Assembly: GCF_016862915.1 (NCBI RefSeq)
Contig: NZ_BONW01000022.1
Coordinates: 62,001-126,000 of the forward strand
Origin: Plantactinospora endophytica
Lineage (GTDB): Bacteria > Actinomycetota > Actinomycetes > Mycobacteriales > Micromonosporaceae
Direction of reading: 5' to 3'
Length of the DNA stretch: 64,000 nucleotides
Below the pieces are notes generated by a model. The model was not told the origin of the DNA and ran no database searches. It saw only the letters and a list, made by a program, of their open reading frames with translations. Shown here piece after piece: positions 1 through 64,000 of the stretch; position 1 is the first letter of the stretch; each line of letters starts with the position of its first letter. The position numbers were made by a program, and so were the translations under genes.

Positions 1-128
1 TAGAGGAACGCGATGAACGCGGCCACACCGATCAGCCGCTGCCAGGGCGGCAGTGCGGCCCAGCGGTCGGCGATCCCGTTCAGCGCGGCACGGCGACGGG
101 CCTCGGTGGCCCGGACCTTGTCCATCAT
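1..128 (-). CDS. livM: LivM branched-chain amino acid ABC permease, N-terminal fragment
   Basis: Only the first 42 or so codons are inside the window and the gene runs off the left edge. The minus-strand ATG at 128-126 overlaps the TGA of livH (127-125) in an ATGA arrangement, the usual sign of translational coupling in one operon. The fragment starts MMDKVRATEARRRAAL and reaches a hydrophobic run (LIGVAAFIAFL), as expected for the first membrane segment. Identity rests mainly on position: LivM follows LivH in the usual order of this importer. LivH and LivM form the membrane channel for leucine, isoleucine, valine or related amides. The ATPase genes livG and livF would lie further left. Confidence 0.75.
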   Translation of the reverse strand, partial: MMDKVRATEARRRAALNGIADRWAALPPWQRLIGVAAFIAFL

Positions 129-1123
129 GCGCGGGCCCTCCCCAGCGACTCGCCGAGCAGACCGGTCGGCCGGAACATCAGCACGACGATGAGCACCACG
201 AACGCCACCACGTCCTCCCAGGCCGAGGTGTAGAGCGTGGCGGCGTAGACCTCGACCAGGCCGAGGAAGAGGCCGCCGAGCAGGGCGCCCCGGAGGTTGC
301 CGATGCCACCCAGCACCGCGGCGGTGAACGCCTTGAGGCCGAGGACGAAGCCGAGACTGCTCTGGGTGAAGCCGAAGCGGACGCTCCAGAGCAGCGCCGC
401 GGCGCCGGCCATCACCCCGCCAAGCACGAAGATGAGCATGATGACCCGGTCCTGGTTCACCCCCATCAGGGCGGCCGTCTCCGGGTTCTGGGCCACCGCG
501 CGGACACCGCGGCCGTACCGGGTGCGGTTGATGAACCAGTCCAGCGCGGCCATCATCAGCAGGGCGGAGACGAAGACGATCGCCTGTACGTTGGTGATCG
601 CCGTGTCGCCGATGGTGATCAGCGCCTTCTGCTCGATCAGCGTCGGCATGCCGACGATCTGGCGCTCCCGCCCGAACAGCGTCGGGAAGACACCGCCGAC
701 GAGGCGCGGCAGCAGCAGACCGAGGATCTCCACCAGCACCAGCGACAGCCCGATCGCCGTGATCAGGAAGACCAGTGGCGGCGCGTTGCGCTTACGCAGC
801 GGTTTGTACGCGATGCGTTCGAGTGCCAGCGCGGTGCCGCCGGAGGCGACCGCAGCGGCGACCAGGCCGATGAGCAGGAAGAGGATCGCCTGCCCGGCGC
901 CGGGGTTGTCCTGCAACCCGAACGCGGTCCACGCGCCGAGGACCGCGAAGGTGCCCACCACGAAGACCTCGGAGTGGGCGAAGTTGATCAGCCGGAGTAC
1001 GCCGTAGACCAGGGTGTAACCGAGGGCGATCAACGCGTAGATCGCGCCCTTGGAGAGACCGTCGACGGTGTGCTGGCCGAAGTGGCCGAATAGTTCGTCG
1101 AAGTTCACAAAAGCTCCTTGCAT
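125..1123 (-). CDS. livH: LivH-type branched-chain amino acid ABC transporter permease
   Basis: This is a 332-residue inner-membrane permease of a high-affinity branched-chain amino acid importer. Near the N-terminus it has the family stretch GLSKGAIYALIALGYTLVYG followed by LRLINFAHSEVF, typical of LivH. About eight hydrophobic segments cover the rest, and the loop with AVAQNPETAALMGVNQDRV matches the ATPase-contacting EAA-like loop. Length is normal for the family. It lies 47 bases downstream of the binding-protein gene and overlaps livM by four bases, so the three form one minus-strand operon. The transported solute cannot be read from the permease alone. Confidence 0.93.
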   Translation of the reverse strand: MQGAFVNFDELFGHFGQHTVDGLSKGAIYALIALGYTLVYGVLRLINFAHSEVFVVGTFAVLGAWTAFGLQDNPGAGQAILFLLIGLVAAAVASGGTALALERIAYKPLRKRNAPPLVFLITAIGLSLVLVEILGLLLPRLVGGVFPTLFGRERQIVGMPTLIEQKALITIGDTAITNVQAIVFVSALLMMAALDWFINRTRYGRGVRAVAQNPETAALMGVNQDRVIMLIFVLGGVMAGAAALLWSVRFGFTQSSLGFVLGLKAFTAAVLGGIGNLRGALLGGLFLGLVEVYAATLYTSAWEDVVAFVVLIVVLMFRPTGLLGESLGRARA

Positions 1124-1170
1124 CGAGCGCGGCCGGGGGGATCACCCCCGGCCGCCCTCAAAGAACCAGG

Positions 1171-2319
1171 TCAGCTGACTTTGAGCTCCTGCAACGCGGT
1201 GATCTGCTTGTTCTTCACCTCGTACGCCCAGATCACGACCTTGGTCGGGTCGACGTCACCCTTGGCGTCGAACTTGATGTACTTCGACACGCCCTGCTTG
1301 TCGTAGGACTTCACGAACGCCAGGATGTCGGCCCGGGTCTGCTTGCCGGCGTCGAACGCGTCCAGGTAGACCTTGGCACCGTCGTAGCCCTCCGCGCCGT
1401 ACGAACCCGGCGCGATGTTGTATTCCTTCTGGTAGTCCGCCGCGAAGGTGCCGCCGGCCTTGTCGGCCGGAAGGCACGGGCAGGTGATGATGGCGCCCTC
1501 GGCACCGCCCGCCGCACCCTCGGGGAAGGCCGGGTCGTAGAGACCGTCCGGGCCGATGAACTTGGCGGTCACGCCTGCGGCGCGCATCTGCCGGACCAGC
1601 GGAGCGGCCTCACGGGTGTAGCCGCCGTAGAACAGGTAGTCGGCGCTGCTGCTCTTGATCTTGGAGACGGTGGCGTCGAACTGCGACTGCCGCTCCTGGA
1701 TCTTGTCGGTAGCCACCACCAGCGGGCCGAGCGCCTTGCCCAGCTCGGCGGTGATGCCCGCGCCGTACGCGCTGCCGTCGTCGACGACGAAGACCTTCTG
1801 CGCGCTCTGGGCCTTGAGGTAGGTCGCCACCGCGGCGGCCTGGGTGCCGTCGTGACCGACGACCCGGAAGAAGGACGTGTTGCCCTTCTGGGTCAGGTCG
1901 ATCCGGGTGGCCGAGGGGCTCACCATCGCCAGGCCGGCGGCCTGGTAGACCGGCATCGTCGCGTCGCTCTCACCGGAGAAGTGCCCGCCGATCACGCCGA
2001 GGAACGACGCGTCGCCGGCGATCTGGCTGGCGAACGGGGTGGCAACGGCGGGGTCGCCCTGGGTGTCGAACTCCTGCAGGGTGACCTTGCAGTCCGGCTT
2101 CGCCGCGTTGTGCTGCTTGACGGCGAGCTTGGCGCCGTTCAGCGACGGGATCACCAGGCCCGCGTTGTCGCCGGTGAACGCGCCGAAGATCGCGATCTTG
2201 CCGCCACAGGCCTCAGCCTCGGTGCTGCCACCGTCACCCGCGTCCTGGCAGCCGGCCGCGGCAACCATGACCGCCGCCAGGGCGGTGGTGCTCAGCGCCC
2301 GTACATACTTACGCCTCAC
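1171..2319 (-). CDS. Branched-chain amino acid ABC transporter substrate-binding lipoprotein (LivJ/LivK type)
   Basis: A 382-residue extracellular binding protein of the periplasmic-binding-protein type I fold. The signal peptide ends in lipobox VAAAGC with the lipid-modified Cys at 24. The mature part begins with GGKIAIFGAFTGDNAG, the family start motif, and contains GGHFSGESDATMPVYQAAG, typical of receptor-like ligand-binding proteins. The GTG start at 2319 is chosen because GAGGAGG lies ten bases upstream; an ATG slightly downstream is out of frame. It heads the liv operon. The 285 bases upstream hold no recognised gene and should carry the promoter. Ligand: leucine, isoleucine or valine by family, not proven here. 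Confidence 0.92.
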   Translation of the reverse strand: MRRKYVRALSTTALAAVMVAAAGCQDAGDGGSTEAEACGGKIAIFGAFTGDNAGLVIPSLNGAKLAVKQHNAAKPDCKVTLQEFDTQGDPAVATPFASQIAGDASFLGVIGGHFSGESDATMPVYQAAGLAMVSPSATRIDLTQKGNTSFFRVVGHDGTQAAAVATYLKAQSAQKVFVVDDGSAYGAGITAELGKALGPLVVATDKIQERQSQFDATVSKIKSSSADYLFYGGYTREAAPLVRQMRAAGVTAKFIGPDGLYDPAFPEGAAGGAEGAIITCPCLPADKAGGTFAADYQKEYNIAPGSYGAEGYDGAKVYLDAFDAGKQTRADILAFVKSYDKQGVSKYIKFDAKGDVDPTKVVIWAYEVKNKQITALQELKVS

Positions 2320-2604
2320 GGCTCCTTGACCTCCTCAAGATACAGGCGACGATGTCCTGGTGACGGGTGTGCCGGGGAACGGCGCACCCACCGCCGGACG
2401 GATACCGCCCACCTGCGTTACGGCTCGTGATGGCGGAGCGTACCGAGGCTTATTCGGTCAGGAAAGGTCTGGGGGCCGGGCTTGCCAAACCGTTACGAAC
2501 ACGTGCACGCCTTTGACCACAGCCGTAACAAGTGAGTCCGGCTACGCCCCTTATCCGACCTGCTGTCCGATCTTGGTCGACGGCCTCGGAACGGTGGGCC
2601 GGAG

Positions 2605-3780
2605 TCACGTCCCGGAGGTCAGCCGGGTCGCCCAGACCGCACCCTCGCGGCCGTCGTCGACGGTCAGCAGCACCCGGTCGCCGACGGCGAGGACACTGAC
2701 GTCCCGGTCCGCGCCGGCCGGTACCGGCGTGGGCGTGGTCACCGGCCGCCAGCTCCGGCCGCCGTCGGTGCCGGACCAGAGGGAGTACGTCGCGCCGTCC
2801 GAGACGACGGCGAGCAGCCGGTCACCGGCCACGGTCAGTGCGCCGACCGCCGGAGCACCGGCGGAACCGTGCGCGCCGAACCCGCCGACCCGCTCCCAGC
2901 CGTCCGCACCGCGCCGCCACACCCCGAACTCGCGCCCCCGCAGCCCCACCGCCACCGGTGTGCCGTCCCACACCACGACCCGCTGGAGTTCCTCGTAGTC
3001 GCCGGTCGCCGGCACCGTCTCCCGCTGCCAGGTGCGGCCGTCCGGCGAGGTCCAGGCGAGCGGGTCCCGGTCGATTCGGCCACCGGTCGGCAGGATCCCG
3101 CCGACCATCAGCCAGCCCTGCGCGGTGGCCGTGGCGTCGAAGCCCCAGGTCGTACCCCGGCCGTCGGTGGCCAGTTCCGGCACGCCCTCCATGATCTCGA
3201 ACTCCGCCGCGTCCGGGGAGACCCAGGACGCCACCCCGCTGGACCGGTTACCGGTGATCAGGTAGCCCCGGTCACCCGAGGCCAGCCGGGCGACGTTGAC
3301 CGCCGTCGGGCCGCCGTACAGCTCGAACCGGGCCTCGACCTCGACCAGGGAGCCGTCCGGACGCTGCCGCCAACTGCTCGCCCGGGGGTTGCCGTGCGCG
3401 CCGCCCGGCTTGTCGCCGAGGATCGCGACCCGGCCGTCCCGGCAGGCCGCCGAGTAGAGCACGCTGCGCCGCCCGTAGTAGCCCTTCGGCTCCAGCGACA
3501 TCGCCGTCCAGGTCGTCCCGTCGGTGCTGGTCCAGGCCGCCGGCCGGGTCTCACCCGCGCCGGCACCGACGCCGCCGACCACGTACCACCGGCCGTCGCA
3601 GCCGGTCACGTCCCGGACCATGGGTCGGCCGGGGGTGCCGGCCGGCGCGGGCAGGGCCAGCCGCTGCCACTGCGGCCGGACCGGCTCGGGCGCCGGCTCC
3701 GGCCCGGGGTCCTGGCAGCCGGCGGTGAGCAGCACGGCCGCGAGCAGCGTGGCGCCGATGCCACGTCGTCCGGGGAACAT
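2605..3780 (-). CDS. Secreted lipoprotein with Asp-box (sialidase-like) beta-propeller
   Basis: A 391-residue predicted lipoprotein. The start at 3780 gives a short signal peptide ending in LLTAGC (Cys 22); a longer frame upstream has no signal character. The mature protein carries repeated Asp-box motifs S/G-x-D-G-x-x-W (WTSTDGTTW, WTSPDGRTW, GTDGGRSW). These mark sialidase-like or BNR beta-propellers. The blade-like repeats and many tryptophans fit a six- or seven-bladed propeller. No catalytic Arg triad of true sialidases is evident, so a binding or scaffold role is as likely as an enzymatic one. It lies between the ANTAR regulator and the liv operon on the same strand. Function unknown. 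Confidence 0.8.
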   Translation of the reverse strand: MFPGRRGIGATLLAAVLLTAGCQDPGPEPAPEPVRPQWQRLALPAPAGTPGRPMVRDVTGCDGRWYVVGGVGAGAGETRPAAWTSTDGTTWTAMSLEPKGYYGRRSVLYSAACRDGRVAILGDKPGGAHGNPRASSWRQRPDGSLVEVEARFELYGGPTAVNVARLASGDRGYLITGNRSSGVASWVSPDAAEFEIMEGVPELATDGRGTTWGFDATATAQGWLMVGGILPTGGRIDRDPLAWTSPDGRTWQRETVPATGDYEELQRVVVWDGTPVAVGLRGREFGVWRRGADGWERVGGFGAHGSAGAPAVGALTVAGDRLLAVVSDGATYSLWSGTDGGRSWRPVTTPTPVPAGADRDVSVLAVGDRVLLTVDDGREGAVWATRLTSGT

Positions 3781-3863
3781 CGGCCGAGTGTAAGCCCGGA
3801 GGACGACACCGAGGACCCCTCGATCGACTCCGGTGCGTGTGCCCGCCCGGCCCCGCGCGGAAG

Positions 3864-4481
3864 TCAGCCCGCCTCGGCGGGTTCCGCCCCGGTTCCCTCG
3901 GCCAGGATCCGCTCGGCCACCTCGCGCATCGTCATCCGGTGGTCCATCGCGGTGCGCTGGATCCACTTGAATGCCTGCGGCTCCGTCATCCCGTAGGTGG
4001 TCATCAGCGCGCCCTTGGCCCGCTCCACGGTCTTGCGGATCTCCAGGCGGTCGGTCAGGCCGGCCACCTCGGCCTCCAGCGCGGCGATCTCCGAGTAGCG
4101 CGAGAGGGCGATCTCGATCGCCGGCACCAGGTCGCTCTTCTGGAACGGCTTGACCAGGTACGCCATCGCGCCGGCCGCCCGGGCCCGCTCGACCAGGTCC
4201 CGCTGGCTGAACGCGGTGAGGATGACCACCGGGGCGATCCGCCCACCGGCGATCCGCTCCGCGGCGGCCAACCCATCCATGATGGGCATCTTGATGTCGA
4301 GGATGACGAGGTCGGGTTTCAACTCCTCGGCGAGGCGCACCGCGGTCTCGCCGTCGCCCGCCTCCCCCACCACGTCGTAGCCCTCCTCGACCAGCATCTC
4401 GGCCAGGTCCAGCCGGATGAGCGCCTCGTCCTCGGCGATCAACACCCGCCTACGCTCGGTACCAGCCTGACTGTCGGCCAC
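3864..4481 (-). CDS. pdtaR: ANTAR-domain response regulator (PdtaR-like)
   Basis: A 205-residue two-component regulator that should bind RNA and act as an antiterminator. The receiver domain (about 10-125) shows the acidic pocket EDE (17-19), the phospho-acceptor Asp 62 in LVILDIKMP, and Lys 111 in YLVKPF. A helical linker leads to a C-terminal ANTAR domain (about 135-190) with the conserved KTVERAKGALM and the aromatic-alanine spacing of RNA-binding ANTAR helices. Size and architecture match PdtaR (Rv1626) of Mycobacterium, which is paired with the histidine kinase PdtaS. No kinase gene is adjacent here. A GC-rich hairpin lies in its presumed leader. Gene symbol assigned by architecture. Confidence 0.9.
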   Translation of the reverse strand: MADSQAGTERRRVLIAEDEALIRLDLAEMLVEEGYDVVGEAGDGETAVRLAEELKPDLVILDIKMPIMDGLAAAERIAGGRIAPVVILTAFSQRDLVERARAAGAMAYLVKPFQKSDLVPAIEIALSRYSEIAALEAEVAGLTDRLEIRKTVERAKGALMTTYGMTEPQAFKWIQRTAMDHRMTMREVAERILAEGTGAEPAEAG

Positions 4482-4506
4482 GAGCCCCTACCCCCAACTA
4501 CATTCC

Positions 4507-4530
4507 CGACACCCGCCCAGCCGGGTGTCG
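4507..4530. other. Nine-bp hairpin between the ANTAR gene and the tRNA
   Basis: CGACACCCG (4507-4515) and CGGGTGTCG (4522-4530) form a perfect nine-pair stem with a six-base loop. It sits 26 bases upstream of the ANTAR ORF start, in the likely 5' leader of that gene, and 38 bases before the tRNA on the other strand. There is no T tract, so it is not a typical terminator. ANTAR proteins act on paired hairpins; only one is clear here, so autoregulation is speculative. Confidence 0.45.
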
Positions 4531-4567
4531 CCGCCCTCAGCGTAGTGGGTAGTCTTATCGACGCCAG

Positions 4568-4643
4568 GCCCCTGTAGCCCAACGGCAGAGGCGCGATTCT
4601 CAAAAGATCGACAGTGTGGGTTCGAATCCCACCGGGGGCACCA
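4568..4643 (+). tRNA. tRNA with CAA (Leu) anticodon and a short variable loop
   Basis: A full cloverleaf can be drawn. The acceptor stem is GCCCCTG (4568-4574) with CGGGGGC (4633-4639). The D stem is GCC/GGC with a ten-base loop. The anticodon stem CGATT/GATCG encloses loop CTCAAAA, giving anticodon CAA at 4601-4603 after T33 and before A37. The T arm is GTGGG-TTCGAAT-CCCAC (4616-4632), the discriminator base is A (4640), and CCA is encoded (4641-4643). CAA reads leucine codon UUG, and A73 fits leucine. However, the variable region is only ACAGT (five bases), whereas standard bacterial tRNA-Leu has a long extra arm. Identity as Leu is therefore by anticodon only. Confidence 0.85.
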
Positions 4644-4996
4644 CCAACCGGCGATCGCCGGGATTGCCGACATTCGGCCACCGATTGTTTCCGCTGCCTG
4701 TCCTTGTCGCGGCAGCGGTCCGCGACCGATCCTCCGACGGCCGGGTACGGGTACGGCGTCGACCAGCCAGGGCAGTGCTGATCTTGTGCGGGTCCGCCGG
4801 CCCGGTGTCCGCCCGGGTACGGCTTTCGTAGCGACCTTTCGCCGGGACAGCGCCGACCGTTCACCCACGCGTCGCCTTTTCCCCTGGCCAGAGCACCGGG
4901 CCCGGGCATGATGGCCGCCGGGTGCCGCCGGGGAGGACCCGCATTGGCGGAGCTCCACCGGCCGGGCACCGACCGGGTATGTCTAAGGAGAGAAAA
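4644..4996. other. 353-base gap after the tRNA
   Basis: No coding frame here looks real. The stretch contains the 3' flank of the tRNA and the upstream region of the ABC importer at 4997. The only clear site is the AAGGAG ribosome binding site at 4985-4990. No direct repeat of the tRNA 3' end was seen. Confidence 0.6.
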
Positions 4997-6127
4997 GTGC
5001 GATACGCGGTTGCCCGTACGGTCGCGGTGCTCGCGGCGTCGGTCGGGCTGGTAAGCATGGCCGCCTGCGCGCCGCCGGAGAAGGCGGGCGCGGAGACGGG
5101 AAGCGGCGCGGCCACCGCCACCAGCGCCGCAGACCTGGGCGGGTTCGACAAGCTCGTCGAGGCGGCCAGGAAGGAAGGGCAGCTCAACGTCATCGCGCTG
5201 CCGCCGGACTGGGCCAACTACGGCGAGATCATCAAGACCTTCGGCGAGAAGTACGGCATCAAGGTCAACTCCGCCCAGCCGGACGCCGCCAGCCAGGACG
5301 AGATCAACGCGGCGAACCAGCTCAAGGGGCAGAGCGTCGCCCCGGACGTCTTCGACCTCGGCGACGCGGTGGCCCGGGCGAACGTGCCGATGTTCGCGCC
5401 GTACAAGGTGCAGACCTTCGACGAGATCCCGGCCGCGCTCAAGGCGACCGACGGCGCCTGGGTCAACGACTACGGCGGCTACATGTCGATCGGCTTCGAC
5501 GCCGGCAAGGTACCCGCCCCACAGAGCCTGACCGACCTGCTGAAGCCCGAGTACAAGGGCAAGGTGGCGCTGAACGGCGACCCGACCCAGGCCGGTGCGG
5601 CGTTCAGCGGAGTGGTGATGGCGGCGCTCGGCAACGGCGGCTCGGCCGACGACATCGGCAAGGGTGTCGACTTCTTCGCCCAGCTCAAGAAGGCCGGCAA
5701 CTTCCTGCCGGTCGACCCGACCCCGGCCACCATCGAGTCCGGGCAGACCCCGGTCGTGATCGATTGGGACTACCTGAACGTCGCGCAGGGCGCCAAGCTC
5801 CAGGGCAAGGCGGACTGGAAGACCGTGGTGCCGCAGGGCGCGGTGGTCGGCTCGTACTACGTACAGGCGATCAACAAAGACGCGCCGCACCCGGCGGCGG
5901 CCCGGCTCTGGCAGGAGTTCCTCTACTCCGACGAGGGGCAGAACCTCTGGCTGAAGGGTGGCGCCCGGCCGGTCCGGGCCGAGGCGATGGCGAAGGCCGG
6001 CACGATCGACAAGACCGCGTACGAGACCCTGCCGGCCACCACCGGCGAGCCGGTCTTCCTCACCGAGGCGCAGACCGCCAAGGCGAAGGAGACGCTGACG
6101 GCCAACTGGGCCAAGGCAGTCGGCTGA
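4997..6127 (+). CDS. ABC transporter substrate-binding lipoprotein (iron/polyamine/phosphonate class)
   Basis: A 376-residue extracellular binding protein of the type II (PotD/FbpA-like) class. The GTG at 4997 is chosen because AAGGAG lies six bases upstream; an in-frame ATG at 4979 would put that site inside the gene. The signal peptide ends in lipobox SMAAC (Cys 24). The mature part starts LGGFDKLVEAARKEGQLNVIALP, the usual opening of this family. The segment YGGYMSIGFDAGKVPAPQSL is the ligand-cleft region shared by Fe3+, thiamine, polyamine and aminoethylphosphonate binders. It heads a four-gene importer. The ligand cannot be told from sequence; no clustered tyrosines typical of iron binding are obvious. 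Confidence 0.88.
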   Translation: MRYAVARTVAVLAASVGLVSMAACAPPEKAGAETGSGAATATSAADLGGFDKLVEAARKEGQLNVIALPPDWANYGEIIKTFGEKYGIKVNSAQPDAASQDEINAANQLKGQSVAPDVFDLGDAVARANVPMFAPYKVQTFDEIPAALKATDGAWVNDYGGYMSIGFDAGKVPAPQSLTDLLKPEYKGKVALNGDPTQAGAAFSGVVMAALGNGGSADDIGKGVDFFAQLKKAGNFLPVDPTPATIESGQTPVVIDWDYLNVAQGAKLQGKADWKTVVPQGAVVGSYYVQAINKDAPHPAAARLWQEFLYSDEGQNLWLKGGARPVRAEAMAKAGTIDKTAYETLPATTGEPVFLTEAQTAKAKETLTANWAKAVG

Positions 6128-6134
6128 CCCGACG

Positions 6135-7046
6135 ATGGCGGTCGTGACAACCATGCCGGACCCCGGAGCGCAGGCTCCCGGGGTCCGGCCCCACCCGGCC
6201 CGGCGTCGGGTCAGGCTGCTCGGCGTCGTGCCGTTCTTCGGGTACGTCGGGATCTTCCTCGCCGTGCCGACCCTGGTGGTCGCGGTCGGCGCCGTGACCG
6301 GCGACGACGGCGGCTTCACGCTGGACAACCTCGCGCGGCTCGGCGACTCGTACGTCCTGGCGGCGTTCGGGCGCAGCATCCTGCTCTCCGCGGTCACCGC
6401 GCTGCTCGGCGCGGTGCTCGGCGCCCTGCTCGGGTACGCCCTGGTGACCGCCCGGCCGGACGGCCTGCTGCGCCGGGCGGTGACCGCCGCCTCCGGGGTA
6501 CTCGCCCAGTTCGGCGGGGTGACCCTGGCCTTCGCCTTCATCGCCACGATCGGGCTGAGCGGCTTCGTCACCGAGTTCCTGCGGGACCGGGTCGGGATCG
6601 ACATCTACGCCTCCGGCGTCTGGCTGTTCGAACTGCCCGGCCTGCTGCTGGTCTACGCCTACTTCCAGATCCCGCTGATGGTGATCGTGTTCCTGCCGGC
6701 GCTGGACGGCATCCGTCCACAGTGGCGGGAGGCGGCGGCCAGCCTCGGCGGCTCGACCTGGCAGTACTGGCGACTGGTCGGGATGCCGCTGCTCGCCCCG
6801 CCGTTCCTCGGCGGCACGCTGCTGCTGTTCGCCAACGCCTTCTCGGCGTACGCGACCGCGGCGGCGCTGGTCAGCCAGGGCAGCCCGATCGTGCCGTTGC
6901 AGATCCGGGGCGCACTCACCAGCGAGGTGGTACTCGGCCAGCAGAACCTCGGCAAGGCGATGGCGCTCGGCATGATCGTGGTGGTCGCCCTGGTGATGTG
7001 GCTCTACGCCCTGCTCCAGAAACGGAGTGCGAAATGGCTGGGCTGA
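6135..7046 (+). CDS. ABC transporter permease, first subunit (PotB-like)
   Basis: A 303-residue inner-membrane permease with about six membrane segments. The cytoplasmic EAA loop (WREAAASLGGSTWQYWRLVGMPLLAPP) is the ATPase contact site. A long Pro/Arg-rich N-terminus precedes the first membrane span (LLGVVPFFGYVGIFLAVPTL). It follows the binding-protein gene by seven bases, so it is in the same operon. With the second permease it should form the channel of the importer. Family placement (spermidine, Fe3+, thiamine or phosphonate type) is firm; the substrate is not. Confidence 0.9.
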   Translation: MAVVTTMPDPGAQAPGVRPHPARRRVRLLGVVPFFGYVGIFLAVPTLVVAVGAVTGDDGGFTLDNLARLGDSYVLAAFGRSILLSAVTALLGAVLGALLGYALVTARPDGLLRRAVTAASGVLAQFGGVTLAFAFIATIGLSGFVTEFLRDRVGIDIYASGVWLFELPGLLLVYAYFQIPLMVIVFLPALDGIRPQWREAAASLGGSTWQYWRLVGMPLLAPPFLGGTLLLFANAFSAYATAAALVSQGSPIVPLQIRGALTSEVVLGQQNLGKAMALGMIVVVALVMWLYALLQKRSAKWLG

Positions 7047-7125
7047 CGACGAGCGAGGGGTGCGCGGCCAGGCCGACGACGACCGGGGGAACGGCATGGC
7101 TGGGCTGACGGCATGGCTGGGGTGA
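7034..7125 (+). repeat. Duplicated ATGGCTGGGCTGACG element between the two permease genes
   Basis: ATGGCTGGGCTGACG occurs at 7034-7048, across the stop codon of the first permease, and again at 7096-7110. A third partial copy (ATGGCTGGGGTGA) starts at the ATG of the second permease at 7113. The first copy contains the TGA stop of the upstream gene. The 66-base spacer therefore looks like a duplication of a gene end. No good ribosome binding site precedes 7113, so the second permease may depend on coupling. Confidence 0.75.
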
Positions 7126-7937
7126 TCCGGCGCCGGGCGCGGCGGCAACGGCTGTTCCGCTGGGTCGTGCTCACCGTGCTCGGGATCTTCTTCCTGCTGC
7201 CGCTGGTCGCGATGCTGGAATTCACCACCCGGGGCGCGGGCGGCGGTTTCAGCGCCCACACCTGGCGACTGCTGGTCGACTGGCCGAAGCTGACCGAGAC
7301 CTACCCCGACCTCTCCACCGGGATCCGGGCCTCCTTCGGGCTGGTACTGCTCACCGTGGCGCTCACCCTGGTGCTGCTGGTGCCGACCGTGATCTGGGTA
7401 CGGCTGCGGCTGCCCCGGCTGCGCCGGCTGGTGGAGTTCCTCTGCCTGCTGCCGCTGACCATCCCGGCGATCGTGCTGGTGGTCGGGCTGGCCCCGGTCT
7501 ACGCCTGGGTCACCTACTTCCTCGGCGGTTCGCCGCTCACCCTCACCTTCGCGTACACGGTGCTGGTGCTGCCGTACGCGTACCGGTCCGTCGACGCGGG
7601 GCTGTCGGCGATCGACGTCCGTACCCTGGCCGAGGCGGCCCGGAGTCTCGGCGCCGGCTGGCCGACGGTGATCTGGCGGGTGGTGCTGCCGAACATCCGC
7701 TCCGCGGTGCTCTCCGCCGCCTTCCTCACCGTGGCCCTGGTACTCGGCGAGTTCACCATCGCCTCGCTGCTGAACCGGACCAACCTCCAGGTCGCGGTGA
7801 ACCTGCTCGGCAAGAGCAGCGCGACGATGTCGGTGGCGGTCTCGCTGGCGGCGCTGCTGCTCGCCTTCGTCCTGTTGCTGCTGCTCTCCCTCGTCGGTGA
7901 CGGCCGGCGCCGGACCCTGAAGAAGGAGATCTCGTGA
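7113..7937 (+). CDS. ABC transporter permease, second subunit (PotC-like)
   Basis: A 274-residue permease with about six membrane segments and the EAA loop DVRTLAEAARSLGAGWPTVIWR followed by VVLPNIRSAVLSAAF. It is the partner of the upstream permease. The start ATG at 7113 lies in a repeated element without a clear ribosome binding site. A start further inside would remove the basic N-terminal anchor (VIRRRARRQRLFRW), so 7113 is kept. Its stop overlaps the GTG of the ATPase gene by four bases (7934-7937), showing tight coupling. Confidence 0.9.
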   Translation: MAGVIRRRARRQRLFRWVVLTVLGIFFLLPLVAMLEFTTRGAGGGFSAHTWRLLVDWPKLTETYPDLSTGIRASFGLVLLTVALTLVLLVPTVIWVRLRLPRLRRLVEFLCLLPLTIPAIVLVVGLAPVYAWVTYFLGGSPLTLTFAYTVLVLPYAYRSVDAGLSAIDVRTLAEAARSLGAGWPTVIWRVVLPNIRSAVLSAAFLTVALVLGEFTIASLLNRTNLQVAVNLLGKSSATMSVAVSLAALLLAFVLLLLLSLVGDGRRRTLKKEIS

Positions 7938-9028
7938 CCGCGTCCCCCGTCGCCGCCGAACCGGTCGGAGCGGCGGCCCGGCACGGCGTCCCGGTACGCC
8001 TGGCGGGGCTGCGCCGCAGCTTCGGCACCACACACGCGCTGGACGGGCTCGACCTGGACCTCGCCCCGGGTGAACTGGTCGCCCTGCTCGGCCCGTCCGG
8101 CTGCGGCAAGACCACCGCGCTGCGGGTGCTCGCCGGCCTGGAGGAGGCCGACGCCGGCCGGGTGCTGGTGGACGGCGAGGACGTCACCGACCGGCCGGTC
8201 AACCGGCGTGGCATGGGGATGGTCTTCCAGGCGTACAGCCTCTTTCCGCACCTGACCGCCCGGGAGAACGTCGAGTTCGGCTTGCGGCTGCGCGGCCGGC
8301 CCGGTGCGCGGCGCCGGCAGCGCGCCGAGGAGATGCTGGAACTGGTCGGCATCGCCGCGCACGGCCACCGCTTCCCGCACCAGCTCTCCGGCGGCCAGCA
8401 GCAGCGGGTCGCGCTGGCCCGGGCGCTGGCGATCGAGCCCCGGGTACTGCTGCTCGACGAGCCGCTCTCCGCCCTCGACGCCAAGGTACGCGTGCAGTTG
8501 CGCGACGAGATCCGCCGGATCCAACTGGAGGTCGGCACCACCACGCTGTTCGTCACGCACGACCAGGAGGAGGCGCTCGCCGTCGCCGACCGGGTCGGCG
8601 TGATGCGCGGCGGCCGGCTGGAGCAGTTGGCGACTCCGGCGGAGATCTACCTGCGCCCGGCGACCGCGTTCGTCGCCGACTTCGTCGGGCTCAGCAACCG
8701 GATTCCGGGCCGGAGCGGGCCGGACGGCACGATCCGGGTGCTCGGCCAGACCCTGCCGCTGGTGGCGCCGGATGCCGCGCCGGGCACACCGGACGCGCCG
8801 GTCACCGCCCTGGTCCGGCCCGAGGCGGTGGACCTGCTGCCCGCGCCGGACGGCGACGCCCGGGTACTCGCCGCCAGCTTCCTCGGCCCGATCAGCCGGG
8901 TCAGCGTCACGCTGCCGGACGGCACCCCGGTGGTCGCCCAGGTCGGCAGCGACCGGCTGGCCGACCTGACCCCGGGCACCCCGGTCCGGGTACGCCTGCG
9001 GCCCGCCCCGGTCGCCCTGGCAAGCTGA
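7934..9028 (+). CDS. ABC transporter ATP-binding protein (PotA/FbpC-like)
   Basis: A 364-residue ATPase that powers the importer on the cytoplasmic side. It shows Walker A GPSGCGKT (53-60), signature LSGGQ (152-156), Walker B LLLDEP (173-178), D-loop SALD and switch His 210. The C-terminal part (about 290-360, with VTALVRPEAVDLLP) is a TOBE domain, typical of the spermidine, iron, sulfate and maltose ATPase group. The GTG start overlaps the upstream stop by four bases. It is the last gene of the operon; the next gene is on the opposite strand 40 bases away. Confidence 0.94.
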   Translation: MTASPVAAEPVGAAARHGVPVRLAGLRRSFGTTHALDGLDLDLAPGELVALLGPSGCGKTTALRVLAGLEEADAGRVLVDGEDVTDRPVNRRGMGMVFQAYSLFPHLTARENVEFGLRLRGRPGARRRQRAEEMLELVGIAAHGHRFPHQLSGGQQQRVALARALAIEPRVLLLDEPLSALDAKVRVQLRDEIRRIQLEVGTTTLFVTHDQEEALAVADRVGVMRGGRLEQLATPAEIYLRPATAFVADFVGLSNRIPGRSGPDGTIRVLGQTLPLVAPDAAPGTPDAPVTALVRPEAVDLLPAPDGDARVLAASFLGPISRVSVTLPDGTPVVAQVGSDRLADLTPGTPVRVRLRPAPVALAS

Positions 9029-9068
9029 CCGGCCGCGCCGCGCGCACCCGGCGCCGGCCCGTCCAGGG

Positions 9069-10652
9069 CTACCGTCGACGCGCCACCAGTACGGCGTCGG
9101 CGATGTTCACCTCGTGTCCCTCCGGATCCCGCACCGACCGGGGTCGGGACTCGGTGACCAGCACCGTCCAGGTCTCCGGGTCGAGCCCGGACGCGACCTC
9201 CTCGGCGGTGTACATCATGTCCGGGAAGTGCATCCGGTGGGTCGAGGTGTGCAGGTCCGACGGGTGGTGCCCGACGATCAGCAGGGTGCCGCCCGGTGCC
9301 ACCGCAGCGGCCAGCCGGGCGAAGAGTTCCCGCCGGGCCTGGCCGGGCAGGTGCATGTACTGCGCGGAGACCAGGTCGTACCGGCCCTCGGCGGGTGGGC
9401 GTTCGCGCAGGTCGGCGTGCTGCCACTCGATCCGGGCGGCGACCTGCGCCCCGGCCGACTCCGCGTGTGCGGCGGCCCGGCCGAGCGCGACGGTCGAGAT
9501 GTCGACGCCGCTCACCTGCCAGCCCTGCTCGGCGAGCCAGATGGCGTCGGCGCCCTCGCCGCTGCCCACGTCGAGCGCCCGGCCCGGGGCCAGCCCGGTC
9601 ACCTCGGCGACGAGTTGCGGGTTGGGGCGACCACTCCAGATCGCCGGCCGGGCCCGGTACCGCTCCTCCCAGCCGTCCTGCTCGAAGATCGTCCGCACCT
9701 GGTGCCGGTACGCCGCCACCGCCTCGCGGGTCTCCTCGGCCACCAGGTCGCCGTTGATCGCCGCACCGGCGAGCAGGCCGGACGCGGCGGACGCGATCAC
9801 CTGGGCGCGTCCGTCGGCGACGTTGCCGGCGACCCAGACCCCCGGGGCCGCCAGCCCGGTCGGATCGGCCGGGACCTGGCTGCCGACGACGTGCCCGCCC
9901 ATCTCCACGTCGACCGGCTTGATGCCGAGCGTCTCCAGCACGCCGGCCCGGGCGGTGAACCGGGGCGCGACCACCACCGCGTCGAGCGCGACGACCTCGC
10001 CGGAGTCCAGCCGTACCCCGGTGAGGGTGTCGTCGGCCACCTCCAGCGCGGCGACCCGGCCGGGTACCACCGGGATGGCCCGGGCGGCGAGTTGCTCGGC
10101 ATCCTCCGGCTCCAGCGCCGGGGCGCCATGCGTCAGCAGCATCACCTGCGGGCTCCACTGCCGCCACAGGTTCACCTGGTGCATCGCCGTTGCCACCGGC
10201 CCGGTCACCAGTACGCCGATCCGCCGGTCCCGCACCTCCCAGCCGTGGCAGTACGGGCAGTGCAGCACGTCGCGCCCCCACCGCTGGGCCAGTCCGGGCA
10301 GCTCGGGCAGTTCGTCGACCAGGCCGGTCGTCACCAGCAGCCGGCGGGCGCTCACCTCGGCCCCGCCGTCCAGGGTGAGCCGGAACCCGTCGCCGTCCCG
10401 GGTCGCGGCCTCGACCCGACCGGCGAGGAACTCGCCACCGTACCGGGCCACCTCGGCCCGGCCGTCCGCCACCAGCTCCGCCGCAGGCGTGCCCTCCCGG
10501 CCCAGGTAGTTGTGCACCAGGTCGGCCGGGGCGTTGCGCGGCTCCCCGGAGTCCACCACCAGCACCGAGCGCCGGGCCCGGGCCAGGGCCAGTGCTCCGG
10601 CCAGCCCGGCCGCGCCGCCGCCCACCACCACCACGTCGTACGTCCTGTCCAC
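9069..10652 (-). CDS. Thioredoxin-reductase-like FAD oxidoreductase fused to a SAM methyltransferase
   Basis: A 527-residue two-domain cytoplasmic enzyme. Residues 5-305 form a thioredoxin-reductase-like flavoprotein with FAD motif GGGAAG (11-16), redox pair CPYC (132-135) and the second FAD motif [10 protein letters not shown] (271-280). Residues 340-527 form a class I methyltransferase with motif [10 protein letters not shown] (361-369) and Asp 384 for SAM ribose. The GTG start at 10652 has AGGGGAG six bases upstream; the longer frame adds a tail without a ribosome binding site. Bifunctional proteins of this arrangement are known in actinomycetes, often beside an XRE-cupin regulator, as here. 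Substrates of both halves are unknown; detoxification of a thiol, metalloid or small electrophile is an inference. Confidence 0.9.
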
Positions 10653-10703
10653 GCCACACTCCCCTTCGTCGTTCTCCGGGTCCACGGTGCGGCGCTGCCG
10701 GCT

Positions 10704-10733
10704 GTATGGCAACTATCCTTGCCGGTATGGCAA
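10704..10733. promoter_or_regulatory. Possible operator between the FAD-methyltransferase fusion and the XRE-cupin gene
   Basis: The 74-base divergent spacer holds direct repeats TATGGCAA at 10704-10711 and 10726-10733, and an inverted pair GGCAA (10707-10711) and TTGCC (10718-10722). The second direct repeat covers the ATG of the regulator at 10727. Placement suits autoregulation and control of the divergent gene by the XRE protein. Inferred, not tested. Confidence 0.5.
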
Positions 10734-11308
10734 ACGACGAGTTCGCGCTGACCTCGGTCGGCCCCCGGCTGCGGGCACTGCGCACGCAGCGTGGCACGAC
10801 GCTGACCCAGCTCGCCGAGGTCACCGGCATCTCCGTGAGTACCCTGTCCCGGCTGGAGTCCGGCGGCCGGAAGCCGACCCTGGAGCTGCTGCTGCCGCTG
10901 GCCCGGGCCTTCCAGGTCTCCCTCGACGAGCTGGTCGACGCGCCCGCCACCGCCGACCCCCGGGTGCATCCCCGGCCGATCGTCCGGCACGGCGTCACGT
11001 TCCTGCCGCTTACCCGCCGGCCGGGCGGTCTACAGGCGTTCAAGCAGATCCTGCCGCCGCACACCCCGAGCGCGGAGGCGGAGCAGCAGACCCACGAGGG
11101 CTACGAGTGGCTCTACGTGCTCTCCGGGCGGCTGCGCCTGCGGCTCGGCGAGCACGACCTGATCCTGACCCCGGGTGAGGTCGCCGAGTTCGATACGCGT
11201 GTTCCGCACGCCATCTCGAACCCCGGCCCGGGGGTCACGGAGGTGCTGTCGCTCTTCGGCCCGCAGGGCGAACGCCTGCACGTCCGGGCCCGCCCCACGG
11301 CCCGCTGA
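10727..11308 (+). CDS. XRE-family regulator with C-terminal cupin sensor domain
   Basis: A 193-residue transcription regulator. The N-terminal helix-turn-helix (about 11-65; LRALRTQRGTTLTQLAEVTG then ISVSTLSRLESGGRKPTLE) is of the Xre type. The C-terminal part (about 105-175, EWLYVLSGRLRLRLGEHDL and PHAISNPGP) is a cupin, a common ligand-sensing barrel in this family. The ATG at 10727 is used because the upstream frame has no sensible protein. It is divergent from the FAD-methyltransferase fusion, with a 74-base shared spacer carrying repeats, so it probably controls that gene and itself. Confidence 0.9.
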   Translation: MANDEFALTSVGPRLRALRTQRGTTLTQLAEVTGISVSTLSRLESGGRKPTLELLLPLARAFQVSLDELVDAPATADPRVHPRPIVRHGVTFLPLTRRPGGLQAFKQILPPHTPSAEAEQQTHEGYEWLYVLSGRLRLRLGEHDLILTPGEVAEFDTRVPHAISNPGPGVTEVLSLFGPQGERLHVRARPTAR

Positions 11309-11378
11309 GCCTGGACCACACCCGCCGCACGGCCCGCCGCCGGGACGCGCCCGCCGCACGGCCCGCTGAGCCTGGACC
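11296..11378. repeat. Direct repeat of the XRE-cupin gene end
   Basis: A 22-base sequence beginning CACGGCCCGCTGAGCC occurs at 11296-11317 and again, unchanged, at 11357-11378. The first copy contains the last codons and TGA stop of the XRE-cupin gene. The spacer between copies is a partly degraded further copy (CACGGCCCGCCG). This is a local duplication of a gene 3' end. Confidence 0.8.
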
Positions 11379-11417
11379 CCTCCCGCCGCCGGACGCGCCG
11401 AGGCCGGGAACGTCCGG

Positions 11418-12617
11418 TCAGAGTGGCGAGGCGGGCGGCTTCGTCCGGCGACCCCGGACCCGGGCCAGGTCGTGCACGGTGATGCCGAGCAGGATGGTGC
11501 TGACGGTGCCGGCCACGACCAGCGGCGGCACGAAGAGCATCCCGGGCGCGACCGCGACCAGCAGGGCGATCCCGACCACCCGGGACCGGAGCAGCGCGCC
11601 GAAGACCTCGTACCCGAACCGGGCCCGACCGGCCAGGAACAGCGCCGGGCCGCCGACGATGACCCCGACCCAGGCGCCGTCGGTGTGCCCGAGCGGGCGG
11701 ACCACCACCAGTTCGTACCCGACGGCGGCGGTGACCACGCCGGCCACCATCGCCAGGTGGGTGTAGGTGGCCGACCAGGTGAACCGGGTCGGGTCCCGGG
11801 CGCTGCTGAACGCCTCGGCCAGCAGGAACCCGGCCTGGAAGAAGTAGATCCGCCAGAGCAGCACGGTGGTGGTGAAGGCGATCAGGAACGCGGCCGACTG
11901 GGCGAGGGTGAAGTCGCCGCCGCTGAACGCGAACCCGGTGACCAGGATCGACTCGCCGAGGGCGATCAGGAAGAACTGCTGGTACCGCTCGGCGATGTGC
12001 TCGCCGGCGAACACCCACTCCTGACTCGCCGACGAGCCCAGCCGGGGAGTCGGCCAGCGCAGCAGGTGTCCCAGGTAGTCGCCGGCCAGCGCCAGACCCC
12101 AGAACAGCAGCCGGAGGTTACCGGTGACGAGTGCCCCCGTGATCCAGAACGGGGCGGTGCAGAGCACCCAGAACACCAGCCGTACGGAGATCCGCTGCCG
12201 GGGATCGCCGCGCAGGGTCAGTCCCAGCATGAACGGCCGGCCGAACTGGAGCAGTACGTAGGCGAGCGCGAACATCAGCCCGTGCCCGCCGAACGCCCGG
12301 GGTACGGCCACCGCCATCACCATGGAGCCGAACATGGTGACCACCACGATCGCCTGGACCAGCGGGCGCTCCGGATCGAACCGGCTGGTCATCAGGGTGG
12401 TCATCGACCAGAGCAGCCAGAGGGTCAGCAGCAGTACCAGGGCGCGCAGCGCCTCCAGGAAGACCTCGTGGTCGAGTTGGGTGAAGTCCTGCACCAGCCG
12501 CTGCGACACCCGGGTCAGGGCGAAGACGTAGACCAGGTCCAGGAAGAGCTCCAGGAAGGTCGCCCGTGGCGAACTTTCCTCTCTTCGCAGCAGTTCCGCC
12601 CCGCCACCGAGTACCAT
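11418..12617 (-). CDS. ltrA: Low temperature requirement protein A (LtrA) family membrane protein
   Basis: A 399-residue polytopic membrane protein with about ten to twelve hydrophobic segments. The N-terminal motif [20 protein letters not shown] is the hallmark of the LtrA family, and the middle has [20 protein letters not shown], another family signature. The biochemical role of LtrA is not established; the name comes from a Listeria cold-sensitive mutant. The ATG at 12617 gives a normal family length. It is divergent from the luciferase-like monooxygenase, with 204 bases between starts. Confidence 0.88.
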
Positions 12618-12762
12618 CCGACGTCCGTTTTCCCCACCTCTGTGTCGATCGCCGGGGAACCGCCGTTCCCTGCCCGAGGAATACCACGGGCCGCCGGTCC
12701 CGGGAGCGGGGCCGGGGAAACCCGTCGCGGTCGACGCGGCGGGACTCCGCGCCGACGCCGGT

Positions 12763-12800
12763 CACCTCGAAGAAAGCCGGCCACCTGGAAGAAATCCGGC
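12763..12800. repeat. 19-bp tandem duplication upstream of the monooxygenase
   Basis: Two adjacent 19-base copies (12763-12781 CACCTCGAAGAAAGCCGGC; 12782-12800 CACCTGGAAGAAATCCGGC) differ at two positions. The second copy ends 21 bases before the GTG of the monooxygenase. The purine-rich GAAGAAA core is repeated, so the array could affect initiation or bind a regulator. No function is known. Confidence 0.75.
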
Positions 12801-12821
12801 TCGTCGCCGGTTGCCGCGTTT

Positions 12822-13832
12822 GTGATCGACGTACCGTTGTCTGTCCTTGACCTCGCACCGGTCGCCGCCGGCACCACCGTCGGCGCGGCCCTGCGGCACA
12901 CCACCGAGCTGGCCCGGCGCACCGAAGAACTCGGTTATCACCGATTCTGGGTAGCCGAACACCACAACATGCCGGCGATCGCGAGTTCCGCCCCGGCCGT
13001 GTTGATCGCCCACGTGGCGGCGGCAACCTCGACCATCCGGGTCGGTTCCGGCGGGGTGATGCTGCCCAACCACGCCCCACTGGTGGTGGCCGAGCAGTTC
13101 GGCACGCTGGAGGCGCTGCACCCGGGCCGGATCGACCTGGGCATCGGCCGGGCGCCCGGCACCGACCAGCCGACCGCGCTGGCCCTGCGCCGCACCATGG
13201 AGGGCCTCTCCGCCGAGAACTTCCCGCAGGAACTGGACGACCTGGTCAACTACTTCACCGCCGAGCGGCCGGGCCCGATCACCGCCACCCCGGGCCGGGG
13301 CGACCGGCCGGCGATCTGGCTGCTCGGCTCCAGCGGGTTCAGCGCCCGGCTGGCCGGGCTGCTCGGCCTGCCGTTCTCCTTCGCACACCACTTCAGCGCG
13401 GCGAACACCCTGCCGGCGCTGGCCCTCTACCGGCAGAGCTTCCGCCCGTCGCGCTGGCTGGACCGGCCGTACGCGATGGTGGCGGTGAACGCGGTCTGCG
13501 CCGAGGACGACGAACGGGCGGCGTGGCTCTCCGGCCCGGCGTCGCTGTCCTTCCTGCGCCTGCGTACCGGCCGGCCAGCCCCGCTGGCCACGCCGGAGGA
13601 GGCGGCGGTGTACCCGTACACCGAGTTGGAGCGGCAGTTCGTCCTCGAACGGCGGGAGGGGCAGGCGCTCGGCTCCCCGGAGACGGTGCGCCGGCAACTG
13701 ACCGAGCTGCTGGCCCGGACCGAGGCCGACGAGCTGATGCTCACCACCCTGGTCTACGACATCGCCGACCGGGTGCGCTCGTACGAGCTGATCGCGGACA
13801 AGGTCGTCGGCGGGCTGCGCCGGCAGGACTGA
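12822..13832 (+). CDS. Luciferase-like (LLM class) flavin-dependent monooxygenase
   Basis: A 336-residue bacterial-luciferase-fold enzyme that would use reduced FMN or F420. It starts [17 protein letters not shown] and contains the family motifs [20 protein letters not shown] and [20 protein letters not shown]. The glycine-rich [12 protein letters not shown] is also typical. GTG at 12822 is the best start because this N-terminus matches the usual family beginning; no strong ribosome binding site is present. Substrate unknown. It stands alone between LtrA (divergent) and the PL11 gene (convergent). Confidence 0.9.
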
Positions 13833-14057
13833 CCGGCCTGCCGTACGACGTGACCGGGGTCACGCCGCCCGGTGGGCCCGAAACACACTCTTCACCGTGC
13901 TGTCATCGACGCGCACCGGAAGGCGCCTAATGTTCTTACCGGTGGTGGTTCGACAAGCGCGATCGGGACGGGTCGCGTGATGTCGCGGTGTGTGCCGCAC
14001 CGGCACGCAGGGAGATGAGCGACCCTGCGGGCCGGTGCGGCTTCGCGTTTCCGCCGC

Positions 14058-14181
14058 CAACCGATACCGACGTCAACGATATCGCCGTCAACCGATCCCG
14101 TTGTCGATCGATTCCGACGCCGACCGACTTCGTTGTCGACCGACTTCGTTGCCGACCAACTTTGTCGACCGAGTTCGTTGT
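14058..14181. repeat. 16-bp minisatellite in the 358-base gap after the monooxygenase
   Basis: Eight units follow one another: six of 16 bases, one of 15 and one of 13. Examples are CGACCGACTTCGTTGT (14121-14136), CGACCGACTTCGTTGC (14137-14152) and CGACCGAGTTCGTTGT (14166-14181); older, diverged copies start at 14058. The array ends nine bases before the stop codon of the PL11 lyase gene. The rest of the 13833-14190 gap shows no gene. Confidence 0.85.
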
Positions 14182-14190
14182 CGATTCCGG

Positions 14191-16470
14191 CTACCGGAGG
14201 TAGATCGACGGGGCGGGCGGGGTGGACATGCCGTTCCCGATGAAGAAGCTCGGATGCGGCGGCTGGTTGTAGGCGGTGTTCTGCCAGGCGATCGCCACCC
14301 GGTACATCGGGTCGTGCATCAGGGTGTGGATCCGGGTGCTGGTCTGGGTCGGAGTGCTGTAGATCCGCAGCGCGGAGTTGTCACTCGTCCGCCAGATCAC
14401 CTCCTCGCGCCAGTCGCCGAGGATGTCCGCCGAGAGCGACGGCGTGGCCTTGGTGCCGTTGTTCGAGGCGACCCCGCTACCGGTGAGCAGCCGGGTGTCC
14501 GAGCTGGTGCCGTACTTGTCGATCCGGGTCTGGTCCAGCAGTTCCCGTACCGGGTCGCCGTCCCACCAGATCAGGAAGTTCGCCGACGACGGCTTGCGGC
14601 CGACGTTCGACCCGCCGGGGCTGCGCAGTCCGTCGACCGCCGAGGACCAGGACTCCGCCCCGGCGCTGCCGGCGTAGATGTCGCCGGCCACGCCCCGGCC
14701 GTTGTCCCCGGCCGCCGCAGTGGACCAGTAGACCTGCCCGGTACGCGCGTTGGCGAACCAGGACGACGGCTTCGAGGAGTCCTCGCTGACCTTGAAGTAC
14801 TCCAGCCCGGACCGGCTCGGGTCGAGGTCGCCGAGGTGGGCCGCGTCGCCGTGCCCGTGCCCGGTGTTCCAGAGCGCCGAACCGTTGTCGTTGACCGTCA
14901 TCGCGCCGTAGACGATCTCGTCCCGGCCGTCGGCGTCCACGTCGCCGACGGTCAGCGAGTGGTTGCCCTGGCCGGCGTACTGTGAGCCGGCGGAGTTGGA
15001 GTCGAAGGTCCAACGCCGGGTCAGCGAGCCGTTGCGGAAGTCCCAGGCGACGATCACGCTCCGGGTGTAGTAGCCGCGCGCCATGATCAGCGAGGGCCGC
15101 TGCCCGTCCAGGTACGCCGTACCGGCGAGGAAGCGGTCCACCCGGTTGCCGTAGTTGTCGCCCCAGGACGAGACCGTACCCCGGGCCGGCTCGTAGTTGA
15201 CCGTCGACAGCACGGCGCCGGTCTGGCCGTTGAACATGGTCAGGTATTCCGGCCCGGCCAGCACGTAGCCGCTGGAGTTGCGGTGGTCCGCCGAGGACGA
15301 GCCGATCACCTGGCCGGTGCCGGAGCGGCTGCCGTCGGCGGTCTTCATCGCCACCTCGGCGCGGCCGTCGCCGTCGTAGTCGTACACCTGGAACTGGGTG
15401 TAGTGCGCGCCGGCCCGGATGTTGCGGCCCAGGTCGATCCGCCACAACCGGGTGCCGGTCAGGGTGTACGCGTCGACGTAGACGTTGCCGGTGTAACCGG
15501 ACTGCGAGTTGTCCTTGGCATTGCTCGGATCCCACTTGAGCACGATCTCGTACCGGCCGTCGCCGTCCAGGTCGCCGACGGAGGCGTCGTTCGCCGCGTA
15601 GGTGTACGCCTCACCGGACGGTGTCGTGCCGCCCGGCGGCACCTGGAGCCGTACGTCGAGGTAGCCGCTGCCGAACTGGAGCGCCGGTGCCGAGGCCGCC
15701 TGCTCGGTCCCGTTCACCACCGCCCGCACCGTGTACGCCGACCCGGCGGCGGCACCGGAGTCCAGGTAGTTGGTGGCTCCGGTGATCGGGGACGGGTTGA
15801 CCCGGGTCGAGCCCCGGTAGAGGTTGAACGACACGCCGGAGGTCTCGGTGCCGAGCAGCCGCCAGGAGACCAGGTTGGCACTACCGGAGCGGACGCTGAC
15901 CAGCCCTCGGTCCAGGTCCTCCACCTGCTTCGCCCCGGCCGGCGGGTTACCCGGCGGCGGGGTGGTCACCGGCGGCGTGGGTGGCGGGGTGGTGGCGGGC
16001 GGGGTGGTCGCCGGAGGTGTGCCGGTCGGCGGTCCGCCCGGGGTGGTCGGGGCCACCGCGCCGGTGCAGGTGGTGCCGTTCATCGCGAAGGCGGTCGGCA
16101 CCGGGTTGCTGCCGGTCCACGATCCGTTGAAGCCGAAGGTGGCGCTGGCGTTGGTGCCGAGCGCGCCGTTGTAGCTGACGTTGCTGGCGGTCACCTGGCT
16201 GCCGCTCTGGCTGACCGTGGCGTTCCAGGCCTGGGTGACCTGCTGCCCGGCGCCGTACGTCCAGGTCAGGGTCCAGTTCGTGATCGGGTCGCCGAGATTG
16301 GTGAGGCTGACGTTGGCGCCGAAGCCGCCCTGCCACTCGCTGGCCACCTGGTAGTCGACCCGACAGCCGGCGGCGGCGGCCGAGGCGACCACCGTGAAGG
16401 TGCCGGTCGCGGTCAGGGTGGCTGCCGCGGTCGCGGCGAGCAGGGTACGGCGACGTCGTGATAAGCGCAT
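14191..16470 (-). CDS. Secreted rhamnogalacturonan lyase, family PL11, with N-terminal CBM2
   Basis: A 759-residue secreted enzyme that would cut the pectin backbone rhamnogalacturonan I by beta-elimination. A signal peptide (about 1-34) is followed by a family 2 carbohydrate-binding module (36-135, bounded by Cys 36 and Cys 135, with WTLTWTYGAGQQVTQAWNAT). A Pro/Thr linker (139-179) leads to the PL11 catalytic domain (181-759). This begins QVEDLDRGLVSVRSG, has calcium-type repeats such as GDLDGDGRYEIVLKWDPSNA and YDYDGDGRAEVAMKTADG, and ends IGNGMSTPPAPSIYLR. All match YesW-like lyases. ATG at 16470 is chosen over the upstream TTG because GGAG lies six bases before it. Confidence 0.95.
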   Translation of the reverse strand: MRLSRRRRTLLAATAAATLTATGTFTVVASAAAAGCRVDYQVASEWQGGFGANVSLTNLGDPITNWTLTWTYGAGQQVTQAWNATVSQSGSQVTASNVSYNGALGTNASATFGFNGSWTGSNPVPTAFAMNGTTCTGAVAPTTPGGPPTGTPPATTPPATTPPPTPPVTTPPPGNPPAGAKQVEDLDRGLVSVRSGSANLVSWRLLGTETSGVSFNLYRGSTRVNPSPITGATNYLDSGAAAGSAYTVRAVVNGTEQAASAPALQFGSGYLDVRLQVPPGGTTPSGEAYTYAANDASVGDLDGDGRYEIVLKWDPSNAKDNSQSGYTGNVYVDAYTLTGTRLWRIDLGRNIRAGAHYTQFQVYDYDGDGRAEVAMKTADGSRSGTGQVIGSSSADHRNSSGYVLAGPEYLTMFNGQTGAVLSTVNYEPARGTVSSWGDNYGNRVDRFLAGTAYLDGQRPSLIMARGYYTRSVIVAWDFRNGSLTRRWTFDSNSAGSQYAGQGNHSLTVGDVDADGRDEIVYGAMTVNDNGSALWNTGHGHGDAAHLGDLDPSRSGLEYFKVSEDSSKPSSWFANARTGQVYWSTAAAGDNGRGVAGDIYAGSAGAESWSSAVDGLRSPGGSNVGRKPSSANFLIWWDGDPVRELLDQTRIDKYGTSSDTRLLTGSGVASNNGTKATPSLSADILGDWREEVIWRTSDNSALRIYSTPTQTSTRIHTLMHDPMYRVAIAWQNTAYNQPPHPSFFIGNGMSTPPAPSIYLR

Positions 16471-16650
16471 GATCAACTCCGTTGGGGGCGGGGAGCGCGG
16501 TACCGGGGATCGCCAGCGCGGCCGGGGTGGCGGCGCCGCGCCGACCCTGCCCGGGGCCGGCCGGACTCGGACCGCGGAGGGTGGCCGAAATGGAACAGTT
16601 CAACGGCAACCCGACAACGGGGGTACGGCTTCCTGCGCACCTGAATGCTA

Positions 16651-16666
16651 GGGCAACCGCTTTCCC
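16651..16666. promoter_or_regulatory. Palindromic LacI-type operator candidate upstream of the PL11 gene
   Basis: GGGCAACCGCTTTCCC fits the palindrome GGGNAANCGNTTNCCC with a central CG, the usual form of LacI-family operators. It lies 181 bases upstream of the lyase start in the 475-base gap 16471-16945. That gap otherwise holds the lyase ribosome binding site, a 12-base minisatellite and no gene. The regulator is not identified; the LacI gene at 36785 is one candidate, although its presumed own sites differ. Confidence 0.5.
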
Positions 16667-16770
16667 CCGCACAACATCGAGCACGCTCGCTTTAAAGGTT
16701 TCAGAACCGCGTCCGGCATCCGTAGCCGCTCACCCTGACCGTGTACGCCACCGACGCGTCCACTGCCCGG

Positions 16771-16842
16771 CACCTCGGCCGGCTCCTCGACCCCCGCCTC
16801 GCCCCCCGCCTCGACTGGCATCTCGACTCGCGCCTCGGCTGC
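16771..16842. repeat. 12-bp minisatellite upstream of the acetyltransferase
   Basis: Six consecutive 12-base units are present, for example CTCCTCGACCCC, CGCCTCGCCCCC, CGCCTCGACTGG, CATCTCGACTCG and CGCCTCGGCTGC. It ends about 100 bases before the GTG of the acetyltransferase. The unit is a multiple of three, but neither strand gives a convincing protein. Confidence 0.7.
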
Positions 16843-16945
16843 GTGCAGCGAACGGGACTATCTGATCGTCGGAAACCGCACCGCCTTTACCGAGTTCCGG
16901 CGAACCCGTCGACGGCCGCCTCGGCGTGCTGGTTAGGCTCGCCCG

Positions 16946-18145
16946 GTGCCAGCGACCACCCTGATCCGGAAGCTCGAAGCCGACGACCTGGCCCAGGCCG
17001 GCGAGTTGGGCCGGCTCGCCTTCGGCTCCGCGCCGTCCACCGCACCGCCGTCTCAGGAGCCCCGGCCGGGCCGCACCGGCTACGGCGCCTTCGACCAGGA
17101 CGGCCGGCTCGTCGGCAAGGCGATCGACCTGCACCACGACCAGTGGTGGGCCGGCCGCCGGGTGGCCGCGGCGGACGTCGCCGGCGTCGCGGTACTGCCC
17201 GAGGCGCGTGGCCGGGGCGTGGCCCTGGCGCTCCTGCGCGAACTGCTGCGCGGCGCCCACGAGCGGGGTGCCGCGATCAGCGCGCTCTATCCGACGGTGA
17301 CCGGACCGTACCGGCGGGCGGGCTGGGAGGTGGCCGGCGCCCTGCGCGCCGTCGACCTGCCGACCCTCGCGCTGCCCCGGCACCGGCCGGCACCGGACCT
17401 GACCGTCCGGCCCGGCGGACCCGGCGACCTCGATGCCACCGCCGAACTCTACGAACGGATCGCCCGGCACCGCTGCGGCCTGCTCGACCACCGGGGCGGC
17501 GGGTTCGCGCCGGCCGAGCCGCCGAGCGCCCTGCCGGACGGGGTCGACGGGCTCACCCTGGTCGAGCGGGACGGCCGGCTGATCGGGTACGCGAGCTGGC
17601 AGCGCGGTCACGGCTACGACGAGCACGCCGTACTGACCGTGCAGAAGGTGCTCGCCGACAGCGCCGAGGCGGCCCGGGAACTGGTCGGGGTACTGGCCAG
17701 TTGGCAGAGCGTGACCCCGACCCTCCGACTGTGGCCACTGGCCTCCGACGCGGTTGCCGCACACCTGCCGCTGGAGCAGGCTTGCCAGCACGAGGAGCGG
17801 ATCTGGATGCACCGGCCGGTGGACGTGGTCCGGGCGGTGGCCGACCGGGGCTGGCCGGCACACGTACGCGGCCGGGTGGACTTCGCGCTCGCCGACGAGA
17901 TCGCACCGTGGAACTCCGGTACCTGGCGGCTGGAGGTCGACGGTGGCGCCGCCGAGCTGCGCCGGATCCCGGACGAGCCGGCGATCCAGCTCTCGGTACG
18001 CGGCTTCGCGCTGCTCTACACCGGCGTCGCCGACGGGTACGCGGTTGCCGAGGCCGGCCTGCTGCGCTGCCCCGCCGGCACCGATCCGGCCGCGCTGGAT
18101 TTGCTCGGCGCCGGCCCCCGAGCCGAACTGCTCGACTACTTCTGA
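16946..18145 (+). CDS. Eis-like GNAT N-acetyltransferase
   Basis: A 399-residue acetyltransferase of the Eis type. The N-terminal GNAT domain holds the acetyl-CoA loop VAVLPEARGRGVALALLREL and the YPTVTGPYRRAGW segment with the general-acid tyrosine. A second GNAT-like domain and a C-terminal SCP2-like domain follow. The chain ends LLDYF, placing a C-terminal Phe carboxylate in the position used as general base in Eis. Eis proteins acetylate several amines of aminoglycosides and of other amine or lysine substrates; the physiological substrate here is unknown. The GTG at 16946 matches the expected N-terminus. The stop codon is the first three bases of a tandem repeat array. Confidence 0.88.
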   Translation: MPATTLIRKLEADDLAQAGELGRLAFGSAPSTAPPSQEPRPGRTGYGAFDQDGRLVGKAIDLHHDQWWAGRRVAAADVAGVAVLPEARGRGVALALLRELLRGAHERGAAISALYPTVTGPYRRAGWEVAGALRAVDLPTLALPRHRPAPDLTVRPGGPGDLDATAELYERIARHRCGLLDHRGGGFAPAEPPSALPDGVDGLTLVERDGRLIGYASWQRGHGYDEHAVLTVQKVLADSAEAARELVGVLASWQSVTPTLRLWPLASDAVAAHLPLEQACQHEERIWMHRPVDVVRAVADRGWPAHVRGRVDFALADEIAPWNSGTWRLEVDGGAAELRRIPDEPAIQLSVRGFALLYTGVADGYAVAEAGLLRCPAGTDPAALDLLGAGPRAELLDYF

Positions 18146-18280
18146 ACCGCCGACCGACCCGACAACCCCGACCACCGCTGAACCGTCGGTCGGTCAGACA
18201 ACCCTCGACCGCCGCTGAACCGCCGACCGGCCCGACAGCCTCGACCGCCGCTGAACCGCTAAGCGGTCCGACGGTCGAGG
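18143..18280. repeat. 36-37 bp tandem array starting at the acetyltransferase stop codon
   Basis: Nearly four copies of a unit beginning TGAACCGCCGACCG and ending CGACCGCCGC follow one another from 18143. The units are 36, 37 and 36 bases plus a partial copy. The first TGA is the stop codon of the acetyltransferase. The last, partial copy contains the inverted pair ACCGCT-A-AGCGGT. The array fills almost the whole space to the convergent gene ending at 18283. Confidence 0.85.
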
Positions 18281-18282
18281 GG

Positions 18283-18753
18283 TCAGCTTCCGTTCGCGCC
18301 GGCCAGCATCGGGATCAGCACCAGTCCGCCGCAGCAGGCCCCGACCACCGCCAGGGTGATCAGCAGGATGCTGTAGTTCGACCACATGCCGAACCTCGTG
18401 ATGTCGGCGCCCTGGCCGTCGTGGACCCGGTTGCGCCAGCCGCCGAACCGGAACGACACCTGCTGGGCGGTGCCCGGGTGCACCACCACCCTGGTCGTGA
18501 TCATCGGAATGCCGAACAGGTCGGTGTACTTGACCTCGTGTTCCCCGGCCGGCACGGCGATGTGGAAGGTCCCCTCCGCCATACCGGAGACCTCGCGCCC
18601 GTCGATCTTCAGCTTGCAGGTGGTGGGCGCGGGTACGAGATAGGGCCCCCGGTTGGCCGAGACGATCAGCGCGCCCCAGCCCGGCGGCAGTTGCACCGGA
18701 TGGGGGTACGCGGCGAGCGCCATGCCGGGCGGCGGGATCGAGGGGTAGGCCAT
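18283..18753 (-). CDS. Small protein with one C-terminal membrane segment, unknown function
   Basis: A 156-residue protein not recognised by name. The N-terminal 20 residues are Pro-rich (MAYPSIPPPGMALAAYPHPV). The middle (about 25-105) looks like a small beta-rich domain, with CKLKIDGREVSGMAEGTFHI and AGEHEVKYTDLFGIPM. It resembles PEGA- or carboxypeptidase-regulatory-like folds that display a short beta sandwich. The C-terminus (about 128-150, YSILLITLAVVGACCGGLVL) is a membrane helix. The arrangement suggests a tail-anchored protein with a cytoplasmic beta domain. It is convergent with the acetyltransferase and next to the GH42 gene on the same strand. Confidence 0.7.
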   Translation of the reverse strand: MAYPSIPPPGMALAAYPHPVQLPPGWGALIVSANRGPYLVPAPTTCKLKIDGREVSGMAEGTFHIAVPAGEHEVKYTDLFGIPMITTRVVVHPGTAQQVSFRFGGWRNRVHDGQGADITRFGMWSNYSILLITLAVVGACCGGLVLIPMLAGANGS

Positions 18754-18805
18754 CGGTGCATAGTGGCACAGCCGGTGCGGGGCCGTACCCCGGGCCGCCC
18801 GGCCG

Positions 18806-20854
18806 TCAACCCTCCCGCAGTACGGCGCAGCCGCCGGACGGCAGCGACACCGATTCGACCCGGGCGCCGGTCAGCAGGTCCACTCCGGACACCGGCACGG
18901 TCTGTGTCGAGTCGGTGTGGTTGAGCAGGAACAGCCAGCTCGTGTCGGCGGTGGACCGGCGTACCGCCTCCACCCCGGCTGGCGCCGCCGGACAGGTCGG
19001 CTCGGCTCCCGCCTCCTCCGCCAGCCCGGCCAGCAGGTCGCGGTACGCGTCGTCGTCGAGCCGGGTGGAGAGGTACCAGGCCACCCCGTCGCCGTAGCCG
19101 TGCCGGGTCAACGCCGGCTGGCCGTCGAGGAGTCCTCCGGTGTAGCTGACCGACGGTGTCGCACCGGTCAGGCGTACGGTCTCGGCCCAGAGCCGGCCGG
19201 TGCTGCCGTCGGAGAGCGGCAGCCGGGTCGCCGGGTCGAGCGGATGGAACTCCTCCACCCGGATCCCGAGCAGGTCGCGCAGTGCTCCCGGATAGCCGCC
19301 GACCCGGACCCGGGCGTGTTCGTCGGCAACCCCGCTGAGGTAGCTGACCAGCAGGTGCCCGCCGGCTGCCACGTAGTCGCGGATCCGCGCCGCGTACCGG
19401 TCGGAGACCAGGTAGCGCGCCGGAAGCACCAGCAGGGCATACCCGAAGAGGTCGTCGCCGTCGGTGACGAAGTCGACGGTCCGGCCGGCCCGGAGCAGCG
19501 CCCGGTGTGCCGCCGCCACCTCGGCGGAATAGTCGAGCTGTGCCGAGGGCAGCACGGTGCCCTGCATCGCCCACCAGCTCGCGGCGTCCCAGGCGACCGC
19601 GACCGGCGCCTCCACCCCACCGGCGTCCATTTCGGACAAGCGGTCGAGCAGCGCGCCCAGCGACACCGCCTCGCGGAACGCCCGGCTGTCCGGGCCGGCA
19701 TGCGGCACCAGCGCCGAGTGAAACACCTCGGCGCCGCCCCGGGAGGCCCGCCACTGGAAGAACATCGCACCCCGGGAGCCCCGGGCGATATGCGTCAGGC
19801 TGTGCCGGGTCATCCGGCCCGGCTCCTTGGCGTGCATCCGGCCGGGGGTGAGGATCAGGTTCGGCGCGCTCTCCATCAGCAGCCAGGCCGGTCCACCGGA
19901 CTCGTCCCGGTGTGCCGGACCGGCGGCGGTCCGACCCGCCCCGCCGGTGCGCCGCTGGCCGTGCCGGGCCCAGGACCGGGCCAGGTCGGCGGCGAACGCG
20001 GTCTGCTCCTCCGCGCCCGGCCCGACCTCCCCCGGATAGTGGTCGATCGCCACCAGGTCCACCTCGGCGGACCACCGGGCGTGGTCCACCGGTACCCAGC
20101 CGCCGAGCACGTAGTTGGTGGTCACCGGTACGTCCGGGGTGGCGGCCCGGAGCAGGTCCCGCTGCTCGACGTACGCGCCGAGCAGTTCGTCGGAGAGGAA
20201 CCGGCGGAAGTCCAGCAGGTGGCTGGGATTGCCGAGATACTGGGTGGCCCGGGGTGGCCGGATCTGCTCCCAACCCGAGTAGTGCTGGCTCCAGAAGCTG
20301 CCGGTCCACGCCTCGTCGAGCCGGTCGAGGTCGCCGTAGCGGGCCCGCAACCAGGCCCGGAACGCGATCGCGACGTGCTCGCAGTAGCAGGTGGTGCCGT
20401 ACTCGTTGTGTACGTGCCAGAGCGCCAGCGCCGGATGGTCGCGGTACCGGGCGGCCAGTGCGGCGGCGATCTCCCGGGCCGCCGCCCGGTACGCCGGAGC
20501 GCTGGCGCAGTAGGTGTCCCGGCTGCCGTGGCTGAGCCGTACCCCGTCGGCGGTGACCGGCAGCGCGTCCGGGTGTCGCACCGAGAACCACGGTGGCGGG
20601 GAGGCGGTCGGGGTGGCCAGCGCCACCCGGATGCCGCCGTCGTGCAGCAGGTCGAGCACCCGGTCCAGCCAGTCGAAGTCGTACCGGCCGGGCTGCGGTT
20701 CGAGCCGGGACCAGGCGAAGACTCCGACGGTGACCAGGTTGACCCGGGCCCGGCGCATCAGCTCGACGTCGGTCGGCCAGACCTCCGCCGGCCACTGCTC
20801 GGGGTTGTAGTCCCCGCCGTAGCAGAGCCCGGTCAGACCCTTCGGCCAGTGCAC
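18806..20854 (-). CDS. GH42 beta-galactosidase (cytoplasmic)
   Basis: A 682-residue beta-galactosidase without signal peptide. The GTG at 20854 places the family N-terminus (LCYGGDYNPEQWPAEVW) at residue 10; the frame extends upstream only as noise. Acid/base Glu 151 is in WHVHNEYG and the nucleophile Glu 328 in WLLMESAPN. Cys 116, 156 and 158 fit the zinc site of GH42 enzymes. A Gly/Arg-rich insert (about 299-321) precedes the nucleophile strand. A trimerisation-like domain and a C-terminal beta domain follow. It is divergent from the GH95 gene with 73 bases between starts. In this setting it may remove galactose from imported xyloglucan or pectin side-chain oligosaccharides (inference). Confidence 0.94.
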   Translation of the reverse strand: MHWPKGLTGLCYGGDYNPEQWPAEVWPTDVELMRRARVNLVTVGVFAWSRLEPQPGRYDFDWLDRVLDLLHDGGIRVALATPTASPPPWFSVRHPDALPVTADGVRLSHGSRDTYCASAPAYRAAAREIAAALAARYRDHPALALWHVHNEYGTTCYCEHVAIAFRAWLRARYGDLDRLDEAWTGSFWSQHYSGWEQIRPPRATQYLGNPSHLLDFRRFLSDELLGAYVEQRDLLRAATPDVPVTTNYVLGGWVPVDHARWSAEVDLVAIDHYPGEVGPGAEEQTAFAADLARSWARHGQRRTGGAGRTAAGPAHRDESGGPAWLLMESAPNLILTPGRMHAKEPGRMTRHSLTHIARGSRGAMFFQWRASRGGAEVFHSALVPHAGPDSRAFREAVSLGALLDRLSEMDAGGVEAPVAVAWDAASWWAMQGTVLPSAQLDYSAEVAAAHRALLRAGRTVDFVTDGDDLFGYALLVLPARYLVSDRYAARIRDYVAAGGHLLVSYLSGVADEHARVRVGGYPGALRDLLGIRVEEFHPLDPATRLPLSDGSTGRLWAETVRLTGATPSVSYTGGLLDGQPALTRHGYGDGVAWYLSTRLDDDAYRDLLAGLAEEAGAEPTCPAAPAGVEAVRRSTADTSWLFLLNHTDSTQTVPVSGVDLLTGARVESVSLPSGGCAVLREG

Positions 20855-20891
20855 CCCGCCCGCCCTTCCCGGCGTCCCGCAACCGTTGCCG

Positions 20892-20921
20892 TTGACCTTT
20901 GTTTGGGCTCCCGCCAAAGTA
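20892..20921 (+). promoter_or_regulatory. Promoter-like site with an inverted repeat before GH95
   Basis: TTGACC (20892-20897) is a good -35 box. The following stretch carries TTTGTTTGG (about 20898-20906) and CCAAAG (20914-20919), an imperfect inverted pair overlapping the presumed spacer and -10. The ten bases ACCTTTGTTT also occur, in the opposite orientation, beside the operator next to the ROK gene (31843-31852 region). This links the two promoters to one regulator by inference. Confidence 0.5.
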
Positions 20922-20927
20922 GGCGGG

Positions 20928-23348
20928 GTGGATCTCGCTGTCAACGGCCTCGTCTCCACCACCCGGACCGACGACTGGGAGGCGGCCCTGGTCAGCGGCA
21001 ACGGCCGACAGGGCGCACTCTGCTACGGCGGCCCGACCGGCGTCCGGATCACCGTCTCGCACGAGCGGCTCTTCCTGCCCCTGAACCCGCCGCTGGACCC
21101 GCCGCCGACCGCCCGGATCCTGGACGAGCTGCGGGCGCTGCTCGCGGCCGGCGAGTACCGGCGGGCCGCCGCCCGGGTGGTGGAGTTCGCCGCCGAGCAG
21201 GATCCCGGGTACGCCGAGACCCGCTGGGTCGACCCGCTGGTCGGCGCCGCCACCCTCACCTGCACACCGACGGCCGCCGGCCCGGCAACCGGGTACCGAC
21301 GCAGCACCGACTTCGACACCGGCCTGGTCCGCCAGTACTGGCGACTGACCGAAGGCGAGGCCGATGCAGCCGAAGGCGAGGCCGGCGCAGCCGGGGACGA
21401 CATCGAGGTGGCCGGGGGCGAGGTCGAGGTGGCCGCGTTCGTCTCCCGCCCGCATGACGTGCTGGTGGTGCAGTTGGCCGGGCCGACGGGTTGGCGGGTC
21501 GGGCTCGGCCCGCTCGACGAGGAGCCGCCGGTGCCGATGGAGATTCGGGTCGCGCCGGACGGGCTGGGGCTGCGGGTGGACTTCCCCACCGCCACCGCCG
21601 GGCAGGTCACCGGGTACACCGTGACGGGCCGGCTGGTCGACGGGCGGCTCCTGCTGCTGCGTACCACTGTGGACGGCGTACCGTCGCCGGGGCCGGACCT
21701 GGCGGACCTGCCGGCGGACTTCGACGCGCTGCTGGCCGCGCACGTCGCCGTACACGGTGATCTGGTCGGTCGGGTGCGGTTGGACCTCGGTGCCGCGCCG
21801 GCCGCCCGGTCGGCGACCACCGAGGAGTTGCTACGGCCGTTCCGGCCGGGCGCGGCCACCGCCGGCACCCCGAACAGCGCCGCGCTGGTGGAGCGGCTCT
21901 TCGCGGCCGGCCGGTACGCGATCGTCTCCGCCTGCGGCGACCTGCCGCCGACGCTGCTCGGGGTGTGGAGCGGGACCTACCGACCGGCCTGGAGCGGCGC
22001 CTACACGGTGAACGGCAACCTGCCGGCCGCACTGGCCGCACTGGCGGTCACCGGAACGCCGGAGCTGACCACCCCGCTGTTCGACCTGCTCGACTCGGTC
22101 ACCGACGACCTGCGGGACAACGCCCGCCGGCTGTACGGCACGGGTGGCATCCTCGTCCCCGCGCACCTGACCAGCCACGGCCGACAGAACCACTTCGGTC
22201 CGGTCTGGTGCCAGACGTTCTGGACCGCCGGGGCGGCCTGGCTGGCCCGGTTCTACCACGACCACTGGTGCCACACCGGGGACCGGGCGTTCCTGCGGTA
22301 CCGGGCACTGCCGTTCCTGCGCCGGGCCGCCGAGTTCTACCTGGACTACGTGACGATCGGCCCGGACGGGCGGGCCCGGTTCGCGCCGTCGTACTCGCCG
22401 GAGAACACCCCGGCGAACACCGACTCGCAGGCGTGCCTGGACGCCACCATGGACGTCGCCGCCGTTGCCGACCTGCTGCGCAACCTGCTGGCCGAAACCG
22501 CTGCCCTGGGCGAGCCCGACCGGGCCGAGCCGCGCTGGCGGGCGCTGCTGGCAGCGCTGCCGCCGTACCGGATCGCGCCGACCGGGGAGTTGGCCGAGTG
22601 GATCGCACCGGACCTGGTCGACAACCACGCGCACCGGCACGCCTCGCACCTCTACCCGCTCTGGTACGAGCCGGATCCGGCCTTCACCGCCGATCCGGCG
22701 CTGCGCCGGGCGGCGGCGCTGACGGTGCGGCGTCGGCTGGCCTGGTGGCGGGGCGCGGAGTCGGACGAGATGGGGTACGGGCTGGCGCAGCTCGGCCTGG
22801 CGGCGGCCGGGCTCGGCCTGGCCGAGGAGGCGTACCAGACGGTGCTGCTGATGGCCGGCCGGTACTGGCGACCGAACCTGGTCTCCACGCACAACCGGGA
22901 CGCCATCTTCAACGTCGACGTCTGCGGCGGCCTGCCGGCGGTGGTCGCCGCGATGCTGCTGCGCAGCAGCCTTGTCCCGGCCGACGGACCGGCGGAAACG
23001 GCACGGCCGGCGGACGAGGAAACGCGACCGACGGACGAGGGAACGCGGCTGGGGGTCGAGAGAACGCGACCGACGGGCGGGGGCGCGCGGCCGGGTGTGC
23101 GGCCGGAGCCGGCGGTTCGGCTCGGCCTGTTGCCGGCGGTGCCCCGGGCCTGGCCGCGTGGTCAGGTCACCGGGTTGCTCGCCCGGGGGCCGGTGACGGT
23201 CACCCGACTCACCTGGACATCGACCGAGGTCGAAGCTTTTCTGCTCTCCCCGGCCGACCGGGTGGTCACCGTCGAGCTGCCCGGGAACACCCCGGTCCGG
23301 GTCGAGCTGGCCGCCGGCCGGACGTATCGACTGCGGTCGCGCCGTTGA
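20928..23348 (+). CDS. GH95-family glycoside hydrolase (alpha-L-fucosidase type), cytoplasmic
   Basis: An 806-residue enzyme without signal peptide. The GTG at 20928 directly precedes the N-terminal domain, with DDWEAALVSGNGRQGALCYGG and ERLFLPLNPP, which corresponds to the GH95 opening. The (alpha/alpha)6 barrel shows WSGAYTVNGNLPAALAALAV, the long GPVWCQTFWTAGAAWL helix, FAPSYSPENTP, and DNHAHRHASHLYPLW, the equivalent of the HRHxSHLY motif of GH95. Known members hydrolyse alpha-1,2-fucose or alpha-galactose; which one applies here is open. Residues about 690-723 form a charged linker of seven-residue repeats (ETRPTDE-like) encoded by 21-base repeats. The GH31 gene follows 100 bases later. 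Confidence 0.85.
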   Translation: MDLAVNGLVSTTRTDDWEAALVSGNGRQGALCYGGPTGVRITVSHERLFLPLNPPLDPPPTARILDELRALLAAGEYRRAAARVVEFAAEQDPGYAETRWVDPLVGAATLTCTPTAAGPATGYRRSTDFDTGLVRQYWRLTEGEADAAEGEAGAAGDDIEVAGGEVEVAAFVSRPHDVLVVQLAGPTGWRVGLGPLDEEPPVPMEIRVAPDGLGLRVDFPTATAGQVTGYTVTGRLVDGRLLLLRTTVDGVPSPGPDLADLPADFDALLAAHVAVHGDLVGRVRLDLGAAPAARSATTEELLRPFRPGAATAGTPNSAALVERLFAAGRYAIVSACGDLPPTLLGVWSGTYRPAWSGAYTVNGNLPAALAALAVTGTPELTTPLFDLLDSVTDDLRDNARRLYGTGGILVPAHLTSHGRQNHFGPVWCQTFWTAGAAWLARFYHDHWCHTGDRAFLRYRALPFLRRAAEFYLDYVTIGPDGRARFAPSYSPENTPANTDSQACLDATMDVAAVADLLRNLLAETAALGEPDRAEPRWRALLAALPPYRIAPTGELAEWIAPDLVDNHAHRHASHLYPLWYEPDPAFTADPALRRAAALTVRRRLAWWRGAESDEMGYGLAQLGLAAAGLGLAEEAYQTVLLMAGRYWRPNLVSTHNRDAIFNVDVCGGLPAVVAAMLLRSSLVPADGPAETARPADEETRPTDEGTRLGVERTRPTGGGARPGVRPEPAVRLGLLPAVPRAWPRGQVTGLLARGPVTVTRLTWTSTEVEAFLLSPADRVVTVELPGNTPVRVELAAGRTYRLRSRR

Positions 23349-23375
23349 CAGTTTGTTGGGTTACCAAAGAAACTA
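23345..23375 (+). promoter_or_regulatory. Promoter-like site with an inverted repeat before GH31
   Basis: A perfect TTGACA -35 box (23345-23350) overlaps the TGA stop of the GH95 gene. Behind it AGTTTGTTGG (23350-23359) and CCAAAGAAACT (23364-23374) form an imperfect palindrome. The layout, -35 box plus TTTGTT...CCAAAG, matches the site before GH95. A shared repressor is likely; the ROK protein is the best local candidate. Confidence 0.5.
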
Positions 23376-23448
23376 AAGGGAGTCCACCGCGCCGGCCGGC
23401 ACCGTCGGCGGCGCGCGGGATCCGCGTCCCGGGAGCCGAGGAGACCGT

Positions 23449-25794
23449 ATGCCGTACCGCCCGCCCCTGGTGCCGCACGAGACGTTCGTCGCCGACCCGC
23501 CCGAGCTGCCGGTCCGGGCGCCGGGCGAGCACGGGCTCTCCGCGCTGGCCCGGGCCGAGGTGCTGAGCACGGACGGCCAGGGCGTCACCCTCAAGGCGGG
23601 CACCTCGGACGGCGGTTCGCTCGCGGTCCGGATCACCGCCGCCGCCGAGGGCGTCATCCGGGTACGCCTCAGCGAGGACCCGCTGGCCAAGGGCCGGGCC
23701 ACCCGCGCACTGTCCCTGGTGCACCCGCAGCCCTACCAGGCCGAGGTACGCGTCGACGGCGACCGGGTACGCGTCGACGCCGGCGCGGTCGTCGCCGAAC
23801 TGAGCCTCGACCCGTGGCACCTGCGTTTCGTCGACCCGACCGGCACGGTACTGGTCAGCCAGAGCCGGGGCGAGCAGGACATCAGCGGTCGACTTCGCAC
23901 CCTGCCGTTCGGCCGGTCGCTTGTCGACGGCGCCGTCGCCGCGTACCACGAGAGTTTCGTCGCCCCCGGCGACGAGCGGTTCGTCGGGCTCGGCGAGAAG
24001 TTCACCCCGTTGGACAAGCGCGGCCAGCGGGCGCTGATGTGGAACTTCGACGCCTTCGGCAGCGAGTCGGACCGCTCGCACAAGAACATCCCGCTCTACC
24101 TGTCGAACCGGGGCTACGGCGTACTGGTCGACAGCGGAATGCCGGTCGAGTTCGACGTCTGCCAGTCCACGCACAGTTGCGTGCAGATCCTGGTACCGGA
24201 CGACCTGATCGACTACTACGTGATCGCCGGCCCGACCCCGGCCCGCATCCTGGACCGGTACGACCGGCTGACCAGCCGGCCGGCGCTGCCGCCGAAGTGG
24301 GCGTTCGGGGCCTGGATGTCGTCCGGGTTCTTCCGGGACAGCCAGGACCGGGTGCTGGAGCGGGCCCGGCGGATCCGGGAGCGTGGCATCCCCTGCGACG
24401 TGCTGCACCTGGACTGCTACTGGCAGGTCGCCGGGGCCTGGTCGGACCTGCGCTGGGACGCCGAACAGTTCCCCGACCCGGCCGGGATGCTGGCGACCCT
24501 GACCGAACAGGGCTTCCGGGTCAGCCTCTGGATGAACCCGTACGTGATGACCGGCAGCCCGCTGTTCGGCGAGGCGGCCGAGGCCGGCTACTTCCTGCGC
24601 CGGGCCGACGGCTCGGTCTACGTCGCCGACACCTGGCACGGCAGCCACCCGGCCGGCGGGATCGTCGACTTCACCAACCCGGCCGCGGTCGACTGGTTCG
24701 CCGGGCTGCTCCGGCCGCTGCTCGAACAGGGCGCCGCCGTCTTCAAGACCGACTTCGCCGAGGGCGTGCCGGCGGACGCGGTGGCACACAACGGGATGAC
24801 CGGGGTCGAGCTGCACAACGTCTACTCGCTGCTCTTCAACGACGTCGTCTCGACGGTCACCCGGGAGGTCGCCGGGCACGACCTGGTCTGGGCCCGGTCG
24901 TCGTACCTCGGTGGGCAGCGGCACTCGGCACAGTGGAGCGGCGACGTCAACGCGACGTACCCGGCGCTGGCGAGCACGTTGCGCGGCGGGTTGAGCCACG
25001 GGCTGTCCGGGGTGCCGTTCTGGAGCCACGACAGCGGCGGGTTCCACGGCACGCCGACGCCGGACCTCTACGTACGCTGGGCGCAGTTCGGGGCGTTCTC
25101 TCCGCTGGTCCGGTTCCACGGCACCACCAGCCGGCTGCCCTGGGACTTCCCGGCCGAGGCCGAACGGCTGGCGGTCGAGGCGCTGCGGCTGCGCTACCGG
25201 CTGATGCCGTACCTCTACTCGGCGGCGGTGGCGGCGGCCCGGACCGGGGCGCCGATGATGCGCGCCCTGCTGGTCGACTCCCCCGACGACCCGGCCGCGT
25301 GGACGGCGGAGCTGGAGTACCGGCTCGGCCCGGACCTGCTGGTGGCGCCAATGACCGGTCCGGAGAACCGGCGGCACGTCTATCTGCCGGCCGGGGACTG
25401 GGTGGACTTCTGGACCGGCGAGGTGCACGCCGGCGGTCGGCACCTGCGGGTGCACCGGCCGCTGGACCGGTTCCCGCTCTTCGTCCGGTACGGCGCGCTG
25501 ATCCCGGTGGCGCCGCCGGCCGACCGGGTCGGCGACGGCCCGTTCACCGACGTCACCGTGCTGAGCTTCGGGGCCACCGACGCCAGCGCGGTGGTGCACG
25601 ACGTCGACGGCGACACCACGATCCGGGCCGCCCGGTCGGGGGACGAGTTCCGGGTGGAGGTCGACGGACCGCTCGCGGTTACCGGCCTCGCCCTCGCCCC
25701 GGTCGACGGCGCCCGGCCGCCTAGGCGGCTGCTGCTGGACGGCTCCGCCACGGTCGCGGGAACGCTGGACGGACTACCCACCGTGCGGGGTTGA
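23449..25794 (+). CDS. GH31 alpha-xylosidase (YicI type), cytoplasmic
   Basis: A 781-residue family 31 enzyme without signal peptide. The nucleophile Asp 435 is in VFKTDFAEGVP and the acid/base Asp 499 in QWSGDVNATYP. Substrate-site strands include DVLHLDCYWQ (318-327) and SLWMNPY (359-365). The KTDF-G/A-E context and the N-terminal domain with FVGLGEKFTPLDKRGQ match alpha-xylosidases such as YicI rather than alpha-glucosidases. It would release terminal alpha-1,6-xylose from xyloglucan oligosaccharides; alpha-glucosidase activity cannot be excluded. ATG start follows GAGGAGACCGT. It lies downstream of GH95 and ends before a strong hairpin shared with the convergent MFS gene. Confidence 0.92.
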   Translation: MPYRPPLVPHETFVADPPELPVRAPGEHGLSALARAEVLSTDGQGVTLKAGTSDGGSLAVRITAAAEGVIRVRLSEDPLAKGRATRALSLVHPQPYQAEVRVDGDRVRVDAGAVVAELSLDPWHLRFVDPTGTVLVSQSRGEQDISGRLRTLPFGRSLVDGAVAAYHESFVAPGDERFVGLGEKFTPLDKRGQRALMWNFDAFGSESDRSHKNIPLYLSNRGYGVLVDSGMPVEFDVCQSTHSCVQILVPDDLIDYYVIAGPTPARILDRYDRLTSRPALPPKWAFGAWMSSGFFRDSQDRVLERARRIRERGIPCDVLHLDCYWQVAGAWSDLRWDAEQFPDPAGMLATLTEQGFRVSLWMNPYVMTGSPLFGEAAEAGYFLRRADGSVYVADTWHGSHPAGGIVDFTNPAAVDWFAGLLRPLLEQGAAVFKTDFAEGVPADAVAHNGMTGVELHNVYSLLFNDVVSTVTREVAGHDLVWARSSYLGGQRHSAQWSGDVNATYPALASTLRGGLSHGLSGVPFWSHDSGGFHGTPTPDLYVRWAQFGAFSPLVRFHGTTSRLPWDFPAEAERLAVEALRLRYRLMPYLYSAAVAAARTGAPMMRALLVDSPDDPAAWTAELEYRLGPDLLVAPMTGPENRRHVYLPAGDWVDFWTGEVHAGGRHLRVHRPLDRFPLFVRYGALIPVAPPADRVGDGPFTDVTVLSFGATDASAVVHDVDGDTTIRAARSGDEFRVEVDGPLAVTGLALAPVDGARPPRRLLLDGSATVAGTLDGLPTVRG

Positions 25795-25799
25795 AGGTC

Positions 25800-25835
25800 G
25801 GGGCGGGGTGCCCAGGTGGGGGGCGCCCCGTCCCC
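25800..25835. terminator. Hairpin terminator between GH31 and the MFS gene
   Basis: The arms 25800-25813 (GGGGCGGGGTGCCC) and 25821-25835 (GGGCGCCCCGTCCCC) pair over 14 positions with one bulge and one G-T pair, around a seven-base loop. It stands between two convergent genes and probably ends both transcripts. There is no long T tract, as is usual at this GC content. Confidence 0.65.
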
Positions 25836-25857
25836 CTTCGAGGTCGGAGCGGGCGGG

Positions 25858-27330
25858 TCAGTGGCGGGCCGGTTGGCGGAGCACCGTGCAGGCGACCGCG
25901 AAGGCGGCCACGAGTAGCCCGGCGGCCACCACCAAGGCGAGCCGGAACCCACCGGTCAGCGCCGCCGGCTGGCTCGCGCCGCCCGCCAGCAGTTCTCCGG
26001 TACGCCCGGCGGCGAGGGTGGCCAGCACCGCGATGCCGATCGCCATTCCGAGTTGCTGGGTGGTGTTGAACAGCCCGGAGGCGAGCCCGGCGTCGTCGGC
26101 CCTCGCCCCGGACATGCCCAGACCGGTCAGCGCCGGCAGGGCCAGCCCGAAACCGGCGGTCAGCAGCAGCACCGGCAGCAGGTCGGTGACGTAGTCGGCG
26201 TGCACCGGCAGCCGGGCGAGCAGCCCGAACAGCGCGGCGAGGAGTACCAGTCCGGCCAGCAGGACGTTCCGCTCGCCGTACCGGGCGTTGAGCCGGGCGG
26301 AGATGCCGAGCGACACGGCGCCGATGGTCACCGCCGCCGGCAGCATCGCCAGGCCGGTCTCGGCGGCGCCGTAGCCGCGTACCTGCTGGAGGTAGAGGGC
26401 GACCAGGATCTGGAACGCGAAGCAGGCCGCGACCATCAGCAACTGCACCAGGTTGGCTCCGGCGACGTTTCGGGAGCGGAGAATCCGCAACGGCATCAGC
26501 GGGGTGGCCGCGGTGGCCTGCCGGGCGACGAAGCCGGCCAGCAGCAGTACGGCGAGTCCGCCGAAGCCCAGGGTGGCCGGCGAGGTCCAGCCGCGCGACT
26601 CGACGCTGACCACGGTGTGCAGGCCCAGCCCGAGCCCTGCGGTGACCAGCAGTGCACCGAGGACGTCGGCTCCGGCCGCCCGGCCGAGTCCCCGATCCAC
26701 CGGCAGTACGGACCGGGCGACTGCCAGCGCCACCAGCCCGATCGGCAGGTTGATGAAGAAGATCCAGTGCCAGCTCAACGCGTCGGTGAGTACGCCGCCG
26801 AGCACCTGGCCGAGCGAGGCCCCGGCGGCTCCGGTGAAGCTGAACACCGCGATAGCCCTGGCCCGCTCTCTCGGCTCGACGAAGAGGGTGACCAGGATGC
26901 CCAGCGCGACCGCGGTCGCCGCCGCGCTGCCGACGCCCTGGAGGAAGCGGGCGGCGATCAGCACGGCCGGGGAGCCGGCCACCCCGGCCAGCACCGAGGC
27001 GCCGGTGAACACCGCCGTGCCGGCCAGGAACATCCGCCGACGGCCGAACAGGTCGCCGAGCCGGCCGGCGAGCAGCAGCAGGCTGCCGAAGGCGAGCAGG
27101 TAGGCGTTGACCACCCAGCTCAGGCCGGCGGCGGAGAAGCCCAGGTCGCGTTGGATGGCCGGCATCGCCACGGTCACGATGCTGCCGTCGAGGATGGTCA
27201 TCAGCGTCCCCGAGGCGATCACTCCGAGGGCGACCCACCGCCGTCGGTTCGCCGGCCCGCCGCCGGCCGGCGGCTCGGCCGCCTCTGATGCGGCAGCGGC
27301 AGGGATGGTGGAAGTGGAAGTTTCGGACAC
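25858..27330 (-). CDS. DHA2-family (EmrB/QacA-like) MFS drug exporter
   Basis: A 490-residue membrane protein with about 14 membrane segments. Motif D1-like LDGSIVTVAMPAIQRDLGFS, motif A GRLGDLFGRRRMF and motif C GAAGASLGQVLGG place it in the proton-driven DHA2 exporter group. The GTG at 27330 is supported by AGGAGG five bases upstream. An inverted repeat lies at its promoter. The MarR-type repressor gene ends 98 bases upstream on the same strand, the common arrangement of an efflux pump with its regulator. Substrates are probably hydrophobic or cationic toxic compounds; not determinable from sequence. Confidence 0.93.
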   Translation of the reverse strand: MSETSTSTIPAAAASEAAEPPAGGGPANRRRWVALGVIASGTLMTILDGSIVTVAMPAIQRDLGFSAAGLSWVVNAYLLAFGSLLLLAGRLGDLFGRRRMFLAGTAVFTGASVLAGVAGSPAVLIAARFLQGVGSAAATAVALGILVTLFVEPRERARAIAVFSFTGAAGASLGQVLGGVLTDALSWHWIFFINLPIGLVALAVARSVLPVDRGLGRAAGADVLGALLVTAGLGLGLHTVVSVESRGWTSPATLGFGGLAVLLLAGFVARQATAATPLMPLRILRSRNVAGANLVQLLMVAACFAFQILVALYLQQVRGYGAAETGLAMLPAAVTIGAVSLGISARLNARYGERNVLLAGLVLLAALFGLLARLPVHADYVTDLLPVLLLTAGFGLALPALTGLGMSGARADDAGLASGLFNTTQQLGMAIGIAVLATLAAGRTGELLAGGASQPAALTGGFRLALVVAAGLLVAAFAVACTVLRQPARH

Positions 27331-27372
27331 GCCGTCCTCCTGTCAGGTAGCACCGACAGGAGTGACCGTAGC

Positions 27373-27396
27373 AGATAGTTTTGTTGCGGACTATCT
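27373..27396. promoter_or_regulatory. MarR-type operator candidate before the MFS gene
   Basis: AGATAGT (27373-27379) and ACTATCT (27390-27396) form a perfect seven-base inverted repeat with a ten-base AT-richer spacer. It lies 43 bases upstream of the exporter start. The MarR gene upstream has its own inverted repeat, also flanked by TATCT. This suits repression by the adjacent MarR protein (inference). Confidence 0.6.
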
Positions 27397-27428
27397 GTCT
27401 GTGAACTAGCTTTCGCGCCGCCCGCTGG

Positions 27429-27917
27429 TCAGCTCTCCCGCTGACGCGCCCGGCGTACCGGTCCCGGTGTCTCGACCGGCTCGGCCAGGTGGCCGGTGAC
27501 CAGGCTCGCCATCACCCGGAGGAAGACCTCCCGGTCCCGCTCGCCGAGCGCCGCCAGCACCTCCGCGTGTACCCGGTCCACGATTTCCTGGCTCTGCGCC
27601 GCCACCCGGGCCCCCTCGGGGCTGACCGCGATGATCCTGGCCCGCCGGTCCGTGCTCGACGGCCGCCGCTGCGCGAGACCGGCCGCCTCCAGGGCGTCGA
27701 CCGTGACCACCATCGTCGTCTTGTCCATGTCGCCGATCTCGGCGAGCTGGGCCTGGGTCCGCTCCTCCTCCAGGGCATGCACCAGCACGCAGTGCATCCG
27801 GGCGGTCAGACCGATCTCGGCCAGCGCCGCCGCCATCCTGGTACGCAGCACGTGGCTGGTGCGGTCCAGCAGGAACGAGACGTCCGGGACGGTACGGGTC
27901 GGCGCCATGGCGGTCAT
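27429..27917 (-). CDS. MarR-family transcriptional regulator
   Basis: A 162-residue winged-helix dimer protein. The DNA-binding part (about 55-105) has QLAEIGDMDKTTMVVTVDAL and the wing AQRRPSSTDRRARIIAVSPEG with the conserved DxRxxxI/V pattern. Helices at both ends form the dimer interface. Alternative starts are ATG 27917 and ATG 27908. It is on the same strand as the MFS exporter 98 bases downstream and most likely represses it until a drug-like ligand binds. The N-terminal FLLDRTSHVLRTRMAAALAE is typical for the family. Confidence 0.92.
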   Translation of the reverse strand: MTAMAPTRTVPDVSFLLDRTSHVLRTRMAAALAEIGLTARMHCVLVHALEEERTQAQLAEIGDMDKTTMVVTVDALEAAGLAQRRPSSTDRRARIIAVSPEGARVAAQSQEIVDRVHAEVLAALGERDREVFLRVMASLVTGHLAEPVETPGPVRRARQRES

Positions 27918-27932
27918 GCCGACCAGTCTACC

Positions 27933-27952
27933 AATCCGATCCGTAACGGATT
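27933..27952. promoter_or_regulatory. Inverted repeat at the MarR promoter
   Basis: AATCCG (27933-27938) and CGGATT (27947-27952) are inverted around ATCCGTAA. The right arm continues into ATCTAC, similar to the edge of the site before the exporter. The site is 16 bases upstream of the MarR start and is probably an autoregulatory operator. Confidence 0.5.
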
Positions 27953-27984
27953 ATCTACAACCAGTCGAAATCAGTGGCAATCGC

Positions 27985-28920
27985 TCAGCCCTTCACCGCG
28001 CCGATGATCACGCCCTTCACGAAGTGCCGCTGCACGAACGGATAGACCAGGACGATCGGCGAGACCGTGACCACCACCACGGCCATCTTGATCGCCAGCG
28101 TCGGCGGCATCGAGACGCCGAGCGTGCCGGCGTTGTTCGGCGACTGGCCGGCCAGGATGAAGCTCTGCAACACCCGCTGGATCGGGAACTTCGAGTTGTC
28201 GTCGATGTAGAGCAGGGCGTTGAACCAGACGTTCCAGTAGCCGACCGCGTAGAAGAGCCCCACCACCGCGATCACCGCCCGGGACAGCGGCAGCACGATC
28301 CGGGCCAGGATCCGGAACTCGCCGGCACCGTCGATCCGGGCACTGTCCAGCAGCTCCGCCGGGATGTTCTGAAAGAACGCCCGGACCACCACCAGGTTGA
28401 AGACGCTGATCGCGGTGGGCAGGACCAGCGCCCAGATCTCGTTCTTCAGGCCGAGCCCGGTGACCACCAGATAGCTCGGCACCATGCCGGGATAGATCAG
28501 GAACGTCAGCAGGAAGTAGAACAGCAGCCCCCGGTGCGCCACCGAGCCTGGCCGGGACAGCCCGTACGCGGCCAGCACGGTCAGCACCAGGCTCACCGCC
28601 GTACCCGCCACGGTGATCAGGGTGCTGATCCAGAGCGCCTGGGTGACCAGCCCACCCGCGAAGATCGCCCGGTACGCCGAGAAGTCGATCTCCCTCGGCA
28701 CGAGTACCAGGCCGCCGGCCTCGTTGATGGTCTGCCGGGACGCCAGGCTGGTCACCAGTACCACCCAGAGCGGGACCAGCACCGCCAACACCACGCCGGT
28801 GAGTACGCCGCCCCGGAAGACCTGGCCGGCAGTGCTCGGCGGCTCCTCCCAGGCCGGGCGGCGGTTGCGCCCCCGACGCCGGTGCGGCGGAGCCGTTCGC
28901 AGCGGATCTGTCACAGTCAT
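27985..28920 (-). CDS. Carbohydrate ABC transporter permease (LplC/MalG type)
   Basis: A 311-residue permease with six membrane segments and the EAA loop PAELLDSARIDGAGEFRILARIVLPLSR. The C-terminal QRHFVKGVIIGAVKG matches LplC- and YtcP-type subunits, which work with large binding proteins. Its ATG overlaps the stop of the LplB-like gene by four bases. It is the last gene of the importer operon. No ATPase gene is present, which is normal for this group since a shared MsiK-type ATPase encoded elsewhere drives many actinomycete sugar importers (family knowledge). Substrate presumably an oligosaccharide. Confidence 0.93.
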   Translation of the reverse strand: MTVTDPLRTAPPHRRRGRNRRPAWEEPPSTAGQVFRGGVLTGVVLAVLVPLWVVLVTSLASRQTINEAGGLVLVPREIDFSAYRAIFAGGLVTQALWISTLITVAGTAVSLVLTVLAAYGLSRPGSVAHRGLLFYFLLTFLIYPGMVPSYLVVTGLGLKNEIWALVLPTAISVFNLVVVRAFFQNIPAELLDSARIDGAGEFRILARIVLPLSRAVIAVVGLFYAVGYWNVWFNALLYIDDNSKFPIQRVLQSFILAGQSPNNAGTLGVSMPPTLAIKMAVVVVTVSPIVLVYPFVQRHFVKGVIIGAVKG

Positions 28921-30056
28921 GATCGTGAGTACACTCCCCGCTCGCCGAGGGCGTGGGCGAACCGGTTCGCGGCCAGGATCAGCACCAGCCCGACCACCGC
29001 CTTGAACAGCCCGGCCGCCGCGCCGTAGCCGTAGTTGCCGGTGGTGATGGAGTTGTAGTAGACGAAGGTGTCCAGCACCTCGGCGGCCTGCCGCCCCACC
29101 GCGTCGCGTTGCAGCATGAACTGCTCGAAGCCGACCGAGAGCGCGTCACCGAGCCGGAGGATCAGCAGCAGTACGATCACCGGCCGCAACCCGGGCAGCG
29201 TCACGTGCCAGAGCCGTTTCCACCGGCTCGCCCCGTCGACCGCCGACGCCTCGTAGAGGTGCGGGTCGATGGTGGAGAGCGCGGCCAGGAAGACGATGGT
29301 GCCCCAGCCGACGTCCTTCCAGACCGTCTCGGCGGTGACCAGCACGATGAAGGTGTCCGGGTTGGACATGATGTTCCACGGTTCGAGCCCGACGTCGCGC
29401 ATCTCCTGGGCGAGCAGCCCCGCCCCGCCGAACATCTGCACGAAGAACGTGACCACCAGTACCCAACTGAAGAAGTGCGGCAGGTAGACGACGGTCTGCA
29501 CGAAGCCGCGCAGCCTCGGCGAGAGGATGTTGTGCAGCATGATCGCCAGCACGATCGGCAGCGGGAAGTAGAAGACGAGCTGGAACGCGGTGATCGCCAG
29601 GGTGTTGCGAAGCGCGTCCCAGAACGCCGGGTCGCCGAAGAGCGTCTCGAAGTGGGTGGTCCCGATCCACGGGCTGTGCAGGAACGCGGCCAGCGGGGTG
29701 TCCCCGGCGTACGGGTTGTAGTCCTGAAAGGCGACCACGTTGCCGAGCGTCGGCAGGTAGTGGAAGACCAGCAGCAGCAGGCCGGCCGGGGCGACCATCA
29801 CCAGCAGCGGCCAGTCCCGGCGCAGCCGGGCCCGCAACGGCGCCCGGCCGGCCCGGCCGCGCCGCCGCCGGAACCGTCCGTGCCGGACCGGCGCGGAGTC
29901 GCGGTCGGTCCGGCCCACCCCGGCGGTCCCCCGGTCCGGCCCGCTGCCGGGGGCGGCCAGCCGGTCGGCACCGACCGTCGCCGACGGGTACCCGCCCGGC
30001 GGGCGGCTTCGGTCGTCGCCGGTGCCACCCGCCCGGGTCGTTTCGCGGGTACTCAT
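28917..30056 (-). CDS. Carbohydrate ABC transporter permease (LplB type)
   Basis: A 379-residue permease. After an unusually long Arg/Gly/Pro-rich N-terminal region (about 1-78, probably disordered and cytoplasmic) come six membrane segments. The region VVAFQDYNPYAG is an LplB-family signature and DPHLYEASAVDGASRWKRLW is the EAA loop. The start overlaps the binding-protein stop by four bases and the stop overlaps the next permease by four bases, so all three genes are tightly coupled. The N-terminal extension is longer than in typical LplB proteins (about 300 residues), so a later start cannot be excluded. Confidence 0.92.
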   Translation of the reverse strand: MSTRETTRAGGTGDDRSRPPGGYPSATVGADRLAAPGSGPDRGTAGVGRTDRDSAPVRHGRFRRRRGRAGRAPLRARLRRDWPLLVMVAPAGLLLLVFHYLPTLGNVVAFQDYNPYAGDTPLAAFLHSPWIGTTHFETLFGDPAFWDALRNTLAITAFQLVFYFPLPIVLAIMLHNILSPRLRGFVQTVVYLPHFFSWVLVVTFFVQMFGGAGLLAQEMRDVGLEPWNIMSNPDTFIVLVTAETVWKDVGWGTIVFLAALSTIDPHLYEASAVDGASRWKRLWHVTLPGLRPVIVLLLILRLGDALSVGFEQFMLQRDAVGRQAAEVLDTFVYYNSITTGNYGYGAAAGLFKAVVGLVLILAANRFAHALGERGVYSRS

Positions 30057-31732
30057 CGTCCGGCGTCGGCCAACGCCTTGGCGCGGAACTCGCGGGCCTC
30101 GTCGCCCCCGCCGTTACGCCACTCGCTGATGATCGTGTCGAGGTCGGAGATCGGTCGCCGTCCCCGGAGCAGGTCGGTGACCTTGTCGTCGGTCGGGACG
30201 AGGCTCGCCTTGTACCGGGCCGGCATCTCCAGCTTCAGTCCCGCCCAGGGATCCTTCTCCAGGAACTTCACCATCTCGTTGGAGTAGCCGAGCATGTCCC
30301 GGACGTAGGTCGGGGTCTGCGGATAGGGCTGCACCACCGGGCTGCGCCCGCTGATGAAGAAGTACTGGTTGACGATCTCCTTGAAGCCGAGATCGGTCTT
30401 CACCGGGCCGGTGGCGGTGCGGTTGTGGTGCTTGCCCTCCACCCCGTACTCGCGCAGGTCGAACTCCCTGGTGCCGAACGGCGCGGAGCACCAGTTGACC
30501 ACCCGCAGCAGTTCCTCGACCCGGGCCTTGCCCAGCCCCTTCTTGACGAAGGTGTACGAGATCGGGTTGTCGTCGCCCCAGACCAGCGGGTCGCCACCGG
30601 TGGCCGAGAAGATCGGTACGGGCTGGATGTTGAACCCGGGGGTGATCCGCTGCTGCTCGGCCTGCATCGTCTGCCAGGCGCCGGGACCGTCCTGGAAGAA
30701 CAGGATCTTCCCGCCCGCGATCAACTGTTTGGAGTCGGCGCCCTTGCTGGCGACCAGGTCCGGGTGGACCAGACCGGCCTGGTAGACCTTGGCCATGAAC
30801 TCGACGGACTGCTTGTATTCCGGGGTCTCGTACTTGAACTCCGGGGTGCCGTCCGGCTTCAGCCGCCAGCCGTCGTCGGTGCCCGGCACCTTGTGGAACA
30901 TCTGGACCATCGCGAAGATGTCGTTGAACGCCCAGACCCCCTTGGCGGGGTCGGTCACCTTCTTGCCGACCTCGAAGAGTTCGTCGATCGTCTTCGGGTA
31001 GGTCGCGCCGGCCGCGTCCAGCAGGTCCTTGCGGTAGAAGAGCGCCCACGGGAACGGACCGTCCTTCGGGCAGGGCACCGCCATCAGCCGCTCGTTCCAG
31101 AAGGCGTTCCGCCAGGCCCCGGCCGGGAAGGTGGCCAGCATCGGGTACGGGTCGATGCCGGCGCCCTTGAGGTGGTCGGTGAGGTCCTCGAAGAGCGCGG
31201 CGGTCGCGTCGGCGAACCGGGGCAGCTTGGAGACCTCCCACTCCGGTACGCAGAGCAGGTCCGGCACGTCGCGGGCGCCGAGCATCGCGTTGAGCTTGTC
31301 GGCGTACGTGTTGCCGTCCTGGACGCTGAAGTTGACCTCGACGCCCAGTTCCGCGTTGACGGCCGCCAGGTACTGGCTCTGGCCGAGTCCGGGCGGCGCC
31401 GGCCCCCAGGCCGGGGTCATCGCGCTGATCTGCTGGCCGCCGGCGCCGGGCTTCTCGGTGATGGCGTCGACCAGGCTGCTCGGGAACTCGGTGTAACCGT
31501 CCGGCACCGGGCGGGTGCCGACGATGCTCGGCTTGGGAATGCCCGGCGGCAGGTCCTTCTGGTTCGGCAGCAGGCCGGCGAGCCGGTCCAGGTTCTGCGC
31601 GTCGCTGGTGGAGGCCACCTCGCCGCCGCAGCCGGCGAGCAGGCCGCTGCCGACGGTGGCCGCGGCACCGAGGCCCACCAGGCTCAGGAAGTTCCTACGG
31701 TTGGTGGCGCTGCCCGGGCCGGTTGGTTCCAC
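30053..31732 (-). CDS. Extracellular sugar-binding lipoprotein (LplA type)
   Basis: A 559-residue binding protein for the Lpl-type importer. The GTG at 31732 is used because AAGGGAG lies six bases upstream; the longer frame would bury that site. Residues 11-35 (NRRNFLSLVG...LLAGC) combine a twin-arginine motif with a lipobox (Cys 35), so it is probably exported by Tat and lipidated. The mature part has the large family 1 solute-binding fold, with VEVNFSVQDGNTYADKLNAM and LFYRKDLLDAAGATYPKTID. Large size is typical for LplA, which binds oligosaccharides. The divergent ROK gene and its palindrome sit directly upstream. Confidence 0.92.
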   Translation of the reverse strand: MEPTGPGSATNRRNFLSLVGLGAAATVGSGLLAGCGGEVASTSDAQNLDRLAGLLPNQKDLPPGIPKPSIVGTRPVPDGYTEFPSSLVDAITEKPGAGGQQISAMTPAWGPAPPGLGQSQYLAAVNAELGVEVNFSVQDGNTYADKLNAMLGARDVPDLLCVPEWEVSKLPRFADATAALFEDLTDHLKGAGIDPYPMLATFPAGAWRNAFWNERLMAVPCPKDGPFPWALFYRKDLLDAAGATYPKTIDELFEVGKKVTDPAKGVWAFNDIFAMVQMFHKVPGTDDGWRLKPDGTPEFKYETPEYKQSVEFMAKVYQAGLVHPDLVASKGADSKQLIAGGKILFFQDGPGAWQTMQAEQQRITPGFNIQPVPIFSATGGDPLVWGDDNPISYTFVKKGLGKARVEELLRVVNWCSAPFGTREFDLREYGVEGKHHNRTATGPVKTDLGFKEIVNQYFFISGRSPVVQPYPQTPTYVRDMLGYSNEMVKFLEKDPWAGLKLEMPARYKASLVPTDDKVTDLLRGRRPISDLDTIISEWRNGGGDEAREFRAKALADAGR

Positions 31733-31828
31733 GGGGCGCTCCCTTCGATATCGCCGAACGGCCGGCGCCCGCACGGCACGCGGGAGACAAACCCGTTCGG
31801 TTGCTGGGTGGGTATGGGGTAGAGTTAG

Positions 31829-31844
31829 TTAGTCGGTTGACTAA
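31829..31844. promoter_or_regulatory. Palindromic operator between the importer operon and the ROK gene
   Basis: TTAGTC (31829-31834) and GACTAA (31839-31844) are perfectly inverted around GGTT. The flanks continue with further TTAG and CTAAACAAAG elements. It lies in the shared 135-base divergent spacer and is AT-rich in a GC-rich setting. ROK repressors bind such TTAGT/ACTAA or TTTGTT-type palindromes, so it is the likely operator for the ROK protein encoded next to it. Confidence 0.7.
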
Positions 31845-31867
31845 ACAAAGGTAATCGACGGTGATCG

Positions 31868-33418
31868 GTGCCACAAGACACCGGAAGCACGGCGCGGCGG
31901 GCGAGCGTGGCCCGGCGCGAGGCGGTGCGGCATGATGGCCGCATCGTCGGCAACGGCGCGACACCGGGCCCGGAGACCGACACGCGGGGAGCGGGGCTGA
32001 TCTTGTTCACGACGCAGACCGGGCCACAGCCGGCCGACCTCGCCGACGTACGGGCCACGAATCTCGCCGTCGTCCTGCGCTTCGTCCGGGCCAACGCGCC
32101 CTGCTCCCGGGCCGACATCGCCGCCTCCACGGGGCTGAACAAGGCGACCGTCTCCAGCCTGGTGGCCGAGTTGCTGGAGCGGCGCCTGGTCCGGGAGACC
32201 GGGCTGGCCGAGAACCGGATCGGCCGGCCGGCGACGATGCTGGTCGTCGACGGCGCCCCGTACGCGGCGATCGGCATCGAGGTGAGCATCGACGAGCTGA
32301 CCGTGGTCGCCGTCGACCTCGCCGGCACCGAGCTGCTCTCCTGGCGACGGGCCTTCGACGCCTCCGCCGCCTCCCCCGGCCGGGCGGTCAGCGCGATCGC
32401 GGCGCTCGCCGGCCGCGCGGTCAACCGGGTCGGCAACCAGCAGCGGCAGGTGCTCGGCCTCACCGTCGCGGTGCCGGGGCTGGTGGACGCGGGCGGAACC
32501 GTCCGGCTCGCCAGCACGCTCGGCTGGCGCGACCTCCCGCTCGGCGCCGACCTGCGGCGTGCCCTGCGTGATCCCGGCTACGACGTGGTGGTGGACAACG
32601 ACGCCAACCTGGCCGCCCTGGCCGAATACCGGCACGGCCCGTACGCCGGCACCGCCAACCTGGTGCACCTGACCGGCGGTGCCGGGCTCGGCGCGGGGGT
32701 GGTGGCCGACGGCCGGCTGCTGCGCGGCGGGCGCGGATTCGCCGGTGAACTGGGGCACGTACCGGTCGTATCGGACGGTCCCGTCTGCCCCTGCGGCCGG
32801 CGCGGCTGTCTGGAGGTGGTGGCCGGCATCCCGGCGCTGATCCGCCGGGCCCTGCCGGACGTGGCCGAGGACGGTCCGGTCACCGACTTCGCCCCGGAGG
32901 TCGACCGGATCCGGGCCCAGGCCCGCCGGGGCGACCGCCCCACTCTCGACGCGCTCGCCGAGATCGGCCGGCACCTGGGCCAGGGCGTGGCACTGCTGGC
33001 CAACCTGGTCAATCCCGAGGTGGTGCTGCTGGGCGGTTACTTCGCCACGCTGGCGCCCTGGCTGCTGCCCGCCGCCGAGACCGAACTGCTGGCCCGGACG
33101 CTGGCCCCGGAGGCCGGCGGTGCCCGGCTGCTCGCCTCGGCACTCGGCACCGGCGCGGCGGCGGCCGGCGGGGCGGCCCGGACCCTGGAGACCGTCGATG
33201 CGGGCCGGCTGCCGCTGCGCGACCCGGACCGCGCCGTCGCCCGCGATCCCGGCCCGTCCGCCCGGGTCTCCCGGAAGTCACCCACCCGGTCGAGCACCTC
33301 GCCCAGCGACCCGGAACCGGACCCGACCACCGACGCCACCGCCGCCGACCCGGACGCGACCGCCACTCCGACCACACCGCCCGCCGACGCGCCCCCGCTC
33401 CCGGCCGGACACCACTGA
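31868..33418 (+). CDS. ROK-family transcriptional repressor
   Basis: Up to 516 residues. A winged helix-turn-helix (about 65-112: NLAVVLRFVRANAPCSRADI, STGLNKATVSSLVAEL) precedes a ROK sugar-kinase-like domain (about 130-430). The domain carries ELGH (294-297) and the zinc motif CPCGRRGCLE (307-316) of ROK regulators. It should sense a mono- or oligosaccharide and control the divergent importer. The start is uncertain: GTG 31868 is the longest, while TTG 32003 has GGGGAG upstream and begins close to the helix-turn-helix. The last 80 or so residues are a Pro/Thr/Asp-rich tail not usual in the family. Confidence 0.9.
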   Translation: MPQDTGSTARRASVARREAVRHDGRIVGNGATPGPETDTRGAGLILFTTQTGPQPADLADVRATNLAVVLRFVRANAPCSRADIAASTGLNKATVSSLVAELLERRLVRETGLAENRIGRPATMLVVDGAPYAAIGIEVSIDELTVVAVDLAGTELLSWRRAFDASAASPGRAVSAIAALAGRAVNRVGNQQRQVLGLTVAVPGLVDAGGTVRLASTLGWRDLPLGADLRRALRDPGYDVVVDNDANLAALAEYRHGPYAGTANLVHLTGGAGLGAGVVADGRLLRGGRGFAGELGHVPVVSDGPVCPCGRRGCLEVVAGIPALIRRALPDVAEDGPVTDFAPEVDRIRAQARRGDRPTLDALAEIGRHLGQGVALLANLVNPEVVLLGGYFATLAPWLLPAAETELLARTLAPEAGGARLLASALGTGAAAAGGAARTLETVDAGRLPLRDPDRAVARDPGPSARVSRKSPTRSSTSPSDPEPDPTTDATAADPDATATPTTPPADAPPLPAGHH

Positions 33419-33659
33419 CCGACCAGACCGCACGGGCCGGGTAGGCACCGCAGGTCGAGCAGTCTCGCGCCGGCCGCCGGCCACTGACCAGCCGGGACTG
33501 TCGCCGCGACCAGGGCTGGCGGTACCGGTGGAGACCGACGTACGCCAATCCGTTCGGCGCAACCTCTTGACCCGTACGACGGCTGGTGGAAGCCTCGAAA
33601 TGCTCCCCCGTAACCTGCGGGAAACCGCTATCCACGGTGGAGCGTCTTTTCCCCGGCCG

Positions 33660-33740
33660 TCGAAGCGCTTCGAGCTTCCCGGGCTGTCGGCCGGGGCACC
33701 CGCTGCCGCTCCATCCCCCGCCGGATTCGAAGCGCTTCGA
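33660..33740. promoter_or_regulatory. Two identical 14-bp LacI-type operators before GH3
   Basis: TCGAAGCGCTTCGA, a perfect palindrome with central CG, occurs at 33660-33673 and 33727-33740, 67 bases apart. They lie 70-150 bases upstream of the GH3 start in the 391-base gap 33419-33809, which otherwise contains no gene. The spacing (about six helical turns) would allow looping. The LacI-family gene at the end of the same operon (36785) is the obvious binder, making this a feedback-controlled operon. Binding is inferred from form and position. Confidence 0.8.
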
Positions 33741-33809
33741 CTGTCGCCACCACCCCGGTCTCCACCGCCGCACGCAGCGCCAGTCGAAGATCATGGAAGG
33801 TGACCGACC

Positions 33810-36785
33810 ATGGGCGACGCCCCGTTCCGCGACCCCGAACAGCCACTCGACGTACGGGTGGCGAATCTGCTCGGCCAGCTCACCCGGGCAGAGAAGATCG
33901 CGCTGCTGCACCAGCACCAGGCCGCCGTACCCCGGCTCGGGATGCCGGCCTTCCGCACCGGTACCGAGGCGCTGCACGGCCTGGCCTGGCTCGGCCCGGC
34001 CACCGTCTTCCCGCAGGCGCTCGGGCTGGGCAGCACCTGGAATCCCGACCTGATCCGGGCCGTCGGGTCGGCGGTCGGCGACGAGGTGCGCGGGCTGCAC
34101 CAGAAGGACCCCACCCGGGTCGGGCTGAACGTCTGGGCCCCGGTGGTCAACCCGCTGCGCGATCCACGCTGGGGACGCAACGAGGAGGGCTACGCCGAGG
34201 ACCCGTGGCTGACCAGTTGGCTCGGCACCGCTTACGCCCGGGGACTGCGCGGCGACCACCCCGACTACCTGAAGACGGCACCGACCCTGAAGCACTTCCT
34301 CGGCTACAACAACGAGACCGACCGCTGCACCACCTCCAGCAACCTGCCGCCCCGGGTGCTGTACGAGTACGAGCTGCCCGCCTTCCGGGCACCCATCGCC
34401 ACCGGTGCGGCGGTGGCGGTGATGGCGTCGTACAACCTGGTCAACGGGCGGCCGGCGCACCTGAGTCCGCTGATCGGCACCGAACTGCGCCGGTGGACCA
34501 GTGACGAGGTGCTGGTGGTCAGCGACGCCGGAGCCGTCTCCAACATCGCCGGTGCGCAGGGCTACCACCCCGACCACCCGAGCGGTTACGCCGCCGCGCT
34601 GCGGGCCGGCATCGACAGCTTCACCGAGGACAGCGAGGACTCCGGGCCCACCGTCGAGCGGCTGACCGAGGCGCTGCGACGCGGGCTGCTGGACGAGTCC
34701 GACCTGGACACCGCCGTCCGACGGATCCTCGCCGTACGGTTCCGGCTCGGTGACCTCGACCCACCGGAGCGGAACCCGTACGCGGCGACCACCGCTGACG
34801 TGATCAACTGCCCGGCACACCAGGATCTGGCCCGGGAGGCGGCCCGGCAGTCCGTCGTGCTGCTCCGCAACGTGGCCCGGCCCGGTGTCGGGGCGCTGCT
34901 CCCGCTGGATCCGAGCCGGATCACCCGGCTGGCCGTACTCGGTCCGTTGGCCGACACGCTCTACGAGGACTGGTACAGCGGCACCCTGCCGTACGCGATC
35001 ACCGCCCGGGACGGGCTGGCCGCCCGGTTCGCCCCGGCGCGCACGGTGCAGCACTGCGGTGCGGACCGGATCGTGCTGCGTACCGCCGACGGCCACGTCC
35101 GGGCCGCCGCCGATCCGGAGGGTGCCGCCCTGCGCCTGCACGGCACGGCCGAGGGGGACACGGAGGCGGTCCCGGCGGAGGGCTGGTTCGAGGTCTTCGA
35201 CTGGGGCCAGGACGTCCTCGCGCTGCGCAGCGTCGCCAACGGCCGGCACGTCGGCGCCGACGACGACGGGCTGCTGGTCAACGACCGGCCCGGCCCGGGC
35301 GGCTGGATCGTCCGGGAGACGTTCCGGCTGGTCGACCGGGCGGCCGGCGACCGGGTGCTGCACCACCTGGCCAGCGACCGGTACGTCCGGGTCGGCCCGG
35401 ACGGTGCGCTCCGGGCCGACGCGGACGACCCCGCCGACGGCACCGGCTTCACCGTCGAGCTGGTCGGCGACGGTGCGGCCGAGGCGGCGGCGCTGGCCCG
35501 GGACGCCGACGTGGCCGTGGTGGTGCTCGGCAACCACCCGATGGTCTGCGGCCGGGAAACCGAGGACCGGGCCGACCTGGCCCTGCCGGCAGCCCAGGAG
35601 AACCTGCTCCGGGCGGTGTACGAGGCGAACCCGCGTACCGTGCTGGTGGTCAGCAGCAGCTACCCGTACGCGCTGAACTGGGCCGACGAGCACCTGCCGG
35701 CAATCGTCTGGTCGGCGCACGGCGGCCAGGAGTACGGCGCCGCGCTGGCCGCCGTACTCGCCGGGGACGCCGACCCCGGTGGCCGGTTGACCCAGACCTG
35801 GTACCGCGACGCGGCCGAGCTGCCCGACCTGTTCGACTACGACGTGATAGCCACCGACACTACGTACCTCTACCATCGGGGCACCCCGCTCTACCCGTTC
35901 GGCCACGGGCTGAGTTACGCCGACTTCGCCTACTCTGACCTGCGGCTGAGCGCGGACGAGGTGGACGCGGCCGGAGAGATCGAGGTCAGCGTGCGGGTGA
36001 CCAACGTCGGTTCGCGACCGGGCGACGAGGTGGTCCAGCTCTACACCCGGCAGCGGCGTTCCCGGGTCAAGCAGCCGCTGCGCCAGCTCCGTGGCTTCGC
36101 CCGGGTCAGCCTGGCCCCGGGCGCGTACACCACGGTACGACTTCGGCTCCGCGCCGCCGAACTCGCGCACTGGGACGTGAGCCGGGGCCGGTACGTGGTG
36201 GAGGACGCCCGGCACACCGTCGCGGTCGGCCGGTCCAGCGCCGACTTCGCGCTGACCGCCACCCTGGCGGTGCACGGCGAGCCGGTCCGCCCCCGCCAGG
36301 CACTGGACGGTCCACTGTGGGCGGCCGACCACGACGAGTACGCCGACACCGAGTCGCTGCCGGACGGCCCGGACGGTGCCGCCGTGGTCGCCCGGGAGGC
36401 CGGCGGCTGGATCCGGTTCTCCGGAGTGGACTTCGGTGCCGGAATCCGGGGCGTGGCCGCCCGGGTGGGCAACCGACGGCCGCTACCGGACGGGGCCGAA
36501 CTCGTGCTCCGGCTGGACGACCCGGTACGTGGCCCGGTCGCCGGCACGGTCACCATCCCGGCCACCCGTACCGGTGATCCCGAGCCCGGCACCGGCACCC
36601 ACACCGACGCGGCGTCGCCGGACCACGAGCCGACCCGGGAGGTGACCGGTCGCTGGCACGGCGGGGCGACCGGGGTACGCGATCTTTATCTGCTGTTCGA
36701 CGCCCCGGGCGCTACGGTGAGTTGGCTGACCTTCGAAGCTGGGGCGGACGGCGAGCGTACCGGGACGGGAACTGGAGGCGCCTAG
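33810..36785 (+). CDS. GH3 beta-glucosidase with fascin-like insert and C-terminal beta-sandwich module, cytoplasmic
   Basis: A 991-residue family 3 enzyme without signal peptide. The N-terminal barrel has KHFLGYNN (161-168) and nucleophile Asp 239 in VVSDAGAV. Most family members have SDW or SDC here, so the SDA form is slightly unusual. The second catalytic domain is interrupted at about 416-550 by a fascin-like beta-trefoil insert (FDWGQDVLALRSVANGRHVG, LASDRYVRVGPDG). A fibronectin-III-like domain (about 700-775) and a CBM6-like C-terminal module (about 830-985) follow. ATG at 33810 follows GAAGGTGACC. Its stop overlaps the LacI gene start by one base. Likely role: removal of beta-linked glucose or xylose from imported oligosaccharides. 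Confidence 0.93.
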   Translation: MGDAPFRDPEQPLDVRVANLLGQLTRAEKIALLHQHQAAVPRLGMPAFRTGTEALHGLAWLGPATVFPQALGLGSTWNPDLIRAVGSAVGDEVRGLHQKDPTRVGLNVWAPVVNPLRDPRWGRNEEGYAEDPWLTSWLGTAYARGLRGDHPDYLKTAPTLKHFLGYNNETDRCTTSSNLPPRVLYEYELPAFRAPIATGAAVAVMASYNLVNGRPAHLSPLIGTELRRWTSDEVLVVSDAGAVSNIAGAQGYHPDHPSGYAAALRAGIDSFTEDSEDSGPTVERLTEALRRGLLDESDLDTAVRRILAVRFRLGDLDPPERNPYAATTADVINCPAHQDLAREAARQSVVLLRNVARPGVGALLPLDPSRITRLAVLGPLADTLYEDWYSGTLPYAITARDGLAARFAPARTVQHCGADRIVLRTADGHVRAAADPEGAALRLHGTAEGDTEAVPAEGWFEVFDWGQDVLALRSVANGRHVGADDDGLLVNDRPGPGGWIVRETFRLVDRAAGDRVLHHLASDRYVRVGPDGALRADADDPADGTGFTVELVGDGAAEAAALARDADVAVVVLGNHPMVCGRETEDRADLALPAAQENLLRAVYEANPRTVLVVSSSYPYALNWADEHLPAIVWSAHGGQEYGAALAAVLAGDADPGGRLTQTWYRDAAELPDLFDYDVIATDTTYLYHRGTPLYPFGHGLSYADFAYSDLRLSADEVDAAGEIEVSVRVTNVGSRPGDEVVQLYTRQRRSRVKQPLRQLRGFARVSLAPGAYTTVRLRLRAAELAHWDVSRGRYVVEDARHTVAVGRSSADFALTATLAVHGEPVRPRQALDGPLWAADHDEYADTESLPDGPDGAAVVAREAGGWIRFSGVDFGAGIRGVAARVGNRRPLPDGAELVLRLDDPVRGPVAGTVTIPATRTGDPEPGTGTHTDAASPDHEPTREVTGRWHGGATGVRDLYLLFDAPGATVSWLTFEAGADGERTGTGTGGA

Positions 36786-37879
36786 TGTCCGAATCGTCGC
36801 GCCCCACCTCGCGACCGGCGCCCCGGCAGTTCCCCGCCGGACCCGCCAAGCGGGCGGACATGGTGACCATCGCCGACGTGGCCCGGCACGCCGGAGTCGC
36901 GGTCAGCACGGTGTCGTACGTGCTCAGCGGCAAGCGGGCCATCTCGGCGTCCACCCGGGAACGGGTACTCGCCAGCGTGCGCAGCCTCGGCTACCACCCG
37001 AACGCCGGGGCCCGCGCCCTGGCCAGCAAACGGGCCAACGTGATCGCGCTCGTGCTGCCGCTGCGCTCCGGCATGCACCTGCCGGTGCTGATGCAGTTCG
37101 CCACCGCCGTGGTGACCACGGCCCGGCAGTTCGACCACGACGTACTGCTGATGACCGCCGACGAGGGGCCGACGGGGCTGCGCCGGATCGCCGCCAGCGC
37201 GATGGTCGACGGCATCGTGCTGATGGACGTCGAGATGCACGACGCCCGGGTACCGCTGCTCCGCGACCTGGAGCGGCCCAGCGTGCTGATCGGCTTCCCC
37301 GCCGACCCGGCCGGGCTGACCTGCGTTGACCTGGACTTCTACCGGGCCGGTCAGGCGTGCGTCGAGCACCTGGCCGGACTCGGCCACCGCCGGATCGCGC
37401 TGCTCGGCGCCCCGGCGGTGGTCTACGACCGGGACACCGGTTTCGCCCACCGCACCCGGGCCGGGTTCGCCGAGACCGCGCACCGGCACGGCATCGAGGC
37501 GACCGCACAGCCCTGCGAGGAGAACCTCGACGCGGTCGCCCGGGAACTGGCCGGGCTGCTGGACCGCCAGCCGGACCTGTCGGCGCTGGTGGTGCACAAC
37601 GAGGCGGCGGTCGGCCAGGTGCTGGCCGCGCTGCCGGCGCTCGGCCGGCGGGTACCGGACGACATGTCGGTGGTGGCGATCTGCCCGGACGAGGTCGCCG
37701 AACGGGCCAGTCCGGCGCTGACCTCGGTGCTGATCCCGGCCGAGGAGGTGGGCCGGCAGGCGGTGTCGCTGCTGATGCGCAAGCTGGAGGACGAGCCGGT
37801 ACCCGAGGGCACCCTGCTGCCGCCCCGGCTGACCGTCCGGGCCAGCACCGCACCCGCGCCGCAGGTCCTGCACTCCTGA
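36785..37879 (+). CDS. LacI-family transcriptional regulator
   Basis: A 364-residue regulator. The helix-turn-helix and hinge (27-75: VTIADVARHAGVAVSTVSYV, LSGKRAISASTRERVL) are canonical, including the hinge leading to a periplasmic-binding-like sensor domain. The GTG start overlaps the GH3 TAG by one base (TAGTG) and has GGAGG upstream; a longer frame runs inside GH3. An N-terminal extension of about 25 residues precedes the helix-turn-helix. It is co-transcribed with GH3 and probably binds the twin palindromes upstream, releasing them when an oligosaccharide or its product is present. Confidence 0.94.
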   Translation: MSESSRPTSRPAPRQFPAGPAKRADMVTIADVARHAGVAVSTVSYVLSGKRAISASTRERVLASVRSLGYHPNAGARALASKRANVIALVLPLRSGMHLPVLMQFATAVVTTARQFDHDVLLMTADEGPTGLRRIAASAMVDGIVLMDVEMHDARVPLLRDLERPSVLIGFPADPAGLTCVDLDFYRAGQACVEHLAGLGHRRIALLGAPAVVYDRDTGFAHRTRAGFAETAHRHGIEATAQPCEENLDAVARELAGLLDRQPDLSALVVHNEAAVGQVLAALPALGRRVPDDMSVVAICPDEVAERASPALTSVLIPAEEVGRQAVSLLMRKLEDEPVPEGTLLPPRLTVRASTAPAPQVLHS

Positions 37880-37978
37880 CCGGCGGCCTCCCGACCGTGG
37901 GAGGGGGGCACTCCGGCATGGGCAGCGGCCTTCCCGCGCTCCTTGATCGACGCCGTTCGGACTGGTCGACTCGGGGTC

Positions 37979-39436
37979 ATGGCCACACACATGACCCCGG
38001 ACGAGTTCCGGCGACACGGGTACGCGGTCGTCGACTGGATCGCCGACTACTGGTCCACACTGGACCAGCGGCCGGTCACCTCCGCCGACCCGCCCGGCAC
38101 CGTCGCCGCCCGGTTGCCGGCCGGCCCGCCCGAACAGGGCGAACCGTTCGACCGGCTGCTCGCCGACCTGGACACGGTGATCGCCCCCGGCCTCACCCAC
38201 TGGCAGCATCCCCGGTTCTTCGGCTACTTCCCGGCGAACACCTCCGGGCCGAGCGTGCTCGGCGACCTGCTGAGCGCCGGTCTCGGCGTACAGGGGATGT
38301 TGTGGTCGACCAGTCCGGCGTGTACCGAGGTGGAGACGGTGGTGCTGGACTGGCTGGCGGAACTGCTCGACCTGCCGGCCCGGTTCCGGTCCACCGGCCC
38401 CGGCGGCGGGGTCATCCAGGACTCCGCGTCGTCGGCGATCCTGATCGCAATACTGGCGGCGCTGCACCGGGCCGGTGGCGGGCGCTGGCGGGGGCACGGG
38501 GTGGAGCGGGCGTACCGGGTCTACACCTCCACCCAGGGCCACTCGGCGATCGAGAAGGCGGTCCGGATCGCCGGGCTCGGCGACGCGGGACTACGTACGG
38601 TCGCGGTCGACCCGGAGACGCTGGCGCTGGACCCGGCGGCACTGCGTACGGCGATCGAGGCGGACCTGGCCGCCGGGCTGGTACCGGCCGCCGTGGTGGC
38701 GACGATCGGCACCACCTCCACCAACGCGATCGACCCGATCCCGGCGATCGGCGAGCTGTGCCGGGAGTACGGGCTCTGGCTGCACGTCGACGCCGCGTAC
38801 GCCGGCTCCGCCGCCGTCTGCCCCGAGCTGCGCTGGTCACACGCCGGGCTGGAGTACGCCGACTCGTACTGCTTCGACCCGCACAAGTGGCTGCTCACCG
38901 GCTTCGACTGCGACGCGTTCTGGGTGGCGGACCGGGCCGAACTGGTGGCGGCGCTGACCGTGCTGCCGGAGTACCTGCGCAACGCGGCCACCGAGTCCGG
39001 TGCGGTACTCGACTACCGGGACTGGCAGGTGTCGCTCGGCCGACGGTTCCGGGCCCTGAAACTCTGGTTCGTGCTGCGCTGGTACGGCGCCGAAGGGCTG
39101 CGCGCACACATCCGGGAGGCGGTCGCGCTGGCCGACCGGTTCGCCGCCTGGGTACGCGCCGACGAGCGGTTCGAGGTGGTCGGGGCGCATCCGTTCGCCC
39201 TGGTCTGCTTCCGGCTGCGGCCCACCGGGGACGACGACGCCGACGACGTGGCAAACGCCGAACTGCTGTCCCGGGTCAACGCGACCGGGCGGGCGTACCT
39301 GACGCACACCCGGGTCGGCGGCCGGTACACGCTCCGGCTGGTGGTCGGTTCGCCGTACACCCGGGAGGAGCACGTGGCGCAGACCTGGCGGCTGATCGGC
39401 GACACGGCGGCGGCACTGCCGAGCCGGCCCTCCTGA
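37979..39436 (+). CDS. Aromatic-L-amino-acid decarboxylase-like PLP enzyme (group II)
   Basis: A 485-residue pyridoxal-phosphate enzyme. Lys 303 in FDPHKWLLTGFDC binds the cofactor. His 188 (TSTQGHSAIEKA) stacks on the ring and Asp 271 (LHVDAAYAG) pairs with its nitrogen. HPRFFGYFPAN (77-87) is the substrate-side signature of DOPA, tryptophan and phenylalanine decarboxylases. ATG at 37979 gives the usual N-terminus (MTPDEFRRHGYAVVDWIADY); the earlier frame start lacks a ribosome binding site. Product is an aromatic amine, either for specialised metabolism or signalling. It stands alone, closed by a strong terminator hairpin. Confidence 0.92.
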   Translation: MATHMTPDEFRRHGYAVVDWIADYWSTLDQRPVTSADPPGTVAARLPAGPPEQGEPFDRLLADLDTVIAPGLTHWQHPRFFGYFPANTSGPSVLGDLLSAGLGVQGMLWSTSPACTEVETVVLDWLAELLDLPARFRSTGPGGGVIQDSASSAILIAILAALHRAGGGRWRGHGVERAYRVYTSTQGHSAIEKAVRIAGLGDAGLRTVAVDPETLALDPAALRTAIEADLAAGLVPAAVVATIGTTSTNAIDPIPAIGELCREYGLWLHVDAAYAGSAAVCPELRWSHAGLEYADSYCFDPHKWLLTGFDCDAFWVADRAELVAALTVLPEYLRNAATESGAVLDYRDWQVSLGRRFRALKLWFVLRWYGAEGLRAHIREAVALADRFAAWVRADERFEVVGAHPFALVCFRLRPTGDDDADDVANAELLSRVNATGRAYLTHTRVGGRYTLRLVVGSPYTREEHVAQTWRLIGDTAAALPSRPS

Positions 39437-39443
39437 GCCCTCG

Positions 39444-39479
39444 CCGGGTGGCGGTTCCGGTTCCAGAACCGCCACCCGG
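39444..39479. terminator. Fourteen-bp hairpin terminator after the decarboxylase
   Basis: CCGGGTGGCGGTTC (39444-39457) and GAACCGCCACCCGG (39466-39479) pair perfectly around an eight-base loop, eight bases after the decarboxylase stop. It lies between convergent genes and can serve both directions. Confidence 0.8.
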
Positions 39480-39480
39480 T

Positions 39481-39569
39481 CGGGCCGCGCTCGCCACCCA
39501 ACCTTGATGCGCCCGCCACCCGATCTGGACGCGCTCGGCACCCCGTCGGGACGCGCTCGGCACCCGGGC
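39481..39569. repeat. 22-bp minisatellite between the decarboxylase terminator and the MerR gene
   Basis: Four units of 22-23 bases share the core GACGCGCTCGGCACCC; clear copies start at 39504, 39526 and 39548. The array ends nine bases before the MerR stop codon. Confidence 0.75.
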
Positions 39570-39578
39570 GGGGGCGGC

Positions 39579-40496
39579 TCAGGCGGAGGCGCGCAGTGCG
39601 GCCATGAACCACTCGAACGTCGGCACCTGGGGCGGGAACGGCGGCCGGTCGTTGAGCACACCCAGCAGGTGCCAGTACCGCTCGACCCGGGCGTCGCTGA
39701 AGACCGCCACGTCGTCGGCGAGCCGGACCCGCTCGGCGGCGGTCAGTTCCGGCGGCACGATCCGGTCCAGGACCGCCCGGCCCTCGGCCGAATCCGGGGC
39801 GACGCCGCCGTCGAGCGCGCGGCCGGCGTGCTCGATCACCGCCGCCGGGTCGTACGGCGGCGGCCCGGCCCGCTCACCGGCCGGCTGGGCACCGGCCACC
39901 GCCATCTGCCGGACCCGCTCGGAGAAGTCCGGATCGGCGACGAGTTCGGCGAGTTCGAGCCAGGCGTCCACCTGCTCCGGACGGGGATCGTCGGGCAGTT
40001 CGGCAGGCAACTGCCGCATCCCCTCGGCGATCCTCGCCCCGGCCTCGTACGGCTCGATGCCCGCGAACGCACGGTCCACGAAGTCGTCGATCATCGCCTG
40101 CCGCTCCCGGGCGGAGAGCCGGGCCAACCTGTTCATCACGCTCATCTCCTCGGTCGTGCTGTTCCGTCGGGCGATCGACCGCAGCACGGCCCGACGCAAC
40201 TGGAGCGTGCGGATCTCCGTGTCCAGGGCGCGTACGTGTACCCGGGCGACGTCGGCCAGCGTGCTCTGCCGGGCCAGGATCCGTTGCACGGTCGCCAGGT
40301 CGAGCCCGAGGTCGCGCAGGGTCCGGACCAGTTCCAGCCGGGCCACCGCCTCGGCGTCGTACAGCCGGTAGCCGCCCGTCGACCGGCCGGTCGGCGGGAT
40401 GACGTCGATGTCCGACCAGAAGCGGATGGTCTTGACCGGCAGGCCGGTACGTCGGGCGAGCTGTCCGATGGTGAACAGCTCGGTGCGGTCGTTCAC
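39579..40496 (-). CDS. MerR-family transcriptional regulator
   Basis: A 305-residue regulator. The N-terminal winged helix (about 6-75) reads FTIGQLARRTGLPVKTIRFW and DVIPPTGRSTGGYRLYDAEA, followed by a dimerisation coiled coil (about 80-130). The C-terminal region (about 130-300) is a helical effector domain of the type found in actinomycete MerR proteins without metal-binding cysteines. No Cys cluster is present, so metals are unlikely ligands. Target genes are unknown. The gene downstream on the opposite strand is the decarboxylase; upstream is an Rrf2 gene. Confidence 0.88.
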   Translation of the reverse strand: MNDRTELFTIGQLARRTGLPVKTIRFWSDIDVIPPTGRSTGGYRLYDAEAVARLELVRTLRDLGLDLATVQRILARQSTLADVARVHVRALDTEIRTLQLRRAVLRSIARRNSTTEEMSVMNRLARLSARERQAMIDDFVDRAFAGIEPYEAGARIAEGMRQLPAELPDDPRPEQVDAWLELAELVADPDFSERVRQMAVAGAQPAGERAGPPPYDPAAVIEHAGRALDGGVAPDSAEGRAVLDRIVPPELTAAERVRLADDVAVFSDARVERYWHLLGVLNDRPPFPPQVPTFEWFMAALRASA

Positions 40497-40570
40497 GGGA
40501 AGAGCATCAACCTTCCAGCCGCTGGAGACTCAAGCCGATTATTCCGGCGGCCCGGTGCCGCCGACGGCCG

Positions 40571-40652
40571 GAGAAAAGGAACAGAAGGCAGGAAGGAGCA
40601 GCGGGAGACGGAAAGCGGAAAGCAGAAGGCGGGAGGCGGGAGGCGGGAGGGG
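40571..40652. repeat. Purine-rich low-complexity tract
   Basis: About 80 bases are almost all A or G on the plus strand, ending with three GGCGGGA-type repeats (around 40627-40650) that touch the Rrf2 stop codon. The tract fills the 156-base gap between the MerR start and the Rrf2 stop. Polypurine tracts can form triplex structures. On the minus strand it would lie in the 3' end of the Rrf2 transcript. Confidence 0.7.
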
Positions 40653-41198
40653 TCAGGTCCAGGCGGCCGGGTCGGCCACCAACTCCCGTACCCGGTCCGG
40701 CAGCTTGCCGTTCGCCACGTCGGCGATGGTGACCAGTTCGAGGATCTCCCGCTCGCTGGCCCGCAGCGCGATCCAGACCTCCTGGAGAGCGCGGGCCGCA
40801 CCGGCGTAGCCGAGGTCCTCCGGGCGGTGCCCCCGGACGTTGGCCAGCGGACCGTCGATCACCCGGATCACCTCGGCGAGCGAGACCTCCGTCGCCGGCC
40901 GGGCCAGCCAGTAGCCGCCCTCCGGGCCCCGCTGGGCGTGCACGATGCCGCCCCGACGCAGTTGCAGCAGGATGCTCTCCAGGAACTTCGGCGGGATGTC
41001 CTGGGCCCGGGCGATCTGCTCGGCGGTCAGCGGCGCCGGGCGCGGGTTCGGCTCGGCCACGGCGCCGTCACCGGCCCCGCCGGTCGGGCGGGACCGGCCA
41101 CCCGCCGCCGAGCGCGGATCCGGCCCGCCCGCCTCCGCCCGTGCGGCGATCTCGGCAACGGCACGCAGCGCATAGTCGACCCGGGCGGAGAGACGCAT
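40653..41198 (-). CDS. Rrf2-family regulator without iron-sulfur cysteines, with an internal insert
   Basis: A 181-residue Rrf2 protein. The ATG at 41198 gives the family start MRLSARVDYALRAVAEIAAR. The recognition region (LTAEQIARAQDIPPKFLESI then LLQLRRGGIVHAQRGPEGGY) is clear. Two features are odd. Between helix 1 and the recognition helices lies a disordered Gly/Arg/Pro-rich insert of about 35 residues (22-56). The three cysteines that hold the iron-sulfur cluster in IscR and NsrR are absent, so it is more like the CymR branch. It is on the same strand as tesB and pyk, 23 bases after tesB, and may be co-transcribed. Confidence 0.88.
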   Translation of the reverse strand: MRLSARVDYALRAVAEIAARAEAGGPDPRSAAGGRSRPTGGAGDGAVAEPNPRPAPLTAEQIARAQDIPPKFLESILLQLRRGGIVHAQRGPEGGYWLARPATEVSLAEVIRVIDGPLANVRGHRPEDLGYAGAARALQEVWIALRASEREILELVTIADVANGKLPDRVRELVADPAAWT

Positions 41199-41221
41199 GT
41201 CCGAAAGATTATCCGGCCCGC

Positions 41222-42115
41222 TCAGGCGCCGACCCGGCGGAGCAGCCCTTCCTGCACCGCGCTCGCGATCTGCCGCCCGTCGACCGTGAACATCCGGCCC
41301 GTCGCCAGCCCCCGCCCGCCGGAGGCGGACGGGCTCCAGCAGTCGTAGAGGAACCACTCGTCGGCCCGGAACCGGCGGTGGAACCAGAGCGCGTGGTCGA
41401 GGCTCGCCCCGACCAGGCCACCCGGACCCCACACCTCGCCGTGCACCGAGAGCACCGAGTCGAGCAGGGTCAGGTCGGAGGCGTAGGTGAGCGCGCAGGC
41501 ATGCAGCAGCGGGTCGTCCGGCAACTTGCCGTCGATCCGCATCCAGACCCGCTGGTGCGGGTCGGCCGGGCGGTCGCCGGGGCGTACCCAGCCGGGCTCG
41601 CCGACGTAGCGGACGTCGATCGGGCGCGGGATCATCGCCCAGATGCCGAGCCGTTCCGGATAGCGGGCCAGCCGGTCGGTCATGGTCGGCAGCGCCTCCG
41701 GTGCCGGCACGTCGACCGGCACCGGGGCGTGGTGGTCCAGCCCCTCCTCCTCCCGGTGGAAGGAGGCGGACATGAAGAAGATCGTCTTGCCGTGCTGGAG
41801 GGCGACGGAGCGGCGTACCGAGAAGGAGCGGCCGTCCCGGATGTTCTCCACCTGGTATTCGATCGGCTCGGCCGGATCGCCGGGCCGGACGAAGTAGCCG
41901 TGCAGCGAGTGCACGAACCGGCTCGGGTCGACCGTCCGGCCGGCGGCGACCAGGGCCTGGCCGGCGACCTGGCCGCCGTACACCCGCTGCGGGCCGACCG
42001 GCGGGCTCATCCCCCGGAAGGTCATCTCGTCGAGCTGGCGGAGGTCGAGTACGTCCAGAAGCTGGTCGACCGCCGCCTGCCCGACGACCGCCTCGCCGGT
42101 GCCGCCCGAGGTCAC
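41222..42115 (-). CDS. tesB: Acyl-CoA thioesterase II (TesB)
   Basis: A 297-residue double hot-dog thioesterase that hydrolyses acyl-CoA to free acid and CoA. Hallmarks are FRGMSPPVGPQRVYGGQVAG near the N-terminus, SLHGYFVRPGDPAEPIEYQV, and the second hot dog with DHALWFHRRFRADEWFLYD. The active-site Asp, Thr/Ser and Gln of the C-terminal half fall in the expected places. Its ATG overlaps the stop of pyk by four bases, the same pyk-tesB order as in mycobacteria (Rv1617-Rv1618). It may buffer acyl-CoA pools in central metabolism. Confidence 0.94.
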   Translation of the reverse strand: MTSGGTGEAVVGQAAVDQLLDVLDLRQLDEMTFRGMSPPVGPQRVYGGQVAGQALVAAGRTVDPSRFVHSLHGYFVRPGDPAEPIEYQVENIRDGRSFSVRRSVALQHGKTIFFMSASFHREEEGLDHHAPVPVDVPAPEALPTMTDRLARYPERLGIWAMIPRPIDVRYVGEPGWVRPGDRPADPHQRVWMRIDGKLPDDPLLHACALTYASDLTLLDSVLSVHGEVWGPGGLVGASLDHALWFHRRFRADEWFLYDCWSPSASGGRGLATGRMFTVDGRQIASAVQEGLLRRVGA

Positions 42116-43563
42116 TGCCCGGCCCGGGCCACCGTAGCCGGGTCGACCAGCGAGCCGAGCTGGTGCACCCGCAGGGTGTTGGTGGAACCGGGGGTGCCGG
42201 ACGGGGTACCGGCGACGATCACCACGTAGTCGCCCGGGTTGGCGTGGCTGAGCCCGATCAGCGCCTGGTCGACCTGCCGGAACATGTCGTCGGTGTGCTG
42301 CACGAACGGCATCAGGAAGGTCTGCACGCCCCAGGAGAGGGCGAGCAGGTCGCGGACCTCGGGTACCGGGGTGAAGGCCAGCAGCGGCAGGTCGCAGTGC
42401 AGCCGGGAGAGCCGACGCACGGTGTCACCGGTCTGCGAGAACGCGACCAGTGCCTTGGCCCCGATCGCCTTGGCGATCTGCGAGGCGGCGACGGTCAGCG
42501 CCCCACCGTGGGTACGCGGGTCGTGCTGGAGCCGGGGCACCCCGATCGAGCCGGACTCGGTGGTGGTAACGATCTTGGCCATGGTGCTGACCGTGAGCAC
42601 CGGATATTTCCCGACGCTGGTCTCGCCGGAGAGCATCACCGCGTCCGCGCCGTCCAGCACCGCGTTGGCGACGTCGGACGCCTCCGCGCGGGTCGGCCGG
42701 GAGTTCTCGATCATGGAGTCGAGCATCTGGGTGGCCACGATGACCGGCTTGGCGTTCTCCCGGCAGAGCTGCACGGCCCGCTTCTGCACCAGCGGCACCT
42801 GGTCGAGCGGCAGCTCGACACCGAGGTCGCCGCGGGCCACCATGATGCCGTCGAAGGCGTTGACGATCGCCTCCAGGTGGATCACCGCCTCGGGCTTCTC
42901 CACCTTCGCCATCACCGGCCGGTGCACCCCGACCTCGTGCATGATGCTGTGCGCCAGCTTGATGTCGTCGGGCGAGCGGACGAAGGACATCGCCACCATG
43001 TCGACGCCGAGCCCGAGCGCGAAGCGCAGGTCCTCGGTGTCCTTGTCCGACATCGCCGGCACGCTGACCGCGACGTTGGGCAGCGAGACGCCCTTGTTGT
43101 TGGAGACCGCGCCACCCTCGGTGACGAGTACCCGGATGTCGTTGCCCTGCACGTCGCTGACCTCGACCGCGACCCGGCCGTCGTCGATCAGCAGCCGGTC
43201 GCCCGGCTTCACCTCGGCCGGCAGCTTCTCGTAGGTGCAGGAGACCCGGTCCCGGGTGCCGAGGATGTCGTCCCCGGTGATCACCACCGAGTCGCCGGTC
43301 CGCCACTCGTGCGGGCCGTCGGCGAACCGGCCGAGCCGGATCTTGGGGCCTTGCAGGTCGGCGAGGACGGCGACGGCGCGACCGGTGGTCCGGGCGGCCT
43401 CGCGGACCAGGTGGTAGACCTGCTCGTGGTCGGCATGGCTGCCGTGGCTGAAGTTGAGCCGGGCTACGTCCATGCCCGCCTCGACGAGTCCGCGGATGCG
43501 CTCCGGTGAGGAGGTCGCGGGACCAAGCGTGCAGACGATCTTCGCGCGGCGTGTCACGGCCAT
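42112..43563 (-). CDS. pyk: Pyruvate kinase
   Basis: A 483-residue glycolytic enzyme making pyruvate and ATP from phosphoenolpyruvate and ADP. The N-terminus RRAKIVCTLGPATSSPERIR and ARLNFSHG are diagnostic. The active-site Lys is in VMAKVEKPEAV, metal and phosphate binding residues in ARGDLGVELP, and the ATQMLDSMIENSRPTRAEAS signature is complete. A normal C-terminal effector domain is present. The ATG at 43563 gives full family length. It is the first gene of a pyk-tesB-(Rrf2) transcription unit. As a core gene it anchors this end of the window. Confidence 0.97.
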   Translation of the reverse strand: MAVTRRAKIVCTLGPATSSPERIRGLVEAGMDVARLNFSHGSHADHEQVYHLVREAARTTGRAVAVLADLQGPKIRLGRFADGPHEWRTGDSVVITGDDILGTRDRVSCTYEKLPAEVKPGDRLLIDDGRVAVEVSDVQGNDIRVLVTEGGAVSNNKGVSLPNVAVSVPAMSDKDTEDLRFALGLGVDMVAMSFVRSPDDIKLAHSIMHEVGVHRPVMAKVEKPEAVIHLEAIVNAFDGIMVARGDLGVELPLDQVPLVQKRAVQLCRENAKPVIVATQMLDSMIENSRPTRAEASDVANAVLDGADAVMLSGETSVGKYPVLTVSTMAKIVTTTESGSIGVPRLQHDPRTHGGALTVAASQIAKAIGAKALVAFSQTGDTVRRLSRLHCDLPLLAFTPVPEVRDLLALSWGVQTFLMPFVQHTDDMFRQVDQALIGLSHANPGDYVVIVAGTPSGTPGSTNTLRVHQLGSLVDPATVARAGQ

Positions 43564-44102
43564 CAGGCTAGTCTCTCTCTCGGATCGGCCCGCCGGACCC
43601 TCGGGATGCCGAAGTATTGGCCAACGTCACGCGGCTGGGAAGTGACCGGCGGGTCGTCACACCGGGACGTGGTTGGCGGGCGTCAGCGACCGCGCGGCGC
43701 CGAGCCTACTCCCGCCGCGCTACCCACGTGCTCCCGGCCATGGATGGTCCGGGTCCAAGCGCGGTCGACCTGCGACGCCCGAGGAAAAATTGTACGCCGC
43801 CGGCAGTCAGTTCACCGCGACGTGATCTTGCCGTTATCACCCCGATATCGTGCGCGCCGACAGTCAGTGCGCGATGTAGTTGATCAACAACCGGAACCCG
43901 CTGGTCGTCGACTTCTCCCGGAACTCCTGACGAACTCCTGCCGAACCTCCGACGGAGCCCTCCGGAACTTCTGACGTTCGGCACCGGACCGCCCGGTCGA
44001 CGCATCGCCCCCCGAGTCACCACGTCACCGCCCGAGTCATAACTTCACCGCCCGAGTTACCACTTCACCGCCCGAGTCACACCGATCGTCGCGAGGAGCG
44101 CC
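43564..44102. other. 539-base intergenic region between pyk and the small-protein/amidase operon
   Basis: No convincing gene is present. It holds the pyk promoter region on one side and, at 44008-44082, a 20-base tandem array of nearly four copies (CCGCCCGAGTCATAACTTCA-type units at exact 20-base period). A perfect ten-base palindrome GTTGATCAAC lies at 43879-43888. GAGGAG just before 44103 is the ribosome binding site of the small gene. Confidence 0.7.
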
Positions 44103-44402
44103 ATGGCACCGACCCCGCCCACCGACGCCGAACTCAACACCCTGATCCGGGCCCGGCTCGCCAGCCTGGGCATCGATCTCGACCAGCTACCGCCCGGCAC
44201 CACCGCCGACCCGGAGACCGGATCGCCGGGCCGGGACTCCGTACTCGCCTCGCTGCGCTCGTTCGTCCGGGGCACCGTGGCCGAGCTGGCCGCGTACCAG
44301 ATGCCGGCCCCGGCCGGCACGGACCCGGCGCTGGCCAAGGCGCTGTCCCAGCAGCCGGCGCCGATGCTCTACCCCTCGATCAGCACTCAATGGCGGCGGT
44401 GA
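44103..44402 (+). CDS. Small protein coupled to the amidase, unknown function
   Basis: A 99-residue protein not recognised. It has no signal peptide or cysteine. The first half is a predicted helical region (TDAELNTLIRARLASLGIDL), followed by a second helix (SVLASLRSFVRGTVAELAAY) and a Pro-rich tail. GAGGAGCGCC precedes the ATG. The TGA stop overlaps an ATG of the amidase gene by one base (TGATG), a sign of translational coupling. Small helical partners encoded ahead of Tat-exported enzymes can be chaperones or subunits, but nothing here shows that; the coupling is the only solid clue. Confidence 0.75.
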   Translation: MAPTPPTDAELNTLIRARLASLGIDLDQLPPGTTADPETGSPGRDSVLASLRSFVRGTVAELAAYQMPAPAGTDPALAKALSQQPAPMLYPSISTQWRR

Positions 44403-46087
44403 TGACCATGGACTTCGCACCCCAGGACACTGCCGTCGACCGGCGGGCCTTCCTCGCCCGCGCCGCCGCGCTGGCTGCCGCCGGGGCGGTCGGCGGTGCC
44501 GTCGCACTGCCCGAGGTGGCCGGCGCCTTCTCCCCCGACGCCACCGGCCCGGCCGGACACGGCGGCGGCTCCGGCAAACCGAACCCGGCCCTGGACCGGC
44601 CGGAGGCGTACCGGCGGCCCCGGCCCGAGGCGCTGGCCGACCCGACCGAGCTGACCATCGCCGAGGCGGCCTGGCTGATCCGGGCCCGCCGACTCAGCCC
44701 GGAGGAGCTGGTCGAGGCGTACCTGGCCCGGATCGGGGCGCACGACGGGACCTACCAGGCGTTCAACCTGGTACTCGCCGACGCGGCGCGGGCCGCCGCC
44801 CGCAGCGCCGGCCGGCGACCGCACTCCGGTGCACTACACGGCATTCCGTTGGCGATCAAGGACAACTACTACACCGCCGGGGTACCGACCACCGCCAACT
44901 CCTACCTGTTCCAGGACTTCGTGCCGCCGTTCGACGCGACGGCGGTGGCCAGGCTGAAGGCGGCCGGCGGGATCGTGCTCGGCAAGACCCAGATGGGTCC
45001 GCTGGCCACCACCCGGGCCACCACCCCGGCCGGGATCGTGACGACGGTCAACGCCTGGACGCCGACGAACCCGAACACCGACCCGGGCGGCTCGTCGACC
45101 GGTACCGCCACGGCGGTCGCCGGCCGGCTGGCCAGCTCCGGCATCGGCACCCAGACCGGCGGCTCGATCACCGCACCGTCGAACGCACAGAACCTGACCG
45201 GGCTCAAGCCGACCATGGGCCGGGTCTCGCTGAACGGGATCATCCCGCTCAGCTACACCCGGGACCACCCCGGCCCGCTGGCCCGGGACGCCAGGGACGC
45301 CGCGATCATGCTGACCGCGATGGCCGGCGAGGACCCGGCCGACCCGCGCAGCCAGGGCCTGCCGCCGGTCCCCCGGCTGATCGAGGCGGCCACCCCGGTG
45401 TACGCCGGCAAGCAGGTCAAACTGCGCTGGAAGACCCGGATCGGAGTACTTCCCGGTTACGCCACCGGCACCTCGGCGAGCGCGCTGGCCCGACAGGCGT
45501 TCCTGGCCGAGCTGGCGAAGATCCCCGGCGTGACCCTGGTCGACGTGACCCTGCCGGAGGACTGGGACCGGCTCGGCGGCAACACCTTCAACAACATCCG
45601 GCTGCCGGAGCGCAGCGAGCCGTTCATGCCGTACCTGCGTACCGACCTGCGCGGGTTCGGGGTCTCGGTGACGAGCTGGTTGCAGGGGGCGCTGCTCGGC
45701 GGTAACGAGTTCATCACCGGGCAGCGGGCCAAGCTGCTCTTCCTGGAACGGGTACTCGACCAGCTCTTCGACGTCTGCGACGTGGTGGTGCAGACCGGTC
45801 CGGTGCCGTTCGACATCCTCGGCCTGCCCGAGATCGGCTTCCCGATCGGCTTCACCGCCGCCGGAGTGCCGATCGGCACCATCCTCGGGGGGCTGCCGTA
45901 CGGCGAGGAAAGGTTGTTGTCGGTGGTGGCCGCGTACCAGGAGGTCACCGACTGGCACTGGCGGCGACCGGCCGACCCGCCTGCCGTGGCGGCGGCCCGG
46001 TCCGCCCGGGGCACGCTGGCGGCGCCCGCGCCCGACGAGTCCCGGGGCCGGCTCACCGCCGAACAGGTGGCCGAGCTGACCCAGTAA
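44402..46087 (+). CDS. Tat-exported amidase (amidase signature family)
   Basis: About 561 residues from the coupled ATG at 44402; ATG 44390 and 44408 are alternatives. The N-terminus DRRAFLARAAALAAAGAV is a twin-arginine signal with a long hydrophobic part, so the folded enzyme is probably exported. The amidase signature is complete: Lys 153 in AIKDNYYTAG, cis-Ser in GGSSTGTATAV (230-240) and nucleophile Ser 255 in QTGGSITAPS. The enzyme hydrolyses amide bonds; natural substrate unknown. The protein closes with LTAEQVAELTQ. Its 3' end overlaps the convergent LysR gene by 35 bases. Confidence 0.93.
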   Translation: MTMDFAPQDTAVDRRAFLARAAALAAAGAVGGAVALPEVAGAFSPDATGPAGHGGGSGKPNPALDRPEAYRRPRPEALADPTELTIAEAAWLIRARRLSPEELVEAYLARIGAHDGTYQAFNLVLADAARAAARSAGRRPHSGALHGIPLAIKDNYYTAGVPTTANSYLFQDFVPPFDATAVARLKAAGGIVLGKTQMGPLATTRATTPAGIVTTVNAWTPTNPNTDPGGSSTGTATAVAGRLASSGIGTQTGGSITAPSNAQNLTGLKPTMGRVSLNGIIPLSYTRDHPGPLARDARDAAIMLTAMAGEDPADPRSQGLPPVPRLIEAATPVYAGKQVKLRWKTRIGVLPGYATGTSASALARQAFLAELAKIPGVTLVDVTLPEDWDRLGGNTFNNIRLPERSEPFMPYLRTDLRGFGVSVTSWLQGALLGGNEFITGQRAKLLFLERVLDQLFDVCDVVVQTGPVPFDILGLPEIGFPIGFTAAGVPIGTILGGLPYGEERLLSVVAAYQEVTDWHWRRPADPPAVAAARSARGTLAAPAPDESRGRLTAEQVAELTQ

Positions 46088-47000
46088 GCGGCGGCGGAGG
46101 GGTTCCCGGAAGCTCCGCGAGATCCCGGGAACCCCTCGTCGTGGTCGCCTCGGCGAGTGCCGCGAGTACGGCGGCGACGGCGGGCGGGTCGGGTGGGTCG
46201 CCGTAGGTGGCGGCGTAGATCCGGCGCCGGAAGTCGGGAAGTTCGCTGGCGTGCACGCCGGGCCGGTGATGCGCCTGGAGCGCGAGGCCGGGCAGGATGG
46301 CGACACCGATGCCGGCGGCGACCAGCGACTGCACGACGATCATGTCGTCGCTCAGCGAGCCGATGCGGGGTGCGAATCCTTCGCGCCGGCAGGCGGCGAG
46401 CAACTCCTCCTGACACCGTTCGCAACCGCCGATCCAGGCAGAGTGGCGGTGGTTCGCCAGGCTGTCGTCGGGTCGCCGGCTGACGAGGTAGATCGAGTCG
46501 TCTCCGATGTGGAGGAGGCGGAATCCCTCGTCCTCGACCGACGCGTCGGCGTGCCGGAAGACGAGCGCGACGTCGATCTCGCCGTGTCGCAGCATCTGTA
46601 GCGCCTCGACCGGATGCCGCTCGACCAGGCTCAGCTCAAGTCCCGGGTACGCCTGCGCCAGCGTGGCCGCCGCCGTGGGCACGATCGTGCTCAGCGCCGA
46701 CGCGTTGGCGGCCAGCCTCACCCGTCCCGCCTGCAAGCCGACCTGTGCCGCGAGCTCGTTGGTCGCCGCGTCGACCCGTCCCACGATCTCGGCTGCCCGG
46801 TTGGCCAGCAGCCGCCCTTCCGGCGTCAGTCGGATCCCACGGCCGACCCGCTGCACGAGCCTGACCCCGGTCGCCGCTTCCAGCCGCGACAGGTGGTGGC
46901 TCACCGACGGCTGCGAGTAGTGCAGCTCCCTCGCCGCCTCGGTCACCGACCCGTGTCGAGCCACCGTAGCCAGCACTCTGAGCTGCACCATGTTCAGCAT
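46053..47000 (-). CDS. LysR-family transcriptional regulator
   Basis: A 315-residue regulator. The N-terminal helix-turn-helix (about 3-62) has LRVLATVARHGSVTEAAREL and HYSQPSVSHHLSRLEAATG. The C-terminal co-inducer domain covers about 90-290 (VRLAANASALSTIVPTAAAT ... VAAGIGVAILPGLAL). The start at 47000 gives MLNMVQLRVLATV; an ATG three codons later is possible. The 3' end overlaps the amidase gene on the other strand by 35 bases. It is divergent from the DHFR-like reductase with 237 bases between starts, which contain a 20-bp hairpin. Target genes unknown. Confidence 0.92.
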   Translation of the reverse strand: MLNMVQLRVLATVARHGSVTEAARELHYSQPSVSHHLSRLEAATGVRLVQRVGRGIRLTPEGRLLANRAAEIVGRVDAATNELAAQVGLQAGRVRLAANASALSTIVPTAAATLAQAYPGLELSLVERHPVEALQMLRHGEIDVALVFRHADASVEDEGFRLLHIGDDSIYLVSRRPDDSLANHRHSAWIGGCERCQEELLAACRREGFAPRIGSLSDDMIVVQSLVAAGIGVAILPGLALQAHHRPGVHASELPDFRRRIYAATYGDPPDPPAVAAVLAALAEATTTRGSRDLAELPGTPPPPLTGSARPPVRR

Positions 47001-47113
47001 TCATCAACGTTATCAATGCTTTCGGTGCTCGATTGGCATTGGACGTCATACCAGATCCGCCCCATGCTGATCCCGAACGAACGTGCAGCACCTGCACCGG
47101 TGGGTCCCAAGAT

Positions 47114-47156
47114 TCTTGGCGAGTTGTGGTTCGGAGCGAGCCACAACTTGCCAAGA
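47114..47156. repeat. Twenty-bp palindromic hairpin between LysR and the DHFR-like gene
   Basis: The arm TCTTGGCGAGTTGTGGTTCG (47114-47133) pairs with 47137-47156 over 20 positions, two of them G-T, leaving a three-base loop. There is no T tract, so it is not a standard terminator. Position 82 bases before the reductase start allows an attenuator or operator role. A remnant of a small palindromic mobile or REP-like element is equally possible, since such long near-perfect palindromes rarely arise in promoters. Confidence 0.75.
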
Positions 47157-47237
47157 TTCCTGACGGCTGTTCCACATCGTGGGCCGGTGCGACGAGATGC
47201 CGCTTGGGAGCACGACCGTGAGCAAGGGGACGACGCG

Positions 47238-47867
47238 ATGAACAGGGACCGCAGAGATAACGGCAGGGTGATCTGCAACCTCACGATCTCGGCCGACGGG
47301 TACTCGGCCGGGCTCAACCAGACCGAGGAGCGGCCGTTTGGGGACGACGGCGGCGACGGCTGGGCTGACAAGCTGCACGCCTGGTACTCCGAGTCGTCCG
47401 AGGAGAACCGGGAGGAGATCGACCAAATCCTCGCCGCCAAGGCGTTCATCATGGGACGCAACATGTTCGGCCCGGTACGCGGCGAGTGGGATCGGCCGTG
47501 GATCGGCTGGTGGGGCGACAATCCGCCGTACCACGCACCGGTCTTCGTGCTCACCCACCACGCCCGCGAGCCGCAGCCAATGGAGGGCGGCACCACCTTC
47601 CACTTCGTCACCGACGGGATCGAATCCGCCCTGACCCGGGCGCGCGAGGCGGCCGGCGACGGCGATGTCGCGATCATGGGCGGCGCGACCACTATCAACC
47701 AGTACCTGGCCGCCGGCCTGATCGACGAACTGCGGCTGCACATCGTGCCGCTCACGCTCGGCGCCGGTACGCGACTGTTCGAGGGCGTGCCGCCGCTCAA
47801 GCTCGAACAGGTGAAGTCGCACTCGGCAAGCCTGGTCACCCACGTGACCTACCGCGTGCTGTCCTGA
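47238..47867 (+). CDS. DHFR-like/RibD C-terminal family reductase
   Basis: A 209-residue protein of the RibD C-terminal (dihydrofolate-reductase-like) family. The start ATG 47238 follows AAGGGG by nine bases and gives the family N-terminus CNLTISADGYSAGLNQT. Key features are ILAAKAFIMGRNMFGPVRGEW, the cofactor loop DGDVAIMGGATTINQYLAAG, and ELRLHIVPLTLGAGTRLF near the C-terminus. Members reduce small substrates with NADPH; the substrate is unknown. It is divergent from a LysR regulator and ends before a strong terminator. Confidence 0.92.
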   Translation: MNRDRRDNGRVICNLTISADGYSAGLNQTEERPFGDDGGDGWADKLHAWYSESSEENREEIDQILAAKAFIMGRNMFGPVRGEWDRPWIGWWGDNPPYHAPVFVLTHHAREPQPMEGGTTFHFVTDGIESALTRAREAAGDGDVAIMGGATTINQYLAAGLIDELRLHIVPLTLGAGTRLFEGVPPLKLEQVKSHSASLVTHVTYRVLS

Positions 47868-47876
47868 AGATACGAA

Positions 47877-47908
47877 AGAAGCCCTCAGCACAAAGGCTGA
47901 GGGCTTCT
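47877..47908. terminator. Thirteen-bp bidirectional terminator
   Basis: AGAAGCCCTCAGC (47877-47889) and GCTGAGGGCTTCT (47896-47908) pair perfectly with a six-base loop. TTCTTCTG follows on the plus strand, and AGAA-rich sequence lies on the other side. It separates the convergent reductase and DUF397 genes and probably ends both transcripts. Confidence 0.9.
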
Positions 47909-47931
47909 TCTGTCGCAACAGTTCTGGCAGG

Positions 47932-48132
47932 TCAGCCGGCGGGACCGATCACTCTCGCCAGATCGACGAATGCCTGCCAGCCCGCCGCCTCGAAGATCAG
48001 GGTCCCGCCATCACGATCCTTGGTGTCCCGCACCAGCACACGGCCGGGAAGGTTGTCGGCCACCTCCACACAGTTGCCCTGGTTGGTGCCACTACGGCTG
48101 CTTTTGCGCCAGATCGGCGTCAGGTCAGTCAT
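47932..48132 (-). CDS. DUF397 protein, copy 1
   Basis: A 66-residue DUF397 protein with the family start MTDLTPIWRKSSRSGTNQGN and core CVEVADNLPGRVLVRDTKD, ending WQAFVDLARVIG. The ATG at 48132 has GAGGAGG twelve bases upstream, the same spacing as in the other copies. DUF397 proteins are encoded next to XRE-DUF5753 regulators in actinomycetes, as here. Some pairs act as toxin/antitoxin-like or antagonistic partners (Scr1/Scr2, WhiJ-associated proteins), and a regulatory interaction is expected. It is the third and most distal of three tandem copies. Confidence 0.92.
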   Translation of the reverse strand: MTDLTPIWRKSSRSGTNQGNCVEVADNLPGRVLVRDTKDRDGGTLIFEAAGWQAFVDLARVIGPAG

Positions 48133-48166
48133 GATGATCGGTCGCCTCCTCACTCTGCCATGGCGT

Positions 48167-48367
48167 TCAGCCGATCGAGCCGGTCCTCTTCGTCGAGTTG
48201 ATAAACGCCTGCCAGACGGCGGGCCCGAACGTCAGGGTGGCGCCGTCGCGATCCTTCGTGTCCCGTACGAGCACGCGGCCGGGGAGGTTGTCGGCCACCT
48301 CGACACAGTTGCCTTGGTTGCCGCTGCTGCGGCTGCTCTTGCGTCAGGCCGGCGTCAGTTCAGTCAT
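48167..48367 (-). pseudogene. DUF397 copy 2, broken by a nonsense codon
   Basis: The frame from ATG 48367 reads MTELTPA, then a TGA at 48346-48344, then RKSSRSSGNQGNCVEVADN and on through LPGRVLVRDTKDRDGATLTF to a normal end at 48167. In the flanking copies the same position is TGG (Trp of WRKSSRS), so one G-to-A change created the stop. Everything else, including the GAGGAGG ribosome binding site, is intact and close in sequence to copies 1 and 3. The break is therefore recent, or is a sequencing error. Confidence 0.88.
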
Positions 48368-48402
48368 GATCGCTGGTCGCCTCCTCGACTCTGCCGTAAC
48401 GC

Positions 48403-48597
48403 TCAGCCGACCAAACCAGGCCGCTTCGCGAGCTCGATAAACGCCTGCCAGGAGGCAGACCTGAACGTCAGGGTGCCACCTTCGCGATCCTTGGTGTCCC
48501 GTACGAGCACGCGGCCCGGGAGGTTGTCGGCCACCTCGACACAGTTGCCTTGGTTGGTGCTGCTGCGGCTGCTCTTGCGCCAGTTCAGCTCAGTCAT
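48403..48597 (-). CDS. DUF397 protein, copy 3 (operon-proximal)
   Basis: A 64-residue DUF397 protein, MTELNWRKSSRSSTNQGN, CVEVADNLPGRVLVRDTKD, ending QAFIELAKRPGLVG. It lacks two residues near the N-terminus compared with copies 1 and 2. Its start overlaps the 3' end of the XRE-DUF5753 gene by eight bases, so the two are translationally coupled. The three copies repeat at about 235-base intervals, showing tandem duplication of gene plus leader. Confidence 0.92.
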   Translation of the reverse strand: MTELNWRKSSRSSTNQGNCVEVADNLPGRVLVRDTKDREGGTLTFRSASWQAFIELAKRPGLVG

Positions 48598-49375
48598 GGT
48601 CGTTGACCGCCTTAGTGATCAGGTCTCGTGACAAGCTTACGGGCAGGGCCAAACCCTGAACGATCTCCCACGACCGCTCTAGTTCGTCCACGTCCGCACC
48701 CTCACTTACCGTACGTCCGCGAAGTTGATCGTCAAGATAGACGGCCCGCATCCGGGACGGGAGCGTCGCCAGAACGAATGCACCCGCCAAGCCAGGGTGC
48801 AGGCCAGCGGCTCGGGGCACAATCAGGATTTGTACCTGGGGCCGGAGGCTCGCCTCGACCAGATGCGCCAACTGCCCTTTGAGGACGTCGGCCGGTCCAT
48901 AGGTCAGCGCCACTTCGCCGATGACGGCGGACAGCATCGGTGGCTTCGGCCGATCGATGGTGGCGGCCTGCCGGTCACGCCGAACCTGAACCGTCCGATC
49001 GATCACCTCGTCCGGCAACCTGCCGCTTTGCAGCAACGCGCGGGTGTAATCCTCGGTCTGTAACAACCCCGGAATCAGGCTGTGCTCGAAACAGCGGAGC
49101 ATGGTCGCGCGCTGCTCGTGCTCTGTCCAGGGACGCAGCCAGGTCGGCCGGGCATCCTCCTGGGCTTCCTTGGCTGCACGACGAATCTTGTCACCGGTCT
49201 TGAAATGCTCGTCAAGGCGTTCTGCGGTGTCAGGCTGGGGGATCATGCGGCCCTGCTCGAATGCCGCGATCGATGCCCCACTGAGACCAACAGCCGCCCC
49301 GACTTGATCGCGGGTCCGCTTGGCTCGTGTCCGCTGCTCTCTGAGAATCTCCCGAAGGTCAGTCACGTACTCCAC
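48590..49375 (-). CDS. XRE regulator with DUF5753 (Scr1/WhiJ-like)
   Basis: About 261 residues. The N-terminal helix-turn-helix (about 5-60: LREILREQRTRAKRTRDQVG, GLSGASIAAFEQGRMIPQPD) is followed by DUF5753 (about 85-255), with RCFEHSLIPGLLQTEDYTRA, YGPADVLKGQLAHLVEASL and VQILIVPRAAGLHPG. The start is ambiguous: GTG 49375 and GTG 49366 both have GGAG-like sequences upstream, and TTG 49390 is the longest frame. It heads an operon with three DUF397 genes. Such pairs in Streptomyces control development and antibiotic production (WhiJ/AbaA-like loci). Confidence 0.9.
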   Translation of the reverse strand: MEYVTDLREILREQRTRAKRTRDQVGAAVGLSGASIAAFEQGRMIPQPDTAERLDEHFKTGDKIRRAAKEAQEDARPTWLRPWTEHEQRATMLRCFEHSLIPGLLQTEDYTRALLQSGRLPDEVIDRTVQVRRDRQAATIDRPKPPMLSAVIGEVALTYGPADVLKGQLAHLVEASLRPQVQILIVPRAAGLHPGLAGAFVLATLPSRMRAVYLDDQLRGRTVSEGADVDELERSWEIVQGLALPVSLSRDLITKAVNDHD

Positions 49376-49624
49376 CCGACTCCAGATCAATTAGCCAGTA
49401 TCCTTCAATACTCTCGCCTATTTATATTCCGCTCCAGGTGGTTGCCAGTCCAGGGTGGAGGGCAGACGAAGGTGCCATAACAACGGCCGATCGACATGCC
49501 GGAAGTACGTCCCGCAGATCCGCTCCCGGTGGCAGTTGTCGACCTTCGTCGGAGACGGGGACCGATTCAGAGGCACTGGCGGTCCCCGTCTTCCACATCT
49601 CCCCCGAGACCGGAAGGTGACCCG

Positions 49625-49822
49625 ATGATGTTGAAAAGGCGGGGACAACGACCTCATCGACGGGACTGGCGGCGGCTGTGGCGGTACTGCCGATGCGGTC
49701 GTCGCTGGAGCTGCCCGGAGGCACCCAAGCCACCCCCGCCGACATCGTCCACGCCACGGATGCGCAACCGGGGCCGGTTCGAGGAGTGGCACTCCCCCGC
49801 CGAACGAGCCGGTCGGGTGTAG
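49625..49822 (+). CDS. Small Cys/Arg-rich protein, possible zinc binder, first of a pair
   Basis: A 65-residue protein. GGAAGG lies seven bases before ATG 49625. The sequence RGQRPHRRDWRRLWRYCRCG followed by RRWSCP shows CxC plus a third Cys six residues on, in a strongly basic and tryptophan-rich setting. It suggests metal binding or nucleic-acid contact. The second small gene starts three bases after its stop. I believe similar pairs sit near DUF397/XRE genes in Micromonosporaceae, but I cannot confirm that here. Function unknown. Confidence 0.7.
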   Translation: MMLKRRGQRPHRRDWRRLWRYCRCGRRWSCPEAPKPPPPTSSTPRMRNRGRFEEWHSPAERAGRV

Positions 49823-49824
49823 CC

Positions 49825-50073
49825 GTGATCGGGCCGCAGGAGCGCTGGCTCGTGCACGTCCCCGCGCACCCGTCGTACGCCTGCCGGTCGTGCGGCAGTC
49901 CCTGGCCCTGCCACCAGGCACGACTCGCGCTGGTGACCTCGTTCCGGCGTAACCGGGTGGGCCTGATGGTGTACCTCGCCGCCCATCTCGCCCGAGCGTT
50001 GGAGGAACGTCCCGACGTCCATCCGGCGGCGCTCGCCGGCCAGATCCTCTACTGGGTACCGCGTCGCCGCTGA
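49825..50073 (+). CDS. Small Cys-containing protein, second of the pair
   Basis: An 82-residue protein from GTG 49825, two bases after the stop of the preceding small gene. It reads VIGPQERWLVHVPAHPSYAC, then RSCGSPWPCHQARLALVTSF, with a CxxCxxxxC pattern (SCG...WPC) like that of the first protein. The C-terminal half is helical (GLMVYLAAHLARALEERPDV). Both members share the W-x-C-P style motif, so they may be distant relatives or bind one metal together. Function unknown. Confidence 0.7.
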   Translation: MIGPQERWLVHVPAHPSYACRSCGSPWPCHQARLALVTSFRRNRVGLMVYLAAHLARALEERPDVHPAALAGQILYWVPRRR

Positions 50074-50308
50074 ACCCGCCAGCGCGACTCGTAATCCCGC
50101 TGGCGAGGCGAAGTGCCTCGCTGACCCGGGCTCTGCACCGTGACCAGGCCAGGCCCGGACGAATGGATCAAACATCGAGAACCACTGACAGGAAGGGTCT
50201 ACACAGCCAGTCAGGAAGGCAGGAGATATCTGTTACGGTCGACGCCGTATCGACCCATCCGTAACCGTCATCGCTCCGAAGCGTCTGGGACGGGGAGGAG
50301 CCGCATCG

Positions 50309-51454
50309 ATGAGTGCACTGTTCAACAGGTTGCGCGAGCGGATCGAGGTCAACGCGCGGCATGCGGTCGAGACGTACACGAACGAGGTCAGCGAATACCA
50401 GGCGATGGTTCCCGGCGTCGACGACCGCATCGGGATGTACGACTTCGCGGTGTTCATCCGGCGCCGGTCGCTCGACCTCGCCTCGGCGGGGGTGCCGCTG
50501 AGCGAGGAGGATCTGGCCGGCATCGCCTCGGTCGGCCGTCAGCGGGCCGAGGTGGGACTGTCGGTCCCCTCGCAGCAGCAGGTACTCGGCCTGCACACCG
50601 CGATGATGGTGCGCGAGGTGCACGATCTGGCCCGTCCCGAGGACGTCGCCGACCTGCTGCGGTTGGTCGGCTGGCTCGGTGCCCAGGGCGTCCGGGCCCG
50701 GAGCGCCTACCTGCGCGGTTACACCCGTGGCGTGGGTACGGCGCGGATGTTGTCGACCCGGCTGGAGATCCTGGCCCGTGCCCTGCTCGCCGACGAGTCG
50801 GTGGAGCCGTTCGTCGCCGACCTGCGCCTCGCCGGGCGGTACCACGTCTCGGTCCTGACGATGGCACGGCCGGTGGCTGCGGAGACGCAGGCCGAGGTGG
50901 TCGCCGCGTTCGCCGGGGACCGGATTCCGGTGACCTGGCTCGGCGCCGACGAGGTCGCCGTGCTCACCCCCGCCAACGATCCGAAGCCCAAGATCCTGCA
51001 ACGGGTACGCCAGGCGACCGCGCTGATCGGGCAGCCGTGCGGTGTGGGCTCGGCGGAGGGTGCGGTGGGTCGACTGGCCGAGACGCTGGCGTGGGCCCGG
51101 GAGGCGAGCCGGGTGGCCCCGCCGCAGGACCGTCCGGAGCGGCTGCCGGAGGTCGCGGACCTCTTCGTGGAGATGGCGCTGGCCCGCACACCGGCAGTCG
51201 ACGGATGGTTACGCAGCTACGCGAAGGCGCTGGCCGCCGGCCCGGACCTGGTCGCGACGCTGCGCGCCTACTACGTCCACGACATGAACCGGACGAGTAC
51301 CGCCGCCGCGCTGCACATCCATCCGCGCACGCTGGACTACCGGCTGCGCCGGGTACGCGGGGTCACCGGCATCGATCCCGGGTCGACCGTCGGGGTGCGG
51401 TTGTTGAGTGCGACGGTAGCGCGGACCCTCGCCGTGGACCACTACGCGGATTGA
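50309..51454 (+). CDS. PucR-type transcriptional regulator (CdaR-like C-terminal helix-turn-helix)
   Basis: A 381-residue regulator. The N-terminal half is helical, with a central region (about 170-270) resembling the degenerate GGDEF-like domain of CdaR proteins. The C-terminus (about 318-368: LRAYYVHDMNRTSTAAALHI, HPRTLDYRLRRVRGVTGIDP) is the PucR family helix-turn-helix. GGGGAGGAG precedes ATG 50309. It lies 70 bases upstream of two genes for secreted proteins on the same strand and may control them. The 235-base region before it shows no gene. Confidence 0.88.
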   Translation: MSALFNRLRERIEVNARHAVETYTNEVSEYQAMVPGVDDRIGMYDFAVFIRRRSLDLASAGVPLSEEDLAGIASVGRQRAEVGLSVPSQQQVLGLHTAMMVREVHDLARPEDVADLLRLVGWLGAQGVRARSAYLRGYTRGVGTARMLSTRLEILARALLADESVEPFVADLRLAGRYHVSVLTMARPVAAETQAEVVAAFAGDRIPVTWLGADEVAVLTPANDPKPKILQRVRQATALIGQPCGVGSAEGAVGRLAETLAWAREASRVAPPQDRPERLPEVADLFVEMALARTPAVDGWLRSYAKALAAGPDLVATLRAYYVHDMNRTSTAAALHIHPRTLDYRLRRVRGVTGIDPGSTVGVRLLSATVARTLAVDHYAD

Positions 51455-51524
51455 CAAACGTCACCGCAGGCTTGCGCACCGCTCACGAAGACGCACCACA
51501 CACGGTGCCGAAAAACTGTCCGCC

Positions 51525-52301
51525 ATGTGGAGGAAGCTCATACGTGGCATCGCGGCCCCTGCCGTCGCGCTCGCGATGCTGCTGACCGGGCCGGCACATC
51601 CGGCCCGGGCCAACGCCGACGGCATCAGCAGCCCGATCGTGGACGCCGCCCTGATCGGCTGGGCCATCTACCGGTCCGGCAGCGCGACTCCAGAACAGAT
51701 CGTCGAGTTCGTCCGGATCGTGACCGGCGCGCTCGGCGACCTGGAGAACGAGGTGAAGGACCACATCGACGGCCTTGAGGCGAAAGAGGTGCTCTCGCAC
51801 GCCAGCCTGGTCCGGAAGGAAATGCTCAACTACCACAACATGCGGGACAACGAGATCACGGTGGAAGTGTTCGCCATGGCCGTCGCCCGCTACGCGGAGA
51901 ACGCGTACCACAAGTACGGGGCGGTCGGGCGGAAGGCCAAGGACCAGATCGGTCTCGGCGCGCAGGTGCTCTACCCGGTCAACCTGGCCGTGCGTACCGA
52001 CATCGACTGGACCGGGGGGCTCGACGAGTTCGATGCCGACTACCGCCGGCTCAACCAGCGGATCGTGGCCGACCTGGAACCGACGTGCACCCGGGTCAGC
52101 GACCCCGAGCCCATTCCCGGGCGGATCTACGTCCGGCACGAGTGCACGGCGGCCAACGGCGAGACGGCCGTCGCCATCGACCACAAGGTCGGCGACACCT
52201 GGCACAGCGGGCCGGTCAACCTGGACAACCTCAAGCTCGAAGCCGCCAAGAACTCGAGCTGGGCGGCGGCCAGACACATCCTCGCCGGACAGGGACAGTA
52301 G
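51525..52301 (+). CDS. Secreted helical protein of unknown function, first of a pair
   Basis: A 258-residue protein. A clear signal peptide (MWRKLIRGIAAPAVALAMLL then TGPAHPARANA, cleavage near residue 31) sends it out of the cell. The mature part starts with a hydrophobic stretch (PIVDAALIGWAIYRSG), then a long amphipathic helical region (about 55-150: EQIVEFVRIVTGALGDLENE, VKDHIDGLEAKEVLSHASL). The C-terminal part (about 180-258) has two cysteines that could pair. No catalytic motif was found. The next gene, ten bases downstream, encodes a protein of the same layout. Confidence 0.8.
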   Translation: MWRKLIRGIAAPAVALAMLLTGPAHPARANADGISSPIVDAALIGWAIYRSGSATPEQIVEFVRIVTGALGDLENEVKDHIDGLEAKEVLSHASLVRKEMLNYHNMRDNEITVEVFAMAVARYAENAYHKYGAVGRKAKDQIGLGAQVLYPVNLAVRTDIDWTGGLDEFDADYRRLNQRIVADLEPTCTRVSDPEPIPGRIYVRHECTAANGETAVAIDHKVGDTWHSGPVNLDNLKLEAAKNSSWAAARHILAGQGQ

Positions 52302-52310
52302 GAGGGCAAC

Positions 52311-53102
52311 GTGAGAAAACGACTGCGCAATTCCCTGGTAGCAGCCGGCCTGGCCGTCGCGGTGACGGTCACGGCGGTACCCGCCGCCGCACCGGCCCAG
52401 GCGGCACCGCGTACCGAAGGCATGCAGGTGATGGCGTTCGACTGGGTCAGCCTGGTGGTCACGGTCGCCGGGCACCTGCTGTCCGGCGGCGGCTCCGACG
52501 ACTCCGCGCTGCGGGCGGCCGTCCAGGAGATCGTCGCCGCCGTCGAGTCCGCGAAGAACGACATCATCGCGCACACCGACGCGATCGCCGCCGCCGACGT
52601 GCAGGCCTGCGCCCGGCAGCACACGATCGAGTTCTCCGACATCGAGAACATGTCGAACACGGTGCGGCAGATCTGGGCACAGAACGCCACGGCGTGCGCG
52701 ACGCTGGCGACCGCGTACGTCAACACCGTGCAGACCCCGCAGGCGGTCGACAACATCGGCCACGTACTGCCCTCGCTGTTCGCCATCGTGATCGCCGCCC
52801 GTGGTCGGGCCAACCTGCCCAACGGCATCAACCTGATCATCCAGGACCAGATCCGCAGCTACGAGGCGGTCGTCGCCAAGCTCACCCCGACGAACTGTGT
52901 GAAGAAGGGGAACAAGGAACCGGGGTCCCCGCGCGAGAAGTGGTGGGAGTGCACCGCCTACAACGGCGACTGGGGCCAGTCCGGGTGGGTCACCGCCCCG
53001 GCCGAACCCGTCCGCGCCGAGGCGGAGTACGCCGCCACCCGCAACACCAGCCGTCCCGCAGCCCTGTCCGGGCTACCCCGACTCCGCGCACTGGGAGTCT
53101 GA
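52311..53102 (+). CDS. Secreted helical protein of unknown function, second of a pair
   Basis: A 263-residue protein from GTG 52311, with AGGAGGG four bases upstream. The signal peptide MRKRLRNSLVAAGLAVAVTV ends near PAQAAP (about residue 32). As in the preceding protein, a hydrophobic stretch (FDWVSLVVTVAGHLLSGGGS) is followed by helices (VQEIVAAVESAKNDIIAHTD) and a Cys-containing C-terminal part (TNCVKKGNKEP ... WWECTAYNG). By eye the VKDHIDGLEAKEVLSHAS region of the first protein lines up with AKNDIIAHTDAIAAADVQ here, so they are probably ancient paralogs. Partners in one extracellular complex is a plausible inference. Confidence 0.8.
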   Translation: MRKRLRNSLVAAGLAVAVTVTAVPAAAPAQAAPRTEGMQVMAFDWVSLVVTVAGHLLSGGGSDDSALRAAVQEIVAAVESAKNDIIAHTDAIAAADVQACARQHTIEFSDIENMSNTVRQIWAQNATACATLATAYVNTVQTPQAVDNIGHVLPSLFAIVIAARGRANLPNGINLIIQDQIRSYEAVVAKLTPTNCVKKGNKEPGSPREKWWECTAYNGDWGQSGWVTAPAEPVRAEAEYAATRNTSRPAALSGLPRLRALGV

Positions 53103-53256
53103 CCGGTTGGTTCCCCGCCGCGTGGTGCCGATCGGTACCACGCGGCGGCACCGGTCGACCACCACCTACACCCCGACCTACACGCACCTTGACGTGCATC
53201 GATACGAGTCCTACCTTCGCCCGGGGTGCACCGTGCCGGCGGAGGGGGACAACGGG

Positions 53257-55971
53257 ATGCGAGCGCGTGCCTGGGCGGCGGCGGCCGTGGCCGTCGTACT
53301 CGTGAGCGGCAGCGGTTGCACGGACGAGCCGGAGGCGGCGGTCCCCACCGGGACCAGCGGCGACGGCCGGGCCATCTACCTCGACCGGTCGTACTCGCCG
53401 CAGGAGCGCGCGGTCGACCTGGTCTCCCGGATGACGCTGGCCGAGAAGGTCGCCCAGCTGGTCAGCAGCCAGTCGGCGGCGCTGCCCCGCCTCGGCATCA
53501 CCGCTTACGGCTGGTGGAACGAGGCCGCGCACGGCGTCGCCCGGGAAGGCACCCTGCACGACGCCAACCCGCCGACCCTGGTCAACACCACGTCCTACCC
53601 GGTCGACCTGTCGCTCGGCGCCACCTGGAACCCCGACCTGGTCCACCGGCAGGCGACGCTGATCTCGGACGAGGCCCGCGAGGTGGTCCGGGACAACCGG
53701 CTCGACCTGAACTTCTACTCCCCCACCGTCAACCTCGCCCGCGACCCGCGCTGGGGCCGCAACGACGAGGCGTTCAGCGAGGACCCGCTGCTCACCGCCG
53801 CGCTCGCCGCACAGTTCGTGAACGGCATGGAGGGCAAGGACCGGTCCGGCCGGCTGCGGCCGGAAAGCGGCGGCTACCTGAAGACCAGCACCACGCTCAA
53901 GCACTACGCCGCCAACAACAGCGAGTTCGACCGGCTCCGGGGTACCGCCGAGATGGACGACCGGACGCTGCGCGAGTACTACACCGCGCAGTTCCGGGAG
54001 GTGGTGGAGCGCAGCTCACCGGCGTCCATCATGACCTCGTACAACCGGGTCAACGGGGTGCCGACGTCGGCCAGCGGCTATCTGATGGCCGAGCTGGCCC
54101 GGCAGACCTTCGGCTTCGACGGATTCTTCACCTCGGACTGCGACTCGATCCGGGAAATCCAGCACGGCCACCGCTGGCAGCCGGCGGGGCACCCGGCCCC
54201 GCTCGACCACGTCGAACGGCACGCCTTCGCCAACGCGGCCGGCGAGGACCTGAACTGCCAGCAGGGCTACCACGACCAGTGGAGCTACGCCAACACCCTC
54301 CCGGAGGCGATCGCGCGCGGCATCGACACCCCGTACGGCCGCTACACCGAGGAGCACGTGGACGCCTCGCTGGCCCGGCTGCTGACCACCCGGATCCGGC
54401 TCGGCGAGTTCGACCGGCCGGAGGACGTACCGTGGGTGACCGCAGCCCGGTCCCGGGTCGCGGCCGGCACCTGGACCAACTCGGACGCCAACGGCGCGGT
54501 CACCCAGACGCCGGACCGGCTGGCGATGGCTCGCGAGGTCGGCGCGGAGAGCATCGTGCTGCTGAAGAACGAGGCACGGCGAAACCGGTCCGGTGCAGGA
54601 AATCCGGTGCTGCCGCTGCGGGTGCCGGCCGCCGGGCCGTACCGGGTGGCGGTGCTCGGGCACTACGCCAACCCGCCGAGCATGTACCTCGGCGGCTACT
54701 CCAGCATCCAGGCCAGTGCCGGGCAGGCCAACGAGGTCAACGGGTACCAGGGGCTGAAGGCGGCGATCCAGCGGATCAACCCGGGCGCGGTCGTCGACCA
54801 CCTGCCCGGGGTCACCCGGAACAGCCTGGCCGAGGTGGACCCGGCCTCGGTGGCCGCCGCCGCCGACTACGACGCGGTGATCGTGTACGCCGGCACCGAC
54901 GAGCGGCACTCCCGGGAGGACGTCGACCGGCGCGACCTGGAGTTGCCCGGCGCACAGGAGTCCCTGATCAGCCAGGTGGCGGCCCGGAACCCGAACACGA
55001 TCGTCTACCTGGAGACGGTCGGCCAGGTCGACGTGACCGCGTTCGAGGGTGCGGTGCCGGCGATCCTGTGGAGTTCCCACAACGGGCAGCGCAAGGGCGA
55101 GGCGCTCGCCGACGTCCTGCTCGGGGCGCGCAACCCGAGCGGGCGCCTGCCGTTCACCTGGTACCGCGACGCGGGGCAGCTCCCGCCGATCGACGACTAC
55201 GCGATCCGGGGCGGGGACGGTCGTCCCGGGCGGACGTACATGTACTTCGACGGCGAGGTGTCGTACCCGTTCGGCCACGGGCTCGGCTACAGCGAGTTCG
55301 GCTACGCGACGCTGCGGGTGGACCGGCGGTCGGTGGACGCGAACGGTACGGTCCGGATCAGCGTCGACGTCACCAACACCGGCCGGCGGCCGGGTGCCGA
55401 GGTGGTCCAGCTCTACGCGGGTACGCCGGGCGCACCGGCCGCAAAGGAACGTCCGGCGAAACGGCTGGCCGGGTTCGAGAAGGTGACCCTGCGGCCGGGG
55501 CAGACCCGACGGGTCGCATTCCGGGTACCCGTCGCCGACCTCGCCTTCTTCGACGAGCGGGCCGGGCGGTGGGTGGTCGACGCGGGGACGTACTCCTTCC
55601 AGGTCGGCCGGTCCAGCGCGGACACCGACCGGCGGCTGCGGGCGACGGTGACCGTCGGCGGTGCCCTGCGCCCGGCGTTGTCGGTCGTCACCGCGACCGC
55701 GCCGACCCTGGTCTCCCCCGGCACCGTCCTGTCCCCGAAGCTGACGATCGCGATGACCGACGACACCCGGTACGGCTACCGCGCCGAGGGCGCCAGCACG
55801 CCGCTGCCGGCCGGCGCGACCGTGCGGTACCGGAGCAACCGCCCGCAGGTGGTGGCGGTGGACGGGTCGGGTGCGATCCGGGCGGTGTCGATCGGGGTCG
55901 CCACGGTCACCGCGACGGTCAGCTATCGGGGCGTCAGCCGGGACACCGAGTTCGTGGTCGGAGTGCGGTAG
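53257..55971 (+). CDS. Lipoprotein GH3 glycosidase with fibronectin-like and Ig-like (Big_2) domains
   Basis: A 904-residue surface lipoprotein. ATG 53257 gives a signal peptide with lipobox SGSGC (Cys 21). The GH3 barrel includes LKHYAANNSEFDRLRG and nucleophile Asp 294 in FFTSDCDSIRE; the SDC form and overall sequence suit beta-xylosidase/beta-glucosidase types. The second GH3 domain ends in the fibronectin-III-like domain (about 700-775). A Big_2-type Ig domain closes the chain (about 820-904, VRYRSNRPQVVAVDGSGAIR). Unlike the GH3 at 33810, it acts outside the cell and has no fascin-like insert. It follows the secreted pair by 154 bases. Confidence 0.94.
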   Translation: MRARAWAAAAVAVVLVSGSGCTDEPEAAVPTGTSGDGRAIYLDRSYSPQERAVDLVSRMTLAEKVAQLVSSQSAALPRLGITAYGWWNEAAHGVAREGTLHDANPPTLVNTTSYPVDLSLGATWNPDLVHRQATLISDEAREVVRDNRLDLNFYSPTVNLARDPRWGRNDEAFSEDPLLTAALAAQFVNGMEGKDRSGRLRPESGGYLKTSTTLKHYAANNSEFDRLRGTAEMDDRTLREYYTAQFREVVERSSPASIMTSYNRVNGVPTSASGYLMAELARQTFGFDGFFTSDCDSIREIQHGHRWQPAGHPAPLDHVERHAFANAAGEDLNCQQGYHDQWSYANTLPEAIARGIDTPYGRYTEEHVDASLARLLTTRIRLGEFDRPEDVPWVTAARSRVAAGTWTNSDANGAVTQTPDRLAMAREVGAESIVLLKNEARRNRSGAGNPVLPLRVPAAGPYRVAVLGHYANPPSMYLGGYSSIQASAGQANEVNGYQGLKAAIQRINPGAVVDHLPGVTRNSLAEVDPASVAAAADYDAVIVYAGTDERHSREDVDRRDLELPGAQESLISQVAARNPNTIVYLETVGQVDVTAFEGAVPAILWSSHNGQRKGEALADVLLGARNPSGRLPFTWYRDAGQLPPIDDYAIRGGDGRPGRTYMYFDGEVSYPFGHGLGYSEFGYATLRVDRRSVDANGTVRISVDVTNTGRRPGAEVVQLYAGTPGAPAAKERPAKRLAGFEKVTLRPGQTRRVAFRVPVADLAFFDERAGRWVVDAGTYSFQVGRSSADTDRRLRATVTVGGALRPALSVVTATAPTLVSPGTVLSPKLTIAMTDDTRYGYRAEGASTPLPAGATVRYRSNRPQVVAVDGSGAIRAVSIGVATVTATVSYRGVSRDTEFVVGVR

Positions 55972-56031
55972 GGGCGGCGGGCACGACCGGCGGTCGGGCA
56001 CGACGGCCACGCCGACCTGACACAGAGTTCG

Positions 56032-56041
56032 CTTATATAAG
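56032..56041. promoter_or_regulatory. AT-rich palindrome before the SRPBCC gene
   Basis: CTTATATAAG is a perfect ten-base palindrome, strikingly AT-rich for this region, 59 bases upstream of the SRPBCC gene. It may be a -10/operator element for an ArsR-type repressor, the usual partner of such genes. No ArsR gene is nearby. Confidence 0.5.
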
Positions 56042-56100
56042 TTGCTCCTGATACGCTGCCACCCGTTCCGACTCGGGCGGCCAGGGTGAAGGAGTGACAG

Positions 56101-56763
56101 GTGGACATCGTCGACGAGATCAATGCGATCCACCGGACGGTCGGGCGGGTGGAGACGCCGGCCGGCGAGGCGCGTACCGTGCTGCTCCGCCGGACGTACG
56201 ACACGTCCGTGGACGACCTCTGGGACGCGGTCACCAACCCCGAACGGCTGCCCCGGTGGTTCGCGCCGGTCAGCGGTGACCTCACCCTCGGCGGCCGGTA
56301 CCAGGTCCAGGGGAACGCGGGCGGCGAGATCATCCGCTGCGAACCGCCCCGGCTGTTCCGGCTGACCTGGATCTTCGGCGAGCCGGTCGAAGGCGGATTC
56401 AGCGAGGTCGAGGTACGGCTCTCGCCAGCGGAGGGCGCGGACGCCGAGCGGGCCACCCTCGAACTCGAACACGTCGCCGTCATCGACCCGGAGCGGTGGG
56501 CCGAGTACGGCCCCGGCGCGGCCGGTGTCGGCTGGGACCTGTCCCTGCTCGGCCTGGGCCTCTATCTGGGCGGCAGCCCCGTCACCGACCCGGAGGTCTG
56601 GGGCGAGTCGCGGGAGGCGCGGGAGTTCATGACGCTGAGCAGCAACGCGTGGGGCGCGGCGGCGGTGGCCGACGGCGACCACCCGGACGCGGTGGCGGCG
56701 ATGGTCGCCAACACCAGCCAGTTCTACGCCCCGGACCCGCAGGCCGGCCCGAACGCCCCCTGA
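56101..56763 (+). CDS. SRPBCC (AHSA1-like) family protein
   Basis: A 220-residue START/Bet v1-fold protein of the AHSA1 group. GTG 56101 follows AAGGAG by six bases. The family core reads VLLRRTYDTSVDDLWDAVTN, PERLPRWFAPVSGDL and GGEIIRCEPPRLFRLTWIFG, and HxW-type features follow. The cavity would hold a hydrophobic ligand. Such genes are often joined to an ArsR regulator gene, which is absent here. A C-terminal extension (about 160-220) is a little longer than usual. Function unknown. Confidence 0.88.
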   Translation: MDIVDEINAIHRTVGRVETPAGEARTVLLRRTYDTSVDDLWDAVTNPERLPRWFAPVSGDLTLGGRYQVQGNAGGEIIRCEPPRLFRLTWIFGEPVEGGFSEVEVRLSPAEGADAERATLELEHVAVIDPERWAEYGPGAAGVGWDLSLLGLGLYLGGSPVTDPEVWGESREAREFMTLSSNAWGAAAVADGDHPDAVAAMVANTSQFYAPDPQAGPNAP

Positions 56764-56878
56764 CGCCGAGGAGCACGCCCAGGCCATGATCCGTTCCGCC
56801 CCGCTGGACTGGGTCGGCCCCGGGACCGATTCGCCGGACCTGCCGAGTCACGAGGCAGGGAACCGATCCACCGGCACG

Positions 56879-57580
56879 TCACACCTGTTCGAAGTGGAAC
56901 TCCTGGATGAAGCAGTCCCGGGGCTGGCCGACCGCGAACAGCACACACTCCACCACCGACCGGGCAGTCAGCGGGTCGCCCGCGCCGCGCGGCCCGTCCT
57001 GGACGAAGTCCGGCGGATACAGCGAGATGACGCGGATTCCCTCGGCCCGGAGCCGGTGCGACAGGATGTCGGCGAACCCGGCCTGGGCGTGTTTGGCCGC
57101 GTAGTAGGCCGGATGCGCCTCCGACCGGTGGTGGCCCGGCTCGCCGCAGGCGGAGATTAGGTTGACGACGTCCGGCCGGTCCGAGGCGCGGAGCAGCGGC
57201 AGCAGGTGCCGGGTGAGCAGCACCGTGCCGGTCGCCGCACCGGCGATGGTGGCGACGATGTCGTCGTCGGAGGCGTCGTCCAGGCCGGCCCCGGGCAGGT
57301 AGTTGGCGCCGTTGTTGACCAGTACGTCGATCCGGTCGGTCCGGTCGGCCAGCGCCGCCGCGAAGCCGCGTACCGAGTCGGGGTCGGCCAGGTCGCAGCG
57401 GTGCGCCTCGGCGGAGCCGGAACCGCCTGCGGCGACCAGCTCCGCGGTGCGTCCGGCCGCCGCCTGGTCCCGGGCCGAGACGACGACGTGCGCGCCGCGT
57501 TCGGCGAAGGCCAGTGCCAGGGTACGTCCGGTGCCCCGGCCCGCCCCGGTGACGACGACCCGCAGTCCGTGCAGATTCAC
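56879..57580 (-). CDS. Short-chain dehydrogenase/reductase
   Basis: A 233-residue classical SDR. The cofactor motif TGAGRGTG is at 11-18 (TGxxxGxG), NNGA at 89-92, and the catalytic Ser 143, Tyr 159 and Lys 163 (YYAAK) are in place. Arg 37 after the second strand (VVSARD) suggests NADP(H) preference. GTG 57580 gives the normal start. The C-terminal tail is short, ending IQEFHFEQV. Substrate unknown. It is convergent with the SRPBCC gene and follows the NB-ARC regulator gene on the same strand. Confidence 0.93.
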   Translation of the reverse strand: MNLHGLRVVVTGAGRGTGRTLALAFAERGAHVVVSARDQAAAGRTAELVAAGGSGSAEAHRCDLADPDSVRGFAAALADRTDRIDVLVNNGANYLPGAGLDDASDDDIVATIAGAATGTVLLTRHLLPLLRASDRPDVVNLISACGEPGHHRSEAHPAYYAAKHAQAGFADILSHRLRAEGIRVISLYPPDFVQDGPRGAGDPLTARSVVECVLFAVGQPRDCFIQEFHFEQV

Positions 57581-57633
57581 CCGCCGATTCCAGCACCTCC
57601 ACCACGGTCGAGGTCAACTCCCCGGCTGTGGCG

Positions 57634-57704
57634 GTCCGGTCAGCCGTCCTCGGTGCAGTCCGGTCAGCCGTCCTCGGTTGACGGTCCGGTCAGCCGTCCT
57701 CGGT
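57634..57704. repeat. Triplicated end of the NB-ARC regulator gene
   Basis: A 21-base sequence beginning GTCCGGTCAGCCGTCCTC occurs unchanged at 57634-57654, 57658-57678 and 57684-57704. On the minus strand each copy reads the codons for Thr-Glu-Asp-Gly and a TGA stop. The copy at 57684 is the true gene end; the others lie just beyond it. This is a third clear case of a duplicated stop-codon region in the window. Confidence 0.85.
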
Positions 57705-60302
57705 GGCGGGCAGCGTGGCGAGCACGGTACGGACGTTCTCGGCCTCCAGCGAGTCGAGTTCGGTGTAGCCGGTGAGGGCGTGCGCGAAGTGCTGCCGTGC
57801 CCGAGCCAGGTCACCGAGTTCCCGGTGGGCGTACCCGAGGCCGGTGTGCGCGCGGGCCTGCGGCTCCCGGGCGCCGATCTCGGCCGCGATGCCGAGCGCC
57901 TCGGTGTGGTGTGCGACGGCGTCGGCGGGCCGGCCGGTGGCGCGGGCGGCCTCACCGAGCCCGTTCAGCACCCAGGCGCGTACCTCCCGGTCGTCGATCT
58001 CGCGGCACAGCCCGAGCGCCTCGGTGAAGTACTCGACGGCCTGGTGCGGCTGACCGAGGCTCAGGTGCACGCTGCCGAGGTTGTCCAGCGAGTTGGCCTG
58101 CCCCTGCCGGTGCCCGAGCTGCCGGAACACGGCCAGCGCCTGCCGGAGGTGGTCGGCGGCCGACCGGTGCCGCTCCAACCGCTGCTCGGCGAGCCCGAGA
58201 TTGGTCAACGCGGTCGCCTCGCCGAGCCGGTTGCCGGCCCGGTTGGCCAGTTCGGCGGCCCGGGCGAAGTGCTCGGCCGCCGGCTCGTAGCGGCCCTGCT
58301 GCGCGTCGACGGTACCGAGGTTGCTCAGTGCGAGGGCCTGCTGGGCGTCGTCGTCGGTCGCCTCGGCGAGGTCCATCGCCCGCCGTAGGTAGTCGGCGGC
58401 CGGTTCGGGCCGTCCCCGCAGCCGTTCGAGGTTGCCGAGGACGGTCAACACCCGCGCCCGCTGGGTACGGTCGTCGACCCGCTCCGCCACCGCCAGGGCC
58501 CGCCGGAGATGGTCGACGGCCCGCTCGTACTGGCACAGGTGCAGGTGGGTGACGCCGATGCCGAGCAGCGCATGCGCCTGCCCGGACTGGTCACCGGTCA
58601 ACTCGGCGGCCTGGTACGCCTGGGTGTGGATGGTCAGCGCGGTGGCGTAGTGCCCGCCGTCGAGATAGCGGTACAGCAGGGCCGACAGGTCGATGGTGTG
58701 CGCCGGCCAGCCCTCGGCTCCGGTGTGCGTGACGACGGCGGCCAGGTTGGGCAGCTCGGCGTCCAGCCAGGCCCGGGCGGTCTCCGGGTTGAACAGCGGT
58801 CGGCCGGGGACCGCCGGGGTGCCGGCCCGGGGCGGACGGCGGGGGTCGGTCAGGTCGAGCAGCTCCGTCGCGGTGTGCACGGTACCGAGGTAGGTGTCGA
58901 AGAGCCGGCCCAGCGCGGCATGTCGACCGGCGTCGGACTCGTGGGTGGCGGCGAGGTGGCTGGCGTAGGCGCGCAGCAGGTCGTGCATGGCGTACCGGCC
59001 GGTGGCGACGGGATGCAGCAGGTGTGCCCGGGCCAGCACGTCCAGGTCGGCCCGGGCGGCGGCCGGATCGGTGCCGGACAGGGCGGCGGCAGCGTACTCG
59101 TCGAAGTCCGTGCCGGGATGCAGGCCCAGCATCCGGAAGGTGCGGGCCGCCGACGGCGGCAGGTGTTGCACCGACCAGGAGAAGACGGCGGTGACCGCCG
59201 CTCTCGGGTCTCCGTCGGCGTCCATCAGCTCCAGCCGGCGCTGCCGGTCGGCCAGCTCGGCGGTCAGCTCCGCCAGCGTGGCGGCCGGGTGGGCGGCGGC
59301 CCGCTCGGCGGCGACCCGGAGCGCCAGCGGCAGCCGCGCGCACAGGTGTGCCAGGGTGGCGACCGCCTCGGGTTCGGCCTCGGCCCGCGCCCCGACCAGG
59401 TGGCGCAGCAGCGCCACCGCGTCGGGCAGCGGCAGCAGGTCGAGGTCGACCCGGCGGGCGCCGTCCCGGGCCACCAGGCCGGCGAGCCGGTCCCGGCTGG
59501 TCACCACGACCGCGCAGGAGGGGGTACCGGGCAGCAGCGGACGGACCTGCTCCACCGTTGCCGCGTTGTCCAGCACGATGAGCATCCGGCGGCCGGCCAA
59601 CTGGGTGCGGTAGCGGGCGGCCCGGTCCTCGACGTCGATCGGGATCTCCGCCCCGGTCACCCGCAACGAGGTGAGCAGTCGGGCCAGCGCGTCGGTCGGC
59701 GGCATCGGCTGCTCCGGGTCGTACCCGCGCAGGTTCACGTAGAGCTGGCCGTCGGGGAAGCGGTCGGCGACCCGGTGCGCCCAGTGCACGGCCAGCGCGG
59801 TCTTGCCGACTCCGGCGGTACCGGAGACGGCCGAGATCACCACTGCGGTCGGCGCCGGGCCGGCCAGCATGGCGTCGAGGTGGGCGAGCTGGTCGCCCCG
59901 GCCCATGAAGGCGAAGACGTCGGCCGGCAACTGCCGGGGTACCGACCGTTGGCCCGACCTGGCCGGCGAGCGGCGCGGGGCACGCCGGTGCTGTTCGGCG
60001 ACCCGGTCCCGGGCGGTGGCCAGCATCCCCTGCTCGACCGGAGTGGCGCCGAGCAGCCCGACCAGGATGTCGAACCGGTCGGTCGGCGGCAGGGTCTTGC
60101 CGGTCAAATACTCTGCGACCGCCGCCGTCGACCAGCCGGTCCTGGCGGCCAGCTCGCGGTACGTCAACTCGCCGTCCCGACGCTGCCGGGCGTGCCTGCG
60201 GCGCAGTGCCCGCAGCACCGTGGCCAGGTCGGGCAGGGTGCGTACCCCGGACACGTCCAGTGGCGGCAGGTCGAAGACCGGCCCGGTCGAGCGGTGCGCC
60301 AT
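57690..60302 (-). CDS. HTH-NB-ARC-TPR regulator (AfsR/SARP-like signalling ATPase)
   Basis: An 870-residue STAND-type protein. The N-terminal Xre-like helix-turn-helix (about 25-75: GELTYRELAARTGWSTAAVA) is followed by an NB-ARC ATPase (about 135-400) with Walker A GTAGVGKT (161-168), Walker B RRMLIVLDN and an MHD-like motif (YAMHDLLRAYASH). TPR repeats (about 560-860, each with the ALxNLGxxxxxxGRxxxA pattern) fill the C-terminus. It lacks the BTAD activator domain of true AfsR. Such proteins are signal-gated regulators of specialised metabolism or stress. ATG 60302. A repeat of the gene's end follows the stop. Confidence 0.93.
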   Translation of the reverse strand: MAHRSTGPVFDLPPLDVSGVRTLPDLATVLRALRRRHARQRRDGELTYRELAARTGWSTAAVAEYLTGKTLPPTDRFDILVGLLGATPVEQGMLATARDRVAEQHRRAPRRSPARSGQRSVPRQLPADVFAFMGRGDQLAHLDAMLAGPAPTAVVISAVSGTAGVGKTALAVHWAHRVADRFPDGQLYVNLRGYDPEQPMPPTDALARLLTSLRVTGAEIPIDVEDRAARYRTQLAGRRMLIVLDNAATVEQVRPLLPGTPSCAVVVTSRDRLAGLVARDGARRVDLDLLPLPDAVALLRHLVGARAEAEPEAVATLAHLCARLPLALRVAAERAAAHPAATLAELTAELADRQRRLELMDADGDPRAAVTAVFSWSVQHLPPSAARTFRMLGLHPGTDFDEYAAAALSGTDPAAARADLDVLARAHLLHPVATGRYAMHDLLRAYASHLAATHESDAGRHAALGRLFDTYLGTVHTATELLDLTDPRRPPRAGTPAVPGRPLFNPETARAWLDAELPNLAAVVTHTGAEGWPAHTIDLSALLYRYLDGGHYATALTIHTQAYQAAELTGDQSGQAHALLGIGVTHLHLCQYERAVDHLRRALAVAERVDDRTQRARVLTVLGNLERLRGRPEPAADYLRRAMDLAEATDDDAQQALALSNLGTVDAQQGRYEPAAEHFARAAELANRAGNRLGEATALTNLGLAEQRLERHRSAADHLRQALAVFRQLGHRQGQANSLDNLGSVHLSLGQPHQAVEYFTEALGLCREIDDREVRAWVLNGLGEAARATGRPADAVAHHTEALGIAAEIGAREPQARAHTGLGYAHRELGDLARARQHFAHALTGYTELDSLEAENVRTVLATLPATEDG

Positions 60303-60583
60303 CGTGCTGGGACCCCCCGGTCTCCGCCAACGGTCGAAGCCTAGTGCGCGGCGTTAAGTGATCAACAGTTGTCTGTCGATTTCTGCTCCTGTCCGGAATA
60401 CGGATCACTACGCCCGTCGATCCGCCACCATCGCCGGGTACGGCCCGGTGCTGCCGGTCGGATCTCCCGGAGGTGTGGCGGCGACGCGACGACGACGTCG
60501 CACCTTGTCCGCCACCCGGTCCCCCTCCGGTGCTCCGCCCCCGGGGTGGCCCGGACGGTGTTCTGCGGGAAGGGAGACTGTCC

Positions 60584-62335
<1,752 letters not shown>

Positions 62336-62367
62336 CCGGGCCTCTTGTCTACCGTTCGACAGTGTTG

Positions 62368-62402
62368 GACGGCGCACGGCGGATCCCCCGCCGTGCGCCG
62401 TC
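62368..62402. terminator. Fifteen-bp terminator hairpin after the subtilase
   Basis: GACGGCGCACGGCGG (62368-62382) and CCGCCGTGCGCCGTC (62388-62402) pair perfectly around ATCCC. It lies 33 bases after the protease stop. No T tract, as is common for high-GC actinomycetes. Confidence 0.85.
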
Positions 62403-62581
62403 GTCCGTCCCGGGGTCGCATCGGCGTCCGTCGGTGGTCAGGCACCCGGTCATCGGGTACGTCGGCAGCCGTTCCGGATCGGTACACCTGGCCGTCACCG
62501 TTCGCACCTGCCCCGACGCGCTCGGTCGACATACGGTGGCGACAGTCCTTCTGAAGTGGACGGTCGGTCGGGAGGTGGCCG

Positions 62582-63055
62582 ATGAGCTCACCTGCACCGC
62601 TGGTTCGGTCCGTCGGATCGTTCCGCCGGATGATGTGCCTGATCACCCTGCACTTCCAGCCGGAGATGCCGCACCTGACCGCCGTCGACCCCGCCAACCC
62701 GTGCCGTCGACAGCCGCGCTGCGACTGCGGACGTAAGCTCCTGCCCGCCGAGATCGAGCACGAGTACGGCGAGGCCGGCGACGGGGATCGGCTCTGCGAG
62801 CGGGTCAGGGTCTGCCTTCGGTACGGACACGAAAAGCGGTGGCTCTCGCACACGACGCCGGGCGTGCGTACCGTGCCGATCCGGGAGATACCGGCACACC
62901 GCCGCAGGGGCTACGACACCGCCGACTGCCAGTACGCCTTTCTCTGCGTGGTCTGCGGCGACATCGCCCGACTCGACCAGAACCACGACTGGGAGACGGA
63001 GTGGTGGGGACGAAGGTGCCGGCACTGCGGCCTGACGTTCCACGACGACGACTGA
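62582..63055 (+). CDS. Small zinc-ribbon-like protein, unknown function
   Basis: A 157-residue protein. GGGAGG lies six bases before ATG 62582. Two cysteine groups are visible: CRRQPRCDCG in the first third, and CVVCGD with CRRHCG-like spacing (RRCRHCGLTF) near the C-terminus. The second pair is a typical CxxC...CxxC zinc ribbon. There is no signal peptide, although the N-terminus is mildly hydrophobic (MMCLITLHF). Not recognised as a named family. It stands alone between the subtilase terminator and the glycosidase gene. Confidence 0.75.
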   Translation: MSSPAPLVRSVGSFRRMMCLITLHFQPEMPHLTAVDPANPCRRQPRCDCGRKLLPAEIEHEYGEAGDGDRLCERVRVCLRYGHEKRWLSHTTPGVRTVPIREIPAHRRRGYDTADCQYAFLCVVCGDIARLDQNHDWETEWWGRRCRHCGLTFHDDD

Positions 63056-63109
63056 GTCGGCTCGCTGGTCGCGGATTGCGTCGCTGAGACTGTGTCGCGG
63101 AGCTGTATG

Positions 63110-63185
63110 GGTGGGGCTGTATCAATGGGGCTGTATCGCGGGTTGTGTCGGTGGGGTTGTGCCGGTGGGATTCTGTCGGTGGGGC
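63110..63185. repeat. 14-bp minisatellite before the glycosidase gene
   Basis: Five to six units of mostly 14 bases share the form GGTGGGGCTGTATC (63110-63123, 63124-63137, a 12-base unit, then 63150 and 63164). It ends 35 bases before the start of the glycosidase gene and fills most of the 165-base gap after the zinc-ribbon-like gene. Confidence 0.75.
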
Positions 63186-63220
63186 GGCGCGGATCGGGCC
63201 GGTGGTGGTAGGAATTCGCC

Positions 63221-64000
63221 ATGCCGTTGCGCCGTCGTGCTGTCCGTCCATCGTGGTCGGTCGGGTTCACGTACCGTTTGCTGGTGGCCTGTTTGGCGTC
63301 GGCGGCGACGCTGGCGCCGACCGCACCGGTGGCTGCCGGACCGGCCTCCGCCGCCGGATGGGCCTCCGTCTCGGTGCCCGTCGCCGTCGACGGCCGCGCG
63401 GCGGCCGTCACGTACACGTCGGCCGATGTCGGCTTCGCCGAGGGGCACGGGGTGGTCGACGGCGACCTGGGCCGCCGGCTCGACGGGATGGTGGCCTACC
63501 TGCCCGGCCGATCGCCGATGGTGCGGGTGGACCTGAACTGGTGGTACGTGCAGGAGTGCCGGACCTGCGCGCTGCGCTGGGACAAGCTCGACACGCTGGT
63601 CGACGCCGCCACCGCCCGGGGCATCCGGGTCCTGGTGGTGCTGGCGTACGCGCCGCCGTGGGCGAACGGCGGGCACGCCGACGACAAGTGGTTCCCGACT
63701 AGCGACGCCGACTGGACCGCGATCGTCGACCGGACGGTCGAACGGTACGCCGGCAGGGTCTTCGCGTACGAGGTGTGGAACGAGCCGAACAACGCCGCTA
63801 CCAGCACCCACTCCGGGTACGGCAACTACGACGGTGACGCCCGGCTGCGCTACTGGCAGTTGGCCAAGCTCGCCTACCAGCGGATTCACGCGGCGTGCGA
63901 GTCGTGCGTGGTGCTGGCCGGTGCGTCCGGCAACGGCACCCCGAACACCGAGACCAGCAACCCGAGAGAGTCCGGCGCCTGGCTGGACTGGGCGTACGCC
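63221..64000 (+). CDS. Secreted clan-A glycoside hydrolase (GH39/GH5-like), 5' part
   Basis: The frame is open to the window edge, giving the first 260 residues. ATG 63221 opens a signal peptide (RLLVACLASAATLAPTAPVA, cleavage near residue 45). The mature part has a (beta/alpha)8-barrel pattern: PMVRVDLNWWYVQ, GIRVLVVLAYAPPWANGG, and FAYEVWNEPNN with the likely acid/base Glu 188 followed by Pro. The NEP motif marks clan GH-A (families 5, 39 and others); the wide sequence context fits xylosidase- or endo-type enzymes. The nucleophile is beyond the edge. Substrate unknown, probably plant or microbial polysaccharide. Confidence 0.88.
   Translation, partial: MPLRRRAVRPSWSVGFTYRLLVACLASAATLAPTAPVAAGPASAAGWASVSVPVAVDGRAAAVTYTSADVGFAEGHGVVDGDLGRRLDGMVAYLPGRSPMVRVDLNWWYVQECRTCALRWDKLDTLVDAATARGIRVLVVLAYAPPWANGGHADDKWFPTSDADWTAIVDRTVERYAGRVFAYEVWNEPNNAATSTHSGYGNYDGDARLRYWQLAKLAYQRIHAACESCVVLAGASGNGTPNTETSNPRESGAWLDWAYA

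Follow-up and report, generated by a model that had tools for sequence, protein, structure and literature searches.

A candidate locus for intracellular use of xyloglucan oligosaccharides, with ROK- and LacI-type operators, in Plantactinospora endophytica

The window, a stretch of 64,000 nucleotides of the Plantactinospora endophytica genome, contains a gene cluster in the order GH42, GH95, GH31, MFS, MarR, two permeases, solute-binding protein (SBP), ROK, GH3 and LacI. Genes were called from codon-position GC and assigned by Pfam and NCBIfam scans, and all gene families named in the first-pass annotation of this DNA were present. The cluster begins with a GH42 β-galactosidase gene on the minus strand (18806..20854; Pfam Glyco_hydro_42, 42M and 42C, 424 bits) and a GH95 gene of the α-L-fucosidase type on the plus strand (20928..23348; Pfam GH95, 233 bits for the catalytic domain). 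The longest open reading frames of the two genes (to 21001 and from 20886, respectively) overlap, and the likely starts were placed at about 20854 and about 20928. GH42 and GH95 are a divergent pair, and these starts would leave a short promoter between them, where a predicted ROK-type operator is located (20898..20918, 2 mismatches to the 21-bp inverted repeat TTWGTTNG-N5-CNAACWAA). Another copy of this box (23352..23372, 1 mismatch) is upstream of the gene for a YicI-like GH31 α-xylosidase (23449..25794, plus strand; Pfam, 303 bits). GH31 is followed on the minus strand by genes for an MFS exporter of the DHA2/EmrB type (25858..27330; TIGR00711, above cut-off), a MarR regulator (27429..27917; Pfam), the second and first permeases of an ABC importer (27985..28920 and 28917..30056; Pfam BPD_transp_1) and a family 1 solute-binding lipoprotein, the SBP (30053..31774; Pfam SBP_bac_1). 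The remaining ROK-type box (31829..31849, 2 mismatches) separates the SBP gene from that of a ROK-family regulator (31868..33418, plus strand; Pfam ROK, 144 bits, plus HTH). Two copies of a predicted LacI-type operator, TCGAAGCGCTTCGA (33660..33673 and 33727..33740), precede the gene for a GH3 exo-β-glycosidase (33810..36785, plus strand; Pfam GH3 N and C domains, SDA nucleophile motif), and a LacI-family regulator gene follows (36860..37879, plus strand; Pfam LacI/Peripla_BP_3; start inferred, longest open reading frame from 36722). The ROK and LacI regulators had both been placed within positions 18806-36785; both genes are present, and the LacI gene (open reading frame 36722-37879) lies outside that region. 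None of the genes annotated in the cluster encodes an ATPase, and Pfam detected no TonB-dependent outer-membrane transporter in the 20 window genes between 14191 and 47000.

By-eye inspection revealed no signal peptide at the N-termini of GH42, GH95, GH31 or GH3, which fits the cytoplasmic location that the first-pass annotation gave to all four enzymes. Both Glu motifs are retained in the GH42 protein as aligned, and the motif HVHNEYG is kept in 27 of 28 aligned relatives. GH31 scored 589 bits against the NCBIfam YicI α-xylosidase model (PRK10658, NF007940; cut-off 606) and 444-446 bits against the YicI entries of the PDB. The motifs KTDF and DCYW were present in all 10 aligned GH31 rows, and the positions kept are presumably the nucleophile (Asp), the acid (Asp) and the YicI pocket Cys. 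GH3 had been annotated as a β-glucosidase; the family assignment stood, and the glucosidase activity is putative. Its nearest curated models were β-xylosidases, every one far under its cut-off (the nearest NCBIfam model, Xyl3A, 455 bits against a cut-off of 1250), and its best PDB relative was the β-xylosidase 7zb3; isoprimeverose-producing GH3 enzymes were also among the matches. The C-terminus of GH3 contains a CBM6-like stretch that scored under Pfam's cut-off. GH3 is best described as an exo-β-glycosidase of uncertain sugar.

The GH95 protein is divergent, and its top PDB match was 7kmq, the structure of the Xanthomonas xyloglucan fucosidase XacAfc95 (PMC8245568). Residues N376, N378 and D678 of GH95 (numbered from 20886) aligned with the catalytic Asn, Asn and Asp named for XacAfc95 in the same paper. 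The first catalytic Asn was replaced by Asp in 22 of 25 aligned relatives, the three that keep it belonging to the genus of the window, and the solved fucosidase 8zbv likewise has Asp at this position. A Thr/His rule for distinguishing L-galactose from L-fucose as the GH95 substrate was dropped because a Thr-bearing enzyme proved specific for fucose (PMC8245568).

The SBP has a twin-arginine/lipobox leader, as read by eye from its N-terminus, and gave weak matches only among solved structures in the PDB. The earlier description of an LplABC-type importer was borne out as to a family 1 SBP with two permeases, and the closer LplABC label was not. Assignment of the substrate from the enzyme families alone was attempted and was not decisive: the sugar of GH3 could not be assigned, and the solved relatives of the SBP are weak.

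The ROK-family regulator is probably a repressor, and the 21-bp box is probably its operator, an assignment inferred because the box overlaps the SBP/ROK promoter and its half-sites equal those of the Bacillus subtilis xylose operator. In the P. endophytica genome, 10 boxes with up to 2 mismatches were found, against 4 for the reversed control. Three are those of the cluster, and one each precedes GH74, GH12 (contig C30), CBM2-GH12 (C42), where the box also faces a divergent GH43-AbfB gene, and LPMO10-CBM2 (C9); the remaining three are at a GH19 chitinase gene, near a Roadblock gene and at a position without an assigned gene. LPMO10 and GH12 enzymes are not xyloglucan-specific. Across seven genomes of the genus, boxes with up to 2 mismatches numbered 53, against 9 for the reversed pattern. 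All 26 boxes with at most 1 mismatch precede genes of the cluster, GH74, GH12 or LPMO10, some of them also facing a second gene (for example, a 488-aa gene beside GH12), and several of those with exactly 2 mismatches have no such gene. The box before GH31 recurred with 1 mismatch in the other six genus members, and a box preceded GH74 in all seven (with 3 mismatches in G005). In other genera, 18 loci have the GH42-GH95 pair, and 17 of these carry the box between the two genes; before GH74, it was present in only 1 of 12 genomes tested, there with 3 mismatches. The fetched Nocardiopsis stretches keep the box, but a ROK relative was not detected in them.

The LacI-type operator, the 14-bp palindrome TCGAAGCGCTTCGA, occurs exactly twice in the 9.68-Mb P. 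endophytica genome, both times before GH3. It is an even palindrome with a central CG, as described for LacI-family operators, whose reported length of 16-22 nt (PMC4052901) indicates that the 14 nt are the perfect core only. The LacI protein would be the regulator that binds it. The palindrome was present in the ROK-GH3 gap of all 17 other-genus loci with GH3, and in Nocardiopsis an exact copy precedes GH74 in three of three loci, L023 and L024 also having one with 1 mismatch before GH3. Of 300 family genomes, 217 contained the palindrome and 14 the reversed control; its use as a marker of the GH95 cluster was rejected, as its carriers include genomes without a GH95 match. Follow-up covered 22 loci, namely four regions chosen for sites near GH31, two further sites from two of the same genomes, and the 16 loci that 22 sites in nine genomes yielded (six sites gave none); three pairs of the followed loci overlap. 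The four chosen regions (L187-L190) hold the arrangement GH3-LacI-SBP-permease-permease-GH31, with the palindrome adjoining the lacI genes. Both further sites precede GH12, and in the other 16 loci the site precedes GH3, GH31 or GH12, except in L205, where it precedes an SBP gene that follows LacI. In four genomes followed, the box lies about 3.1-3.2 kb upstream of GH31, at the head of an SBP-permease-permease-GH31 operon.

The conservation of the cluster was determined in the genus and in the family. GH42, GH31, MFS, MarR and the two permeases were present in all seven genus genomes, the G001 stretch stopping before the SBP. GH95 was present in the locus of three of the seven species and missing from four, and is therefore dispensable. 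On the GH42 and permease tree, GH95 presence had to change three times, and well-supported branches force two of these changes; because other genera hold GH95 at the same place, repeated loss is the more economical explanation. GH95 relatives (E up to 1e-60) were counted in 67 of 300 family genomes, 64 of these from other genera. Neighbourhoods were fetched for 20 of the 64, near the top of the list, a sample that left out two passed over (one on a 3.9-kb contig) and the weaker relatives (33-39% identity). The full block of GH42, GH95, importer, ROK and GH3 was found in 16 of the 20; the first-pass annotation had considered the combination unusual, and it is not, since the block recurs in other genera. 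Permeases were present in 19 loci, GH42, SBP and ROK in 18 each, GH3 in 17, and GH31 in three, with LacI in the same three. As for the four loci without the full block, the neighbourhoods of L063 and L071 end early (contig end or stretch), GH42 is absent from the fetched stretch of L060, and L068 (genome G040) holds GH95 alone. GH3 adjoined ROK and the importer in all 17 loci where it was seen, and a LacI gene was absent beside it in 14 of the 17. Around the GH95 relatives of Cellulomonas and Planctomonas (L025-L028), the cluster was absent.

GH31 was absent from 17 of the 20 other-genus loci; a search of 16 of the 17 genomes concerned found in each a GH31 relative elsewhere, of about 40-44% identity. 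None of the 18 unlinked GH31 loci returned had a ROK box, and neither a ROK nor a LacI box lay within about 1.5 kb of the GH31 genes outside the cluster. The counts in the genus and in the 20 other-genus loci therefore point to an old core, inside which GH31 with LacI can sit. The MFS and MarR genes were found in seven of seven genus members and in none of the 20 fetched other-genus loci, and as far as seen are peculiar to the genus. The exporter is probably a lineage-specific insertion outside the pathway, and the interruption of the cluster proposed earlier is not one recent in the strain. The accompanying idea of stepwise assembly fits weakly: of the 20 other-genus loci, the three that have GH31 in the core are also the three with LacI.

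In Nocardiopsis, the gene after GH95 in all three loci (L022, L023 and L024) encodes GH74 with CBM2. The GH74 of L024 scored more than 1000 bits against a solved GH74, and identity to it is 82% for the GH74 of L023 and 75% for that of L022; by eye, the L024 and L023 proteins have leaders resembling signal peptides. The next genes in L023 and L024 are those for permeases, SBP and GH3, and in L022 dehydrogenase and acyltransferase genes follow GH74, with no importer or GH3. Most GH74 enzymes characterised by then were xyloglucanases (PMC4780118). The GH74 gene of P. endophytica is unlinked to the cluster (contig C26). As many as 197 of 300 family genomes hold GH74, so that having the gene is in itself little evidence. 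Among the 20 other-genus loci, a boxed GH12 gene was beside the cluster in two. Ten have a GH5-CBM46 endoglucanase gene there, preceded by a ROK box in two cases; that of L075 was assigned by Pfam and PDB scans, and the other nine are its tblastn relatives. A GH53 endo-galactanase, which would fit galactan too, adjoined the cluster in three. A rhamnogalacturonan lyase gene (PL11 with CBM2, 14191-16476; Pfam) lies near the cluster in the window and beside it in G002-G005, and was left out of the cluster because neither operator precedes it. Of the 18 other-genus stretches that contain GH42, 16 reach 1.3-2.3 kb past that gene, L071 4.5 kb and L063 13.9 kb; no PL11 catalytic match was found in the long stretches L063 and L024 (about 7.9 kb).

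Together, gene content, conservation, and the operators with the genes they precede suggest xyloglucan as the substrate. The locus would very probably import xyloglucan oligosaccharides and degrade them in the cytoplasm under ROK and LacI control, and the Nocardiopsis GH74 genes, the operators shared with GH74, GH12 and LPMO10, and an experimentally tested clostridial precedent support the earlier proposal that xyloglucan oligosaccharides are used intracellularly through this locus. In the predicted pathway, the unlinked endo-enzymes GH74 and GH12, presumably secreted, would cut xyloglucan with the help of LPMO10, and the SBP and two permeases would import the oligosaccharides with an ATPase encoded elsewhere. 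GH95 would take off L-fucose (or L-galactose) and GH42 galactose, after which GH31 and GH3 may alternate from the non-reducing end, removing xylose and backbone glucose. Through the 21-bp inverted repeat, the ROK protein would act as repressor of the importer, the GH42/GH95 pair and GH31 as well as of the GH74, GH12 and LPMO10 genes outside the cluster, probably with xylose or a xyloside as inducer. LacI would control GH3 through TCGAAGCGCTTCGA, its inducer probably being an α-xyloside such as isoprimeverose. The set is not complete at the locus, as had been claimed, since the endo-enzymes are unlinked and the cluster has no ATPase gene. More tentatively, with somewhat less than even confidence, two non-overlapping repressors may, in actinomycetes of this family, read different steps of xyloglucan use: ROK, with XylR-like half-sites, would gate endo-enzymes, import and debranching, and LacI would read an α-xyloside intermediate and gate the backbone step (GH3; in relatives GH31 and GH12). 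The same tentative proposal places the cluster GH95 in what may be a subfamily apart, different in mechanism or specificity, because most members of its clade have Asp for the catalytic Asn.

Other readings of the locus were weighed against these data. The nearby PL11 gene and the GH53 genes adjoining three other-genus loci would suit a pectin side-chain locus, in which rhamnogalacturonan or galactan fragments released by secreted PL11 are taken up and debranched by GH42 and GH95. This is improbable: neither operator type precedes PL11, the stretches fetched for G001 and G006 show no PL11 next to the cluster, the two long other-genus stretches gave no PL11 catalytic match, a YicI-like GH31 has no use in pectic galactan, and the operators are common to GH74 and GH12. 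Slightly less credible still is a general cellulose/β-glucan or xylan regulon for mixed oligosaccharides with GH3 as a β-xylosidase. The ROK boxes before LPMO10-CBM2 and GH12, one of the latter divergent from the GH43-AbfB gene, would agree with it, as would the closeness of GH3 to Xyl3A-type β-xylosidases and the identity of the half-sites to those of the B. subtilis xylose operator, but the debranching enzymes GH95, GH42 and GH31 would be superfluous for cellulose or simple xylan, and the 26 best genus boxes all precede cluster, GH74, GH12 or LPMO10 genes.

It is also improbable that the locus consists of two separate neighbours, a ROK-controlled importer locus for galactosides or fucosides and a LacI-controlled β-glycoside gene, GH3. 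The operator before GH3 does differ from that before the other genes, and most other-genus loci with GH3 (14 of 17) have no LacI gene next to it. Nevertheless, GH3 was beside ROK and importer in every other-genus locus where it was seen, and the LacI box also precedes GH12, GH74 and GH31-operon genes, which argues that both regulons target the same polymer. With xyloglucan as that polymer, the operators provide a precise regulon prediction, serve as a marker by which xyloglucan users can be recognised among the genomes of a large bacterial family, and connect LPMO10 and GH12 enzymes, whose target was unassigned before, with one polymer.

Among the literature matches listed for regulation or actinomycetes, none was, by title or opening of the abstract, on an actinomycete xyloglucan regulon with these regulators or operators. 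The outer 8-bp half-sites of the operator of B. subtilis XylR, TTAGTTTGTTTGGGCAACAAACTAA (PMC12034463), recur in TTAGTTTG before the P. endophytica GH74 and in CAAACTAA before the GH74 of L022, and XylR is termed a ROK-family regulator in PMC2873477. The two 8-mers are 9 bp apart in B. subtilis and 5 bp apart here, and the targets here are, unlike those of XylR, xyloglucan-type genes. The Xanthomonas XyGUL (GH74, GH31, GH35 and GH95; PMC8245568) similarly debranches by GH95 and GH31, and its XacAfc95 is the closest solved relative of the cluster GH95, but it has TonB-dependent transporters and GH35 where GH42 is present here. Anaerocellum bescii Athe_2052-2057 (PMC12710961) and AxuABC-XylS (PMC8579813) also combine an ABC importer with a cytoplasmic GH31 and resemble the second locus of relatives (L187-L190); as described in those papers, they differ in having AraC-type regulators and in the location of GH42 and GH74 elsewhere. 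The xyloglucan locus of Ruminiclostridium cellulolyticum comprises Gal42A, Xyl31A, Glu3A, SBP2458 and TMD2456/2457; its GH42, GH31, GH3 and SBP were experimentally tested, the SBP binding XXXG with nanomolar affinity (PMC4780118). As in P. endophytica, GH42, GH31 and GH3 are cytoplasmic, a family 1 SBP with two permeases has no ATPase gene in the cluster, and GH74, secreted in R. cellulolyticum, is encoded elsewhere. The clusters drawn in that paper include some related ones with α-fucosidase genes (legend of Fig. 12) and distant ones that could include actinomycetes (Fig. 12b). R. cellulolyticum has cellulosomes and an AraC-type two-component system, in contrast to the free enzymes and the ROK and LacI regulators here, and in contrast to it GH95 belongs to the core of most of the fetched other-genus loci. 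The design thus resembles that of the clostridial locus and differs from it in regulators, GH95 and free endo-enzymes.

The candidate xyloglucan-oligosaccharide cluster was interrupted between the GH31 gene and the importer by genes for a DHA2-type MFS exporter and a MarR regulator (window 25858-27917), and this pair occupied the same position in all seven members of the genus (7/7). The region between the MFS and MarR genes contained an inverted repeat at window 27337, with 10-bp arms separated by a 6-bp gap and a single mismatch.

The cluster was adjoined by a gene for a PL11 rhamnogalacturonan lyase with a CBM2 (window 14191-16476), as it was in genus members G002-G005. Neither a ROK-type nor a LacI-type operator was found upstream of the PL11 gene in the window. 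Among loci from other genera, three (L062, L064 and L065) carried a GH53 endo-galactanase gene at the GH42 side of the cluster, and in genome G257 an ISAZ013-type transposase gene (L070, 11220-12872) separated the permease from GH95.

Further ROK-type sites were observed. A gene of 488 aa (L113, 4120-5586) was divergent from a ROK-boxed GH12 gene and had relatives in G003 and G004; a Pfam search with it returned no match. In Nocardiopsis, ROK-type boxes with two mismatches (at L023, 2112 and L024, 7855) lay upstream of an AP_endonuc_2 gene whose TIM-barrel product resembles sugar isomerases. In two genus members, a ROK-type site with two mismatches lay near the start of a GH19 chitinase gene (L116, 3926-5215; L155). 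The chitinase site may reflect either chance or an additional target.

Elsewhere in the window, a tRNA-Thr predicted by ARAGORN (55816-55911) overlapped the end of a long ORF (53107-55971) with GC-rich third positions.

Alignment of GH95 relatives from 25 loci placed Asp at the first catalytic Asn in 22; the window's genus carried Asn at this position.
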